This document shows, piece after piece, positions 1-64,000 of a stretch of DNA of 64,000 nt. Source of the stretch: Aphrocallistes beatrix (taxonomy: Eukaryota; Porifera; Hexactinellida; Sceptrulophora; Aphrocallistidae); assembly GCA_963281255.1 (NCBI GenBank), contig OY725490.1:3906001-3970000 (forward strand). Reading direction: 5' to 3'. Position numbers and translations under genes: made by a program. The first letter of the stretch is position 1. Each line of letters begins with the position of its first letter. Under the pieces are notes generated by a model that had not been told where the DNA came from, did no database searches, and worked only from the letters and a program-made list of their open reading frames with translations.

Positions 1-53
1 AAAATTAGTATGGAATGTCATCGACTGGGGCAGCTCAAACCCCAATAAATTAT

Positions 54-495
54 CACTACAACGCTTCGCTTGCTTCCGCTCCGCGGCTGGCGGATACAAA
101 GTACCCGCCAGAGGCGCCCTGCGGGCGCATAGGCTCACAATGATTAATTATAAGTTAGATAACATCTCTAATTACGTCTGTCTTACTGTCACAATCGATA
201 TCACTCGAAAAGTCACAAAATTTGTCAATTTTTTATTTTTGATGAGTAATGATGACGTCATAACAGAGTGATGAGTCATCATTTTTTGATGATAGTAGTA
301 ACATATGTGAGATATATTAATATACACATTATATTAAAAATTTAGCCTTCTATCACTTTAAATGACTGAGTTATGTTCGAAAAACAAATTTCTAATTATA
401 AAAAAGGTGATAGTGGCATAATTCCATGATGAGTCGACATTTTCGTCTGAGGTCAGAACTTAGTAGAGCCATAGCCAAAAGACTCCCACATGCTT
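54..495 (-). mobile_element. Helentron-like non-autonomous element, reverse, 5' truncated
   Basis: Copy of the most abundant repeat of the window. In reverse it starts with the GC-rich 3' end (the ccgcggctggcgg block) and runs through the TGATGAGTCATCATTTTTTGATGA block to the gccatagccaaaagactccc block, then stops without the TA tract and 5' end. Assigned by alignment to the full copy at 43426-43971. Confidence 0.7.
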
Positions 496-704
496 TCTAT
501 AGATTAATCCTTTCCAAAGCGTGACTACTAGCATATGTGTCTACTTGTGCAGTTTGCCACTTGTTATTACCAGTATATATTTTTGGAAGAAGTGGATCAA
601 GGTGGCACAAGCGATATTAATTACCTTTTAAACATAATTGATATATAGAAAACTTCTAAACTGAGTAATTCGAGCGTGTATTTTTCGAACTTAATGTCAG
701 ATTT

Positions 705-802
705 TTAATTAATCAATGTGATCCCATGCACCCACAGGGCGCCTCCAGCGGACATAAAGTGTCCGCCAGCCGCGCAGCGCAAGTAAGCGAAGCGCGCTTG
801 TA
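705..802 (+). mobile_element. Helentron-like element, 3' end only
   Basis: Contains the gggcgcctcc / gtccgccagccgcgcagcgc block and the terminal AAGCGAAGCGCGCTT hairpin of the Helentron family. The Tigger element at 807 sits four bases downstream, in the TA run that follows this end. Confidence 0.65.
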
Positions 803-1182
803 TATACAGTCGAACCTCCGAGATCCGGACCTCCAAGATACGGGCACCTCCCTCAACCGGGCACCCATTTTTCTTCAATTAAAAATGAAATCCCAACTTT
901 ATATAATTTTTTCCCGGATAACAAAGCTGACTTGGGTAATTAATGTCAAACGCATTTCTAACCTGGTAGTACATGCCAATGTAATTTTCCATAACTTAGA
1001 AAATATACATTTTTTGGTACGTATTATCCATATAATGTGTGAATATGAAATAAGATGTGGATCTAATGATTGAGAAATTGACGAATTGATAATTGGGTAT
1101 ATGTTCTTTCCACGGCGGGCCTATCTCTCCACCTCTTGACGAGTAGCAAGTACTCGATATCAATGTCACCTAAATAATCTAG

Positions 1183-2651
1183 CTACTCCAATGCAACACC
1201 TAAAGCTTCATATGCCTCTGAAGGTGTCACTAAGCTTTGAATTTGTTCATTATCCGAGTCAGGATCAACTTCTGTTTCAGTTCTCTCGTTTTGAACATGG
1301 GAAACAATTTCTTCATCAGTTATGATTTCATATCCCGGATCAAGATAATCATCATTCAACCAATCTTCTGTTTCTGAAGAACCCAATTCCTGGAATAGTT
1401 CAGAAATTTCAGCTGATTCAGTGTCTGATTCTATATCTCTAGCAGCCATCATATGATCATCTGGTTTGAGTTATTCCAACCCCGTGATAAACAATCAGTG
1501 GATGTTTCACTCCATGCTTGTGCTGCCCAATAGACAGCATGTTTTATTGTTAGCTCTTTTAAAACTGCAGGAATAGATAGATGTGATGTTTTTTCTTCAA
1601 GAATGAGGTGCCGCAAAAGTAATTTTTTGTATCTCCTTTTCACTGATTCTATAATGCCTTGATCCATAGGTTGTACGAGTGAGGTTGTGTTGGCAGATAA
1701 AAACATGGTAGTTACGGTCCTATCTTGAGACTGTAGTTTATCAGCAGAGGGATGTGCTTGGGCATTATCGAGGAGAAGTAGAATTTTACATTCTATACCT
1801 ATTTCGTGACAAAATTGTTTCACATGTGCTACAAACTTACGTTGAAACCACTCTAAAAACACCTTGGAATCCATCCATGATTTATGTTGTGTGAAGAGTA
1901 GTGAACAGGAAGACTTTCCATGTTCGTGTGCTTGAAACATCGAGGCTTACTACTTTTGTGGATAAATGTCAAAGGGAGACGACAACTTCCAGAGGCATTT
2001 GCACATGCAAGTATGGTTACCCTATCCTTCGATTGCTTGAAATTCTTTGGATTTCTTTTATCAACTGAAACTAGCGACCTTGAGGGCAACATTCGCCACC
2101 ACAAACCAGTTTCGTCTGCGTTAAAAATTTGATCTTTTGTGTATCCTCTTGTTTCAATTATTTTAAACAGGTCACATTTAAATGGTTGAATAGCTGAGGT
2201 ATTGGCTGACAGTGATTCTCCTTGAAGTTGAACTGCACGTATACAATGCTGCCTACAGAACTTGTGTAACCAACCAGAGCTTCCCTTGAATGTTCCAACC
2301 TCATGATGGGGGTAAAGCTGTGGAAATAATTGTAGTGCTTTCTCCTGAAGTAAGGGTCCTGATACTGGTGCACCTTTGGAGCGTTGCTGGAGAAACCATA
2401 TGTTACATACCTTATCTAAATCTTCAAACTGTATTTTTTCGATAATGCATCGATTCTTTACTAAAGTCGGATTATCATTTATTGTAATATAGCGCTTAAT
2501 CTTCTCTTTATCTCTCCAAATATCATTAATAGTGGATTTCGCAACTTTGAATATGTCTGCAACCACCCTTTGTGACTTCCCTTTTTCAAGTTATTTCCAG
2601 CTTCTGTTCAATAGTGATAACACATCTTTTCCTCTTAGGTGCGGTTGCCAT
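1183..2651 (-). pseudogene. Tigger/jerky-like DDE transposase, frameshifted
   Basis: Transposase that would cut and paste the surrounding element. Read on the minus strand: a start at 2651 with a Lys/Arg-rich N-terminus; a frameshift near 2590; a CENP-B/psq-type helix-turn-helix (VADIFKVAKSTINDIW); a second DNA-binding segment ending SSGWLHKFCRQH; then the DDE core with first Asp in NADETGLWW. A second frameshift lies near 1853-1940, after which come the second Asp in LLLLDNAQAHP and the third in PMDQGII, about 34 residues later. The frame shifts once more at about 1450 into an acidic C-terminal tail. All three catalytic acids survive, but at least three frame changes mean no functional protein. 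The family match is by motif and is secure; the subfamily is inferred. Confidence 0.88.
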
Positions 2652-2683
2652 GAATAATTAGTTCTAATTAGATTGAGTACTGT

Positions 2684-2795
2684 GCCCGTATCTTAGAAAT
2701 TCAGGGCCCGTGTCTTAGAAATTTAGTGCCCGTATCTTAGAAATTTAGCGCCCGTATCTTAGAAATTCAGTGCCCGTATCTTAGAAATCCAGTAT
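2684..2795. repeat. Subterminal tandem repeat of the Tigger element
   Basis: About five head-to-tail copies of a 22-23 bp unit built on CCCGTATCTTAGAAATTCAG. It lies between the transposase start and the right inverted repeat, where transposase-binding or promoter-proximal repeats often sit. That role is inferred. Confidence 0.8.
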
Positions 2796-3262
2796 GTATA
2801 AGTAAAAAGAGTGAAATAATTCATGGGTGAGTATTAAATAAACAATATTTATTAGTAATAAGAACTTGGAGCAATAACAAGTTTATATACTCGGGCAATA
2901 CCATGGAGATATATTGTTATTTCCGAGATCCGGGCAAATTCTAAGATCCGGGCACCATCCGGTTCCACACTGCCCGGATCTCGGAGGTTCGACTGTATAT
3001 AAATTTAAACAATTCAGTAACTATTCACATTAAAACCATCTAAGTGAAAATATCCAATATTAATTAACCTTTAAGACCTCGCTTCTCCACTCTGGAGTAA
3101 TCTGTCACTGGCTCGAGGAATGAATTCAGATGAAAATATCAGTTCATCGCGGATTTATGTCGTCATTGTCACTTTTTCTGGCATTAATCAGCCATTTTAA
3201 AAGATACCTTATCATAAAGGTTAAAAGGGGAATCATAGGTGTATAATAACATTCCACATCCT

Positions 3263-3292
3263 TACTATTAAAACTCGATTAATATATATATA
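3263..3292 (+). mobile_element. Helentron-like element, 5' end, split by insertions
   Basis: Has the family 5' end TCCTTACTATTAAAACTCGA followed by (TA)n. The rest of this copy continues at 6461, after three elements inserted in its TA tract. Confidence 0.7.
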
Positions 3293-4016
3293 CAGGGTGG
3301 CTTTTAAGTTCTTTCCCAAGCTTGATTAGGTATAAAATTTCTTATACTCAAACAATCTTAGTTATTATGGTCTTTAGAGATTGTATTTCAAATATTCTCA
3401 ATGATTTTAAAAGCTTTTTCGAGTCTAAGACCTAGAACTGTGTTTTGTATGGTGAGTTTGTGGAGAAAATATGTGTCCTGGCGCGCAGCGAAATTCGAGA
3501 ATCAGGGTCACTGCTTCTGTAAAAAATGTCTCTATAATCGATGTTCCATGACGATTTAGAACCAGATACCTTTCATTCACCATGAAAATATTTCACAAAT
3601 CCATTGAATTTATTATCAGAAACGAGATAAAGTTATTATTTCAAGTGTTCAAATTAGGTACATTTTGCAAAATCACCCAAAATGGCACTTTTTTTCACAT
3701 CACCAAAAATCTGATCCAAATGGTTCTCAATATACACTGCTTGAACAAAAGTATTCGTACTCCTTGAATATTAAGAAATTTACCCCCCACATACTAGTAG
3801 TAAATTCAAATTACTCAAAGTCAAATTACTCAATTCAATGAATGGTACTTGTAATAATCACTCTTAACGTATAAGTGTAAATAGAGTAAATATTGTATAT
3901 GCGTAGTAGTAGCACTAGTAAGTGAAATGAAGTCCCAACTTCAGTATGTGTCTGCATGCCTCCTAAGTGTAAATAGGGTGACTATCGTTAGTATAAGAGA
4001 AATGAATTCCTAACTT

Positions 4017-4640
4017 CAGTATTTTGTCTGCATGCCGTTTGATTTCTTCACGGCTTGCATTCTGTTCGGCATGCTTTCTACAAGTTGAGTTAGTGTCGAT
4101 GATGGGATGTTGACCCATTCTTCCAAAAGGATCTCTTTCAAGTCCTTTTTTTTGGCAATGATTCTCTTGCACTGATTTTTCTTTGTAAATTTCCCAGTGT
4201 CTCGATAGGATCTATGTCTGGACTTTGCGGGGGCCGTCCATTACAGACACGCCTTCCGACCGAACCAACTTCTGGTTTGATTTGCTCGATGAGCGGGTGC
4301 ATTGTCCTGTTGGAAGATCACGGAAGGACGATTTCTAAAACTTTAGGATAAAAACACGAGTATAATTTTGTTAAATTTCGCGAATATAACCTGACAAAAA
4401 ATTTAGTTTCCCATTGACTATGTAACAAGGGCCCAGTTGATCACCACAAAAACAGCCCCAAATCATTACTGAGCCTCCATCACCTTGGACTGTTTTACGG
4501 ATGCATTCGGGAAGATATCGCTCGTTTGGTTGACGCCAATTTTTTGCTTACCGTCTGAATAGAACAGTTTATATCTACTCTCGTCTGACCAAATAACGTC
4601 ATGCCATTTGTCGTGGCTCCAGGATTTATGTAGAATTCAG
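4017..4640 (-). pseudogene. Tc1-like transposase, degraded
   Basis: Minus-strand remnants of a DDE transposase: a segment equivalent to WSDESRYKLFYSDGK, then a block with SVMIWGCF (about 4440-4480), then FQQDNAPAHRANQT (about 4270-4310, second catalytic Asp), then PPQSPDIDPIE (about 4200-4230, third Asp) and a C-terminus ending MPNRMQAVKKSNG near 4020. Several frame changes are needed, and the N-terminal HTH is not visible before the hAT-type insert. Tc1 identity rests on the DNAPAH and SPDxxPIE signatures and the TA-flanked ends. Confidence 0.85.
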
Positions 4641-4717
4641 AGAAACTTGAATATTGAGTGAAGATAAATGAGAAACAATATATGCCCCAAAATAGTATTT
4701 TCTATTCATGATAGGAC

Positions 4718-4862
4718 CCATAGGCGCCAAACCCGGGGGGGCTGGGGAGGCTCAAGCCCCCCTGGATTTGAAGATGGCCCATAGACGCGATGCATAATTT
4801 ACGGCCGAGCCCCCCCTGGAACCCCGAAATTCTCCTTAGATTTCGAAAAGTTCGGCGGCCCT
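4718..4862. mobile_element. Short hAT-type element in the Tc1 copy
   Basis: A GC-rich 145-bp block beginning ccataggcgcc and ending ggcggccct, flanked by gataggac / gataggag (8 bp, one mismatch). The 8-bp duplication and AGGCG-type ends suggest hAT. It carries no gene. Confidence 0.55.
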
Positions 4863-5289
4863 GATAGGAGCTATAAAGTATTAGGAAGCATGCACACAAA
4901 AATATAAAAATAAAAATGCTTTACACAGTAAGAATGTAAAAGGTATTGTACGAATACTTTTGTTCAAGCAGTGTATACTGATCTAAACATACTATATTTC
5001 TACAAATTTAGAGTGTTCGAGGAAAATGTGAGAGCTAATTTGTCCTAGAATTTGAAGACTCTAGAAAGATAATTTGATTCTCGAATTTCGCTGCGCGCCA
5101 GGACACATATTTTCTCCTCAAAACTCACCATACAAAACACAGTTCTAGGTCTTAGACTCGAAAAAGCTTTTAAAATCATTGAGAATATTTGAAATACAAT
5201 CTCTAAAGACCATAATAACTAAGATTGTTTGAATATAAGAAATTTTATACCTAATCAAGCTTGGGAAAGAACTTAAAAGCCACCCTGTA

Positions 5290-5858
5290 CAGGGTGACCC
5301 AGTTCTGTTACAAGCTTCATTAGGTATAAAATTTCTTATACTCAAACGATCTTAGTTATTATGGTCCTTAGAGATTGTAATTCGAATATTTTCAATGATT
5401 TTAAAAGATATTTCGATTCTATGACTTAGAAATGTGTTTTGTAAGGTGAATTTTGGGAAAGAAAAATGTGTCCTGGTCCGCAGCGAAAATCGTGAATCAG
5501 GGCCCACTGCTTCTGTAAAAAATGTCTTCATAATCGATGTCCCATGACGATTTAGCACCAGGTACCTTTCATTCGCCATAGAAATATTTCATAAATCCAC
5601 TGAATTCGTTATCAGAAACGAGAAAAAGTTATTCAGTCGCAGTTCAAATTAGGTACATTTTGCAAAATTCCCCAAATGGCACTTTTTTTCACATCACAAA
5701 AAATATGATCCAATTGGTCTTCAAAATGCACTGATCTGAACATCTTATATCTCTACAAATTTAGAGTGTTCGAGGAAAATGTGTGAGCTAATTTTTCCTA
5801 GAATTTGAAGAAATTTTATACCTAATGAAGCTTGTAACAGAACTTATGGGTCACCCTG
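5290..5858. mobile_element. TA-inserting miniature element (family M2)
   Basis: Ends CAGGGTGACCCAGTTCTGTT...AAGCTTCATTAGG occur inverted at both sides, with TA at 5288-5289 and 5859-5860. The interior is clearly related to M1 (same tttcttatactcaaac and cgcagcgaaa blocks), so M1 and M2 are subfamilies of one family. No coding capacity. Confidence 0.82.
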
Positions 5859-5868
5859 TATATATATA

Positions 5869-6460
5869 CAGGGTGGTCCACGGATAATCTACTTATTTAA
5901 AAAGGTTATATTTCAGTTATTTCATCTCAGATTTTTAGGAATGACTACTCGTTTTGTTGTCCAAACTTATACATTTTGATATTTACTAGCGAAAAACCGT
6001 TAGATTAAGTAATTGCGTTTAGAGACTGAAATGAAAGTCAACATTGCGAAATGGTACTATGACAATGTTAAGAGTATAGTCAGAACACAAAGGACTTTCA
6101 AGAGAATTTACAAGTGTAAAATAGCTCCATGAGAACAAACAATCGGTAATCTTGTTAAGAAATTCGAGGAGAATGGTTCAGTTGCCAATAAACCAGCACC
6201 AGGTCCATTTTTCACTACAAGAACCATCCTTTTGTTGTGACTATACTCTTAATATTGTTATACTTGTAGTACCATTTCACAATGTTGATTTCATTTCAGT
6301 CCATAAATGCAATGACTTAATCTGACGGGATTTTTGCTAGTATATTCAAAATGTATTGTTTAGGCAATAAAACGAGTGGTCATTCTTAAAAATCTGAGAT
6401 GAAATTCCTGGAATATAACATTTAAAAATCAAATCAGTAGATTATCCGTGGACCACCCTG
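5869..6460 (+). mobile_element. Mariner-type deletion derivative with long inverted repeats (family M3)
   Basis: Ends CAGGGTGGTCCACGGATAAT occur inverted at 6430-6460; the left flank is TA and the right flank is TG (decayed). The two halves are near mirror images, so it would fold into a long hairpin. The left half keeps the 5' end of a transposase. Confidence 0.8.
6031..6212 (+). pseudogene. N-terminal HTH fragment of a mariner/IS630-type transposase
   Basis: Begins with an ATG. The translation contains VKSIVRTQRTFKRIYKCK, one stop, then IGNLVKKFEENGSVANKPAP, the paired helix-turn-helix arrangement of IS630/maT-type mariner transposases (QRxFRRxY ... FxETGSVxxKxxxGP). The catalytic domain is absent, because the inverted second half of M3 starts right after it. 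This shows M3 arose by internal deletion and inverted duplication of a coding element. Confidence 0.65.
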
Positions 6461-6660
6461 TGTATATATATATATATATATATATATGTAACGAATTGAT
6501 TGAAGAAACTGCCAGCATTTATTTTTAAAATGGTTGAGATTAGCAAACAGTGATTGGATGGATTCTGAAGAATACTAATTCTGCCAAGTGCAGAACTCCA
6601 GAAAACCCATTCTGCCAAGTGTAGAACTCCAGAAATTCTATTCTGCCAAGTACAGAACAC
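6461..6660 (+). mobile_element. Helentron-like element, continuation after insertions
   Basis: (TA)n followed by taacgaattgattgaagaaactgccag, the block that directly follows the TA tract in all other copies. It continues the 5' end at 3263-3292. It diverges after about 6515. Confidence 0.6.
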
Positions 6661-6665
6661 TTCAT
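6580..6665. repeat. 27-bp tandem repeat, three units
   Basis: Three copies of a unit containing attctgccaagtgcagaact. It directly precedes a second minisatellite. Confidence 0.75.
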
Positions 6666-6689
6666 AGTTCACACGAGCAAGCTATATTT

Positions 6690-6962
6690 GTTAGAATTTT
6701 GAAGTTGTCAGTTGTCAGAATAATGGAAGTTGTCACATGTCAGAATGGACTTTTGCGGAATTGTCACTTGTCAGAATGAACTTTTGCAGAATAGTCACTT
6801 ATCAGAATGAACTTTAGCAGAATTGTCACATGTCAGAATGGGATTATCTAAAATTGTCACTTGTCAGAATAAACTTTTGTAGAATTGTCACTTGTCAGAA
6901 TGAATTTTTGTAGAATTGTCACTTTTCAGAATGGACCTTTGCAAATTGCCACATGTCAGAAA
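6690..6962. repeat. 31-bp minisatellite
   Basis: About nine imperfect head-to-tail copies of a unit like cttttgcagaattgtcac followed by ttgtcagaatgaa. Reading frames through it are by-products of the repeat. Confidence 0.85.
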
Positions 6963-7113
6963 TGAATTATGAATTGAATTATGTAAGAATTCATATTTCA
7001 ACCACAATTTATTTTGTTAGTTATTCGTCACTTCAAAAGTACAATGACAGATTATGACACTAGTAATTTGTTGTCTATGTGGGTGTCAACAATTAATGTT
7101 AATGACTTGTCAC

Positions 7114-8121
7114 TCATAGGCGGCGCGTGAGGTTTCAGATATGGGGAGGCTATTTAATAATAATAAGAATTTGAATAATATTGCCTAGGTTCCTATTTCA
7201 AACTCACCATGATTAATCTAAATTACATCACAGTAAAGTGGGATGATTTTATTCCTGAAAGTTAGAGAATATTCTTGAGACAATGGGACAATTGTTAAAT
7301 AATTGAGTATAAAAAAAGTATATCATTATAGAAATAATTTGGAGAATACTTATATGGAAATGACGCAAGTTTTCATATAAACCCAATCAGAACATTAATT
7401 CATGGGTCAACACTAATCTACCATACAATATAATCATGTTTCAGTTCCAAGAAGAGGTATTAAAAAGTCCATTGCGCATGCTCAATCGTCACATTGCGCA
7501 TGATCAATTGACCCATTACGCATGATCTATCATCACTTTGCACATAATATGCAAAAATCACTTAAAATATTTCTATACTATATGGAAAACTATTCCAAAA
7601 ATTATTAGACTTAATGAAAGTAATATATGTAAATGTTATTTTCATTAAGTCTAATAATCATCATAGAGTGGTAGAATCATGTCAGTATTATCTGCACTCT
7701 CAGCTTCCAAGTACTGTCTGCTGATTCTTATCAGTAAGCAATCCGTTACTAGATCATTTCCCAGGGATGCACGGAGAGGAGAGTGAATTTGCTTATGCCG
7801 AGAAAACAGTCACTCAACCGAAGCCTCACTAACTGCCATTTTGTTGAGTATCTGTTTTTCAAACACTTTCAGTTTTGGGAAATGCTGTATTGCATTACCT
7901 TCCAACCCAGCACCAAACTCCCTGGCTATGCGCGCAATGGACTTTTTAATATAGGCCAAGAAGCTCATTTCAATACAACTTAAATATTTTGATTAATTTG
8001 TGTGGAAATTATTATCACCATATCTTCGATTAACTTAGCGGAAAGTCCCTCAGTTAGAAGCCAATAAGTTAAATTTTGGGGAGGCTGAGCATCACCAAGC
8101 CTCCATTACGCGCTGCCCATG
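7114..8121. mobile_element. Non-autonomous hAT-type element
   Basis: Flanked by perfect 8-bp duplications CTTGTCAC at 7106-7113 and 8122-8129. Inverted ends are short and imperfect (tcataggcggcgcgt against catgggcagcgcgta), with the word GGGGAGGCT inverted just inside both. No transposase is recognised. It contains degenerate 30-bp repeats around gcgcatgatcaat (7470-7550) and a perfect palindrome (7601-7658). Confidence 0.72.
7601..7658. repeat. Inverted repeat, 19-bp perfect arms
   Basis: Arms attattagacttaatgaaa and its exact reverse complement, separated by 20 bases. Confidence 0.9.
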
Positions 8122-8195
8122 CTTGTCACACTACTCTGTAGTTGTCAACACTAATTAACAATAGAAATGACTAGTATAATTCCGAATCCGCTGTA

Positions 8196-8412
8196 TTGAC
8201 AAAGTGGAATCCACTATACGAGAGTATAAACGATCTGTAGGGAAAGTTCTCACAACTTCAGATGAACACAACTATGTTCATTCAAATATTACAGAAGATT
8301 ATATCTATCTCAAATGCGCCCTGTATAGGAGTGGTTGTAAAGGAACCAGCAAACTTAATCATTCGAGAAATTTAATTACTTCGATGTATTTACAAGGCTT
8401 GCCGTGGGGATA
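8196..8412 (+). pseudogene. FLYWCH-type zinc-finger fragment (possibly MULE-derived)
   Basis: The translation includes KVLTTSDEHNYVHSN, YIYLKCALYRSGCKG and TSKLN. The order of an aromatic-rich strand, one Cys before and one Cys-Lys after a short basic loop resembles FLYWCH fingers found in Mutator-like transposases. Only one such domain is present, and neither the His of a complete C2H2 arrangement nor the rest of a gene is visible. It could instead be a chance ORF. It ends where the catatccatatcc repeats begin. Confidence 0.35.
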
Positions 8413-8475
8413 AAAAACCCCATCCATATCCATATCCATATCCATATCCACGCAATTTTTCGAGGATATCCATGG
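8412..8475. repeat. Hexamer repeat (atccat)n and flank
   Basis: About five direct copies of catatc. It could be the subterminal repeat of the hAT element whose transposase follows on the minus strand; no matching far end was found. Confidence 0.6.
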
Positions 8476-8490
8476 ATATTTGAAATATCG

Positions 8491-8529
8491 TATTAGGTTT
8501 TAGAAATATGATATTTCTAAAACCTAATA
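8491..8529. repeat. Near-perfect palindrome
   Basis: 19-bp arms (tattaggttttagaaatat and its reverse complement) with a single-base spacer. Confidence 0.92.
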
Positions 8530-8719
8530 TTACAAATATCCAAAGATTTAGGTTGTAAAACGTATGTTTAGTTATCTATTGAATGTTATGTACTGTACGC
8601 ACTGAAACATCTATCTATTAGATCTCTAAAAATAACAACATAAACCTAAATTTAGTCAATATCAGATTCAGCATCAGTTTCAAGAGTATCCTTTTCTCTG
8701 TCTTCGTTGAAGAACTTTG

Positions 8720-9972
8720 CTAGTTCATCTGGTTCGATAACAATTCCCAGCTTCTTGATGGGTCCTTATCTTTATTCTGGTACCTGATGTAAATCAGTTT
8801 CTTCATGACAGCCGGTGACATCCTCTTTCTCATCTTCGAAAGTAGGATGCCGGCCTGGCTGAACAACCTCTCCACGGCTGCAGAGGATACTGGCGCCGAG
8901 AAAACTATCTTTGCACAGGTGCGCAGACTTGTTAACCGACTGTACCGCCAAAACTCAGTTGGATCCTTCATGGGTACCCGAGTGCCTCTGAACTCCTGGA
9001 GTTCTACATCAAGAGTACCAACCTTTGACTTTTTGGCTAGCGATTGCTCATCCTCCCCGGTTACCAGGTACAGATCTTCAAAGGGGTCTCCAGAGATTTG
9101 ATGACTGACCATTGACTGTTGGCTCACACATTCCGAAGAGTTCGTCGAGGTGCTGATCAACGAGGCTGTCGTGTTCGACGGCCACCTTCAGCCAGGTGGC
9201 AGCGAAGGTTTTCTGTAGCGAACTTGTCGATCGGGAATACTGTTTTACATATCCTCTAATGGTTTTCGGGATGCCCAGACCTGCAAGAATGAAAATTTAG
9301 ATTGCAGAAACGTGCATAGCAGAGAAACTGGTGCTTAAAAATAATAAGTGTTGAGTGTAGGTCTAGTTACTTACTTACCAGAGAGGAAAGCAGCAGACTG
9401 TGAAAAGGGAGAGCCATAATACATCCACAATTTTTGTTCCATTCGATCTCGTAGATCTTGGCATAAGTTTCTTGTAACACGTTGCTCAGATTCATCCACT
9501 TGGCGACCGAACAAATGCATATCAAGAAGCAGGTAATTTACAAAGGATCGATGCGATGTTACACCGTCCACCTCAACCCAATCAAAGAAGAGTTTCACTT
9601 GGTCCATCACTGCAAACACAGACTTCAGTAGGGCTAGGGATGGTAGATTATCCGCCACTGAGTTATCATCTTCTGTGTGGTACACCACATAGTTATGCAC
9701 TGCAGCTAACAGTCTGTTATAATGGGATCGCCAAGGACGCGTGGTGGATTTCTCTGGTATCGATCTCACCAGCTTTTTTGCCTTGTCATCACGGCGGTTA
9801 TAGAAATTTTCAATAGTGTTTATTTTATCCATTAACTGATCCTTTAATTCTAACCTGCAGTGCCCTTTTGGTTCAGCATCAAGTACGTAGGTGAGACATG
9901 TTGACAATGCATGCTCTGTGCATCCAATCCTACCCAGTTGTAATCAGATGTTTCCCATCGCCCATCGAAAGC
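8720..9972 (-). pseudogene. hAT transposase with an intron, C-terminal half
   Basis: Minus strand. The upstream part has GCTEHALSTCLTYVLD, the Cys/His segment typical of the hAT RNase-H-fold core, followed by about 170 residues of helical insertion domain with FDWVEVDGVTSHRSFVNYLL. An apparent intron follows (donor CTG|GTAAGT near 9380, acceptor TTCTTGCAG near 9284; about 95 bp), then GIPKTIRGYVKQYSR. After a frame change near 9150 the C-terminus carries the hAT dimerisation domain: FSAPVSSAAVERLFSQAG, KMRKRMSP and KKLIYIRYQNK. The first half of the transposase (BED finger, first catalytic Asp) is missing, and a GC-rich repeat begins at about 9975. hAT identity is secure. Confidence 0.88.
9284..9381 (-). 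other. Intron in the hAT transposase
   Basis: The reverse strand reads GGTAAGTAAGTAAC at the 5' side and a T-rich stretch ending TTGCAG at the 3' side. Removing it joins two reading frames in phase. This is direct evidence for eukaryotic DNA. Confidence 0.7.
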
Positions 9973-9974
9973 CG

Positions 9975-10160
9975 CTGGGGTCAGGGGGGGGGGCAGTTGC
10001 CCCCCCTACACTCCAACATTCCTACAATATTTGTTAATTTCTCAAACAATGAGACCATGGGTTGGGCAGTTGCCCCCCCTATACTCCGGCTTTCCGCAAT
10101 ATTTATTAATCACAAATATCCCGCCCCCCCTGGACTAGAGGCTGGCTACGCCTATGACCA
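9975..10160. repeat. GC-rich hAT-type repeat fragments
   Basis: Two copies of a gggcagttgccccccct block about 80 bp apart, ending in ccccctggactagaggctggctacgcctatg. AGGCGTAGCC is a common hAT end, but no target duplication was found. It interrupts the hAT transposase. Confidence 0.45.
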
Positions 10161-10451
10161 CACTGAACGATTGCTGATGGAATCTACCAACTCCAAGAGC
10201 ATAACTGATAACGAAGACTGGGTAGATAAGTTCTTAGTTCATTTTCAGATCTTCTTTTTGGCTTAGCGACCTCGATGCTCGACCTACGAAACGCCTGATT
10301 AGCTCATGTGTCCAATAACTATTTTTTATTTTTTATTAAGATAATTATTTCAGAAACCTATATTTACTAACAGGCTCGAATACAAAATGATCCATTAAAA
10401 CTGAATAAAACATCATTTCGGCTTATATCGTCAAATATCTAGTTCAAGCTA

Positions 10452-10640
10452 CAGTCAAGGTCGCTTATTATGAACCCGCTTGATATGAACATTCGTTTAT
10501 TATGAACTAACCTCCTGGTCCCAATTTCACTTTTTAGATAGGATTTGTATTGAATCAAGTTCGCTTAATTAATATGAAGTATCTCTATTATGAACAGATT
10601 GTTTGGTCCCCTGGTGGTTCACAATAAACGACCCTGACTG
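10452..10640. mobile_element. Tigger/pogo-type miniature element
   Basis: 189 bp, ends CAGTCAAGGTCGCTTATTAT and an imperfect reverse (aataaacgaccctgactg), flanked by TA. No coding sequence. Confidence 0.82.
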
Positions 10641-12408
10641 TATAATATTTCTTATTGTCAAATTTTGGATAGTGAACGTCTACTTCAATTATCCAATCAG
10701 CTCACATTTTTTTTCGATTAACAACAATCCAATAATCCTAAAAGAGGACTGTTAATTTGGACCGTGTTTCATCTCCTCGCCCGCATCAATATTTAGCTAC
10801 CGCATATATTGTCATTTTGGGATTAGTATCCCATTATATTTCAGGTACAAGGATTTATTGCTAGATATTGAGTTATAGTCGATATACCAGCATTTCAAAA
10901 TATATTGATGGTTATTGAGACTTCAATTCGTCAATTGAATGTTTGTAGCCAATTATATATCAAATTAGCAGCATTGATTATATTATACGTCAAATAATGA
11001 GATAATGGTCATGATATAACGCCTGCCCGAATTCTCACTTGAGGTCTTTTTAGAGTTGAAACAACTTTACTATTAACAGTAGTCATAGCTCTTAAATAAT
11101 ATTTGAATAGTTTGCAGGGATTTTAATGAAGAAATGAAATAAAATATATTTCTGACCTGTACTTGATTATTCACAAATTGAATACCTAAATAACGTGGCT
11201 GGGTGTGCAGTCTTCTCTTATACAAAAAATCTAACCTATTTAACAACTGATAAACGATGTAACTACTCGTATCAAGTGATGCAGGATCTCAATAAATTGT
11301 CGTAGATTTATTAGACAGGGGTCACTTATGTATCCATATATTGCTGTTATCGACTGCGTTACTACTTGTATTATCCATAAAACTTTCATCAAATTGCTAA
11401 CTCTGAAGTTCTTCGAAAACAGTTTTATCCATTTGAACCATAGTTGATGACAAATGGAGTGATATGTGGAGAGATAATTGTGTCGTTGTGATGTATGACG
11501 ATGGGATATATTCATGAAAATTGTAAAAACCATGTGTAACCGTATCCTCGCTAAAAATTTAGGAATTATAACGCTCTAATGTCAAAAACAAACAACTCTA
11601 AACTTCAAAAGTATAATCATTCTTCTCTTTCTTAGGAATGCTATGACAAGACCGGATAAAGGATGAAGAAAGAGAAGTGATGTCTAACGGAATAAGAACG
11701 TTTTGATCTTCCTTAATCTTAGAATATTATCTTCTCTTCATAACATCCCTCAGTTTACTAATTTTAATTCATGTAATTCACCATTTCAATAATGATATCC
11801 GTACTTAGTGTCTAATTGTTAGTCTTGCCGTGCTGTGCTATGAATCTATTTCGAATGTATTTGTTTGTTTACTAATTAAAATTGAACTTATTATGATTAT
11901 AAAAACTCATTTATTAAGTACTTAACCTTTTGAACCCAATGATATGACTTTAGTAAGCGTGGTGCACAAATAGAAATTAAATAAATGTTAAATTGATAAT
12001 TATTGAAAAATTCACTTCGCTCGTTCAACCAATCCATGGTCCAGAAAAAAAAGCTGCTTGCAAAAATATTTAATTGTCACTTCACAGCGTAAATGATTTT
12101 CGACAAGTTGAATGAAATTTTTCGGTAGTGTTTTATTATATTTATCCATAATGGAAGAGATTCCAAGCTTTCATTCCACTTTTACCCGAACTAAAGATCA
12201 TATCCAAGAACTAAAAAATAATAGAAAATTCCAAAAATCAGTTTCTATAATTTTTTTCAGAATCTACTCAAGTTTTAATTGAGCCCTAAGTCCAAAACAA
12301 GAAAATTCCAAACCTACCATGGTGTTCGAGAAAAACTTAGAATACTTGTATACTCAAGCTATGAAGAAGTTGTTACCATTGTCTGTAACGAAGACCTATA
12401 ATTAAATA
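10641..12408. other. AT-rich stretch with nothing recognised
   Basis: No convincing coding remnant, inverted ends or tandem repeat was found. Short ORFs (for example 11240-11533, minus) show no known motif and no codon structure. Confidence 0.5.
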
Positions 12409-12415
12409 GCTGTGG

Positions 12416-13480
12416 CATAGCCTACTGTATATAAGGCCTCACAGTAACTTGCGGATTTAGGACTAGGGATGCGGTAGAAGATGGTTGAAATAATACGTGG
12501 GCTGCCTTAAATCATTAACAAAGCACAATAGAGCTTAGGAATGTATTACCAACAAATATAAATATGGTGTTAAAGTACTCATATCCGTTGTTGAAATTTC
12601 GATTAGCCACCATATAGTTGCGCAATAGGTTATATTTGTGACAAATTTAGTGATTTTTAGAGGTCATTTAAGGGAACTTCTAATTGTTTTTCTTGTAATT
12701 TTTTTCGCATAGAACCGAGATGTGAATGGGTTAATACGAAATATTTGGAATTTTTTCATGGAATGTTGGTATGCAAACGTGTTTTGGTCGGTTGGGGTCA
12801 TATCTTGAAAACCGCAAGTGCTAGACATTCAAATATAAGTCCATTTGACAGCAAATAGACTACTTCCTATTAAGCGATAATATAATTTCGACGTCTAAAT
12901 TCAATAGTTTACGAGATATTCGACAAATCACCAAATGTGACCAATATGATAAATTGTCTAATAACTCGTAAACCATTGAATTTAGACAAATAAATTATAC
13001 TATCACTTAATAGGAAATAGTCTATTTGCTATCAAATGGACTTGCATTTGAATATCTAGCTCTTGCAGTTTTCAAGATATGACCACAACTGACCAAAACA
13101 CGTTTCCATAGCAACACTGGAATGTAGCAACATTCCATGAACAAATTCTAAATCTTTCGTATCAACCCATTCACATCTCAGTTCGATGCGAAAAAAATTA
13201 TAATAAATACACATAGAAGTGCCCTTAAACAACCACTGAAAATCACAAAATTTTTCACAAATATAACCTATTGCGGAACCATATGGTGACTAATCTAAAT
13301 TTCAACAACGGATATGAGTACTTTAATACCATATTTATATATGCTGGTAATAAATTCCTAAGCTATATTGTACTTTGTTAATGATTTAAGGCAGCCCAAG
13401 TATTATTTCAACCATCTTCTACCGCATCCCTAGTCCTAAATCCGCAAGTTACTGTGAGGCCTTATACGCAGTAGGCTATG
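12416..13480. mobile_element. P-superfamily foldback element (FB1)
   Basis: Starts CATAGCCTACTGTATATAAG and ends with its inverse. Flanked by 7-bp duplications GCTGTGG (12409-12415, 13481-13487). The two halves are nearly complete reverse complements (about 520 bp each), so the whole element is one long palindrome without a gene. The CATA start, the ATAAGG word near the tip and the 7-bp duplication match the P superfamily. Assignment is inferred from ends and duplication and from the THAP-carrying relatives at 22831 and 47004. Confidence 0.75.
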
Positions 13481-13618
13481 GCTGTGGTTAATAACTAACC
13501 TATAGTCATATCCAAATTCAAGGAATTAAAATTATCTTTCAAAATGTATTGGTGATTACTTAAATTTTCTCAAAATCACTGGATTTGGCTAAAAAGAAAT
13601 CCCAGAGAAACCCCAGAG

Positions 13619-13945
13619 CAGCGTTTCTCACCAGGGGCCCGTGGCCCCCAGGAGGGCCACGAGCAGAGGCCTTCACCGGGGGGCTATGTTTAAGTATTGA
13701 CTCAAACATACTGTCCAATTGAAATTAACTATTTATTCTTGCATACTGTTTGCAGTTAGCAATTCTTTGACTTAGATTTTGTTTGGCTTTGAGTTTTTTG
13801 CTTACCAGTCTCGCGAGGTGAATAAAATAATAGAACGTAAATACGTTAAAACGAAATCTACGTTTTTTTATTGAAGGGCAGGGGGCCACGGGTACTGAGG
13901 GTCTCGGTAGGGGGGTCACGGACTATGAAAGGTTGAGAACCACTG
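13619..13945. mobile_element. hAT miniature element
   Basis: Ends CAGCGTTTCTCA and TTGAGAACCACTG (the common CAGTGGTTCTCAA hAT terminus). Perfect 8-bp duplications CCCCAGAG lie at 13611-13618 and 13946-13953. No gene. Confidence 0.92.
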
Positions 13946-13953
13946 CCCCAGAG

Positions 13954-14456
13954 AGATCCCATTATAAATCTGAACTTGGAAAAGCCTAATTTGCGCGACA
14001 ACTAAATCATCTCCCAATTGCTTGAATTTTTTATGGTGAACATTTGGTGATCAAAGTAAACTAATTGAAGGGTAATCATCTAAAGATTCAAACTTTTTAA
14101 TTTTTTGACACACTCTAAATTGTATATAATTTGGGCTTATTAGCACTGGCGAAGTGCAACGATCGTAACAAATCAGGATCCGCCAGTTTTAAATCAAATT
14201 GCACATAAATTTAGAAGGGAAATGGTTAATTTACTGCTTTATTAATTCCAAAATCCCTTAAAAACTTCCTGTTAGTCTTCGGTTAATTCAACAATTACTG
14301 TAAGTATTCATTTTTAATAGATGATAAAGATATTCCATTACTCAATATTCAGTTTTCCGATAAATTTTTAAGTACACTTTTCAAGTTAGGCGTAGAAATA
14401 GATTTATTCGGGCCATGATACACAGCATTTGCCAAAGTTTCAATCATGAAAGTCTG
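13954..14456. other. No feature recognised
   Basis: AT-rich; no motif, repeat arm or coding remnant identified. Confidence 0.4.
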
Positions 14457-14942
14457 CGGCGCCACCTCATTTGAAGTGGTCCGATTGAACCTAACTACGA
14501 AAGTACAGGTTCAATCAGATGTAGGATAATATGATGTGACTACACTAATAACTTATAATCTTATACGAACACATAATTAATATTAGAAACAAGAGTGACT
14601 AAAAAAGAGAATGAAAACTAGCCATAGAAAGTTTGAAATCTACCTAAGTCAATCAAATAATAGTTTTAAGAGACGAGTAAATATGTAAAAAATAATAGTA
14701 AACAGTTGTCATCACATAACTACCTTAGTACAATCAACACTCTTTCTTACAAGATATACTACACTTCATTCAATCCTATTGAATGAAGTGTATGATCTAG
14801 CGTATTGTACTAAAATGCAACAACCGGACCTAACTGACCTAACCGGAACACTAATAAAAAGTGGTCCGTTATACCGGACCTAACTGGATCACTATTAAAA
14901 GTGGTCCGGTTCTACCGGACCAACCGGACCGGTGGCGCCGGC
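14457..14942. repeat. Element-like block with inverted ggcgccacc ends
   Basis: Bounded by cggcgccacc and ggtggcgccg in inverse orientation. The right part holds three copies of an accggacctaact / agtggtccg unit. A palindrome with 14-bp arms (acacttcattcaat) lies at 14761-14791. No target duplication was found, so the class is uncertain. Confidence 0.45.
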
Positions 14943-15004
14943 GCTGTTAATAAATATCCTCTTTTTTCCTAATAGTGTAAAACGATTATCTTCATAATGA
15001 AAAG

Positions 15005-15190
15005 GACAGAATTTGCCCGGATATCGGAGGTCCGGATAAGAGAGGTGCCCGTAACTCAGAAATCAACTTGAATTGCAGTTTATAGTGTTAAAACTGTGAA
15101 TGTGTATAATGGGTGAGTTTAAACAATATCTAGTGCCCGGAACTTAGAGGTCATCAAAATTTGAGTTCCGGATAAGAGAGGTGATTGTAA
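15005..15190. mobile_element. Remnant of a Tigger-type miniature element
   Basis: Contains gcccggatatcggaggtccggataagagaggtgcccg on the left and ccggataagagaggtgattgta on the right, words shared with the better-preserved copy at 18140-18481. The ends are decayed. Confidence 0.55.
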
Positions 15191-15239
15191 AATAGATATT
15201 CTATAAAGGAAAAGAAACTATTCCAATGCGATTGATTAA

Positions 15240-16761
15240 GAAAATAATTCTGAACATTTTGGTAAAAGATTTGTTCAGATTCGACCATTAGTTCGTAAGT
15301 TATAGTATATTGTAGTTAAATTCGGACATCAAACCTCTCTATGGCCCCGAAAGTGCTCGATGTCAATGCTTAAAAACTATTGAAGATATATAATCTATTA
15401 TAATCTTAAATGAAAGGATATATATGATAATATATAGGTTCCTCAAACATCTCTTTATCAAAAAGTAAATATTTGACTTATCATCGATTTTATTGTAATA
15501 CAAATTCTATGGAGAACTTTGAATATATTAGAAAATGGCGAATCTTGTCATGAAATAAGTTCTCAAAAGTAGCTATTATACTCAAATACAATGCAATAGT
15601 CACTAGCAATGTGTACAGAAATTTTAAAGCACTCAACATGAATATTTTGGAAGTTCAAAGCATTTATCTCCAAAATTCGGTCAAAGCCCCCCATTCATGG
15701 TCCAAAAACAGATTCCTCCATATCTCGGGAAATATATACCCAAATTCGTAGCTCTCAATTCCTAATATACTTTTCCTGACGGTATATATCTGATTCTTAA
15801 ATAAAAAGTGTACTGCATGGAATGGAATGCTAAGTTTTAAATTTTTATCATGTGATGACGTAGCATTTTTCAAAAATCCTAACTTGAAAACTAAAAGTCG
15901 TAGACTCTCGCTCTAACTTCCTAATATACTTTTGAGAAGCTCTCTATTCATTCTAAACCGATGAATTATACTTTGTAGTGCTAGGAATATGAATTATATT
16001 CCCTAATTGGTTCAAAATATTCGGGGTTATTGGCCTCAAGGTAATTTGTGAATTTTCAGTTTAATTCTGCTATTTTCAGCAAAATCTGTTGGAATACATC
16101 TAATTCATTAGTATACATGCGATTAAATGCCCATGGATGCTTTTATTTATCGTTAATAGCTCATTTTACATCGTTCTTAACGTTAAAGCTTCAAATCCCT
16201 ATATCTCGGGACTTTAAAATTCCAAAATTGACCGTCTTTCAAAAATTCAAAATTGCTTTGAGATAGAGGTTTTAAAATTTCAAGAGTTGTTCCATATCAT
16301 TAGGCGATGAACGTAGGACCACTCGATTTTCAATATCTTATAAATTTGTGATTTTATTGCTGATTTCCAAAGAAAATCGGGCTTTTTTCGCCGTTTTTTG
16401 GCAAATTTTTTTCAAACCCATGTAAAATTAACAATTTTCGTTATTTTAACTTTATTTTGGTTATTTGCGATAGCAAATTTTATAGACTATATTGAATAAA
16501 TTTTCAAAGCATTTGATCCAAACATGTGTTTCAAAAAAATACAGAGTGGAGGAGGGCTTACCATTAAGATGTGCTAGGGAAAAACGGAAAAAAACGACTT
16601 TGAGACGCTGTAACTCAAAAACTAGAAATGCGAACCAAAAACTGTTTGGCATGTCTCAATATTTTTTAATTGCACTACCTGCCCGCGCTTAACATCTTAT
16701 ATATCTCTATTCTTGATATATGCTGTAAGCCAAACCTATGGATTTTTCACGGGCGGTATCC
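15240..16761. mobile_element. TTAA-class element, left-truncated copy
   Basis: Aligns over its length with 58386-59923. The right end reads acgggcggtatcc followed by TTAA (16762-16765). A 72-codon frame (16048-16266) is shared with the other copy but has no known motif, so coding is not claimed. Confidence 0.7.
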
Positions 16762-16830
16762 TTAAGCAGTATTTACCCTTGAATATATTAGATGTCGCAA
16801 TTTCTTCCAAATTCATTATCAAAGTTCATT

Positions 16831-16978
16831 AAATAATATTACATGATAATGATTGCTGGAATTGTGGTTAATAATTGACTTGAAAGTAGGACAATGCATA
16901 TTGACTAAATGTCGAAAGGGCTGCCCGGTTGAGAGAGGTGCCCGGATATCGGAGGTCCGGATAAGAGAGGTTCGAGTG
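16831..16978. mobile_element. Tigger-type miniature element, right part
   Basis: Nearly identical to the right half of the element at 18140-18481, ending ggataagagaggttcgagtg followed by TA. The left half is missing. Confidence 0.75.
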
Positions 16979-16980
16979 TA

Positions 16981-17350
16981 CTTGTATGTCTGTCTTACTG
17001 TTAAAATCGATATCATTCGAAAGATTATCAAATTGGTAAAATATTAAATTTTTGTAATGATGGCGTCCTAAAAAGTGATGAGTCATCATTTTTTGATGAT
17101 AGTGAAGCATATTAATATACCATTCTATTAAAATTTGTGCATTCTATAATGGCTGAGTTATCGTCGAAAAACGGAAATTTATCATCATAAAAAGTTGACA
17201 ATGACGTCATAATTCCATGATGAGTCAAAATTTTCGTCTGAGGTCAGAACTTAGTGGAGCCATAGCCAAAGGACTATCACATACCAAAAATATTTCTGTG
17301 CCTGGCAGTTTCTTCAATCAATTCGTTACATATATATATATATATATATA
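16981..17350 (-). mobile_element. Helentron-like element, reverse, 3' end missing
   Basis: Runs from the gtctgtcttactg block through tgatgagtcatcattttttg and gccatagccaaaggact to taacgaattg in reverse, then (TA)n. The GC-rich end is absent where the Tigger miniature at 16978 begins. Confidence 0.75.
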
Positions 17351-17524
17351 CAGTGAAGATTGGATATAATGACGTACCATCGGGCAAGAGAAAAATGTCG
17401 TTATTTGCGATCTGTCACTATATCTGATCTTAGGGTCACACATACAATATACGCTTAGGATTTCGCTCTGGGCAAGGAAAAATGGTCGCTATTTGCGATT
17501 TGTCGTTATATCCAATCTTCACTG
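17351..17524. mobile_element. TA-inserting miniature element in the Helentron microsatellite
   Basis: 174 bp with inverted ends CAGTGAAGATTGGATATAAT, flanked by TA inside a TA tract. No gene. Confidence 0.88.
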
Positions 17525-18139
17525 TATATATATATACTAGTTTATATATAAGGCCTGACTATAGATGTACCATGGATGTGTTAGTAGATGGGCTGTCAAT
17601 CTCTGAAAGTAATAAGAAGAAATACTTTTGCATTTTAATTTTCAAACAAAAATATTAACTTTTGAGAAAATTATTGATGTTTGAATTTTTGCATTATAAA
17701 TCCCAGTTTCCCCGACGGATTCAAAATCCTGACTAAAACGCACATATCTCAAAAAGTATGCGTTCTATGTTAAAAATAATTATACCAGTGGAAATAAGAA
17801 CATTTGGGTATTTCATAAACGTCTCAAATGTGTCAAATTTCCTAAGGTGACTTAGCATTTTGATAGTAAATTTTTGTCTCAGTTTTTGTGCCATCTCTTC
17901 TAGCCCCAATACGCCTCGATGCCAAAAAGACACATTCGCGTATTTCAGATACGCCCAACACGCCGCTAAATGCGTTTGGCGTCGAAACTCATTTGGGCAG
18001 CAACAATATATCCATTGTATCGTTAAATTGAAAATTTTTATCGCTCTGTTAAATAATTTCATTAGCTAATAATTCCTAGCTGGATATCTGGGGCCTTATT
18101 CTCAGATCGACTTAAACTAAAACTAAAACTAAGTAATTA
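17525..18139. other. No feature recognised
   Basis: Holds overlapping ORFs on both strands (17733-18069) without motifs. Sequence is AT-rich and no repeat arm was identified. Confidence 0.35.
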
Positions 18140-18481
18140 CACTCGAACCTCTCTTATCCGGGCAGTGCCGGACCGGAGGGTGCCCGGATAACAGAGGGTG
18201 CCCGGATAACAGAATTTTCCCGGATAATTCGAAAACATGTCTATGCACATGAGGTTATTCTATAATATTTACGTACCAAGACAATATACGAGTACGCAAA
18301 ACCCACAGTTTTACTAATTACATATTAATGTCAAAAAATAATATTACATGATAATGATTGCTGGAATTGTGGTTAATAATTGACTTGAAAATAGGACAAT
18401 GCATTGACTAAATGTCGAAAGGGCTGCCCGGTTGAGAGAGGTGCCCGGATATCGGAGGTCCGGATAAGAGAGGTTCGAGTG
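18140..18481. mobile_element. Tigger-type miniature element
   Basis: 342 bp, ends CACTCGAACCTCTCTTATCC and inverse, flanked by TA (18138-18139, 18482-18483). Internal CCCGGATAACAGA repeats. The termini match the larger Tigger element at 807-2995 in pattern (CxxTCGAACCTC), suggesting cross-mobilisation by a related transposase. Confidence 0.88.
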
Positions 18482-18873
18482 TACTTGTTTTCATTAAGTT
18501 TTCTTGACTATACTTATACTTAAGGTGACAGGCCCTCAAATTTTGAAAAAAATTGGCAAATCCAAATATATTGTAATCTAGTTTTTATTTCATTCTAGGA
18601 TGTCTAAATAATCCGATAATGAGATATTTTGTCAATCCAATGATTATTCATGTACTTATAGCCCGTCAAATCTAGTCTTGATCATTCATAATCAATCTAT
18701 TAATTTAAACTTTTAAAATTATCAATTGGCGCACATCCGTACGATCACCCCAACTCAAAAAATATTCACATTTTAAGCACAAACATATTGTAAAAAACAC
18801 GCAAAATACTCTGATTAAGCTAGTAGCGAAGCCCGATTTTCAAATGAAAGGACAGTTTAAAAACTGAATATTA

Positions 18874-19918
18874 CAGTAGGACGTCAGTTATCCGAACGGG
18901 TTTGGACCGCGGGGGTTCGGATAACTGAAGTTGTTATGTGATTATATAGAAAAGTTGGTCAGTAGTACTAAGTAGTCATAATGATGAATATGGATAAAAT
19001 ACTTATTAGCTTATGTAGGCATAATCAATAGTACTAAGGGCATTCAAAAAGTTCTCATCACATATCTGTATCTCAAATGATAGTGAAAATAGGATATTTT
19101 CAATTTGTTCATTGTATTCCTTAGGGGATCAGCTTCCAATTTATATATTGGTTTATTTTAAAAGGACAATTATTGTGGTCCTACATTAGATTTTTTGTGC
19201 ATCGGTTTAAGGTAGTCCCTTTGAACGTGATTTTTGGGGTTCCTTTTGATATATTTCAGTTCTGAGCAAATTTAGATTAAAACTGATCCCTCCATCGAAT
19301 TATACGCATCAACTATCATATAAATTGAATTCTCTGAAGTATTATAGTTTGAGGCTGAGGGAATACTATGTTTTGAAGTGGTTTACTACCATTTTTGTCC
19401 CACTTTTTGAGTGGCGAAAATTGACAAAAAATCCACTAAAAGTAACATGATATTTTTTCAACACGAGCAATACTATTGAACACCTCCCGTTTACTTTTTC
19501 ACATTGGTTCTTAATTATTTAACCTTTTAATGACCTTATTCTACGATTTTCACAACTTTTATTCTCCAAATTTAGTTTTAAGCCATTTTCAATGGGGAGA
19601 TTCCAACTTTTCGACACTACCCTAAACCGATGCACAAAAAATCTAATGTAGGAACCACAATAATTGTCCTTTTAAAATAAACCAATATATAAATTGGAAG
19701 CTGATCCCCTAAGGAATACAATGGACAAATTGAAAATATCCTATTTTCACTATCATTTGAGATACAGATATGTGATGAGAACTTTTTGAATGCCCTTAGT
19801 AGTATATAAAATGATGGCAGTGTAATAATTTCAATTATCAACTCAGGATGCATCATTTATACATTTATTATATTTTAATTTGGTCAACCAAGGGATTCGG
19901 ATAACTGACGTTCTACTG
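18874..19918. mobile_element. TA-inserting element (Tigger type), second nest level
   Basis: Ends CAGTAGGACGTCAGTTATCC and inverse (ggataactgacgttctactg), flanked by TA. Non-coding; its centre is occupied by the foldback at 19037-19796. Confidence 0.85.
19037..19796. mobile_element. Foldback element, third nest level
   Basis: About 185-bp inverted arms starting AGGGCATTCAAAAAGTTCTC, near identical at both ends, flanked by TA. Interior non-coding. Confidence 0.82.
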
Positions 19919-20260
19919 TATTTTCCTCTAAAATTCCTGATTAAAAGGCTTGACGAAATATTTTTCAACATAAAAAAATATTAAAGTTAAAATTGAACAA
20001 AATAGCTTCGCTACTAGTTCTATCACTCGCTAATAATGATAGTTGAATAGTTAAATCAACTTGATCCTAGTCGATAGTGTAGTTATGCCGAACGGCCCAA
20101 CCACGGATATTGTATAGGATTTAGACTTTGAGTGACGATAACTTTATATTTATTCCTAGTTCGAAACTCATATTATGCATTAATTCTTATACTAACTAGT
20201 ACTATCGATAAACAGTATAACAATGGTTGAATTTGATTTTTTGGGGTCCTGTCACCTTAA

Positions 20261-20378
20261 CCCTCGCCTGGCTAGGTCTCAAAAGTATAAATAGAGAAAA
20301 CCCCACTTTCATTTTCACTTTCAGTTCACTTTCAATGTACTTTCATTTTCACTTTCAACATTCCTAGCCAGCCGCGGG
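20261..20378. mobile_element. piggyBac-type miniature element
   Basis: 118 bp between TTAA and TTAA (20257-20260, 20379-20382), ends CCCTCGCCTGGCTAGG and CCTAGCCAGCCGCGGG. The CCC start plus TTAA is the piggyBac pattern. Inside are tataaatag and several ttcactttc units. It shares its left TTAA with the right end of the previous element. Confidence 0.75.
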
Positions 20379-20382
20379 TTAA

Positions 20383-21079
20383 TTAAATCCATACTTAGTT
20401 TTTTGGATCGTATTGTTTTTAGCAATAATTAATATTATATTCGCCTTTTTTCATTAATTTTTAATAATAATATTGGTCATTGCATCAAAGCACTACTATG
20501 TCAGTTAATATTCAGTAGCTTCATGTTTACGTAAGATATTGAATATAAGCTTACTACTACTATAGTATATACGTATAGGCTATCTCGCAAATTCTTGGAA
20601 TATTTCAATTCTGATCATTTTTAGTTTCCACAATATTTTTCGACTTTTTCTCTGAAGAGCAAATATTTTCAAGTTTCACTTTTCTCTTGTTCTCGCCATT
20701 TTCTTTGAAGAGCAATTATTTTCAAGTTTCAACCCAGGTAAATCGTTAATTTTAATTGAAAATTATTAATTAATGTACTTCCCCAATAATTCACTCCTTT
20801 GTATTTTTACGAACCCCGGTGATTATTTAAAACCTGCAATTATTAATTATTTAACACCATACAACACATGATATATTTATCTCATTGGCTGTTCTAAATC
20901 AAACAAATCTACTTGCATACGTTATGTATGCAGTAAGCTTACAAATATGTGTTACAAATACAATGTTTCCATATAATTCCAACAGGAATGTATTTAACCT
21001 GGCAATTTTACCTGGCAATTTGACCCACTGATTATTTATGGAAATATCGTGGACAGAAACATTGTTTATCTCCCCAAAA
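20383..21079. other. AT-rich stretch without recognised feature
   Basis: Contains a twofold repeat around gaagagcaaatattttcaagtttca (20650-20740). No coding remnant. Confidence 0.4.
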
Positions 21080-22700
21080 GATTGGTCACGCTTGGAGTTG
21101 TGTCAACTTAATTGAAAAGACAGTTGAGCTCATGGAGAAAAAGGGTATTGATGAAGAGGTAGTTGCGGCTTTACTACGTAAAAGAGCAGTTGAAGTTAAT
21201 TCTCCAGAATTTGAAATGCACACTTTGAAGATACGTCTCTTAACGGGATGAAAAACCATTTGAATCACCTTCCATAACCAAAGAAGACTTATCACGACTA
21301 GTGAGCAAAATTTCTTTGTCAACTGAATCCCTTCGAAAGCTCTGTAATTGGATGAAAGCTTGTGAGATAAAAACACCTGGTCCCCGAAGTATTTTTACCA
21401 ACGCTGACCAAATTTCCCCGATATTTTCTGAAATACAAATACAATTACAGCACAGGGTATCCAGCAGTGATGATGAATCCAGTGGTTACATGGAAAAGGG
21501 AACAGAGGTCGTATATTGTAATAATATCGAATCGTTGATAAACTTTGCTGAAGATTCTCGTTCGAAACCGTCGCAAATGTATCGTTGGGGATTGGATCAT
21601 GGGAAAGGATACCTCAAAGTGGTTTTACAACTCACACATGGGTTACAGTGCAAGGACAGCGTAAAAGGATGCCTGGTTGTTGCTGTAACGAAGGCTCTGG
21701 AAACAAGATATAATATACGTAAAATCCTAAAACTACTCCCCTCTATTGATTTAACAAGGCCTGAGAACGTATTTACCTCGGATCTCAAGGTGATAAATTT
21801 GATATACGGTTTACTTGGAGGTGCAGCGAAATATCCTTGCCCATACTGCACGTACTGCTGGACATCTGAAGAGGAAGGCTTTATGAGAAATTGGGACCAT
21901 TTTGAGAGTATGGTCAACAAAAATGAGGAGGTTTATGCCTCCGATTCAAAACATTCCAAGGAATGCTTCGGAGTTTTAACCCTCCCGCTTCTGAAGTTTG
22001 GTGATCCCAAGCTAGCCTTTCCGATAGCAGCTGTCCATGCTCAACTTGGCCTCAGAGAAAAGTTTGTCGATGGCTAGCTCGAAAACTGCTTGGGGAAGAA
22101 AATTTCAGAAAACTTGAATTAGAATGGATTGAACCGCTTGTTGGTCCTGCGAAACAGTATCACGGGGGTAGTTACACCGGGAGAGCTTGCATCCGCATCC
22201 TAGAAATTCGGGGAAGATCAATTTAGATATCTTTCCGATCATGAAACCCCTCGTACCAATTATGGTAGCAGCGGCCAAACTGGTACATTCTGTATGCGGT
22301 AAAGAGTTGAAAGCAAACTGGGAAACTTCAATCGAAATCTTCCAAAAAGAATTCAACAAAATGCGTGAAGAGGTAGAAAAAATGGCTATTTAAGAGCTAG
22401 ATCAATTTCAAGATATTGACAAAATAAGGAAACGTGTTAGAGAGCTTACCAGACCAACTCCCAAGATACATTTTCTTCTTTACCGTCTCCGAAACTATCT
22501 CATCACTGTCAATATGAATAAATCACCAGAGGAAGAAATTTTAGGGCTAGGTTACTTTTCGGAACAAGTATTAGAGAGCTGCCGTTAGAATTTTGCGAAA
22601 TTCAATAACTTTTATATAAGCGGGGAGAGGAGATTGTTGCGAGCTACTGTGAACTACAATTTGCTTCATTTGAACTATATTGAAGATACAGATATCTAAA
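21080..22700 (+). pseudogene. Unrecognised transposon-type or domesticated protein, frameshifted
   Basis: Plus-strand reading frames form one degraded gene. Part 1 (about 21080-21250) carries KTVELMEKKGIDEEVVAALL, then a stop. Part 2 (21301-22077, 258 residues) is the best-preserved ORF here, with GLDHGKGYLKVVLQL, SDLKVINLIYGLLGG and a CPYCTYC cysteine cluster. A frame change near 22070 leads to WIEPLVGPAKQYHGG, another change near 22200 to KPLVPIMVAAAKLVHSVCGK, and then to PTPKIHFLLYRLRNYL and GLGYFSEQVLESC before a stop near 22590. I recall this architecture (Asp-containing GLD, SDLK plus CxxC, KIH, SEQ...E motifs) from unannotated multi-copy proteins of invertebrate genomes, which suggests a mobile origin, but no ends or target duplication were found. 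Function unknown. Confidence 0.6.
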
Positions 22701-23140
22701 CTCTGCTATCTTATACAAACTTTCAGTTCAATATTATGTCTGCATCAATCTATTAGTCAATATGATACATATACCTAATGAAGTGATATTTCAATTGTTG
22801 CTTAGTTACCAGACTGTACATTGAATGAGCCATAGCATTCTATACATAAGGCAATGGCAGTCACCAAAAAAAAGGAACAATGGATTGCTTAGTATATTCA
22901 ATCCTAAAATCGCTAAATTCATACTGTTATTATCAACTATATAATTATTGAATATTTTGTGTTCATGGGTTGATTAAATATTCATTTTGAAAACATTATG
23001 TAACCACAATATTTATATTTACTTTGCATACAACACTAGTGTATTACACTTACGTATTGTTTTATTGTGTATCATTTCTATTACTCATTTATAATGCCTC
23101 ATTTGACAACACTAATTGTATTAATTAATATTTGGACGAG

Positions 23141-23295
23141 ATGTCTTGTGTCGCGCCTGGCTTCAAATCAAATTACAGAGGAGTAGAACACTCCATGAAG
23201 TTTTTTAATTTACCAAAAAGATGGTGCTCTTCGTGAAAATGGTATCGAGCCATTCCAAGATCTGTGATGACTACTAAAACAACAAGATTCCAAAG
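23141..23295 (+). pseudogene. THAP-domain exon of a P-type transposase
   Basis: Starts ATG and reads MSCVAPGFKSNYRGVEHSMK then FFNLPK, followed by a region equivalent to GALRE-x-WYRAIPR once a missing base is allowed for. THAP domains read roughly C-x3-G-C near the start, then F-P in the middle, then W and P; here the second Cys is Phe. A single-base deletion just before the Trp codon breaks the frame. The exon ends at a good splice donor (CAAAG|GTGAGT). P transposases place a THAP domain at the N-terminus for sequence-specific binding near the ends. Confidence 0.72.
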
Positions 23296-23509
23296 GTGAG
23301 TGGTTTCTTTAGACTTAAGTAATGTAATTATTCTAGAATCATGCATATACTCAAGTTTGTTAGAAACAATTGACTGAATTTAAAAGATTACGAAAAAGTG
23401 TTTACCTTTCCCCAATTTAGTGAATGCAATCCTCGTTACTCCAAAAACATATGCATAAGAACCTTATTTAATTTGGATAAATTCAATATATTTAAAAGTG
23501 CCCCAAATT

Positions 23510-23760
23510 AACATCGAAAGCCTGCTGGCTATCAGCTTGGAAATGCAAAATATAAATTTGACCCTTAAGGTTTCCCATGAGTCAACTTCTGTCGAATATA
23601 TAGCTTATAACATGGAAAAAACATTGTGAGAACCAAACTGTTGAGTTCTTGAAATTCATCAATGATGTTTGGAAAATGTTCAATGTGAATTGGGTAGAGA
23701 AGAATAGTCATTTAACGACGATGTATCTGCACCCTTAGTAAAAATTTTAAAACTTTATTT
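23510..23760 (+). pseudogene. Further transposase remnant of P copy A
   Basis: Frame fragments include NQTVEFLKFINDVWKMFNVN, close to the TVEFIxxINxLxDxLN segment of P/THAP9-type transposases. The rest is too decayed to follow, and an intron probably lies between the THAP exon and this part. Confidence 0.5.
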
Positions 23761-24139
23761 TGGCTCTTCCCATACTAATCTTATTCATTTGGCATGTGCT
23801 ACTATGGAATTAGAACATTGTATACTTTGAGGCATTTTGCACATGCAGCACGTGACGGTGATACATTCTACCAAAGCTTTTTTCACTGTATTCAACTATT
23901 CATTATCTAATAAAGTTAAGACTTCTATATAGTAATGCACAACCGTAGTATTGAAACATGATAATAGTAAACTAAACTTGGTAAATTCAAGAACTAATTT
24001 AATAATATTATTTGTTTATTTAGTCAACTTCATCATGCTGTAAAGGTCCGTAATGTGTGATTATATCCAATTGGAAGGCCAGAGTGTGTGATTATTCCTT
24101 ATGACTCGTAGAAGTATATTGTTCCCTTGTGACGTCTCA

Positions 24140-24262
24140 GTCAAGTCTATTCTCAAGCTAAGTCAAGTCTGTCTCAAGTTAAGTCAAGTCTGTCTCTCAA
24201 GCTAAGCTAAGTCAAGTATATCTCTCAAGCTAAATCGAGCCTATCTCAAGCTAAATCAAGCC
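24140..24262. repeat. Minisatellite inside P copy A
   Basis: Five to six copies of a 21-23 bp unit, agtcaagtctgtctcaagct. The same unit, inverted and longer, lies in copy B at 47262-47470, so it belongs to the element. Confidence 0.85.
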
Positions 24263-24567
24263 ATAGTCTGCCATCAAGAAGTAGAAGTCCGTCTCATTAG
24301 TACTTCTCGAAATCCAATGTTTATTTTGTATTTATGAGCTTAATATTTATATTATGTCATTTGTTTTCTCCAGAATAAAACTAATTACAAAGATCAAATA
24401 TATCTTGACAATTAATGGTCATATTTCTGAGTGGGGTCACCTAAAATGCTTAATTAATCATATATAACATATAAAGGATTAATGTAAATTTGAATATACT
24501 AAGCAATCCCTGGTCAAAAAAATATAGTGACTGCCATTGCCTTATGTATAGAATGCTATGAATGAGC

Positions 24568-25099
24568 TATTGAATAATTAAGTATTTATGTAAGCATTCT
24601 AATTTGTACTTAAAACTTCCATAGTGTCTACTAAAGACTGGATAGATAATATTATAAGGGGCAGGCTTTACATTTTGATAGTTGTGATACGAAGATTGTG
24701 TGTCCAAAAATAGATATTTCGGATTTTGAACGCACATGCTACATTGAGTCTAAGTAGTATGAACATAATATTTCGCAGAGTGATTACTTATGCAATAGAC
24801 TATAACTTCAATAATAAAAAAACAGCTTCAAATTCTGAAACAGAACGATTGAAATCGTAAAAATCGAAAAAATCGGACGTTTTTTGAAATGGTCCTATAA
24901 TTCATAAAAAGGGCATAACAAAGGCAAATAATTTTTTCCAACGGTAGAAATTTCAAAAAAGATGCATCAATAGTTCTAATAGATGGAATACCTCACTAAT
25001 TGGGGGCATGAAATGTGCCCGGTTTCGTGTTTTACGAATAGTGCCATAGTATGAGGATTACAATGGCTTCATCCCCTCCTCATTCAGGGAACACTGATA
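24568..25099. other. No feature recognised
   Basis: AT-rich flank of the following broken gene. No inverted end matching its far side was found. Confidence 0.4.
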
Positions 25100-25529
25100 C
25101 TCACCATTGACCTACGCAAACTGCGATAATCTGTTATGGTTGAGTGCAGTCAAATTTTTTGGCTTAAACTGCCCCTATATTAATTGCGAGTTTATTCTAG
25201 TGAATGATGAACTTTACGAAAGTTCCCATACGTTTAGCGATCTTAAGTTCGAAAATTTTGAACATGTTAGTTTAGTTAAGGGAAATAATAGTCTACTAGC
25301 TGCCTGGGAATTAGTTGAAAAAATGCATTGTCAAGTGTTGAAACTTTTTGACAATTCTAATATATTAATTCCTGTTGAAAAACTAGAATTGTTAGTTAAC
25401 TTTATAATATCAGCACGAGATAATTTGTACTTATTAAACATATCATTTATCACTTACTGAACTGATTAAGAGTAATTCTTCTGTTTCCAACCAACCTCCG
25501 TGCCTACTGATTTGAGTCCAGCTACAGAT

Positions 25530-25570
25530 ATATTGGATATAACACCAGATTCTAATGTTATATCCAATAT
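25530..25570. repeat. Perfect 15-bp inverted repeat inside the MULE-like gene
   Basis: Arms atattggatataaca and its exact reverse complement, 11 bases apart, within an otherwise open frame. Confidence 0.85.
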
Positions 25571-26743
25571 ATATGCAAGTCCTGAATTGTTTGTAACACT
25601 AGGAGATGATGCTGTCGTCAATGAAGTGATTGTTGAAGACGAATCAATTTGCAATGAAAATCGAGATGAATTTTTAATTTGGCTTAGATGAATGGAATAA
25701 AGTTTGCCAGATTAAGGACGATTCAGTCATATTTTCAAAAGACTGGACTAACTTATTTAATTCCAAATTAAAAGGAATTGTTATATGCGTACTCAGTTTT
25801 AAATACAAAAGAATAAATAAATTAATAGTAGGAAAAATAATAACTGTTTTTTCAGAGCGAAAACTGAATGTAAATTCAAAAACTGCCTCAAGTATACTTT
25901 CACATTTAAAAAGGATACATTTGAGCTTAAACCTAATAACTATATAGTTGTAGAATATCTAGTTTCTGGTTCCTTATCTGAGGTGCATTCGGATGATAAA
26001 ATTGTTCATTCTCGAAATTTATCAAATACACTTAGGTTAGAAGTTGCAGCACAATTGACAGAAAAATCCATAAGTAAATACTTTTACAATCAATTCGAAT
26101 TAACTAAGAATACTCAATTTGCCCTTAATAGCGGGAATTTTAATAAAATAAAAAGTGCATCTGTTCTTAGAAATGTTAAATTTGATTTGTCTAGCCTACA
26201 AAGATATTCAAATGATAATTGGAGCGATTTGATTAATTTGCAGCAACACTATCAGGAAACTTTAGTTGGTAACCATGTAAGGGGTTAAATCCAGTCTTTG
26301 GGATATAATCCTTTCATTATTCATCTGTACACAGAAGAACAAATAAACATTTTGAAGAGTAAAAAAAAAACAAGTATAATTCTCCATTTAGATGCTACCG
26401 GGTCAATTGTTAGAAAGATTGAACCCTCCAGAAAAAGGTGTTTTACTACGCTCTAACTGTACAACACCCTACTTATACCACTAGCCCAGTCCCCCTAGCT
26501 GAGATGATCAGTTCAGCTCATACTAGTGCTGAAATAAGCTATTTCTTGCATAAATGGTTCCTTGATGCCAAGAAAATTTTATGTGGTAATTTTAATATAG
26601 GACAAATATAAGTATATTTTAGCTGGGCTTTAATTCACAGTACTTGTAATGTTTTTCTCAATTGTAACATAGAAAGCTATCTTGATACTTGTTGGAATTG
26701 CTCAGGTTTAAACTCTTCTGTTAAAGATTTAAAGGTTATTGTC

Positions 26744-26933
26744 ACAAGCGCGCTTCGCGCTTGCTTGCGGTGCGCGGCTGGCGGACACTTTGTATGTGAC
26801 AATGACGTCATAATTCCATGATGAGTCGACATTTTCGTCTGAGCTCAGAACTTACTGGAGCCATAGCCAAAAGACTCCCACATGCCAAAAATCAGCTTTC
26901 TGCGCCTGGCAGTTTCTTCAATCAATTCGTAAC

Positions 26934-26980
<47 letters not shown>

Positions 26981-27009
26981 AATATTAATCGAGTTTTAAT
27001 AGTAAGGAT
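26744..27009 (-). mobile_element. Helentron-like element, reverse, internally deleted
   Basis: Has both ends: the hairpin AAGCGCG-CTT-CGCGCTT (26746-26762) on the left and aatcgagttttaatagtaaggat on the right, with a long (TA)n tract (26937-26979). The central third of the family is missing. It is inserted in the MULE-like gene just upstream of the SAHLMYGIGF segment. Confidence 0.8.
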
Positions 27010-27585
27010 TTATTTTCCGCTCATCTAATGTACGGCATCGGATTTCACATAAATAAGAAATTTAAAATAAAAAAAGATATAAGGAGACTATTTCTACATG
27101 TGATAGGATTTATGGTACGCTGTACTGAATTATCTAAAATAAATAATATATTTAATTCATTATGTCGAGTGTTTATGAGTAAATATTTTGATGAATCAGT
27201 TTTGTCCCATATTGCTAAGTTAGATTCTTACATTAGTGAGGATTCCCAAATTTCACCTGATATTAGTAATGATTTAGAAACTGAGATAACAGATAGCAAA
27301 TCAATAATAGAAAAGGATGTCAAAACTTATAAAGAGAAATCACCATTTGGAAGACATAAAATCGCCAGAATTTGTCAAGATAATATCAAAAATAACCTTT
27401 CCAAAATTGTCGAAAAATTTGATTTTCAAATATTTGTTATCATCCTGATCTCATAGAATATTTATTACCTTTCTATTTGCCAATTTTACCATTATGGAGT
27501 GGAATTATATTAGGCCCCAAAAGTATTTCAGTTGGTAATAATTACTCACATTATAGTAACGTAACAATCGAAAACTGGATGTGTA

Positions 27586-29479
27586 CCGTTTTGCTTCGAA
27601 TAAGCGCCCGGCCGCTTATTTTTTTCATTCGCTATTTTGACCCGGCGCTCTTTTTTTTGAATACTACATTGACTGGCACTTTTATTTTTGCCACAACTGA
27701 GAATGTTAGTTTTATTAATTTCGGATAATGTAATGTTTCAAAAAGCACTTGTATCTACTATGTCACTACTGAGAATACTAGTTAGTAGGTAGGTATATAA
27801 AAAAGGGACAATGTTGTTTCAAGAAGTCACTCAAGCTTCGTCATCCAATACAATCAGCTCATTATCCTCATCTTGTTGAGGATCTATTTCATGTGTATTT
27901 TCAATTGGGTTGTCTGAGCTGCTGCTATCTGTCAGCTCTTTGAGTTTTTGAAAAAGTTCATCACGGGTACTAAATAGTACTTCATCTTTCCGAGTGACTT
28001 TTATCATCTCATTTTCAGAATTGTCAATATTGTTCGTAATCACACAAGTTTTGAATGACTTAATAATGACATCAGAGGATACTGGTTCCCAAGCTTGTTT
28101 CACCCATGTGGCCACTAAAACTTTAGAGGGAGCTTTTACGTTGCCACCACGTGTGTACCTTTTTCAGTACCTCGCATCCACTCTTCATACAATTCGCGAT
28201 ATCTATCTTTAAATGGTTTGTTCCAAGATACATCAGGCGCTTGTATCAGACTAGTGCAGCCCCCGGGGATAACTGCCATGTCAGTGTTCAGTCGTAATGC
28301 CAGCTGTTTAGTACTGTCCTGGATACGACACTTATTGCTGTCCCACACAATTAATCTTCGACCAAAGGCTAATTCTCCCCATGTGGTTCGTAACCATTCG
28401 TGAATTAATTTTTCATTCATCCAACCATTTTCGCTCATCACACATATAACTCCTTCTATCGCTTCTAGATCATGAACACGGCGCTTACCCTTGAACACAA
28501 TAAATGGTGGTAATTTAATACCATTTGCTTTAGCAGCGAGACATACAGTAATGCGACATTTATCGTGGCCAGTAGTCTTGATGGGGATGGATTTATGTCC
28601 CACAATGGGCCACGAAGTCCACAGTAGTATTGGCTGGCATTTCTAACCAGACGGGAGTCTCATCCATGGTGCCGATATGCGAGAGCTCCTAACGTTGTTG
28701 CAGGATGAGCGAACGCACAAAGAGAATGAAAATTGTCAACCTAGTGATAACTGTATCAGGAATTGCTTGTCCAACTGTGGTGCAACGTCTGAGAGTGATT
28801 TTGTTTCGAAAAAAAAAATTCGTAACCACCCGCAACTCGCAACGAAGGTGTCTTCTTCGCCACCGTAGAGTTCGAGAGCCTTTGTCTGCACCATCTTACG
28901 AGTTACTCTCAGCCTCTGACTTCTCATATAATATATCCACCCATATAGTTCTTCCTCTATTGTCTCTAACAAGGGTGGCCGACCACCACCATCCAGCTTA
29001 CGGCGCTTTAAGTTGCTAATATCATAGGCACCTCTCAACTTGTCCTGGTCTTTGCACCATTCCCGGATACGTTTAGCGTCGACACCATATTTACGAGCTG
29101 TTTCCTCTTTACTATTGCCAAGTTTGACAAAATCTACAGCCTCCAACTTGAATTCAACAGTGTAGCTATGAAGTTTTCGTTTTGTTCGCTTCTCTGCCAT
29201 CATCTAAGCCTACTATATGTTCTCTAATATGACAAATAGGAAAAAAACCATGCATAATTACCTAGTTCAAAATCAAACAAAGTTAAAATAAAAATGTAGG
29301 TCACGCATACCAATGATACCATAGTACGTAGTATGCGATATTGGTTACAACAGCTTAGATTGTGATTTAAAGGATGAAATTATTATTATACATTTATGGT
29401 TTGATATGATGTTCAGAGAACTAAATGCCCCGGCATCCGACGCTTATTCGAGCCCCGGCGCTTATTCAGGGAAATACGG
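27586..29479 (-). mobile_element. Complete pogo-family transposon
   Basis: 1894 bp, inverted ends CCGTTTTGCTTCGAATAAGC and the imperfect inverse of cttattcagggaaatacgg, with a second inverted AATAAGCG word inside. TA flanks at 27584-27585 and 29480-29481. Removing it with one TA rejoins the host MULE-like frame exactly (...ENWMC-ILKLDILK...). Confidence 0.88.
27831..29203 (-). pseudogene. pogo/jerky-type DDE transposase, one or two frameshifts
   Basis: Starts MMAEKRTKRKLHSYTVEFKL. An N-terminal helix-turn-helix (VDFVKLGNSKEETARKYGVD, RIREWCK) is followed by a CENP-B-type domain with a Lys/Arg linker. After a frame change near 28740 comes the catalytic domain: first Asp in GTMDETPVW (about 28660), a second frame change near 28600, second Asp in IVWDSNKCRI (about 28330), third Asp in LIQAPDVSWNKPFK (about 28240). 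The acidic C-terminal tail after 28115 (SSSSDNPIE...QQDEDNELIVLDDEA) resembles pogo/POGK tails. All catalytic acids are retained. It is one of the youngest-looking coding copies in the window. Confidence 0.9.
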
Positions 29480-30328
29480 TATTCTTAAGTTAGACATTTT
29501 AAAATCAAAAACAAATTTGAGGCCTGGGGATCTGATTAAAATATTGTATCCAAGTATTGAAAGTAGGATTTCAGCCTTTAACTTTGCTTTTCATCCTAGA
29601 GCAAATAAAGTATTTTAAAATCTTAAACGCCCAAGAGACGTTTCAAAAGAACACTGTAGTGAAGAGTGGTCAAGGAAAAATAAACGTCATTGTGGTTATT
29701 TAAATTCAAAACAATTTAAATTCTCTCAAAAAAATAAAACTAAAAGAGAAAATAAATATAAAAATAATATAGATAAAAAGAAAATATCTAAATTAATCCC
29801 AAAGAAGCGTGAAAAGTTGTCAAAGCTACGTAAGGATATTGAAATAACTGACACAAAAATAGCTTCCGTAATATTTATAACGAATTAGTTGAAATAGGAA
29901 TAGTGCGATATATTTTACTTAGTTTTCGTCCGCCTCACACTGAGTGGCAAATTTATATCTGTAAAAAGTGGAATTTGCAATTTCATCATTCTGTCGCTTA
30001 TTCTTATAATTGCATGGAAGAAAAAGAATCCTTGTTTGATTATGAGCCCTACTTGACGGAAACAGAGTTGGGGATGGCAATTATTATTTTTTGACAATTT
30101 CATTCATATTAACTGGTAGCAAATGTTACCATAAACAGATATAATTGCTAGTTGAAAATATGCATGGAAAATTGAATACTAACTGTAACACTTTACGAAC
30201 GAAATATGTCTACACAAGGTAATTATAGGAATGTTAGAGATTGGGTGAATAAGACGGGAATGAATAGGTTAGGGAGTAAGGCTACTGATTTGGAGGTTTT
30301 CGCAGCTTCATTACTGTTTAACATATAT

Positions 30329-31796
30329 CATAGCCTACTGTATTTAAGGCCTCACAGTAACTTGCGGATTTGGGACTAGGGATGCGGAGGAAGACCGTTG
30401 AACTAATACATGAACTGCCTTAAATCATTTACAAAGCACAATAGAGCTTAGGAATGTATCATCAGCATATATAAATATGGTGTCAAAGTACCCATATCCG
30501 TTGTTTAAAATTTGATTAGTCACCATATGGTTGTGCAATAGGTTATATTTGTGAAAAAATTGGTGATCTTCAGAGGCCGTTTTAAGTGTTTTTATTGTAA
30601 AATTTTTCGCATAGAACTGAGATGTGAATGGGTTAATACGAAAAATTTGGAATTTTTTCATGGAATGTTGGTACATTCCAGTGTTGCTATGGAAACGTCT
30701 TTTGGTCAGTTGGCGTTATATCTTGAAAACTGCAATAGCTACACATTCAAATGTAATTCCATTTGATAGCGAATATACTACTTCCTATTAAGTGATAATA
30801 TAATTTCGACCTCTAAATTCAATAGTTTATGAGATATTCGACAATGTACCATATTGGTCACATTTGATAATTTGTCAAATATCTCATAAACTTTTGAATT
30901 TAGAGGTCGAAATTATATTATCACTTAATAGGAAGTAGTATACAGTCGAACCTGCTATAACGGCCACTCTATATAACGATCACCTGTCTATAGCGGTCAC
31001 CAATGAACAGTCCCGTCCGAAATTCCATAATATTGAACCTGTGTATAGCGGTCACCTGCTCAACGCGGCCAGCGGCCACCCGTTTGTAGTCCCTTACTGA
31101 CCCAAAAACTGTGTATAACGGCCATTACCTGTCTATAACGACCACCACTGTCTATAACGGCCATCACCCTTTTCATCTTTTTATGTTTATTAGTGAACCT
31201 GTTATGAACGATAAACAAGTTTCATGTAATTACTTCAAGTAATGGATTTCTAAAACTTGTATTTATTGCACTACGTTGGTACCTTTTGGGAATTAAGACA
31301 ATCACCTGTATATAACGGTCACCTGTGTATAACTGCCAATTTTGTCCAGTCCCTTGGGTGGCCGTTATACACAGGTTCCACTGTATTCGCTATCAAATGG
31401 AATTACATTTGAATGTGTAGCGTTTTCAAGATATAACGCCAACTGACCAAAACACGTTTCCATAGCAACACTGGAATGTACCAACATCCCATGAAAAAAT
31501 TCTATGCGAAAAATTTTACAATAAAAACACTTTGGTGTCCGTAAACGGCCTCTGAAAATCACCAAATTTGTCACAAATATAACCTATTGCGCAACCATAT
31601 GGTGACTAATCAAATTTTAAACAACGGATATGGGTACTTTGACACCATATTTATATATGCTGATAATACATTCCTAAGCTCTATTGTGCTTTGTTAATGA
31701 TTTAAGGCAGCTCATGTATTAGTTCAACGGTCTTCCTCTGCATCCCTAGTCCCAAATCCGCAAGTTACTGTGAGGCCTTATATACAGTAGGCTATG
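30329..31796. mobile_element. P-superfamily foldback element (FB2)
   Basis: Same ends as FB1 (CATAGCCTACTGTATTTAAG). 7-bp duplications CATATAT at 30322-30328 and 31797-31803. The long arms are inverted copies of each other; the centre is split by a Tigger-type miniature element. No gene. Confidence 0.8.
30943..31383. mobile_element. Tigger-type miniature element inside FB2
   Basis: 441 bp, ends CAGTCGAACCTGCTATAACG and inverse (cgttatacacaggttccactg), TA on both sides. Many internal TATAACGGCCA/C words. A reversed relative lies at 51346-51767. Confidence 0.88.
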
Positions 31797-31803
31797 CATA
31801 TAT

Positions 31804-33201
31804 ATATATGGGTATTCTTGGGATCTTCTGGGATACGTTGGGTTGGATTTTCAGGGAAGGGATCGAATTTTGATGAACTAATGAAGGAACCAACCCCGAA
31901 TGGAATTTATATTCAAAATTTAGGGATTCATTACCAACCAATTCTCTCTGTCAAGTCTCAGTTTATCATTAATATATTCACACTCTTAAGGACTTTAAAT
32001 AAATAAATAAATGTATATATATATATTTATCTCTCCATTAAGCTGTGACTGGAGATTGATATCGATTTTTTTTATATTACCAAATTTGAATGATGGCCTT
32101 TTCACTAGTTTTGCAATGTATTAATGGATGTTTTGTTAAACACTATGCTGTTGGTCAAGCAATGTGAGCAGTTAATATTCGGTGCTGGGATTATCGTCGA
32201 ATATTATGTTGCTATTTTGAGGATTGGGGTTCCTAAATAGCTAAATTATTTCTATGTATGATAAATTTATTAGTACCCTTTCACTGTATCACTTGATAAC
32301 TGAAGAGAGTTAGATTGATCTTTTGCAGAAACCATTATTTTATTATTAACACCATACTTAGATAATATTACTTGGTATTTATCACTTTTAACCAGATAAT
32401 TCTTAAAATCAACAATTTATCGAACCTGCGGAAATACCATTTCCCTTGTTTTTTGTTAACCTTTTTCAGAAGCAACATTATAACAATTACTATTTATGTC
32501 CAGTTATGACATTGCTTCAGTTCTTCTTAGTTTATTTCTCTATAAATGACTGTTTGTTATTAGCATGTTATTTGTACGTATATATATTTATGTACCTTGT
32601 TTTTTAATTCTTGTCTTTTATAACCTCATTAGCTTAGTTTCCTAGCTAGACTCCATTAAATTCATTTTGGATTATTTCTGATATATATCACCCATACTCT
32701 ATTATCAAGAATTCTTACACCATTCGGGTATGTTTACAAAAATTGTAAGCTATTTAATTATAAATATATCAACGCATTATTAATTTTAAAAGATACCATT
32801 TCGTTGTTAAATATTGGTTTTATTTCTAAACATTAAAACCGTCTTATCACACAATCATTCAATTATCACTATTCTTTTGATGTTTTAGATTTGGATAATG
32901 ATAACAAGATGACTACTCGACTTATTTCATGTTTATACATTCCAGAAATGATTGACGCATTATTTCCTTTGATTCTTTCCATTTCACAATGAAGATGATT
33001 ACTACATTATTTTTCTGAGAATACGTATCTGTATTAATGCAATCCAATTTGTATTTCAAGCTGACCGATGTGAAGTTAACATTTACTTCTGATTATTCAC
33101 TTGTCGATTTGTTTGAACAGTTTGCTCATGCTTGTTTACATGTTCTAATATTGTTTTTATGCATAATAGAAATCGAATAATACATACTGTGTCAATTTAA
33201 A
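31804..33201. other. Long AT-rich stretch with nothing recognised
   Basis: No motif-bearing ORF and no inverted ends were found. It contains a short (AAAT)n/(TA)n run at about 31995-32025. It is the largest unexplained block of the window and could be old intergenic DNA or introns. Confidence 0.45.
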
Positions 33202-33203
33202 TA

Positions 33204-33387
33204 CAGGTACATAAGTTAATCGGGACAACTTGGTCCCTGATATATTGTCCCGATTAAGCAGGGATTCCAATTAACCGTTGAAATTTAGTTTTGGCTTATA
33301 AGTATGGGGACTATTCCGTTCCTGGAGACTTATCCCAATAATCGGTTGTCCTGATTAACCGGTTTCCCGATTAAGGGGCGTTGACTG
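33204..33387. mobile_element. TA-inserting miniature element
   Basis: Ends caggtacataagttaatcgg and inverse of ccgattaaggggcgttgactg, TA flanks, several TTAATCGGGA words. Non-coding. Words gattaatcgggacaag and tcccaattaggc near 35090-35130 come from a relative. Confidence 0.75.
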
Positions 33388-33487
33388 TAATATTAAACTC
33401 CAATTGAGCATATTTACTAACAAATCAAATATTCATAATTCTTTTAAAAATCAATATTTTGAGACAATATTTGAAATATAAAATAAA

Positions 33488-33612
33488 GTAAGAAAATCCC
33501 CCACAGAAGGGCTATAAGTGTCCTTCCACATTCCTTGGATAATGACACAATACATGCCATCCAAGGAATTTGGAATCACACTTCTAGCCCGTCTGTGAGG
33601 GGCTTTTCTTAC
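33488..33612. repeat. 125-bp hairpin-forming repeat
   Basis: Arms of about 55 bases pair with few mismatches (GTAAGAAAATCCCCCACAG against its inverse at 33594-33612; TTCCTTGGAT at the inner end) around a loop of about 12 bases. It could be a miniature element or a small-RNA precursor; no duplication beyond the arms is evident. Confidence 0.8.
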
Positions 33613-33890
33613 ATCAATTATAAGGTTTGTAGGATTAAAATTGTGGATGTAAATTTTGGCTGTGTCATCATGATAACGTCAGCATAGTTAATTAGCATAG
33701 TTTTGGATAGTCATCTACACTGAAACACTTTATACAATATATGTTTATTTTCTATTTCTTATCATTTTAACTCTATTAGCCATTTATAATTATTGCTGTG
33801 TTATCATGATGACGTAAGCATAATTAATTAAGATAATTTTGTTGAGACATCTATATTGAACACTTTATTGAACAACTGTTTATCTTAAAC

Positions 33891-34250
33891 CAGTGATTCT
33901 CAACCGGGGTGCCGCGGCACCCTGGGGTGCCATTTGCTTCCTCTAGGGGTGCCGCAGGCCTTACCACACTTACATACTGCTTTATTTTATTTTCTATTGA
34001 TACCATTGTCAATGTTGAATTTGATGATTGTCCTCTGACAATCCTCTGGAATAATTTATTACACAATATTCACAATAATTTCCTAGTTTATTAATTAGTT
34101 ATTCTATAATAAAGTGGTAATAATTCAAATCAATCTCCACTTTTACTATCATTTGTTCATTGGCCTGCCCCTAAGTCAAATTAAGGGGTGCCGCTGAAAG
34201 GTATAAGTTTAGAAAGGGTGCCGCGAGAAGAAAAAGGTTGAGAAACACTG
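33891..34250. mobile_element. hAT miniature element
   Basis: Ends CAGTGATTCTCAACCGG and GGTTGAGAAACACTG, perfect 8-bp duplications TCTTAAAC at 33883-33890 and 34251-34258. Internal ggggtgccgc repeats near both ends. No gene. Confidence 0.93.
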
Positions 34251-34652
34251 TCTTAAACTATTAAAATTTGAGCTCTAATAAGTATTTGTTATTAAAATTA
34301 AGCGATGATGACGCGACAACATTTTAAACCGCAAATTACTCAGAAGCCCTATGTCCGATGGATCTAGGAATGAAATTGGTTTTAGATGGCCTCATATTTC
34401 ACCAGTGTTACCAATCTCAAGTTTCTATATCTTCTAGTTTTTGTGCAATATGCAAAAGAATGAAATCACAAAATGCTACGTAATGGATGAAGATTTAGCA
34501 TATATTGAAAATCGTATGAGTAGGTGCGCATCTACATATATGTCCGCAGCTTCACAAAAGATTTCAGGGCGATATCTTTTAAACTCTAGTCTGTGCACCA
34601 CTTACGGCCTGCCGACTGACCGGACACCAGCACTCATTTTAGTACTGTGCTA

Positions 34653-34695
34653 CTATATTATTATATTGGATCATAGATCCAATATAATAATATAG
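34653..34695. repeat. Perfect palindrome, 20-bp arms
   Basis: Arms ctatattattatattggatc and exact reverse complement with spacer ata. It lies 27 bases upstream of a P-type end. Confidence 0.93.
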
Positions 34696-35033
34696 GAAGC
34701 ACACTAAAAATAATATGAGAACCATAGCCTACTATACATAAGGCCTCACAGTAACTTGAGGAATTTGGACCAGGGATGCGGGGAAAGTCCGAACCATCAA
34801 ATTGAATAATACCCTTCCCAATGGTTTAAAATACTAATAGTAGATTTAATAACGAATTCTAACCTTTTTAATGAATATTTCCTTATTATTACACTTCATT
34901 TTAATTATTAATAAATGTTTACAATTTCATTTTAATTAAAATAACCCATAAGTGTTAAAATAATATGTGTAATAAGTAACAAAATTCTTTTTTGTATATC
35001 TGTTTTCAATTTTCTTCTTTTAATTTGCCTACC

Positions 35034-35070
35034 CATAGCGTTCTATATACTAAGGTAGTGGCAGTCACTT
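35034..35070 (+). mobile_element. P-type terminus of the copy A/B subfamily
   Basis: catagcgttctatatactaaggtagtggcagtcac differs only slightly from the ends at 22831 and 49222. The element body does not follow. Confidence 0.6.
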
Positions 35071-35157
35071 CGGTGGCGGGAACTCCGATTAATCGGGACA
35101 AGATTCGGGCCCGATGTGTCCCAATTAGGCGGAGTCGACTATATACAGTACAATTAG

Positions 35158-35215
35158 ATAAATGGCCAGGTAGTGGGTGTCCAGACACCCAGAACACCTC
35201 AATGGCGCGGCCCTG
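35158..35215. repeat. hAT-type end fragment
   Basis: ggtgtccagacaccc palindrome with ggcgcggccctg on the right. The same words recur at 63605-63652. Confidence 0.4.
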
Positions 35216-35360
35216 CTATTTTTTGTAACCTAATGGAATATAAAATATCCAAACAATATTCTTCATGAGTCATGAAAATTATATCCAAGGAATTTCTTCG
35301 GTATAAATGCATTTGTATCAATACGGCAAAGACGCAGGCGCAAAAATAGTTGCATCACTC

Positions 35361-35490
35361 AGGGTTGGGGTCAATTACAATTATAATTGTGTAATTGGTA
35401 TTTAATTACAATTACACTGTAATTGAAAATTTTACTTGCCTTGAAATTGATTCGTAATTGTAATTGAACAAATGTAATTGACCCCAACCG
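35361..35490. repeat. Miniature repeat with ggggtcaattac inverted ends
   Basis: gttggggtcaattacaatt at left, aatgtaattgaccccaac at right, interior of alternating caattac/gtaattg words. Target duplication unclear. Confidence 0.65.
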
Positions 35491-35904
35491 ACGCACTCTA
35501 TTGTTATCTGACTTTTGAAATTATTAACCATTTAATTCAATTTTGTTGATATTATTACTTGTTGACCTCTTTTCTAGAAACAGACCCTTGGAACATCATT
35601 GGTGATGTCTGTTTAGAGCTATCAAATCTCATATTTTGAAATATTGAAACGGACGTATTCATATTTTACTATTCACACCATGTGTGTACAGAGCGAGCGA
35701 GTAGGAGAAAGAAAGAAAGCAGAAAAATATTGTGAAGACCTTTTTTATTGCCATTTTAACCTTTCTATTATGTAATATGATACATGTTGTTCTTAGTCAT
35801 TCATTAAATATGTTCAAAATAAAATATTAACTCTTATTAGAGTAGGGAATAATGGAAAACAGACTATGGCGAAGTTATTTAATGACCTAATTGGTTAATA
35901 TACA

Positions 35905-35951
35905 CATCCCTGGTACATTAGATGGTAGGCATTATATAGAGTAGGCTATGG
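35905..35951 (-). mobile_element. P-type foldback end fragment
   Basis: ggcattatatagagtaggctatg matches the right ends of FB1 and FB5. The Helentron at 35952 follows directly. Confidence 0.55.
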
Positions 35952-36374
35952 TCTGTCCTACTGTTATAATCGATATCGCACGAAAAATCACCAAATTTAT
36001 CAATTTTTTAAATTTTGATGCGTAATGATGACGTCATAACAGAGTGATGAGTCATCATTTTTTGATGAAAATTTTATCATATTTGAAATGTATTAATATA
36101 CACATTCTCTTACATTTTCAGCCTTCTATTACTTAAAATGGCTGTGTTATGGTTGAAAAACTGAAATTTCTAATTATAAAAAAGGTGACAATGATGTCAT
36201 AATTCCATGATGAGTCTACATTTTTGTCTGAGCTCAGAACTTACTGGAGCCATAGCCAAAAGACTCCCATATGCCAAAAATCAGCTTTCTGTGAAAGGCA
36301 GTTTCTTCAATCAATTCGTTACTGATATATATATAGATACGTATATAGATTAATCGAGTTTTAATAGTAAGGAT
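35952..36374 (-). mobile_element. Helentron-like element, reverse, nearly complete
   Basis: All family blocks in reverse, from gtcctactgttataatcgata to aatcgagttttaatagtaaggat. The TA tract is short (tatatatatagatacgtatata). The GC-rich 3' end is missing. Confidence 0.8.
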
Positions 36375-36738
36375 ATGCAGCAAAACAATACACTACTGTA
36401 ATACACTAATGTTGTATGTGAAGTAAATATAAATATTGTGGTTATATAATAAGTATTTTCAAAATGAATATTTAATTAAAACCCTTGAAAGCACTTGGGA
36501 TTTTTCTATTTATAGTAGTAACCTCAAACTTGTATGGCTTCTCCATTGAAAATGGCTTAAACCGGAAATGACGCAACACATTCCTGTGGCAAGCGTGGGG
36601 TTAATTAAACAACCATGAACCCAAAATATGAGATAATTATATAGTTAATAATAACATCTATTTAATTAGCGGTTTTAGGATTAAAGTATTTAACCAATCC
36701 ATGGTACCAATTTATTGTTTACTGCCATTGCCTTAGTA
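36375..36738 (-). mobile_element. P element terminal fragment (A/B subfamily)
   Basis: Sequence from atgcagcaaaacaatacac to cattgccttagta matches 48981-49212 of copy B and the reverse of copy A. It is cut inside its own terminal repeat by the mariner-like insertion at TA 36737-36738. Confidence 0.75.
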
Positions 36739-37690
36739 CAGGGTGGGCAAAAAAAACCACCACCGGCTGAAAATTTGCTGTCATTTTTTTGTTTTAGTTA
36801 GTAGAATCAATCAAACTCATGGATAATTAGTTCAAACGATTTAGAAAACATAGCAATAAACGAAATGTTCGAATCTCGAACTTTTCCTGGACTTATAGAT
36901 GCTCAAAATGTGCCCCTTTCAAATCTTTGCATTTTGGAGGCGCACACAAGTTGTTCATTACTCGTTTAAAAACTTCCGGTTTTATGGCTCTAACTTCGTC
37001 TCGAATCTTCTTCTTCAGTTGTGTGATGTTCCTAGGCTTCTTTTGGTATATCCTATCTTTCAAGTACCCCCAAAGAAAAATATCTGGGGGGCTGAGGTCC
37101 AGAGAATGGGGGGTCCACTCGAGCGGGAAGTTTTTGGAGATGATTCGCCGTTTAAAGTGTTCCTTGAGCCAGTCACGAGTCATGAGAGCTGTATGTGGTG
37201 TCGCTCCATCTTGTTGGAACCATAGCTTTGGTAAATAACCTGAGAATCGTGTTTCCAGCTCTTTGTAGAACTTATTCAGGACCTCAATGTACAGTACAGC
37301 GGTTATTGTAGCTGTGGCTCCTTTCGCTTCAAAAAAGAACGGACCAATACAGCCTAATGTCGAGAGTGCACACCAAGCTGTGACTTTCTGGGAGTGAAGA
37401 GGCTTTTCTACAACCTCATTTGGGGGCTGTGTACCCCAGTAGATGTTGTTTTTGGAATTTACGTGCCCATCCAAGTGGAAGTGAGCCTCGTTTGAGGTGA
37501 AAAGATAAGGTAAAATGACTCGTTGTTCTCGATCTTGTCCATCAAAACCACTGCCATTGCTTCTCTTCGTGTCTTATCTGACTCTATGAGCTTCTGTTTA
37601 GTCTGAATGTGATAGGAGAACTCGTGTAGGTCATCATTAAGGATTGATGAGTCTCAGCCTAATAACAAATGCTGAGGAGAATAAGAAGTT
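36739..37690 (-). mobile_element. Mariner-like (maT-type) element, far end not identified
   Basis: Left end CAGGGTGGGCAAAAAAAACC directly after TA, then a minus-strand transposase. No matching right end was found before the hAT at 37739. Confidence 0.7.
36893..37650 (-). pseudogene. Mariner-superfamily (maT/DD37D-like) transposase fragment
   Basis: The main open part (36893-37474) reads GHVNSKNNIYWGTQPP, KVTAWCALSTLGCIGPFFFE, LWFQQDGATPHTA (second Asp), DLSPPDIFLWGYLKDRIYQK (third Asp in SPPD) and a C-terminus resembling relatives (RVMNNL). Upstream, after a frameshift near 37490, lies LHEFSYHIQTKQKLIESDK. The segment that normally reads SDEAHFHLNG appears as SNEAHFHLDG, so the first catalytic Asp is replaced by Asn. 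The N-terminal HTH domain is missing. Inactive for at least three independent reasons. Confidence 0.85.
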
Positions 37691-37894
37691 TCTGATCTAC
37701 ACTTTCCAAGACCTGCAAGATTAGTTACCACTTCTTTCCAGTGGCGTACCGTGACCAAATGCCGCCCGGGGCGGGAATTTTAGAATGCCGCGTTGCCGCC
37801 CCTAAGTGTGAATTATTTAAATTATAATTTCGCGATTCAATTTCCTATTTGCTTTATTTTGCTTAACAATATTATAATAACTCGCTACAAATGG

Positions 37895-40436
37895 TTAACA
37901 AATAGTTCTTCTCGCTTTCAATGCTGCGAAATCATTGAAAACATCATCAAAATTAGTATTATCTGTTATGTCTCTCTCTATCGACAAGATTGCAATGCTT
38001 GTTAACCGAATTTGACTCATTGTCGATCGCAGATAATTCTTTATTAGTTTTAACTTCGAAAAACTTCTTTCGCAACTTGCAACGCTGATACTCATGGTCA
38101 GAAATATTCGAATCGTGATAACAAGATTTGGAAGGGACTCTATAAATCCCCATTTGACCATCCATTGCAGTAGAACAAGAATAGTGCAATTTCCGCAAAT
38201 GACACCTTGATTATTATTACGCGAGACTAACACATATCTCCTAAGTCTATGAATTTCAAGTTTCAATTCATCACCTTCGACTTCATTATATACATCAGCG
38301 AGGGCATTGATGCTTTGTTCGATAAATTTATCCCGGTTTGTATCCATGATAATTTCAAGTTGGAGAAACCCAAATTTTTTGTTAATTGTGTCCATCTGTT
38401 CAAAGCGTTTGTTAATTTCATTCCTTAATTTGTCCACCACTTGAAACAACTCTCGTCGTAGCTCTTCTTGGAAAGTAATATTTTCATCATTAATCGCCAC
38501 ACCATCTAATCTTTTTCGCTTCCTCACACGTCGCGTTATTGTCATATCCATTTCCTCACATCTGGCGATCGCATAAATAATAGATTCCTCAACCAGTCGA
38601 TCTCGTCCATCATCCAGAAACTGTCGAAGTGAGTGGATTTTAAAAACAGATTGATCTAATCCAAGTCCTTTGGTCTGTAGATATTTCTGGACGTCATCAA
38701 CTTCAGGGAGAATCTTCCCCCACAATCCCAGGTAACAGAAAAATGGGAATGTATTTAAGCTGGAAATGAGGATACCTGCACCTGACCTTGTCGAAATTCT
38801 CCTCTGCTCCCGTAAGTTTCTCCAAGGCTTCTAACACCAGGGAAATAGTTACATAGTACACTCACTGCGTCATTTCTGGCACTCCAACGAGTTTGCACTA
38901 TTCGCTTCACTCTCTTTGGCGCAAATGCTTGCAATATGCCCCATCGATGAGTGGAGGAAGAAAAGAAAGAATAAACTCTTTCTACAGTTCCAAAGAATGT
39001 GATAGAGTTGACGGTCTCTTCAGCTGCGTGAACTCCTGCTAGATTGAGACTGTGATTGGTGCATGCGACAAACTCAGCCTTTGGATTCACATTACGGATC
39101 CGCTTTGCACACCATTGTGGATTCCAGCCATAGTAGCCGCGTTATCATAACCTTGTCCTCGACAATCTTCTATGTTTAATCCGTCTTCGCTCAATTTTTG
39201 CAGAATAACCTTCGTTATTTCCTCAGCTGTTTTCCCTTTGAATTGAATAAAATCAATGAAGGATTCCAGGATTTGAACAGTGTCACCTTTATAACTACAT
39301 ACGAATGATTTGCGTCATTTGATCGTTATGTGAAATATCAGGGGTGCTATCGAATAATATTGTATAGTACTTAGCTTCTCTGATATTTTCAATAATTTGC
39401 TGTTTTACGTGGCGAGCGAGTAACTCAATAAACTCGTTCTGGATCCTTGGAGACAAATAAGAAATTGAAATATTGGGAGCCATTCGGATCCGTGTCAAAT
39501 GTTCCATCAGCACAGGATCATACTTTGAAATAAGCTTTATAAGTTCCATGAAGTTTCCCGGATTGCCTTCTCCATCAAGGAACTCTCTGTGTCCGCGTAG
39601 AGCGAGATTCTGTTTAGTCAAAAATAGAATTGCATCAAGAATACGATGAAGAATATTGACCCACCTCTTTTTTTGTGATTCTATTCGTCCCTGTTGATCC
39701 CTGTCCAATGTTTGACCCTTGTCCAACCGCATTGCCAGTTCTTTCCAACTCACAAACGCTAACAGGTGTTCACGACTTTTTTCATGATCATTAACTTTAG
39801 GATTAAGTTTCCACCACATTCGGAACCCGTTTAGTGCAAAAGCACTTTGTGTTTGATCTATCGGACTTCTCAAAAATAAGCGACAGCAAAAACAATATAG
39901 ACATCCACTAATTGGAGAATAATCGGAGAAGTACTTTCTCACCATTTTCTAAGATACGATAAAACCATTCCTTGCTAAGAGTCCTATTTTCTCCTCTTGA
40001 ACCAGGTTTTTCTACTGATATAAATGGCCCCTCTTTGTTTTGAAGATCTACTGGCCCACGGGATACGAGTTCGATCCGAATAGGGTCAGATAATGGTATA
40101 TTCCAAACTCCAGCATCATGAAAGATATCAGGATCTACTTTATCAATATCATGTATTTCTGATTCAGGTCCCGTCATTGAATCTGATTCCTCTGAATTGG
40201 ATTATATCCCAACTGTGTCTCTGACTGAAGAGCTAGCTATAGTCTCATCAAGATTGGAATCAATCGGAGGGCTTTCTACAAAAGATATATCAGGAACTGG
40301 AACCGTTATAGACTTAACAGGCAGCAAGAAATTGTGCATTGTACGTGCAGAGCGCTGATTTTCTTCTTTACGCTCTTCTGGTTGCCTTCTGTAGGCAGCA
40401 CCACTCAGCTTTACCCTCTTAATACTGCTGCTCATT
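37895..40436 (-). pseudogene. hAT transposase, ZMYM1-like (TTF zinc finger, DUF4371, dimerisation domain)
   Basis: Starts MSSSIKRVKLSGAAYRR near 40436. After a frame change near 40190 comes a linker with EWFYRILENGEKVLLRLF. A TTF-type zinc finger follows (GCLYCFCCRLFLRS, HEKSREH). The catalytic core has the first Asp in TILFDSTPDISHNDQM (about 39330), the second in GQGYDNAATMAG (about 39140) and the Glu within SCERSFSKLKL of the C-terminal hAT dimerisation domain (about 38050). ACTNHSLNLAGVHAA and QTRWSARNDAV lie between. Stops or frameshifts occur near 40190, 39920, 39295, 39100 and 38740. All domains of a roughly 800-residue ZMYM1-like hAT transposase are present in order. Confidence 0.9.
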
Positions 40437-40583
40437 ATTTGAAATTGCAATTTTATGATGAAATCTGAATAGTTAATTTATTGAAACACGCAAGAAATCT
40501 ATAAATGCGACTTAATATTGTCATTTATATTTCTTACAGTTAATAATATCACTTCTACAAGTATTATTACTATTATGTTATTA

Positions 40584-41342
40584 TAGGGTGGCTTGTAAGT
40601 TCTGTCCCAAGCTTTATTAGGTATAAAATTTCTTAAACTCAAACAATCTTAGTTATTATGGTATTTAGATATTCTAATTCGAATATTTTCAATGATTTTA
40701 AAAGATTTTTCGGTTCTATGACTTAGAAATAGGTGTTTTGAGAAAAAAAAATGTGTCCTGGCACGCAGCGAAAATCGTGAATCAGGGCCCACTGCTTTTC
40801 AAGTATCTTCCCAGAGTCTTCAAATCCTAGGAAAAATTAGCCCACACATTTTCCTCGAACACTATAAATTTGTAGAAATATAGAATGTTTAGATCAGTAT
40901 ATATTGAGAACCTTTTGGATCAGATTTTTTGGTGATGTGAGCGAGCCATTTTGGGTGATTTTGTAAAATGTACCTAATTTGAAGTCGTGAAATAATAACT
41001 TTATCTCGTTTCTGATATTTTATGAATGCAATAGATTTGTGGAATATTTCAATGGTGAATGAAAGGTATCTGGTGCTAAATCGTCATGGAACATCGATTT
41101 TCGAGACATTTTTTACAGAAGCAGTGGCCTGGATTCTCGATTTTCGCTGTGTGCCAGGACACATTTTTTTTCTCAAAACTCACCATACAAAACACATTTC
41201 TAAGTCATAGAATCGAAATATCTTTTAAAATCATTGAGGATATTCGAATTACAATCTCTAAGGACCATAATAACTAAGATTGTTTGAGATTAAGAAATTT
41301 TATACCTAATAAAGCTTGGGACAGAACTTACAAGCCACCCTG
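40584..41342. mobile_element. M1-family miniature element inside the hAT
   Basis: Ends (t)agggtggcttgtaagttctgtccc and inverse (gggacagaacttacaagccaccctg), TA flanked. Inverted halves with the same interior blocks as 3293-5287, here uninterrupted. Confidence 0.85.
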
Positions 41343-41775
41343 TATGTTATTACAGTAAGGTTGTGGTTTGTATACTAATATATGTTTTCATTATTTCAGA
41401 AATTGAAATCATTACAATTGATTTAGAGGGATTCTTAATTATAGAAGTGCAGTTATCAATTGTTATTTGTGAATTGGCAATAGTGCAAATTGTCAACAGA
41501 CAATAAACTTTGATCAATTTAATTCAACACTGGATTTCTACATGCATTAGGAGAATTTAATTTAAAGTTGTAAATGCAATTTGCCGCCCGGGGCGGGCCG
41601 CTCCCCCCGCCCCTCCCACGGTACGCCACTGCTTCTTTCTATTTATGAAACATGGTCATACTGGTATCCGAATCCAAGTACATTAGTATTTATGCGCCCG
41701 AAGCTAGATACTTTATATCGTATGATGTCAGGTGCAAATTAACACATTTCCTATTTTCAGATTTTAGAATCAGAG

Positions 41776-42474
41776 CATCGTCTTAAAGTATTCAATATCT
41801 TAAACTTGTTTTCCAAGCAAACCGTTTCTAGTACAACATGTTTACAAGAGTTTATTCAATCCTTCTCTTCAATAGAAAGTACAGATTGTAACATTGAAGT
41901 TGATTTAGATCCATTATTGAGTACAATATCAGACCTCTCTACCATTGAGTATGACATCCAGGTACTTCAGTCCTTAGCATCTATTGCTGGCTATTCAATA
42001 CCTACATCGTTACTTCAAATGTTCTCAGCTTTGTCTTATACAAGTATGTCGGGATATATTAACTCTCGAAAAAGATCTCTTATTGATGATATGTCTCTGG
42101 CTCAATTCAAACTATTAGACCTCTCTGATCATGGATCTATAAAATATCCATCTGAGATGGTACTATAATGTATCGTAATTGTCTGGAAGATTTTCGTTAA
42201 CATTGAAAATGATGATGAACTCTTGATGCAATTAATTGAAAGACTATCCAGGAAAATTCTTATTGAATTATCAATACATTATATAATGGCTAGTGAACAT
42301 TGTGATTTGTGGAATAAAGCCTGTTGTTCTTGTGCTGCAAGTGGCACTTACATCCTTCAGAAACTTATATTCGTAGCTGTTAACTGTTTTTTAGCAAACA
42401 AGATTAAAAATTATAATTCACTTGTAGTTGCCAAGGGTGTGGAGAAGCGGAAACTCAAAAAATTTAACAAATAG
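41776..42474 (+). pseudogene. Unassigned coding remnant next to the P-type end
   Basis: An open frame of about 130 codons runs from a possible splice acceptor (ttttcag|attttag at 41760) with HRLKVFNILNLFSKQ, then LDPLLSTISDLSTIEYD and SRKRSLIDDM. After one stop at 42166 the same frame continues to 42474 with IVWKIFVNIENDDELLMQLI, HCDLWNKACCSC, FVAVNCFLANKIKNYNSLV and a basic tail (KRKLKKFNK). It sits 200 bp inside the P-type end at 42880. Basic tails and paired Cys in this position would suit a P transposase C-terminus, but I do not recognise specific motifs, so this is inference. Confidence 0.4.
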
Positions 42475-42930
42475 TATTACCGCAATGATCCTTTCTTTGT
42501 CTTACATGTGTATAGTATTTTTTTTGTTTTATTTTCTTTAGATTAGAAGTAGAGCATATATTCTATCTGGAGAGGGAGGATTATCCAGTGGATTATATAG
42601 TAAACAAGTGTACATTATATCATTTTGTATTTGACTAGTGTTAGTATTGTATGATTACATGTACTGTACTTCTTGTGTAGAAATATATTATTAATAATTA
42701 AAATGAAGCGTAATAATAAGTAAATATTCATTTAAAAGGGTTATAATACGTTATTACATCTACTGTTAGTATTTTAAACCTTTGGGTAGGGTATTATTCA
42801 ATTTGATGGTTCGGACTTTCTCCTCATCCCTGGTCCAAATTCCTCAAGTTACTGTGCGGCCTTATGTATAGTATGCTATGGCTTAGCTTATTAACTTACA
42901 AAATTGATTCAAATTGTGTATCCTTACTAA

Positions 42931-43226
42931 TAAAATTCGATTAATGTGTGTGTGTGTACGTGTATATATATATATATATCTGTAACGAATTGATTAAAGA
43001 AACTGCGAGGCACAGATAGCTGATTTTTTGCATGTGGGAGTCTTTTGGCTATGGCTCCACTAGGTTCTGACCTCAGACGAAAATGTCAACTCATCATGGA
43101 ATTATGACGTATTTGGCACCTTTCTAATTGGAAATTTCAGTTTTTCGACTATTACTCAGCCATTTTAGGTGATAGAAGGCTATATATATATATACAAACA
43201 TTAATAGAGTTTTAATAGTAAGGATA
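42931..43226. mobile_element. Helentron-like element with two inverted 5' ends
   Basis: Begins atccttactaataaaattcgatta in forward and ends attaatagagttttaatagtaaggat in reverse. The first 250 bp follow the family (gccactaggttctgacctcag), then break at gtgatagaaggct. It may be two copies fused at a deletion. Confidence 0.65.
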
Positions 43227-43369
43227 ACAGTAAGACAGACATTTAATCGATAGAAAAATCGCGATTAAGGTCTTCATAATGATTCTTTGCATTCTACTCT
43301 ATTCTCCATTCTTTCGCTTTTTATGTTTCTTTTATCCCGCATGCACTCCAACACACTTTAAATAACATT

Positions 43370-43401
43370 CTCTCTCTCTCTCTCTCTCTCCTCTCTCTCT
43401 C
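43370..43401. repeat. (TC)n microsatellite
   Basis: About 32 bases of CT/TC with one interruption. Confidence 0.95.
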
Positions 43402-43425
43402 GCCACTAATGAAATTTCTAAGGAA

Positions 43426-43971
43426 TCCTTACTATTAAAACTCGATTATTGTGTATGTATATATATATATATCTGTAACGAATTGATTGAAGAAACTGCC
43501 GGTCATAGAAAGCTGATTTTTGGCATGTGGGAGTATTTTGGCTATGGCTCCAGTAAGTTCTGAGCTCAGAGCAAAATGTCCACTCATCATGGAATTATGA
43601 CGTCATTGTCACATTTTTAAAAGTTAAGCAACACAGTTATTCGGGCATAACTCAGCCATTATAGGAGATAGAAGGCTGACATTTTAATAGAATCTGTATA
43701 CTAACATGTCTCACATATGATGCGACTATCATCAAAAAATGATGACTCATCACTTTGTTATGACGTCATCATTACTCATTAAAATTTTTAAATTGACAAA
43801 TTTGGTGATTTTTCGAGTGATATCGATTAGCACAGTAGAACAGACATATTTAGAGATGTTATCTCCCTTATAGTTAACCAATGTGACTCCAGGCGACCGA
43901 AGGGAGCCTCCGGCGGATACGAAGTGTCCGCCAGCCGCGCAGCGCAAGCAAGCGCGAAGCGCGCTTGTAAC
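43426..43971 (+). mobile_element. Helentron-like (HINE-type) non-autonomous element, full-length
   Basis: Reference copy, about 545 bp. The 5' end TCCTTACTATTAAAACTCGA is followed by (TA)n, non-coding blocks including palindromic TGATGACTCATCA, then a GC-rich 3' region with cggcggacac...gtgtccgccagcc and the hairpin AAGCGCG-AAG-CGCGCTT (43950-43966), ending GTAAC. There are no inverted termini and no target duplication. A TCCTTACTA start and a hairpin just before the 3' end are the pattern of Helitron/Helentron derivatives. It carries no Rep/helicase. Assignment is inferred from architecture. Confidence 0.7.
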
Positions 43972-44813
43972 TATAAAAATCAACATAGAATAATGAACTG
44001 TGACTAATGCATGTGAAAAGTAGTGTTAAAGTTAAGAGGTGCAATTACTACATCAAGATAATTTCTTCAAACTTACGCTTTTTAATACCTTTCGAACTTA
44101 CCAAAGAATTATAATTCTTAACTTTATTGGCAAGTAAACAATTAGTACAAGTATATATGAGTCCTAAGAATAGTCCAATTATGGACACTACAGCATATGC
44201 AGCTATATTTCCAGATTACATGATCGTTGGCATCCTCTAAGAATCCCATTGTGAGTTGGACTAGAAGTTTTCTAGAAGCTCCTTGGCAGGAAATGCCAAC
44301 AAATTATTGTTATTTTTAATAGCAAAAAAGATCTCAAAAAAATAACGATGGAATTGATAATAATCTCAGAGGGATATTTAAGAGAGCCGCGATCAGTTAA
44401 CCGTAAAACTTGAACTGAGGGTGTCAAATTTCATCAAAATGAAATTATTTATCAAAGGCTAGAAGATGGAGACAAACATGACATGGTTGCAAGTGGGATT
44501 CTTTTAGGTACTGATGAACTGAATAACCTGCAATAAATGATAATGACAGAAGTATTTGTGAATCGCATTCAATAAATGACAGATCATCAATTTCATCAAA
44601 AAATGGCTCTAAAATGAATTATGATCACCACTGGTAGCACAGGGAAAAGAAAATGATTCAACAAAAGTTTGAATAGATTGTGCTCCAGTCCTCTTGTTGA
44701 CCAGAAACTATTTTCAAAATGTTAGAAAGCTTGAAGCGACGTTCAGTTTCAAGTATTTGCAGATAAGAGTGTTAATTAGAATCAGACATCATTCGATAGA
44801 AACCAAAGTGATG
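43972..44813. other. No feature recognised
   Basis: AT-rich; no ORF with a motif, no paired ends. Confidence 0.4.
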
Positions 44814-44821
44814 ATCTAATG

Positions 44822-44963
44822 TAGCGCTTCCAACAGGCGGCCCGCGTTGCGTCCAAAATGCCTCTATCCATACCCATCACGAGTGCACACCCCTGTATTG
44901 CGGCCCGCCACTAAATGGTATGAAGCAGTTGCGGCCCGAAGTAAATATAGTTGGACAGCCCTG
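44822..44963. mobile_element. hAT miniature element
   Basis: Left end tagcgcttccaacaggcggcc, right end gttggacagccctg (CAGGGCTGTCCAAC type). 8-bp duplications ATCTAATG at 44814-44821 and 44964-44971. 142 bp, no gene. Confidence 0.85.
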
Positions 44964-45125
44964 ATCTAATGGACTAAATTAAAGATATACCGAATCGCCA
45001 TGATATATGCAGAGGTGGATTAAGGGGGGTGGCGGATGGGGCGGTCGCCCGGGGTCCGAGCCTAAAGGGGGCCCTATGCAAAGCTGTAATATTTGTATTG
45101 AGAAATTTGTTACATTATATTGTTT

Positions 45126-45232
45126 GAGTAGTGAAGCAATAACAATGATAATGATTGTTTAATTGAGTTTGAACAGTGAAGCAATAACAATGATAAGGTT
45201 AATTAATTGAACAGTGAAGAAATAACAATGGT
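45126..45232. repeat. Tandem repeat, three units
   Basis: gaacagtgaagcaataacaa units spaced about 35-55 bp, inside the 5' non-coding part of the hAT remnant. Confidence 0.75.
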
Positions 45233-45440
45233 ACAATTAATAGACAGCACACCTTTAAAAGAAACAAGCATAGTCCTGATCTACTTTACATTGAATTTTT
45301 CGAGTCTAAATATATTCTCCACTTCTCAGTAATGCATCCTATTCACAAGTCGGGGGCACTAAAAGAAAAGAACGTCACAAAAAACGTCTAAACTTCCCAT
45401 ACTAGAAACATTCTTTAACTTAGAATCACAATCCCAATAA

Positions 45441-46030
45441 TTGCCAGCCGAAGACTATGAGCTTTCTACTTCAACATTTTCCTTTGTACCTCTTGGCGAT
45501 TCATTTGTATCTAATTCAAACGAATTACTTGCAGTATTGGACTCCAGTTTTATCGAGTCAGAGTATCAAGTTCCAGAGGCTGTAGAAGAGCAACACGCTT
45601 TAACTCAGAAAGAAATACAACTTGTGAATGACATTGAGTTGTGGGACGATATATCAGAAGACATACGAAATCGTTGGATAGCAAAAGGTAGTAAAGATTG
45701 TAGAAACAATTATAATAACTTCCCAAATTCTGGCATGATTCATGGAAATGAAGGATATCACCGATACTGCTCTAAGTCTTTCTTCACACGAATTCATCCT
45801 TTGACAGGAGAGTCTGTAGAACGTATATGACTCTGTTACTTGCCCTAAATTAGGGAAAATATTCTGCTTCGCTTGTAAGCTCCAATCACGAATAACTAGT
45901 CCATTCACCCAAGGCTTTAATGACTGGAAGCATGCTGACGAGAGAATTTCGTCCCATGAAAATAGCCAGCAGCATAGAGAAGCCATGGTAAGGGGTATTA
46001 TTCTGTGTGGACATGACCAGAACAACTTTT
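45441..46030 (+). pseudogene. hAT transposase N-terminal part with TTF-type zinc finger
   Basis: An acidic leader (DSSFIESEYQVPEAVEEQ) is followed by IELWDDISEDIRNRWIAKGS and FFTRIHPLTGESVER. After a frame change at about 45830 comes CPKLGKIFCFACKL, FTQGFNDWKHADERISSHEN and QQHREAM, the zinc-finger pattern of ZMYM1-like hAT transposases (C-x2-C ... H ... H). Different in sequence from the hAT at 37739, so a separate subfamily. The DUF4371 catalytic core is missing. Confidence 0.78.
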
Positions 46031-46126
46031 CAGTTGATCAGTGACTTAAAATGTCGCCTTGAGGCATATAAAGAAATCAGCTATGACTTCGGATTCTAGT
46101 ATAAACTACCATCTCTCTGTAATCAA

Positions 46127-46400
46127 ATGATCAAAAAAGCTGCGGGAAATGTTACATGCTCATATCCCAACGATCTGGAACCTACGATTGAGAGTGAGCT
46201 TATTCAAATTTCCAGCTTGATCAGATCTTCGGTAGAGTTACAAACAAGTGAAAAAACGATGTCAATCGAGCTTAAGATGTACGAATTCCTCACACAAACG
46301 TTTCCTAACATAGAAATAACTCGAATATATTTATCTACGATATCAAATTGCAGTGGTGAGAGGTCTTAATGTTACATTTGATTAAAGAGCCTCTAAAACA
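46127..46400 (+). pseudogene. hAT transposase C-terminal fragment
   Basis: IELKMYEFLTQTFPNIEITR, then LSTISNCSGERSxSKL: the start of the dimerisation domain, with Glu-Arg-Ser of the conserved CERSFSKL motif. It breaks into KRASRIRS-like residues in another frame. It belongs with the upstream zinc-finger part across an internal deletion. Confidence 0.7.
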
Positions 46401-46438
46401 AGAGTGTCCGAACTAAAATTGTCAAATTTTAAAATGGA

Positions 46439-46799
46439 TATCCTTACCATTAAAACTCGATTAGTATGTATATATGTGTGTAACGAATTGATTAAAAAAA
46501 CTACTTGGCACAGAAGGATGATTTAGGGATGTGGGAGTCTTTTGGCTATGGCTCCACTAAGTTCTGACTTCAGACGAAAATGATGATACATCACTGTCAT
46601 GACGTCATTATTACGCATCAAAATTTAAACAATTGGCAAATTTGGTGATTTTTCGTGCGATATCGATGATAGCACTAGGACAGACGTGATTAGAGATGTT
46701 ATCTCCTTATAATTAATCGATCTTACCCCAGGAACCCAAAGGCCCTCCAGGGCGGACACAAAGTGTCCGCCAGCCGGGCAACGCAACCAAGCGAAGCGA
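46439..46799 (+). mobile_element. Helentron-like element, internally deleted
   Basis: 5' end atccttaccattaaaactcgatta, a very short TA tract, central blocks partly missing, 3' end gtccgccagccgggcaacgcaaccaagcgaagcgagg. Confidence 0.8.
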
Positions 46800-47003
46800 G
46801 GTTATATATATATCTATATCTGTAACGAATTGATTAAAGAAACTGTCAGGCCCAGAAAGCTGATTTTTGGCATATAGGAGTCTTTTGGCTATGGCTCCAG
46901 TAAGCTCTGAGCTCAGACGAAAATGTCGACTCATCATGGAATTATGATGTCATTGTCACCATTTTATAATTCGAAATTTCAGTTTTTCAACTATTAATCA
47001 GCC
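46800..47003 (+). mobile_element. Helentron-like element, first part, split by P copy B
   Basis: TA tract and taacgaattgattaaagaaactg through gacgtcattgtcacc-like blocks to tattaatcagcc. The next family block (cattttaggtgatag) resumes at 49230. Confidence 0.8.
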
Positions 47004-47261
47004 CATAGCATTCTATATAGGCAATGGCACTCACCCAAAAATTAGTACCATGGATTGGTTAAATACTTCAAAACCAATAATTTTGATATTGTAGATATTT
47101 CAATTTTCCATCAATTTAGGCATTCACCCACCTTGACAAACGAACTAATATATCAGAACAATTGAAATGAGATATATTATTTGGTTTTTAATGCACATAA
47201 TCGAATTATTTAATACTTAATACATACAAAATATCAAAAGAATAGTTAATTACAATATTGA

Positions 47262-47470
47262 GACTTGAGGGACAGACTTGACATAGCTTGAGAGATAGAC
47301 TTGACTTAGCTTGAGAGAGACTTGACTTAGCTTGAGGGACAGACTTGACTTAGCTTGAGAGACAGACTTGAATTAGCTTGAGGGACAGACTTGACTTAGC
47401 TTGAGGGACAGACTTGAGTTAGCTTGAGAAACAGACTTGACTTAGCTTGAGGGACAGATTTGACTTGACT
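47262..47470. repeat. Minisatellite inside P copy B
   Basis: About nine copies of a 21-23 bp unit gagacagacttgacttagct; inverse of the unit in copy A. Confidence 0.9.
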
Positions 47471-47785
47471 TGAGACCGGAGACTTGAGGCATCATAAGGG
47501 AACAATCACACCCCGGCCTTTCAATAGGATATAGTCACACAATCCGGACTTCTACAGTCTGTGAAGTCGACTAAATAAACAAAGAATATTTTAAATTAGT
47601 TCTTGAATTTAGCCAGTTTACTATTCTCTAGTTTCAATACTAGTGCATTATATATAGGTCTTAACTTTATTAGAAGTGTACAATGTTCTAGTTCCATAGT
47701 AGCACATGCCAAATGAATAATATTAGTACGGGAAGAGCCAGAATAAATCTTTTAATTTCTGCTGAGGGTGTAGATATATCGTCGT

Positions 47786-48288
47786 CATAGGCGTAACTCC
47801 ATGGGTGGCAGGCAGGGTTGCCGTGGGAATGGGAATCCCCATACCCATGGGATGGGAATGATTTTTCCCCCGTGGGGATCCCCACATATTCCTATGGGGA
47901 TTCCAACAGGGTCCTATGGGGAGTCCCACAGAGTCCTATAGGAATCCTCATGGGGATTCCCACAGGGTCCTATGGGGATTCCTACAGCGTTCCTATAGGG
48001 ATCCATGGGGATTCTCATAGGGTCCTATTGGAATCCTCATGGGGATTCCCACAAGATTCCCATAGAATTCCTGTGGGAATCCCCACGGGGATTCCCACAG
48101 GAATTCTATGGGAATGGGATGGGAATTGAAATTTAATTCTCACGGCAACCCTGGTGGCAGGGGTAGCGTGCCACCCAGACCTAAATGTTATGTTGACTTG
48201 GGGTGGCATGCCACATTAGTTTGATATATGTTTACAAATCTCGCCACCCCAGCTAACCGTGAAAAAAAACAAAATAGTTACGCCTATG
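47786..48288. mobile_element. hAT miniature element inside P copy B
   Basis: Ends CATAGGCGTAACTCCATG and tagttacgcctatg. Perfect 8-bp duplications ATCGTCGT (47778-47785, 48289-48296). It is itself interrupted. Confidence 0.92.
47813..48153. mobile_element. hAT miniature element inside the previous one
   Basis: Ends CAGGGTTGCCGTG and CACGGCAACCCTG. Perfect 8-bp duplications GTGGCAGG (47805-47812, 48154-48161). The interior is a degenerate array of gggattccc / ccctatgggg palindromic words, open in several frames on both strands only because of its repeat structure. Confidence 0.93.
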
Positions 48289-48451
48289 ATCGTCGTTAAA
48301 TGACTATTCTTCCCTACCCAATTCACATTGAACATTTTCTAAACACCATTTACAAATTTCAAGAACTCAACAGTTTAGTTCTGGTCTACACAGTTCTTAT
48401 CCATGATATAAGCTAACAGTCCGGCTGAAGTTGACTAATGAAAATCTTAAG

Positions 48452-48522
48452 GGCCCAAATTACATTTCACCTTTCCAACCTGACAACCGGCAGGCTTGTC
48501 AGGTTAGAAAGGCGAAGTGAAA
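48452..48522. repeat. Short hairpin in P copy B
   Basis: attacatttcacctttccaa pairs with its near-complement at the other side of a small loop. Absent from the matching place in copy A (about 23500), so it was gained or lost after the copies separated. Confidence 0.7.
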
Positions 48523-48760
48523 TGTCCCGATGTTAATTTGGAGCACGTTTAGATAAATTGCACTTATCCGAATTAAAAAAAAGGTACTTATGCCCACGTT
48601 TTTGTACAAGTAGTAACGAGGATTGTATTTACTAAATTTGGGGAAGGCAACACTTTTTCTTAGTCTTTTAAATTCAGTCAATTGTTTCTACCCAACTTGA
48701 GTGTGTACATATATGCATGATTCTAGAATAATTAACTACATTACTTAAGAAATCACTCAC

Positions 48761-48911
48761 CCAGGATTTTGTTGATCTGGTAGTATTCACACGTCTTGGA
48801 ATGGCTCAATACCATTTTCACGAAGAGCACCATCTTTGGGAAATTGAAAAACTTCATGAAGTGTTCCACTCCTCTGTAATTGGAAGTCGAGTCAGGCGCG
48901 AGACAAGAAAT
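48761..48911 (-). pseudogene. THAP-domain exon of P copy B
   Basis: Aligned with copy A it reads ISCLAPDSTSNYRGVEHFMK then FFNFPK. The start Met is Ile (ATG to ATT) and the CPGC-type second Cys is absent. It has the same one-base deletion before the Trp codon as copy A, and a further TGA two codons after the Trp. The donor (CTGG|GTGAGT) is retained. Non-functional. Confidence 0.72.
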
Positions 48912-49222
48912 CTCGTCCAAATAATGATTTATGCAATTAGTGTTGTCAAGTGAGGTATTATAAATGAGTAATAGAAATAATATGCAGCAAAACAATACAT
49001 TATTGTAATACACTAGTGTTGTATGTGAAGTAAATATAAATATTGTGGTTACATAATATTTTCAAAATGAATATTTAAGCTAACATGAACTCACAATATG
49101 AGATAATTATATAGTTGATAATAACAGTTATTTAAATAGCGGTTTTAGGATTGAAGTATTTAACCAATCCATGGTACCAATTTTTGGGTCAGTGCCATTG
49201 CCTTAGTATATAGAATGCTATG

Positions 49223-49509
49223 ATCAGCCATTTTAGGTGATAGAACGCAGAAATTTCAATAGAATGTGCATATTAATATTCTTCACATATGATGCCACTA
49301 TCATCAAAGAAATGATCTTATCACTGTTATGACGTCATCATTATGCATCAAAATTAAAAAATTGACAAATTAGATGATTTTTCGCGCGATATCGATTATA
49401 ACATGTACGACAGACGTATTTAGAGATATTATCTCCCTTTTAATTAATCAAAGTGACCCCAGGCGCCCAAAGGGCGCCTCTGGCGGGCACAAAGTGTTCT
49501 CCAGCCGCG
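49223..49509 (+). mobile_element. Helentron-like element, second part after P copy B
   Basis: Continues the copy of 46800-47003 from cattttaggtgatagaacgc to gtctccagccgcgcag-like sequence at its 3' side. Confidence 0.8.
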
Positions 49510-50207
49510 CAGTGTATAATAATACTCTTCAAATTGTGACACAACTATCATCAAAAAATGATGACTCATCACTCTGTTATGATGTCATCATTACGCATCA
49601 AAGTTTTTTAAAATGATAAATTTTTTGATCTTTCGAGTATAATAGTAAGACACATAGGCGCAAAGTACGGTGGTACAGGTGGTGTAAGTGCACCACTGAC
49701 ACTCTGAAATAAAAGTGTCGGTGGTGAAAGGAAAAGTTTTCAAAAAATCTCTCTGTTGAAATGACGAGGCATAACAAGAAATCTAAAGTTTGTCTATATT
49801 GTGTGTATAACATGGATTAATAGTGTTGATGAAACCGACAGATTCATTACTAGATCGATATTGTAACTAATATATTTAATTCACTACTAGTATGGCAGGA
49901 ACGAAGGTTTAAATTACCTTTTTCGATGTTGCACTATCAACTACTACATACGTACTATGTATATACAATATGACATATAGTTTAGAAAGTGTAGTAACGA
50001 ACTGAGATTTTTAAAGGTATTGGTCCTATAAAAATAGCTGTATTGAGGTGCACCACTGGCACTTTTGATAACAAGTCAAAAGTTTGCGCATAAGACACAT
50101 ATTTACAGATGTTATCTACCATATAATTAACCAATGTGAACCTAGGCGCCTTCGGTTGAGCAGAGTACCCGTCAGCCGCGTTGCGCAAGCAAGCGAAGCG
50201 CGCTTGT
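49510..50207 (+). mobile_element. Helentron-like element, split by a hAT-like insertion
   Basis: 49510-49653 and 50091-50207 are consecutive family blocks (atgatgactcatcac...atcgag, then agatgttatctacc...gtcagccgcgttgcgcaagc, hairpin near 50190-50207). Confidence 0.75.
49654..50090. mobile_element. hAT-like non-autonomous element
   Basis: Starts ataggcgcaaagtacgg and ends caaaagtttgcgca. Direct duplications TAAGACAC on both sides (49646-49653, 50091-50098). ggtgcaccactg words near both ends are inverted. No gene. Confidence 0.75.
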
Positions 50208-50214
50208 TCTTCTG

Positions 50215-50689
50215 AAATTGAGGTACAATTAAAAATTTGAGAACAAATTTAGATTGAAAAGAAAGGGAGAACCAATTTTTGAAATGTTATCAAACCATTT
50301 ACACTCTGGAATAAAGATCTAATATAGTATGCGCACTTGGGCCACCAGCTCTAAAATTCTAGCGTTTTAGGAAACCTTCAATCCCGATATCACCATCGAT
50401 TTAGGAATCAATCCAGTGATTTATGGCCCCTCATGGGGTCCCTCAATAAAGGTTTGAGGGAAGTCATAGAAACATGGAGCAAGAACTTGCAAAGAGGAAT
50501 TTTTGCATCAATCCTTTGTGTTTAACTCTATTAAATGGACTTCTAAATAATATTTCGGGAGGGGTATTGCCGCCTGGCTATGCCACTGCATATGGCGTTT
50601 GTTCGCGTTTTGTTAGACTGAGAAAGCCCAATAGGCCATTATATAGAGTTAGCAATCGGAGCCCAAAATAGCCAAAGAGCGTGTTGAGC
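50215..50689. other. Unassigned stretch with one hAT-type end
   Basis: ggtattgccgcctggctatgccactg (50564-50590) is a hAT-type right end. A possible left end ccagtgatttatggcccc lies at 50410 without matching duplications. Otherwise featureless. Confidence 0.4.
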
Positions 50690-50697
50690 TCCTAGAA

Positions 50698-51135
50698 CAG
50701 TGGTTTTCAACGTTTTTGTTATTTCAGAACTCCAAATATGTTATTACAATCTACCGGAACCTACCCTTTCTCTATACATAAATAATGCGTATAATTAATA
50801 TCAACTCATTTATTCAGTCCTTGTATTAACTCTTGTTTTGGAATATATATGGAATATACCAGAAAAGTAATTGGGAATACATAGAGGTAGAAATTTACAG
50901 GTCATCAACACAACAGCATATTATTAGTCAATTCTTCAAAACATACAAGTTTCATCACTTTCTTGATTACGAAAATTGTGTCGTTACACACTAGCGTTGC
51001 GATGGGCGATAATTATCTATTCAATAATTGGGTTCACCCTTCGATCTATTTTCAATTAAGAATAAGCATAAATATTCTCGAGAAGTCCCCGGAACCCTTA
51101 AGAATCGCTCGCGGAACCCCGGTTGAAAATCACTG
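50698..51135. mobile_element. hAT miniature element
   Basis: Ends CAGTGGTTTTCAACG and GGTTGAAAATCACTG. 8-bp duplications tcctagaa / tccaagaa (one mismatch). No gene. Confidence 0.88.
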
Positions 51136-51345
51136 TCCAAGAATTATACATATTTGCCTTGGTAATGTTTTCTGTTGTTCAGTCGTCGAAAGTTCATAAT
51201 AAATGATAGGGTGGCTATGGCTGCCTCAGCGCCACCAACCCTATTGAAATACTACTGTTTAAAAAGTATCAGAAGTGATCGGAACAACTACACTAAATTT
51301 GATTTGCTAGAATTATTACAATAGTAACACGAAGTGATAATTATA

Positions 51346-51767
51346 CAGTCGAACTTGTCTATAATGGCCAGTGTATTGGCCACCCAAGGGACTGGGTAAA
51401 AATGTCTGTTATATATATCTGGCCGTTTATAGACAGGCAGGGGCCAGAATATACAGGCTTGTGATGTAACGATGTGATACAGGAATAATGTATACATGTA
51501 CTGGATATCACTGATGAGCGATACTACTTTTGTTACTAATACTACTTAGAAACTAGATCATCGTTCGGAATAAGGATTATAATAAACACTTGTATGCAAT
51601 CCTATACATGAATTGACTGTTGTAGAGTCTTTAGGCCCGCAAGATACCGAAAAGGTGTGGCAACTGGCCGCGTTGAGCAGATGATCGTTTTACACAGGTT
51701 CAATATTATAAGAAATGGGACGGGACCGTTCTTAGGTGGACCATGGCGTATTTAATACACGGCAGTG
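51346..51767. mobile_element. Tigger-type miniature element
   Basis: Starts cagtcgaacttgtctataatgg after TA and ends acggcagtg before TA. Inner blocks match 30943-31383 in reverse (ggccgcgttgagcag, ttacacaggttcaatatt). Confidence 0.75.
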
Positions 51768-52128
51768 TATGTCACTGAGAAGGCCTGAAAAATAGAAAGC
51801 CAGTTTTTCAAAGTCAAAATTTAATTAGACCGATAAATCAAAAACTGTAAACAGTTGGGCCAAAATAAATTCAAGTACCAAGGCTGATGCCAACTACGTT
51901 TACCAATATCTCCGAACCAGCAGATTTTAGGTTATTAAAATGAATTATTCGCTGATATACAACAACACCCAAATATCTCCAAATAAAGTTACTAGTTTAT
52001 TTGAATATCAAAAGTATAGCTTTTGCAACTTTAGGCCTCAAAACGGACATATCCCATTATAATTCTACACGAAGCGGAGCCTACCTTGCGACCACTAAAT
52101 CCGAACCAGCAGATTTTAGGTCGTTTTA

Positions 52129-53444
52129 CTTAGGTCATTTCAAAAGTACTGATCACCCCCCGCCAATTTGATATTAAGCAACGACTGATGTGTTATTTAA
52201 TCACATATACTCGAAATAGTCTCCCTTGACACGAATACACTCCTTTAGACGGTCTACCCAGCAGCGAAATGTCTTTTTATACTCCGTCTGTGGGATCGAT
52301 TTCAGGTACTTATGAACGGCGAATCCGATCTCCATTCGACTAGTGAACTTCTTATCAGAGAGATGACTTTTCAGCTTTGAAAACAACCAGAAGTCACAAG
52401 GACTTAGGTCAGGGGAATAGGGAGGGTGATTCAGTGTTTTCATCCTTATATCCTTGATGTATCCGGTGACTTGTTTAGTTTTATGGCTACTGGCATTATC
52501 ATGTAGAAGTTTTATTCCACGAGGACCAGTTCTCCGCCGACGCTCTGTGTAGTGTTTACTAACATCTGCGAGCACATTAGTGCAATAAAAGTCTCCAGTA
52601 ACATTCTGGCCCTTCGGAACGCAAACTTGAGCAACTGGGCCGTAGACGTCAAATGCAATTGCGTACATTACCTTCTTGGCACGGAAATCTGGACGCGGTC
52701 TTTTAGGTCGGGGTTCGCCCGGATGCAGCCAACACTTAGATTTTTCCTTGGATTTTGGTTGTGAATATTAAATCTACGTTTAATCTATGGTTACTATCTC
52801 ATAGAGTCGCCTTGCATCAAATCTTTCGTAATCTAGAAGATTTTCGCAACATTCTAGCCTCTGTTTCATCCGGGCCTCTGACAGCAAATCCGGCACCCAC
52901 CGAGCGCAAACCTTCCTTACTCCGAGATCTTCCTTCAGAATGCGGTAAATACTTCCCGTTAAGATATCCTTATACTAAGAAATCTCTTCAATAGAGCAGC
53001 AAGGGTCATTTCGAAGAAATTCACCAACCAACTCAATTGAGGGTTCACCGGTTGCAGATTTAGGCATACCAGTCCGAGGCTCATCTTCAATGCTGTCTCT
53101 TCACTCTCGAAATAGTCGAGCCCATCTTCTAACCGTGGAATAAGCAAGTGCTTGATCTCCACAAACTTCCACGAGATCATTGTGGATGTTCCTAATTGGA
53201 ATCTTTTAGTAGTGAACGAAACTTGATATACGCCTTTTGCTCTTGCTCAATAATTGACGATTTTGAAGCCAAAACTGACAAGATTGAAATGATGATTATA
53301 AGAAAAATACTTGTGCTATCTCAAAAATTCTTTTAGATATTAGGAGAGAATGGGTAATGCTATCTGGATTATATTAATTGGTACATTCGATATACACTAG
53401 CTGTCAAAAATCAATAGTGATCAGTACTTTTGAAATGACCTAAG
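52129..53444 (-). mobile_element. Full-length mariner transposon
   Basis: 1316 bp, inverted ends CTTAGGTCATTTCAAAAGTA...CTGATCAC, TA flanks at 52127-52128 and 53445-53446. Length and TTAGGTC-type ends are those of mariner. Confidence 0.93.
52201..53260 (-). pseudogene. Mariner (DD34D) transposase with stops and frameshifts
   Basis: The C-terminal half is open for 155 residues: AIAFDVYGPVAQVCVPKG, LLHDNASSHKTKQV (second Asp), HPPYSPDLSPCDFWLFSKLK (third Asp; DD34D spacing) and a normal end (VKGDYFEYM). Upstream the frame carries EIVTID followed by three in-frame stops, exactly where the TIDETWI motif with the first Asp lies; the Asp codon itself is intact. Farther upstream, GDQALAYSTVRRWARLF is the second helix-turn-helix of mariner N-termini, and frame changes separate it from a first HTH near 53200. 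Inactive. Confidence 0.9.
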
Positions 53445-53699
53445 TATGATATGTTTTAATGATAAGTAGCCTATTTTAAAAAGGTTAGTAATTGGATACA
53501 ACTAATGGCTGCTAAAATGTTCAGTATTGATCTCTCCACATTATATGTAAACTTTATTATGATCACATCATGATGACTGTGCAAAAAATCGACAATCGGA
53601 GTCATTAGCTCTTATTAAGATTTATATTTCTCGAATAGGATGAGAAGTGAACCTGTGCAATAACACTAAATTCAAAATATTCCCATCCTAATTTAGGAT

Positions 53700-53705
53700 T
53701 TTATT
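53700..53705 (-). terminator. Candidate polyadenylation signal for the 413-residue ORF
   Basis: AATAAA on the minus strand, about 120 bases after the stop codon of the ORF at 53825-55066. Chance occurrence is possible in AT-rich DNA. Confidence 0.4.
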
Positions 53706-53824
53706 TTACAACTTTGACCTCTAAAACGTGATTTAACATAACTAGAAATGAGTTATTATTATCCTCAAATATTAGTTTAACTAGTTAAATAACACATAAT
53801 CTGGTAATGATAAAATGAAAAAAA

Positions 53825-55066
53825 TCAAGATTTCTTGTGTTTTTCATATATTGTCATAGCAGATTGAAATAGACTAGAATAATCGAGGGAAGGTTTTAAT
53901 TCGCAATTGTGAGGACATAACAGATCTGGAGTACAAAGACCTTTGCTGCTTGAAAAGTGTGTCCGTAATTTAGAGTCTAATTTTTGTGTCAAGGCGAAAT
54001 TTGGAGTGAATCCAGTTTTAAAAGATTCTTTCTCAATTTCTAAATTAACATTATCTTCTATAAAAGAACCAATTTCCAAAGATGTCAAGTTAGAAATAAA
54101 AGCATTAACATTTGTTTTCAGATCTTTTAATTCAATCAATTGTTTGATATAAAAATTAAAGAAATTACTTTCAACTAATGAATAGCTCAAAGCTATATCA
54201 AAAATTGGAAAATGAGCAAATCCTTTTGCTGAATAATTTTTATTAAAAACATTAGTCTTAATGGATTTTACAGCAAAACTCTTTGCAAATTGAAATGCAT
54301 CAACATCGTCATCAAGAACAATTGTGGTATCCATGTCACTCAGAGAATCATAGATTTCACTTTTTTCTTTTTGTCTAAGATTCTGCAGAATTGAAGTGTC
54401 GTTAAAATTTAGAGATTGAGAAGATTGTTTCTTAATGGCTCTGACCTGTGATTTATTTATAATTACTTTCGACATTTCTTGAGAATTCTTTTTCTTTTTT
54501 GATACCGTTTCGCAGTGCTTCGAATGCTTTCTTTTGGAAACATGATGTAAAGCAACACTAGGAATAGTTAGATCAATGTTTAAATTAGTTGTATTTTCAC
54601 TATCGTTCTCAAAATGTGCTTCAATTTTGTTTTTCAAAGTATCTTTCTGAATATTTTTAGATGAGATATTTTCCTTCTCAAAATCTTCATTTTCATTGTC
54701 AATTTTTTTACAATTCTCACTATATAAAGACTTCCTTTTGGAAAACCCTACGTGTGAGCCACTAATGTTGGAATCGATTCGATGCTTATTGGATTTTCTA
54801 ATTGTTTGCTTTGATGGAGATGCGGTCAAAGTCTCGGGTTTAATTTTATAACTTTTACCTTTTGAACTGTTGGTTCCAGAAGTCTTTTTAGCTTGAACAG
54901 GACTTAGTTTAGAAATACTAAAAATTTCTTTGGTAGATTCATTTTTAATTCGATATTTCTTATTAGCTCGTGATTTCTTGTCCTTCTCATGCTTGTGTTT
55001 CCGAGAATCATTTTTTTTAAGAGGATCAGCAGAGATAGCTAGTAGAGATGAAAGTATGTTAATCAA
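53825..55066 (-). CDS. Uncharacterised Lys/Ser/Asn-rich protein, probably a 3' terminal exon
   Basis: Longest intact frame in the window (413 codons if the first Met is used) and the only one not resembling a transposase. I do not recognise it. The N-terminal 230 residues are hydrophilic and basic with KKKK, KHKHEKDKKSR and KRKHSK runs, so it is likely disordered and nuclear. The C-terminal 150 residues are more ordered: a short acidic SDMDTTIVLDDDVDAFQFAK segment, aromatic-rich SLVESNFFNFYIKQLIELKD, then a tail with two Cys (CTPDLLCPHNC) and a short basic end (YEKHKKS). A T-rich tract ending ...CTCTACTAG (acceptor at 55039-55040) precedes the frame, so translation may enter from an upstream exon, not at Met 1; that exon was not found. 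There is a downstream AATAAA. A host gene is the simplest reading. Confidence 0.6.
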   Translation of the reverse strand: MINILSSLLAISADPLKKNDSRKHKHEKDKKSRANKKYRIKNESTKEIFSISKLSPVQAKKTSGTNSSKGKSYKIKPETLTASPSKQTIRKSNKHRIDSNISGSHVGFSKRKSLYSENCKKIDNENEDFEKENISSKNIQKDTLKNKIEAHFENDSENTTNLNIDLTIPSVALHHVSKRKHSKHCETVSKKKKNSQEMSKVIINKSQVRAIKKQSSQSLNFNDTSILQNLRQKEKSEIYDSLSDMDTTIVLDDDVDAFQFAKSFAVKSIKTNVFNKNYSAKGFAHFPIFDIALSYSLVESNFFNFYIKQLIELKDLKTNVNAFISNLTSLEIGSFIEDNVNLEIEKESFKTGFTPNFALTQKLDSKLRTHFSSSKGLCTPDLLCPHNCELKPSLDYSSLFQSAMTIYEKHKKS

Positions 55067-55309
55067 TCAAATTATTAGGTATATAAATATATATTTATAA
55101 ACAACATATTTCTAATACAACACAAATATATCTTCCCATTTGAATAATTCGTTACATAGTATATTATTCCAAACAGGCATAGTATCAAATCCACTCATAT
55201 TGAGAACCATTTAATGCCACTTTTACATGGGGTCTTTTCTATTTATAGTATGGACCCAAATTTATATGGCTTCCCCGCCCAAAATGGCTTAAACAGGAAA
55301 TGAAGCAAC

Positions 55310-55752
55310 ACATTCCTGGTATAGGCGGAGTTAAATCAGAATTTTTGACGATGTAAAAAAAGTGATTTTGGGTGATTTTGCAAAATGTACTTCATTTGAA
55401 CTCGTGAATGAATAACCTCCCATTTCTGAAAATGAATTCAATGGATTAGTGAAATATTTTCATGGTGAATGAAATCTGGTGCTAAATCGTCATGTAACAT
55501 CGATTATGAAGACATTTTTTTGCAGAAGCAGTGGTCCATGATTCACGAGTTTCGCTGCTTGGTAGGATACATTTTTCTACTCAAAACTCACCATACAAAA
55601 TACAGTTCTAGGTCTTATACTCGAAAAATCTTGTAAAAATCATTGAAAATATTCGAATTATAATCTTTAAATACGATAATAACCAAGAATACTTGAGGAT
55701 AAAAAATTTTATATTAATGAAGCATGTAACAGAACTGAATTGACACCTTGTA
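55310..55752. mobile_element. Degenerate M2-family element
   Basis: Blocks gattttgggtgattttgcaaaatgtac, gcagaagcagtgg and tgaagcatgtaacagaactgaattgacaccttgta match M1/M2 interiors and right ends. The left end is lost. Confidence 0.6.
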
Positions 55753-55991
55753 TACTTAAAATCATGCGCTGTTTACTGCTAAGCGCATTGGCTTAATGCC
55801 TTACAACACATGCACTGTTTATTTCAGTACATCTGAGCCAATTTATTATTTCATTGAATTATTTCATTTCCAAGAACGAGACACCGAGTATTTAACAGTT
55901 TAACAACTTTATCTAGCATATACAATTAGCATTATAATTTGCCATATTGTTACAATAATTTGGGTAATATCATGGTCAGTAGTATACATTA

Positions 55992-57334
55992 CAGTATGTC
56001 CAATAATTATTGCAACACTTGAACAGTTCTAGTAGAAGAATAACTGTAGTAGCATATTAACATGTAGGTTAGTTGTGGGTTTAGTATACTGTTGTTTTGC
56101 ATGTATTTAGCTCATTTTAAAACTTTTACTATTTTTATAATTTTCCTAATTAGAATGACGTCATAATATACCATGACGTCATAATTTTAACACCTTACAT
56201 AGTAATTTAGAATTATATCTTCTATTTTGTTGAATAAAATAGAATATACCATTGATATGGCACAGGAAGAGATGAGAGAGAAGTTCAAAACACTATTGAT
56301 TGGTGGTAAACATATCCACTGAAATATCTCGCATTTTGGATGTTGATCGAAGAACTGTCTACCGGGTCAAAAAAAAGGCTTCAGATGAACATGACCCTTA
56401 AACACAAAAGAGGAGGTGGTAGACCGAATTTACTCAGCAATTCCATTAGATATACTGCTGCACAGTTTATCAAATCTGACCCTGAGACTAGTGTGAGGAA
56501 ACTACTAGAATTTCAACAGTAAAGAAAACGATTGTCAGTAAAAGTACTGTCCACCTCACTCTTCAGAAACTAAAGTACCCTAACCATTTCCTCAGCAGAT
56601 ACCGTTGCTATATGAAAAAAAAATCGCTTCTTTCGAATAGAATGGGTGCAGAAGAACAAAATGAAACTGTGGTGTAGACCCGTATTCGCAGATCTGGCTT
56701 AATAGGGGAAGGGTTCGAATGTGGACAAAATCCGGAAAAAGCCGAGTTCAAAAAACTACTAAGCATTCACCAAAACTGCACATATGAGCGCAATTTTCGT
56801 CTTTTGGTACCTTCCCATTGTGCATATTTCTTTAGAATTTGGATGCACATTTCTTTATAAAGATTCTTTGAATGGCATCTTATATCACAGGCTGAGGTGT
56901 TTCATGGAAACAGATGGTTTCTTGTCCAAGATAATGATCCAAACTATCCCAAGAGTGGTACTCTAAAAGCATTCCCAAAACGTGTTTCAATGGCCAAGTC
57001 AATCACCAGACCTTAATCCAATTGAAAACCTATTCGGTTGGATAAAGAATCAAATATCAAAACAACATCCTAAATCTCTAGCAGAGTTGGAAAATGTGTG
57101 TTAGCACTTCGGGATTCTCTCACCCCAGAATTTTTGGAGCCCTATTGGAAGTCTTGAAGCGTAGATGTCAGATGGCCATATAAAATAATGGAAATAAAAT
57201 TAAATATTAATAATTATCCCTTAAGTATATTTTAAACAGCTATGATCAAAACTAGCAGCATATAATATCGTCAGTTTTAATCATCGGACAATTAAGAAAT
57301 TACTCGGGTGTTGCAATAATTATTGAACATACTG
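55992..57334 (+). mobile_element. Tc1-like transposon
   Basis: 1343 bp. Ends CAGTATGTCCAATAATTATT and inverse (aataattattgaacatactg), TA flanks. Degraded transposase inside. Confidence 0.9.
56257..57170 (+). pseudogene. Tc1-like transposase, heavily degraded
   Basis: Starts MAQEEMREKFKTLL. Scattered frames give an HTH-like region with a basic GGGRPN-type hinge (about 56410-56430), then VQDNDPN with the second catalytic Asp (about 56930), and VFQWPSQSPDLNPIENLFGW (about 57000, third Asp) followed by KNQISKQHPKSLAELEN. At least six frame changes or stops. Tc1 identity rests on the SPDLNPIE signature and element ends. Confidence 0.82.
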
Positions 57335-57336
57335 TA

Positions 57337-57524
57337 CATATGTAAAAGGCCTCACAGTAACTTGCAGATCTTGGACTAGGGGTGCAGTAGAAGATCGTTG
57401 AGCTAATACATAACCTGCCTAAATCATTAACTACGCAGAATATAGCTTAGGAATGTACTACCAACATATATTAATATGGTGTCGAAGTATCCATAAACGT
57501 TGTTAAAATGTAGATCTGTTAATC
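57337..57524. mobile_element. P-type foldback, fragment (FB3)
   Basis: aaggcctcacagtaacttgcag...ggtgcagtagaagatcgttgagctaatacat follows the FB left arm for about 180 bp. The outer end is lost next to the Tc1 element. Confidence 0.65.
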
Positions 57525-60460
57525 TATAGCCTACTGTATATAAGGCCTCACAGTAACTTGCGGATTTGGGACTATGGATGCGGAAGAAGATGATTGAACT
57601 AATACATGAGCTGCCTAAAAAAATCACTAACAAAGCACAATAGAGCTTAGAAATGTATTATTAGCATATATAAATATGGTGTCAAAGTACCCATATCCGT
57701 TGTTAAAATTTAGATTAGTCACCATATGGTTGCACAATAGACAATATTTGTGACAAATTTGGTGATTTTCAGTAGTTTAAGGGCAATTCTAAGTGTTTTT
57801 ATGATAATTTTTTTCGCATAGAACTGAGATGTGAATGGATTAATACGAAAAATTTGGATTTTTTTCATGGAATGTTGCTACATTCCAGTGTTGCTATGGA
57901 AACGTGTTTTGATCAGTTGGGATCATATCTTGAAAACCACGATAGCTAGACATTCAAATGTAATTCCATTTGATAGCAAATAGACTAATTCCTATTAAGG
58001 ATACCGCCCTCGAAAAACATCGCCTGACATTTTAAAAAATGGTGAAATTTTTTATTGTTAATTCCATCGGATTATTGAGTAGTCTACCATCTAATCGTAC
58101 TTGTTGGACGGTATTTATTTCGATATTTTAGAACTGAGCACCTAAAGCTCAGTCGACTAAAAATCGGGAAGTTATTCGTGGTTTTACGGCGCATTCATCA
58201 AATATTTTCCAACTTATCTGATATTTTTTCAATTATATGAACCTCAAAATGATTTTGGCCCCTTTAAATATTATAAAACAGATGAATTTAGAAAAAGAGG
58301 CATCTAAAATCCGATCAAAAATATCTTTATGAGGGACTTCATTTCTAAAATGCTCGGGAAATGGCCGTTGTGATATTAGCTATTGTGTATAGAAAAGAAT
58401 TCTGAACATTTCTAAAAAAAATTTGTTCAGATCCGACCATTAGTTCGTAAGTTATAGTATATTGTAGGTAAAGTTCGGACATCAAACCTCTCTATGGCCC
58501 CGAAAGTGCTCGATGTCAATGCATAAAAACTATTGAAGATATATAATCTATTATAATCTTAAATGAAAGGATATATATTATAATATATAGGTTCCTCAAA
58601 CATCTCTTTGCCAAAAAGTAAATATTTCTTGACTTATCATCGATTTTATTGTAATACAAATTCTATAGAGAACTTTGAAAATATTAGAAAATGGCGAATC
58701 TTGTCATGAAATAAGTTCCCAAAGTAGCTATTATACTAAAAAAACAATGCAATAGTCACTAGCAATGTATACATAAATATTGAATCACTCAACATGATTA
58801 TTTTGGAAGTTCAAAGCATTTATCTCCAAAATTCGGTCAAAGCCCCCCATTTATGATCCAAAAACAGATTCCTCCCTATCTCGGGAAATATACACCCAAA
58901 TTCTTAGCTCTCAATTCCTAATATACTTTTCAAGACGGTATATATCTGATTCTTAAATAATAAGTGTACTACATGGAATGGAATGCTAAGTTTTAAATTT
59001 CTATCAAGTGATGACGTAGCATTTTTCGAAAATCCTAACTTGAAAACTAAAAGTCGTAGACTCTCGCTCTAACTTCCTAATATACTTTTTAGAAGCTCTT
59101 TATTCATTCTAAACCGATGAATTATACTTTGTAATGCTAGGAATATGAATTATATTCCCTAATTGGTTCAAAATATTCGGGGTTAGAGGCCTCAAGGTAA
59201 TTTGTGAATTTTCAGTATAATTTTGCTATTTTCACCAAAATCTGTTGGAATACATCTAATTCATTAGTATACATGCGATTAAATGCCCATGGATGCTTTC
59301 ATATATCGTTAATAGCTCATTTTACATCGTTCTTAACATCAAAACTTCAAATCCCTATATCTCGGGACTTTAAAATTCCAAAATTGACCGTCTTTCAAAA
59401 ATTTTAACTCAAAATTGTTTTGAGAAAGAGGTTTGAAAATTTCAGGAGTTGTTCCATATCATTAGGCGATGAGCGTAGGACCACTCGATTTTCGATATCT
59501 TTTAAATTTGTGATTTTATTGCTGGTTTCCAATGAAAATCGGGCTTTTTTCGCCGTTTTTTTAATTTTTTTCAAACCTCTATAAAATTAACAATTTTGGT
59601 TATTTTAACTTTCTTTTGGTTCCATGCGATTACAAATTTTATAGACTATCTATGAATAAATTTTCGAAGCGTTTGATCCAAACATGTGTTTCAAAAAAAT
59701 CACAGAGTGGAGGAGGGCTTACCATTAAGATGTGCTAGCGAAAAACGAAAAAAAAACGACTTTGAGATGCTGTAACTCAAAAACTAGAAATGCGAACCAA
59801 AAACTGTTTGGCATGTCTCCATATTTTTTAATTGCACTACCTGCCCACGCTTAACATCTTATATATATCTATTCTTGATATATGCTGTAAGCCAAACCTA
59901 TTGATTTTTCACGGGCGGTATCCTTAAGTGATAATATAATATTTATGTCCAAATTCAATGGGTTACGATATATTCGACAAATTACCAAGTGTGACCAATA
60001 TGATAAATTGTTAAATATCTCGTAAACCATTGAATTTAGACATAGATATTATACTACCGTATAATAGGAAGTAGTCTATTCGCTATATTTAATTTAAATG
60101 TCTAGCTCTTATGGCTTTCAAGATACGACCCTAACTGACTAAAATACGTTTCCATAGCAACACTGGAATGTAACAACATTCCATGAAAAATCCATTTTTT
60201 TCCTTCGCATCAACCCATTCTCAGCTCAGTTATATGCGAAAAACACTATATTAAATCACTTTGAATTGCCTTTAAACGCCCTCTGAAAATCACTTAAATT
60301 TGTCACAAATTTAACCTATTGCGGAAACATATGATGACTAATCAAAATTTTAGCAGTGGATATGGGTAATTTGGCACCATATTTCTATATGCTGGTAATT
60401 CCTAATAACTCTAATCTGCGTGGTTAATGATTTAGGATAACTCACATGCATTGATTGGGG
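57525..60460. mobile_element. P-type foldback (FB4), split by a TTAA element, right end lost
   Basis: Left arm tatagcctactgtatataagg to about 57994 and right arm 59928-60460 are mutually inverted and align with FB1 and FB2. The terminal 80 bp on the right are missing. Confidence 0.75.
57999..59923. mobile_element. TTAA-class element, complete copy
   Basis: 1925 bp. Ends GGATACCGCCC and GGGCGGTATCC with TTAA at 57995-57998 and 59924-59927. No transposase motif seen. Very similar to 15240-16761 over about 1.5 kb. The TTAA target suggests piggyBac or Kolobok mobilisation; the class is undecided. Confidence 0.78.
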
Positions 60461-60479
60461 ACGCTGTATTAAAATTTTG

Positions 60480-60642
60480 ATGTTGCCATTAGTCCGAATT
60501 TTATGAACTATTATTAGTTCGAATGAATTTTCAATGTACTTTAATTATTTGGAATTGATTTTTAATGTACTGTCATTAGTTCGAATGAATTTTCAATGTA
60601 CTGTCATTGTTTCGAATGTTTTTCAGTGTACTGTCTTTGTGT
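60480..60642. repeat. About 30-bp tandem repeat
   Basis: Five imperfect units of tgtactgtcattagttcgaa followed by tgaattttcaa. Confidence 0.8.
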
Positions 60643-60911
60643 GACATTTTGGAAGAGATATTCATAAGAACTGTGGGAAAGGATGCATTTTCTTCAGAGA
60701 ATCGTATAAAATTGAGGGTGATTAGGGCATTTATGAACGAAGGGGGTGATTGAGTGGAGAGATGTTTATAAGAACTGAGGGAAAATCAGCATTTTCGGCT
60801 GAGAAGATTAAAAATTATAGAATGAAATCTTTCGACAAAAGTATTGGATAATATTTATATCTCAAAAGTACGTTGTTAACTTCGGTGCTAACAACAAATA
60901 ATACGTAGATC

Positions 60912-62030
60912 CATAGCCTACTCTAATAATGCCTCACAGTAGACTGAAAATTATGGACTAGGGATGAAGTAGTAGCCGAATGGATTAATACACGATTAGC
61001 CAAAAATCGTTAACCAAGCGGAATAGGCATTAAGAATGTATTACCAGCATATATAAACATGGTATCAAAGTACATATATCCATTGGAATCAAAGTACATA
61101 TATCCGTTGGAATCAAAGTACATGTATCCGTTGGAAAATTCGATTAGTCATCATATCATTGCACAACAGGTCATTCTAAGGACAATTTTATCGATTTTCT
61201 AAGCTGTTTTAACCCTATTTCTAAATGGTATTAAGATGTGATTTTTGTGTAGAACCAAGATTAGCACGAGTTGATTTGAAAAATTTAGATTTTTCCAATG
61301 GAATGTAGTTACATTCCTATGTTGCTATGGTAAAGCATTTTGATCAGTTTGAGCCATACCCTTCAAACTGTAAGAACTAGATCTTCAAATTTGATCGTGT
61401 TTGATAGGCAATGGGCTACTTCCTATTAGGTGATAATACAACTTTAGGTGATAATACAACTTCTAAATTCAAAGTTATGGGTTGATTTTAAGAATGCGAC
61501 CAAAACACTAAATTTTCGCATAACTCTACTATAGTCTGTGAATTTAGAAGTTTAAATTGTATTATTACCTAATAGGAAGTAGCCAATTGCCTATCAAATA
61601 CGATCAAATTTGAAGACCTAGTTCTTACAGTTTGCAGGGTATGGCTCAAACTGATCAAAATGCTTTACCATAGCAACGTAGGAAAGTAACAACATTCCAT
61701 TGAAAAAATCTAAATTTTTCAAATCAACTCGTGCTAATCTTGGTTCTACACAAAAATCACACCTTAATACCATTTAGAAATAGGGTTAAAACAGCTTAGA
61801 AAATCGATAAAATTGTCCTTAGAATGACCTGTTGCGCAATGATATGATAACTAATAGAATTTTTTCCCACGGATATATGTACTTTGATACCATGTTTATA
61901 TATGCTGGTAATACATTCTTAATGCCTATCCTACATGGTTAACGATTTTAGGATAATCGTGTATTAGTCCATTCGGATATTACCGCATCTTTGGTTATTT
62001 TACTGTGAGGCATTATTAGAGTAGGCTATG
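60912..62030. mobile_element. P-superfamily foldback element (FB5)
   Basis: Ends CATAGCCTACTCTAATAATG and inverse. Perfect 7-bp duplications GTAGATC (60905-60911, 62031-62037). Whole-length palindrome of about 550-bp arms, related to FB1 but diverged. A 29-bp unit (ccgttggaatcaaagtacat) is tandemly repeated at 61061-61140 in the left arm only. Confidence 0.82.
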
Positions 62031-62271
62031 GTAGATCATATATTCGAAGGATGACAGTACATTCCAGTTGGGACAAAAATGCTACAGCATTTATTTCAGT
62101 GGTAAATGAACGAGAGAAGCTATATAAGTAATATGCTGAAAACCCCAAATCCCTTTAGTAGGTACAAAAAATAACGTGAAAAGAAGTTTAAAGTACAATC
62201 CGTAGAGATAGTGCAAAGAATCCAAAGATTCCAACACCAGGAAAATATCCAAGGAAGTGTGAATGGGTATC

Positions 62272-62347
62272 CGATCGATCGCGGGCCAGGAAAATCTGTC
62301 TGCGGGCCAAATATGACCCGCGGGCCGCATGTTGGGCAGGCTTGATC
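62272..62347. repeat. hAT-type end fragment
   Basis: gcgggccagg, gacccgcgggccgcatgttgggcaggcttg: the common CAxxCCTGCCCAAC / gcggcccgcg terminal region of short hAT elements. The other end was not found. Confidence 0.5.
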
Positions 62348-63251
62348 TAGATTCTAGACGATGCAATACTGAATCATTTAAAAATATTGCTGCATTATAT
62401 ACCATTAAAAGGATAGCGTCGTGTGGTATAATCTAACATCTCATGATGAAATAAATATATCATGTGACAATTATATATTAAAATATACTTCTGAGAGATA
62501 TTCGTATTAAATAATAACTATATATAAGAGTTTTAAACCATCGAATTTACAAGCTAAAGAAAATTATTTCATCTTAAAATGGGATTTCATGAGGATTTTT
62601 TTAGTGTAGCATAAACATTGGGTCATGTTTGCTACTAATGTTCTAATTATAGCACGTAAATTTAAAAGAATTCGTAAGGAAATTGTAAAAGGAATATAAT
62701 TTGTAATGTTTAAGACTAAATCCGGTAACTGGATTAAGTACAAAATCTACGATTTGGAAAACCGCAAAGAAAATATACAAATTTCTATTTGCACGTGTTA
62801 GATTTCAATAATCAAAAGTCAATGTTCAACAAAATAAAATCAAAATTTCAAATTTTGAAATACCAACAGAGGGGGGGTGAAATCAAGATCGTGAAAGGTG
62901 AAATATTTTTTGAAATCAGATTGTGAATTTACACCATTTAGAGAAACTAATTGTAGAGGTATCACTTCTGGGTTACGATATTTATAAAATAATCAGTTTG
63001 GCTTTGGCATGCTGTGTAGACGGATATTTCAACTTAGATTCTCAATTTGATTTTCAAATTTTTGTACGAGGCAATCGTGTTGATTTTAAATCATGTCCAT
63101 TTTACCGAATGTTACCCCATATTACAGTCTGTCACACTATTATTTGCACTCACTAAGTAAAGCATAGCTACAAGAAAAGGAGAGAATCTATTGATTTAAT
63201 TATACTGTGTTGACACCCTCAGTGTAACTATGCATTGGAGGTAAAATTTAT
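62348..63251. other. No feature recognised
   Basis: AT-rich. A 77-codon frame at 62923-63156 (plus) shows no motif. Confidence 0.35.
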
Positions 63252-63602
63252 TCAATAGTTAATTTTCTTCCCTCCCGAAGCTATTACCAAATTGCATCGC
63301 TTCCTCATAGAATGATTGAAATTGCGGAGAAAAGAGAGACAAAAGTTTCCCACTCCTCTTTGATTATGTTTTTTCCACTTCGCGAATGCTGCTTGGGGCT
63401 TCATCCTGGATTCTATGCTTAAGCACGGCCCATACTTTCTCATTGGGTTTAAATCAGGGTTGTTTGATGGCCAATCGATAGTACGGATGCCACGAAAATC
63501 CTTGTAGGCTGTAGATAATTTAGATCTGTGAATACTTGAATTGTCCCCCTGAAGTTTCCAGTCATCTGGGTATAAGGTGTTAGCATTTTCGATTAGAACT
63601 TC
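63252..63602 (-). pseudogene. Tc1-like transposase, C-terminal part
   Basis: Minus strand: YPDDWKLQGDNSSIHRS corresponds to the DWxFQQDNAPIHxS block (second Asp kept, the preceding Gln-Gln changed). RTIDWPSNNPDLNPM contains the third Asp. A frame change follows, with AVLKHRIQDEAPS in another frame, and the end returns as NLVIASGG like Tc1 C-termini (xVIxxxGxxIxY). The N-terminal half is cut off at 63603 by a GC-rich repeat. Confidence 0.82.
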
Positions 63603-63652
63603 CAGGGCCGGCGCCACCGGGGGTGTCCTGGGTGTCCAGACACCCACTGCGT
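63603..63652. repeat. hAT-type end fragment
   Basis: agggccggcgccaccgggggtgtcc followed by the gggtgtccagacaccc palindrome, as at 35158-35215. Confidence 0.45.
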
Positions 63653-63678
63653 CCTGTTTTATCATATTGTACAATATA

Positions 63679-64000
63679 CACTAAGCAGACAAAAGTATTT
63701 CAACACTTGATTCTTTCGCATACAAATAATACTAAATCGGATTATTTCATGAAGGGCAATACGTTCAAATTCAAAGAGATACTAAAAATCTGATTTCAGA
63801 TTCGAAATATACACATTCGAATTAGTCATAGTTGAACATAATTAATAAATTACCCAACTCAATGAACAATCTTATCAGCCTGAGCCACCATAGGTAATTC
63901 ATTGCCATCATGTATAGTGGTCAAAATGGGTGTATGTGGCATAAAGTGGCACTGATTGATAATTACAAAAAGTTAGGAATGAATGATTAATTAGATAAAA
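63679..64000. mobile_element. Left end of a Tc1-type element running out of the window
   Basis: cactaagcagacaaaagtat directly after TA resembles the Tc1 end at 3735 (cactgcttgaacaaaagtat). The body continues past 64000, so its content cannot be judged. Confidence 0.5.

Follow-up and report, generated by a model that had tools for sequence, protein, structure and literature searches.

Five elements in the window (the whole 64,000-nucleotide stretch of DNA analyzed here) are genuine members of the P superfamily that duplicate exactly seven host bases on landing. All five begin with CATAGC and end with GCTATG and each lies between two perfectly matching 7-mers (Table 1), and the coordinates, CATAG/CTATG ends and 7-mers given for them in an earlier note on this DNA proved exact to the base in every case. 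When the 22 CATAGC and 24 GCTATG words of the window were paired at distances of 50-12,000 bp and a flanking repeat of 6-9 bp was sought, exactly five pairings had one; these were the five elements, and the repeat was 7 bp long in all of them. It is very probable that the five are non-autonomous cut-and-paste transposons of the P superfamily, moved in trans by the THAP/RNase H/GTP-binding transposases of longer relatives, with a 7-bp stagger at a palindromic target.

Table 1 P-superfamily elements of the window and transposase-bearing relatives at other loci (TIR, terminal inverted repeat; TSD, target-site duplication)
Location	Strand	Description	TIR	TSD	Evidence or coding content
12416..13480	.	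Whole-length palindromic, foldback-like, non-autonomous; end CATAGCCTACTGTA	Whole length	GCTGTGG	Ends, TSD, self-comparison
22831..24560	+	Internally decayed P element, CATAGCATTC group	~71 bp	AATGAGC	
30329..31796	.	Palindromic class of 12416; arms ~447 bp	447 bp	CATATAT	
34723..42880	+	Sixth P element	192 bp, 92.7% alike	Flanks unmatched (TGAGAAC / GCTTAGC)	
44063..44819	-	Remnant C terminus of another P transposase; no ends assigned			tblastn E 6e-37 to L026b
47004..49222	-	Second decayed P element, CATAGCATTC group	68-72 bp	ATCAGCC	
60912..62030	.	Whole-length palindromic, non-autonomous; end CATAGCCTACTCTAATAATGCC	Whole length	GTAGATC	
L032 2452-5926				AGTATGC	869-aa frame: THAP PF05485, RNase H PF21787, GTP-binding PF21788
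L031 3016-6705				ATGTACC	858-aa frame: PF05485, PF12017 (HTH), PF21787
L026					616 aa with PF05485 and PF21787; remainder on following frame
L013, L014					THAP and RNase H; domains split over frames

The preference for seven bases, which the earlier note had expected of copies elsewhere, was borne out in a sample of 33 copies. Pairings were listed if both ends had CATAG and agreed at 13 of 16 bases. Of the 67 pairings so obtained, 33, belonging to CATAGC and CATAGAC groups, were judged by eye to join the ends of a single element and were kept. Six came from the window and the other 27 from 40 loci retrieved elsewhere in the genome (L013-L052). The 40 loci were chosen from the first 100 listed CATAGCNTNCTNTNC-type places and from PF21787 matches, and owing to this choice the sample is non-random and comes mainly from contigs C1-C3. 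Thirteen of the loci (L015, L017, L019, L025, L027, L028, L029, L030, L046, L048, L049, L050 and L052) gave no accepted pair. The 34 dropped pairings were two CATAGGCGT elements, which duplicate 8 bp and were treated as belonging to another family; L047 1055-1644, which is situated in a TATATA run; L014 4377-5062, which lies inside a larger palindrome and has inverted flanks; and pairings whose ends came from two separate elements or were CATAG words of no relation. Exact 7-bp duplications flanked 27 of the 33 copies, the five window elements included. The flanks matched at six of seven bases in two more (L020 and L040) and at five of seven in another (L016 2370-6150), and were unmatched in three (L023, L033 and window 34723-42880). 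None of the 33 end-paired copies had an exact duplication of 6 bp or of 8 bp, the latter being the length made by the P element proper.

Duplication of seven bases on insertion was shown directly by paralogous empty sites that hold a single 7-mer. For the 27 exact copies the two flanks were joined with one 7-mer between them and searched in the sampled DNA, the window included, which gave junction-spanning matches for eight of the joined flanks. Five of these were inspected, and in four (L032, L038, L039 and L041) the paralogous site holds the identical 7-mer once; around the L032 insertion, the host repeat has copies in L024 and L023 that match it at 97.2% identity over the junction and carry a single 7-mer. 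The host repeat of 47004-49222 is dispersed, with other copies uninterrupted at the insertion point, and copies of it (one at window 35986-36290) cross the site with one 7-mer, two bases different. The elements thus combine TIRs with a duplication of fixed length, as is typical of the P superfamily. Alignment of the 27 sites on the duplication, with the end groups pooled, gave a 13-bp palindromic target that extends past the 7-mer and has T/A at -6, mostly A at -5, G/A at -3 and mostly T at -1, plus the mirror image. In the symmetrized sites (n=54) G was found at -3 in 27, A at -5 in 39 and T at -6 in 37, and the information summed over distances 1-7 was 2.55 bits at the center of the duplication versus at most 0.92 bits at 92 other centers within these flanks.

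The P-superfamily assignment made in the earlier note was upheld by the longer relatives, which encode THAP and P-type RNase H domains and in one case the GTP-binding insertion. P transposase is present inside such ends and 7-bp duplications at five loci (L032, L031, L026, L013 and L014), at all of which THAP PF05485 scored above its cut-off, and the TIRs of these transposase-bearing copies are 28-216 bp long. The relative that the note had proposed to look for, one having THAP, P-type RNase H and the GTP-binding insertion together, is the 869-aa frame of L032, and neither of the two conditions that the note named as refuting the assignment came up. PF21788 scored 26.9 bits in L032 against a cut-off of 24.8, and was not reported in L031, L026, L013 or L014 by the Pfam profile search. 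As the THAP part of L014 is on a separate frame, an intron is possible there.

The L032 protein matched the Drosophila P transposase structure 6P5A with an E value of 2e-6, whereas the sole match of L031 alone against the PDB was a THAP chain, 6P5A not being found. Residues D425, D507 and E753 of L032 align opposite D230, D303 and E531 of 6P5A and the same residues are invariant in L031, and L032 D750 aligns opposite D528, a further active-site residue. The catalytic triad of the Drosophila transposase is D230, D303 and E531, and mutation of D444 abolished both excision and integration, as reported (PMC8230255). At the D444 position L032 has lysine and L031 leucine, a real difference from the fly enzyme. 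The predicted L031 and L032 transposases are 27% identical, a value that shows deep transposase diversity within one genome.

Internal decay marks two transposase-bearing copies of the window, 22831-24560 and 47004-49222, which are 80% identical to one another over 945 bp in opposite orientation. The description of THAP exons in two elements was right insofar as both have THAP matches to a relative's transposase, at 23138-23260 (48.8% over 41 aa) and at 48914-48834 (48.1% over 27 aa), but these are decayed remnants in transposase frames broken by many stops, not usable exons. Later regions of the transposase persist in 22831-24560 as remnants at 23338-23735, and 47004-49222 contains a nested 503-bp element (47786-48288) with its own 8-bp duplication. 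The transposase of the sixth element, 34723-42880, is broken into pieces at 37647-37739 and 41632-42471, the main part of the latter being 78.7% identical to L026b, and other mobile sequences, a hAT-type piece (DUF4371) among them, break up the element. An Rfam search of the window gave no match.

The elements at 12416, 60912 and 30329 belong to one class, the ~1.07-kb element of which is a single palindrome composed, apparently, of two copies of one end. Element 12416-13480 is self-inverted over positions 1-1065 with 86.4% identity between its halves, and is 83-85% identical to five palindromic copies elsewhere. The halves of 60912-62030 are ~81% alike (80.8%), and in the better orientation this element is 87% identical to L018 4163-5228 (1,066 bp, TSD ATTAAAC). 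Element 30329-31796 is interrupted by a nested piece of ~440 bp (about 30943-31384) with TA at its borders; its duplication, CATATAT, sits inside an AT repeat. On contig C1, among the CATAGCMTWCTNTA matches listed, 13 of 24 end pairs measured 1,042-1,083 bp (lengths read by hand from 100 listed places, after exclusion of an outer pair 5,830 bp long), and hence this is the commonest length class among those pairs.

Whole-length palindromes made up eight of the 33 sampled copies. Five of the 28 pairs that these eight copies form are more alike than either copy's own arms, as for L033 and L038 (97.5% between copies versus 94% between arms) and for L018 and 60912 (87.1% between copies versus 86.4% and 80.8% between arms), so these five pairs have spread as units, and the class has apparently multiplied as a unit in several cases. 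In the remaining 23 pairs, including all of those with 12416, the similarity between copies does not exceed that of both sets of arms. The sequence that the palindromic class has in common with the transposase-bearing L026 and L013 is about the terminal 55-70 bp, a limited overlap that weighs against the trans reading to the extent that such mobilization is inferred. Judging from this class, long inverted repeats may be able to propagate as whole units in the genome of an animal. Such propagation is relevant to the rearrangements that elements of this kind bring about, of which Galileo in Drosophila is an example.

Abundance was measured by pattern counts in the whole genome (100.5 Mb in 28 contigs) with the reversed pattern as control. 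There were 2,896 matches to CATAGCMTWCTNTA versus six for its reversed control, and 504 matches to CATAGCNTNCTNTNC versus 29; if all ends were paired, 2,896 ends would correspond to ~1,450 elements. The window has 12 CATAGCMTWCTNTA matches versus 1.8 expected from the genome average. The density that the earlier note saw in the window is real, although members of the family occur throughout the genome. The P RNase H profile PF21787 matched at least 131 places at E values up to 0.001, and the GTP-binding profile PF21788 had 17 matches versus 131 for PF21787. Neither profile matched in 14 control genomes, an absence that says little as those named are prokaryotes.

The note had taken the 7-bp duplication as a departure from the P superfamily, a claim that is not supported, because Galileo, a Drosophila P-superfamily element with subfamilies Newton and Kepler, is already described as making mostly 7-bp duplications (PMC2775673, PMC4168063). 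In these descriptions the duplication consensus GTAGTAC/GTATTAC lies in a 15-bp AT-rich palindromic target, AANGT...ACNTT, and Galileo has foldback-like copies that are almost wholly TIRs, chimeric copies whose 7-bp flanks do not match and an intronless transposase (PMC2775673, PMC4168063, PMC3573991, PMC10990002). Three Galileo copies with an 8-bp duplication are also recorded (PMC4168063). The elements described here resemble Galileo in their 7-bp duplication within a palindromic target with G...C ends, their copies with unmatched flanks and their intronless transposase, the L031 (858 aa) and L032 (869 aa) genes being single frames. They differ in the target center, which is GYTNARC here and GTANTAC in Galileo, and in that the palindromic class is ~1.07 kb long versus 1.7-2.2 kb for Galileo 2-TIR copies (PMC3573991), and their host is probably not a fly. 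With respect to the long foldback TIRs and TIR-only forms of Galileo the picture is mixed: eight of the 33 copies are whole-length palindromes, but the TIRs of the transposase-bearing copies are short. Galileo, likened by described features, is the closest system in behavior. As it already has the 7-bp footprint, a similar palindromic target and TIR-only derivatives, the novelty of the present elements is weaker and they are not a new kind of element; they form, in another animal, a population that is large and varied and leaves a 7-bp footprint like that of Galileo.

The element 1360 (Hoppel) makes a 7-bp duplication. It is the third Drosophila member of the superfamily, with the reported target motif ANAGT...ACTNT (PMC4168063). 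The Anopheles P elements and P-MITEs and zebrafish Pdre2 resemble the present elements in that their P transposase families include non-autonomous derivatives of short length, but they duplicate 8 bp rather than 7 bp (PMC1562414, PMC7776569). Searches of the open-access literature found P elements with 7-bp duplications described in no host other than Drosophila, and nothing on P elements of lophotrochozoans.

Likeness to the Drosophila P element consists of the THAP domain, the RNase H domain with equivalents of D230, D303 and E531, the GTP-binding insertion (in L032), a palindromic target centered on the duplication and CAT...ACATAAGG in the commonest ends. The Drosophila element is described as having an 8-bp duplication and 31-bp TIRs (PMC7776569) and introns (PMC10990002), and the present elements depart from it in duplicating seven bases, in lacking a conserved D444 and in the single frames of L031 and L032. 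The end of the Drosophila element, given as CATGATGAAATAACATAAGG in PMC9682801, and CATAGCCTACTATACATAAGG, the commonest ends here, have ACATAAGG in common, one base out of register. A shared eight-base run within two bases of register occurs in 0.18% of random ends, although this comparison was picked after looking, and among the six end groups compared ACATAAGG is missing in two and partial in two.

In the mechanism we propose, longer relatives with similar ends would supply the THAP/RNase H/GTP-binding transposase in trans, the transposase would attach both ends to the target strands at positions separated by seven bases, within a palindrome of approximately TARGYTNARCYTA, and host repair would convert the seven-base stagger to a 7-bp duplication. 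We infer the order of cleavage and joining, the dependence on GTP and the mobilization of these copies by the transposases of this genome. Points that weigh against this reading are the GTP-binding profile reaching its cut-off in L032 but not in the other four loci, the replaced D444, the failure of L031 to match 6P5A, the three copies with unmatched flanks, the end groups lacking all or part of ACATAAGG and the 23 palindrome pairs described above. An origin of the perfect 7-mers and ends by chance in AT-rich DNA would appeal to the shortness of CATAG and to the AT repeat around CATATAT, but we give it essentially no credence given duplications in five of five window elements and 27 of 33 copies overall; the reversed-control counts (2,896 versus 6) and the empty sites refute chance matches. 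It is very improbable that the elements belong to another superfamily, either Mutator/Foldback-like or the THAP-bearing Kolobok type, and that similar elements contain P transposase by coincidence. The whole-length palindromes do look like Foldback elements, and a root-knot nematode foldback element is named Mutator/Foldback (PMC3169594), but P transposase lies between like ends and 7-bp duplications at five loci and L032 has the P catalytic residues. For the transposase-bearing groups, P transposase inside similar ends rules out a Kolobok, hAT or Mutator origin.

A division of labor within the P superfamily is a reading we lean toward slightly: several P transposase lineages may each have their own ends, so that one enzyme would mobilize the palindromic elements and another the CATAGCATTC copies. 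The distinct end groups CATAGCATTCTATACATAAGGCAATGG, CATAGCCTACTATACATAAGGCCTCACAGTA, CATAGCCTACTCTAATAATGCC and CATAGACTACTTAATAATACAG and the low identity of the L031 and L032 transposases argue for this, whereas CATAG ends and 7-bp duplications are common to all groups and the target was obtained from pooled groups; cross-mobilization between groups may occur. Returning to non-autonomous P elements moved in trans, a broader and rather doubtful extension is that the 7-bp stagger and TARGYTNARCYTA-like target mark an old P-superfamily branch, common to Galileo and these elements and reaching far outside flies, which has here split into several transposase lineages and yielded ~1.07-kb palindromes that propagate as units; the 7-bp spacing would then go together with losing the D444 contact.

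P elements are a main cut-and-paste model and their transposase needs GTP (PMC7776569). The many transposase-bearing copies, the nearly 2,900 ends and the clean 7-bp footprint offer natural variants to compare with the 8-bp enzyme, whose structure is solved, and such a comparison could be used to look for residues that determine how far apart the strand transfers occur.

Among the 28 contigs of the assembly, the 18.0-kb contig C28 carries a COX1 gene in which TGA is read as Trp, with nad3 before cox1 and cox2 after it, which points to animal mitochondrial DNA. In flies nad3 is located elsewhere, so the host is probably not a drosophilid. The AGA codons of this COX1 fall at positions where Ser is usual.

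The P element at 34,723-42,880 of the window, the sixth of its superfamily found there, has repeats of 192 bp and unmatched 7-bp flanks. In such flanks it resembles the chimeric copies of Galileo, the Drosophila P-superfamily element. A dispersed repeat that has four copies in the window and others in many of the loci fetched from the same genome serves as a target for P-type insertions.

Insertions of other kinds, together with separate transposase pieces, are listed in the table. The piece nested within the palindromic element is probably a MITE of the Tc1/mariner type. A larger palindrome, which encloses a palindrome with CATAGCACTCTG ends and a run of N, is present in another locus of the genome (L014, about 3926-5530).

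Features located in the window and in fetched locus L028
Feature	Location	Remarks
Dispersed repeat	35986-36343	
Dispersed repeat	43454-43810	
Dispersed repeat	219-493	
Dispersed repeat	17024-17291	
hAT dimerisation domain	37898-38830	PF05699; inside sixth P element (34723-42880)
hAT dimerisation domain	8723-9187	PF05699
Nested piece, ~440 bp	30943-31384 (approximate)	TA at borders, inverted ends; within palindromic 30329-31796
Transposase piece	1452-2590	DDE_1 + Tc5-type HTH (pogo/Tigger-like)
Transposase piece	28139-29203	DDE_1 + Tc5-type HTH (pogo/Tigger-like)
Transposase piece	52204-52767	DDE_3/Transposase_1 (mariner-like)
Short element	47786-48288	Start CATAGGCGT, 8-bp duplication
Short element	L028 8042-8337	Start CATAGGCGT, 8-bp duplication

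The 8-bp duplications of the two short elements are ATCGTCGT and ATCATCAC, and a search with the pattern CATAGGCGTMRNNNYT gave 203 matches versus 6 for the control. These elements could be P-type elements that make 8-bp duplications or MITEs of another kind.

Two open frames of the window (25,821-27,453 and 53,828-55,066), which gave no match above Pfam's cut-off, are possibly host exons. Contig C28 (locus L053) is mitochondrial with the gene order nad3-cox1-cox2, and its COX1 contains 36 ATA codons, many at positions where Ile is usual.
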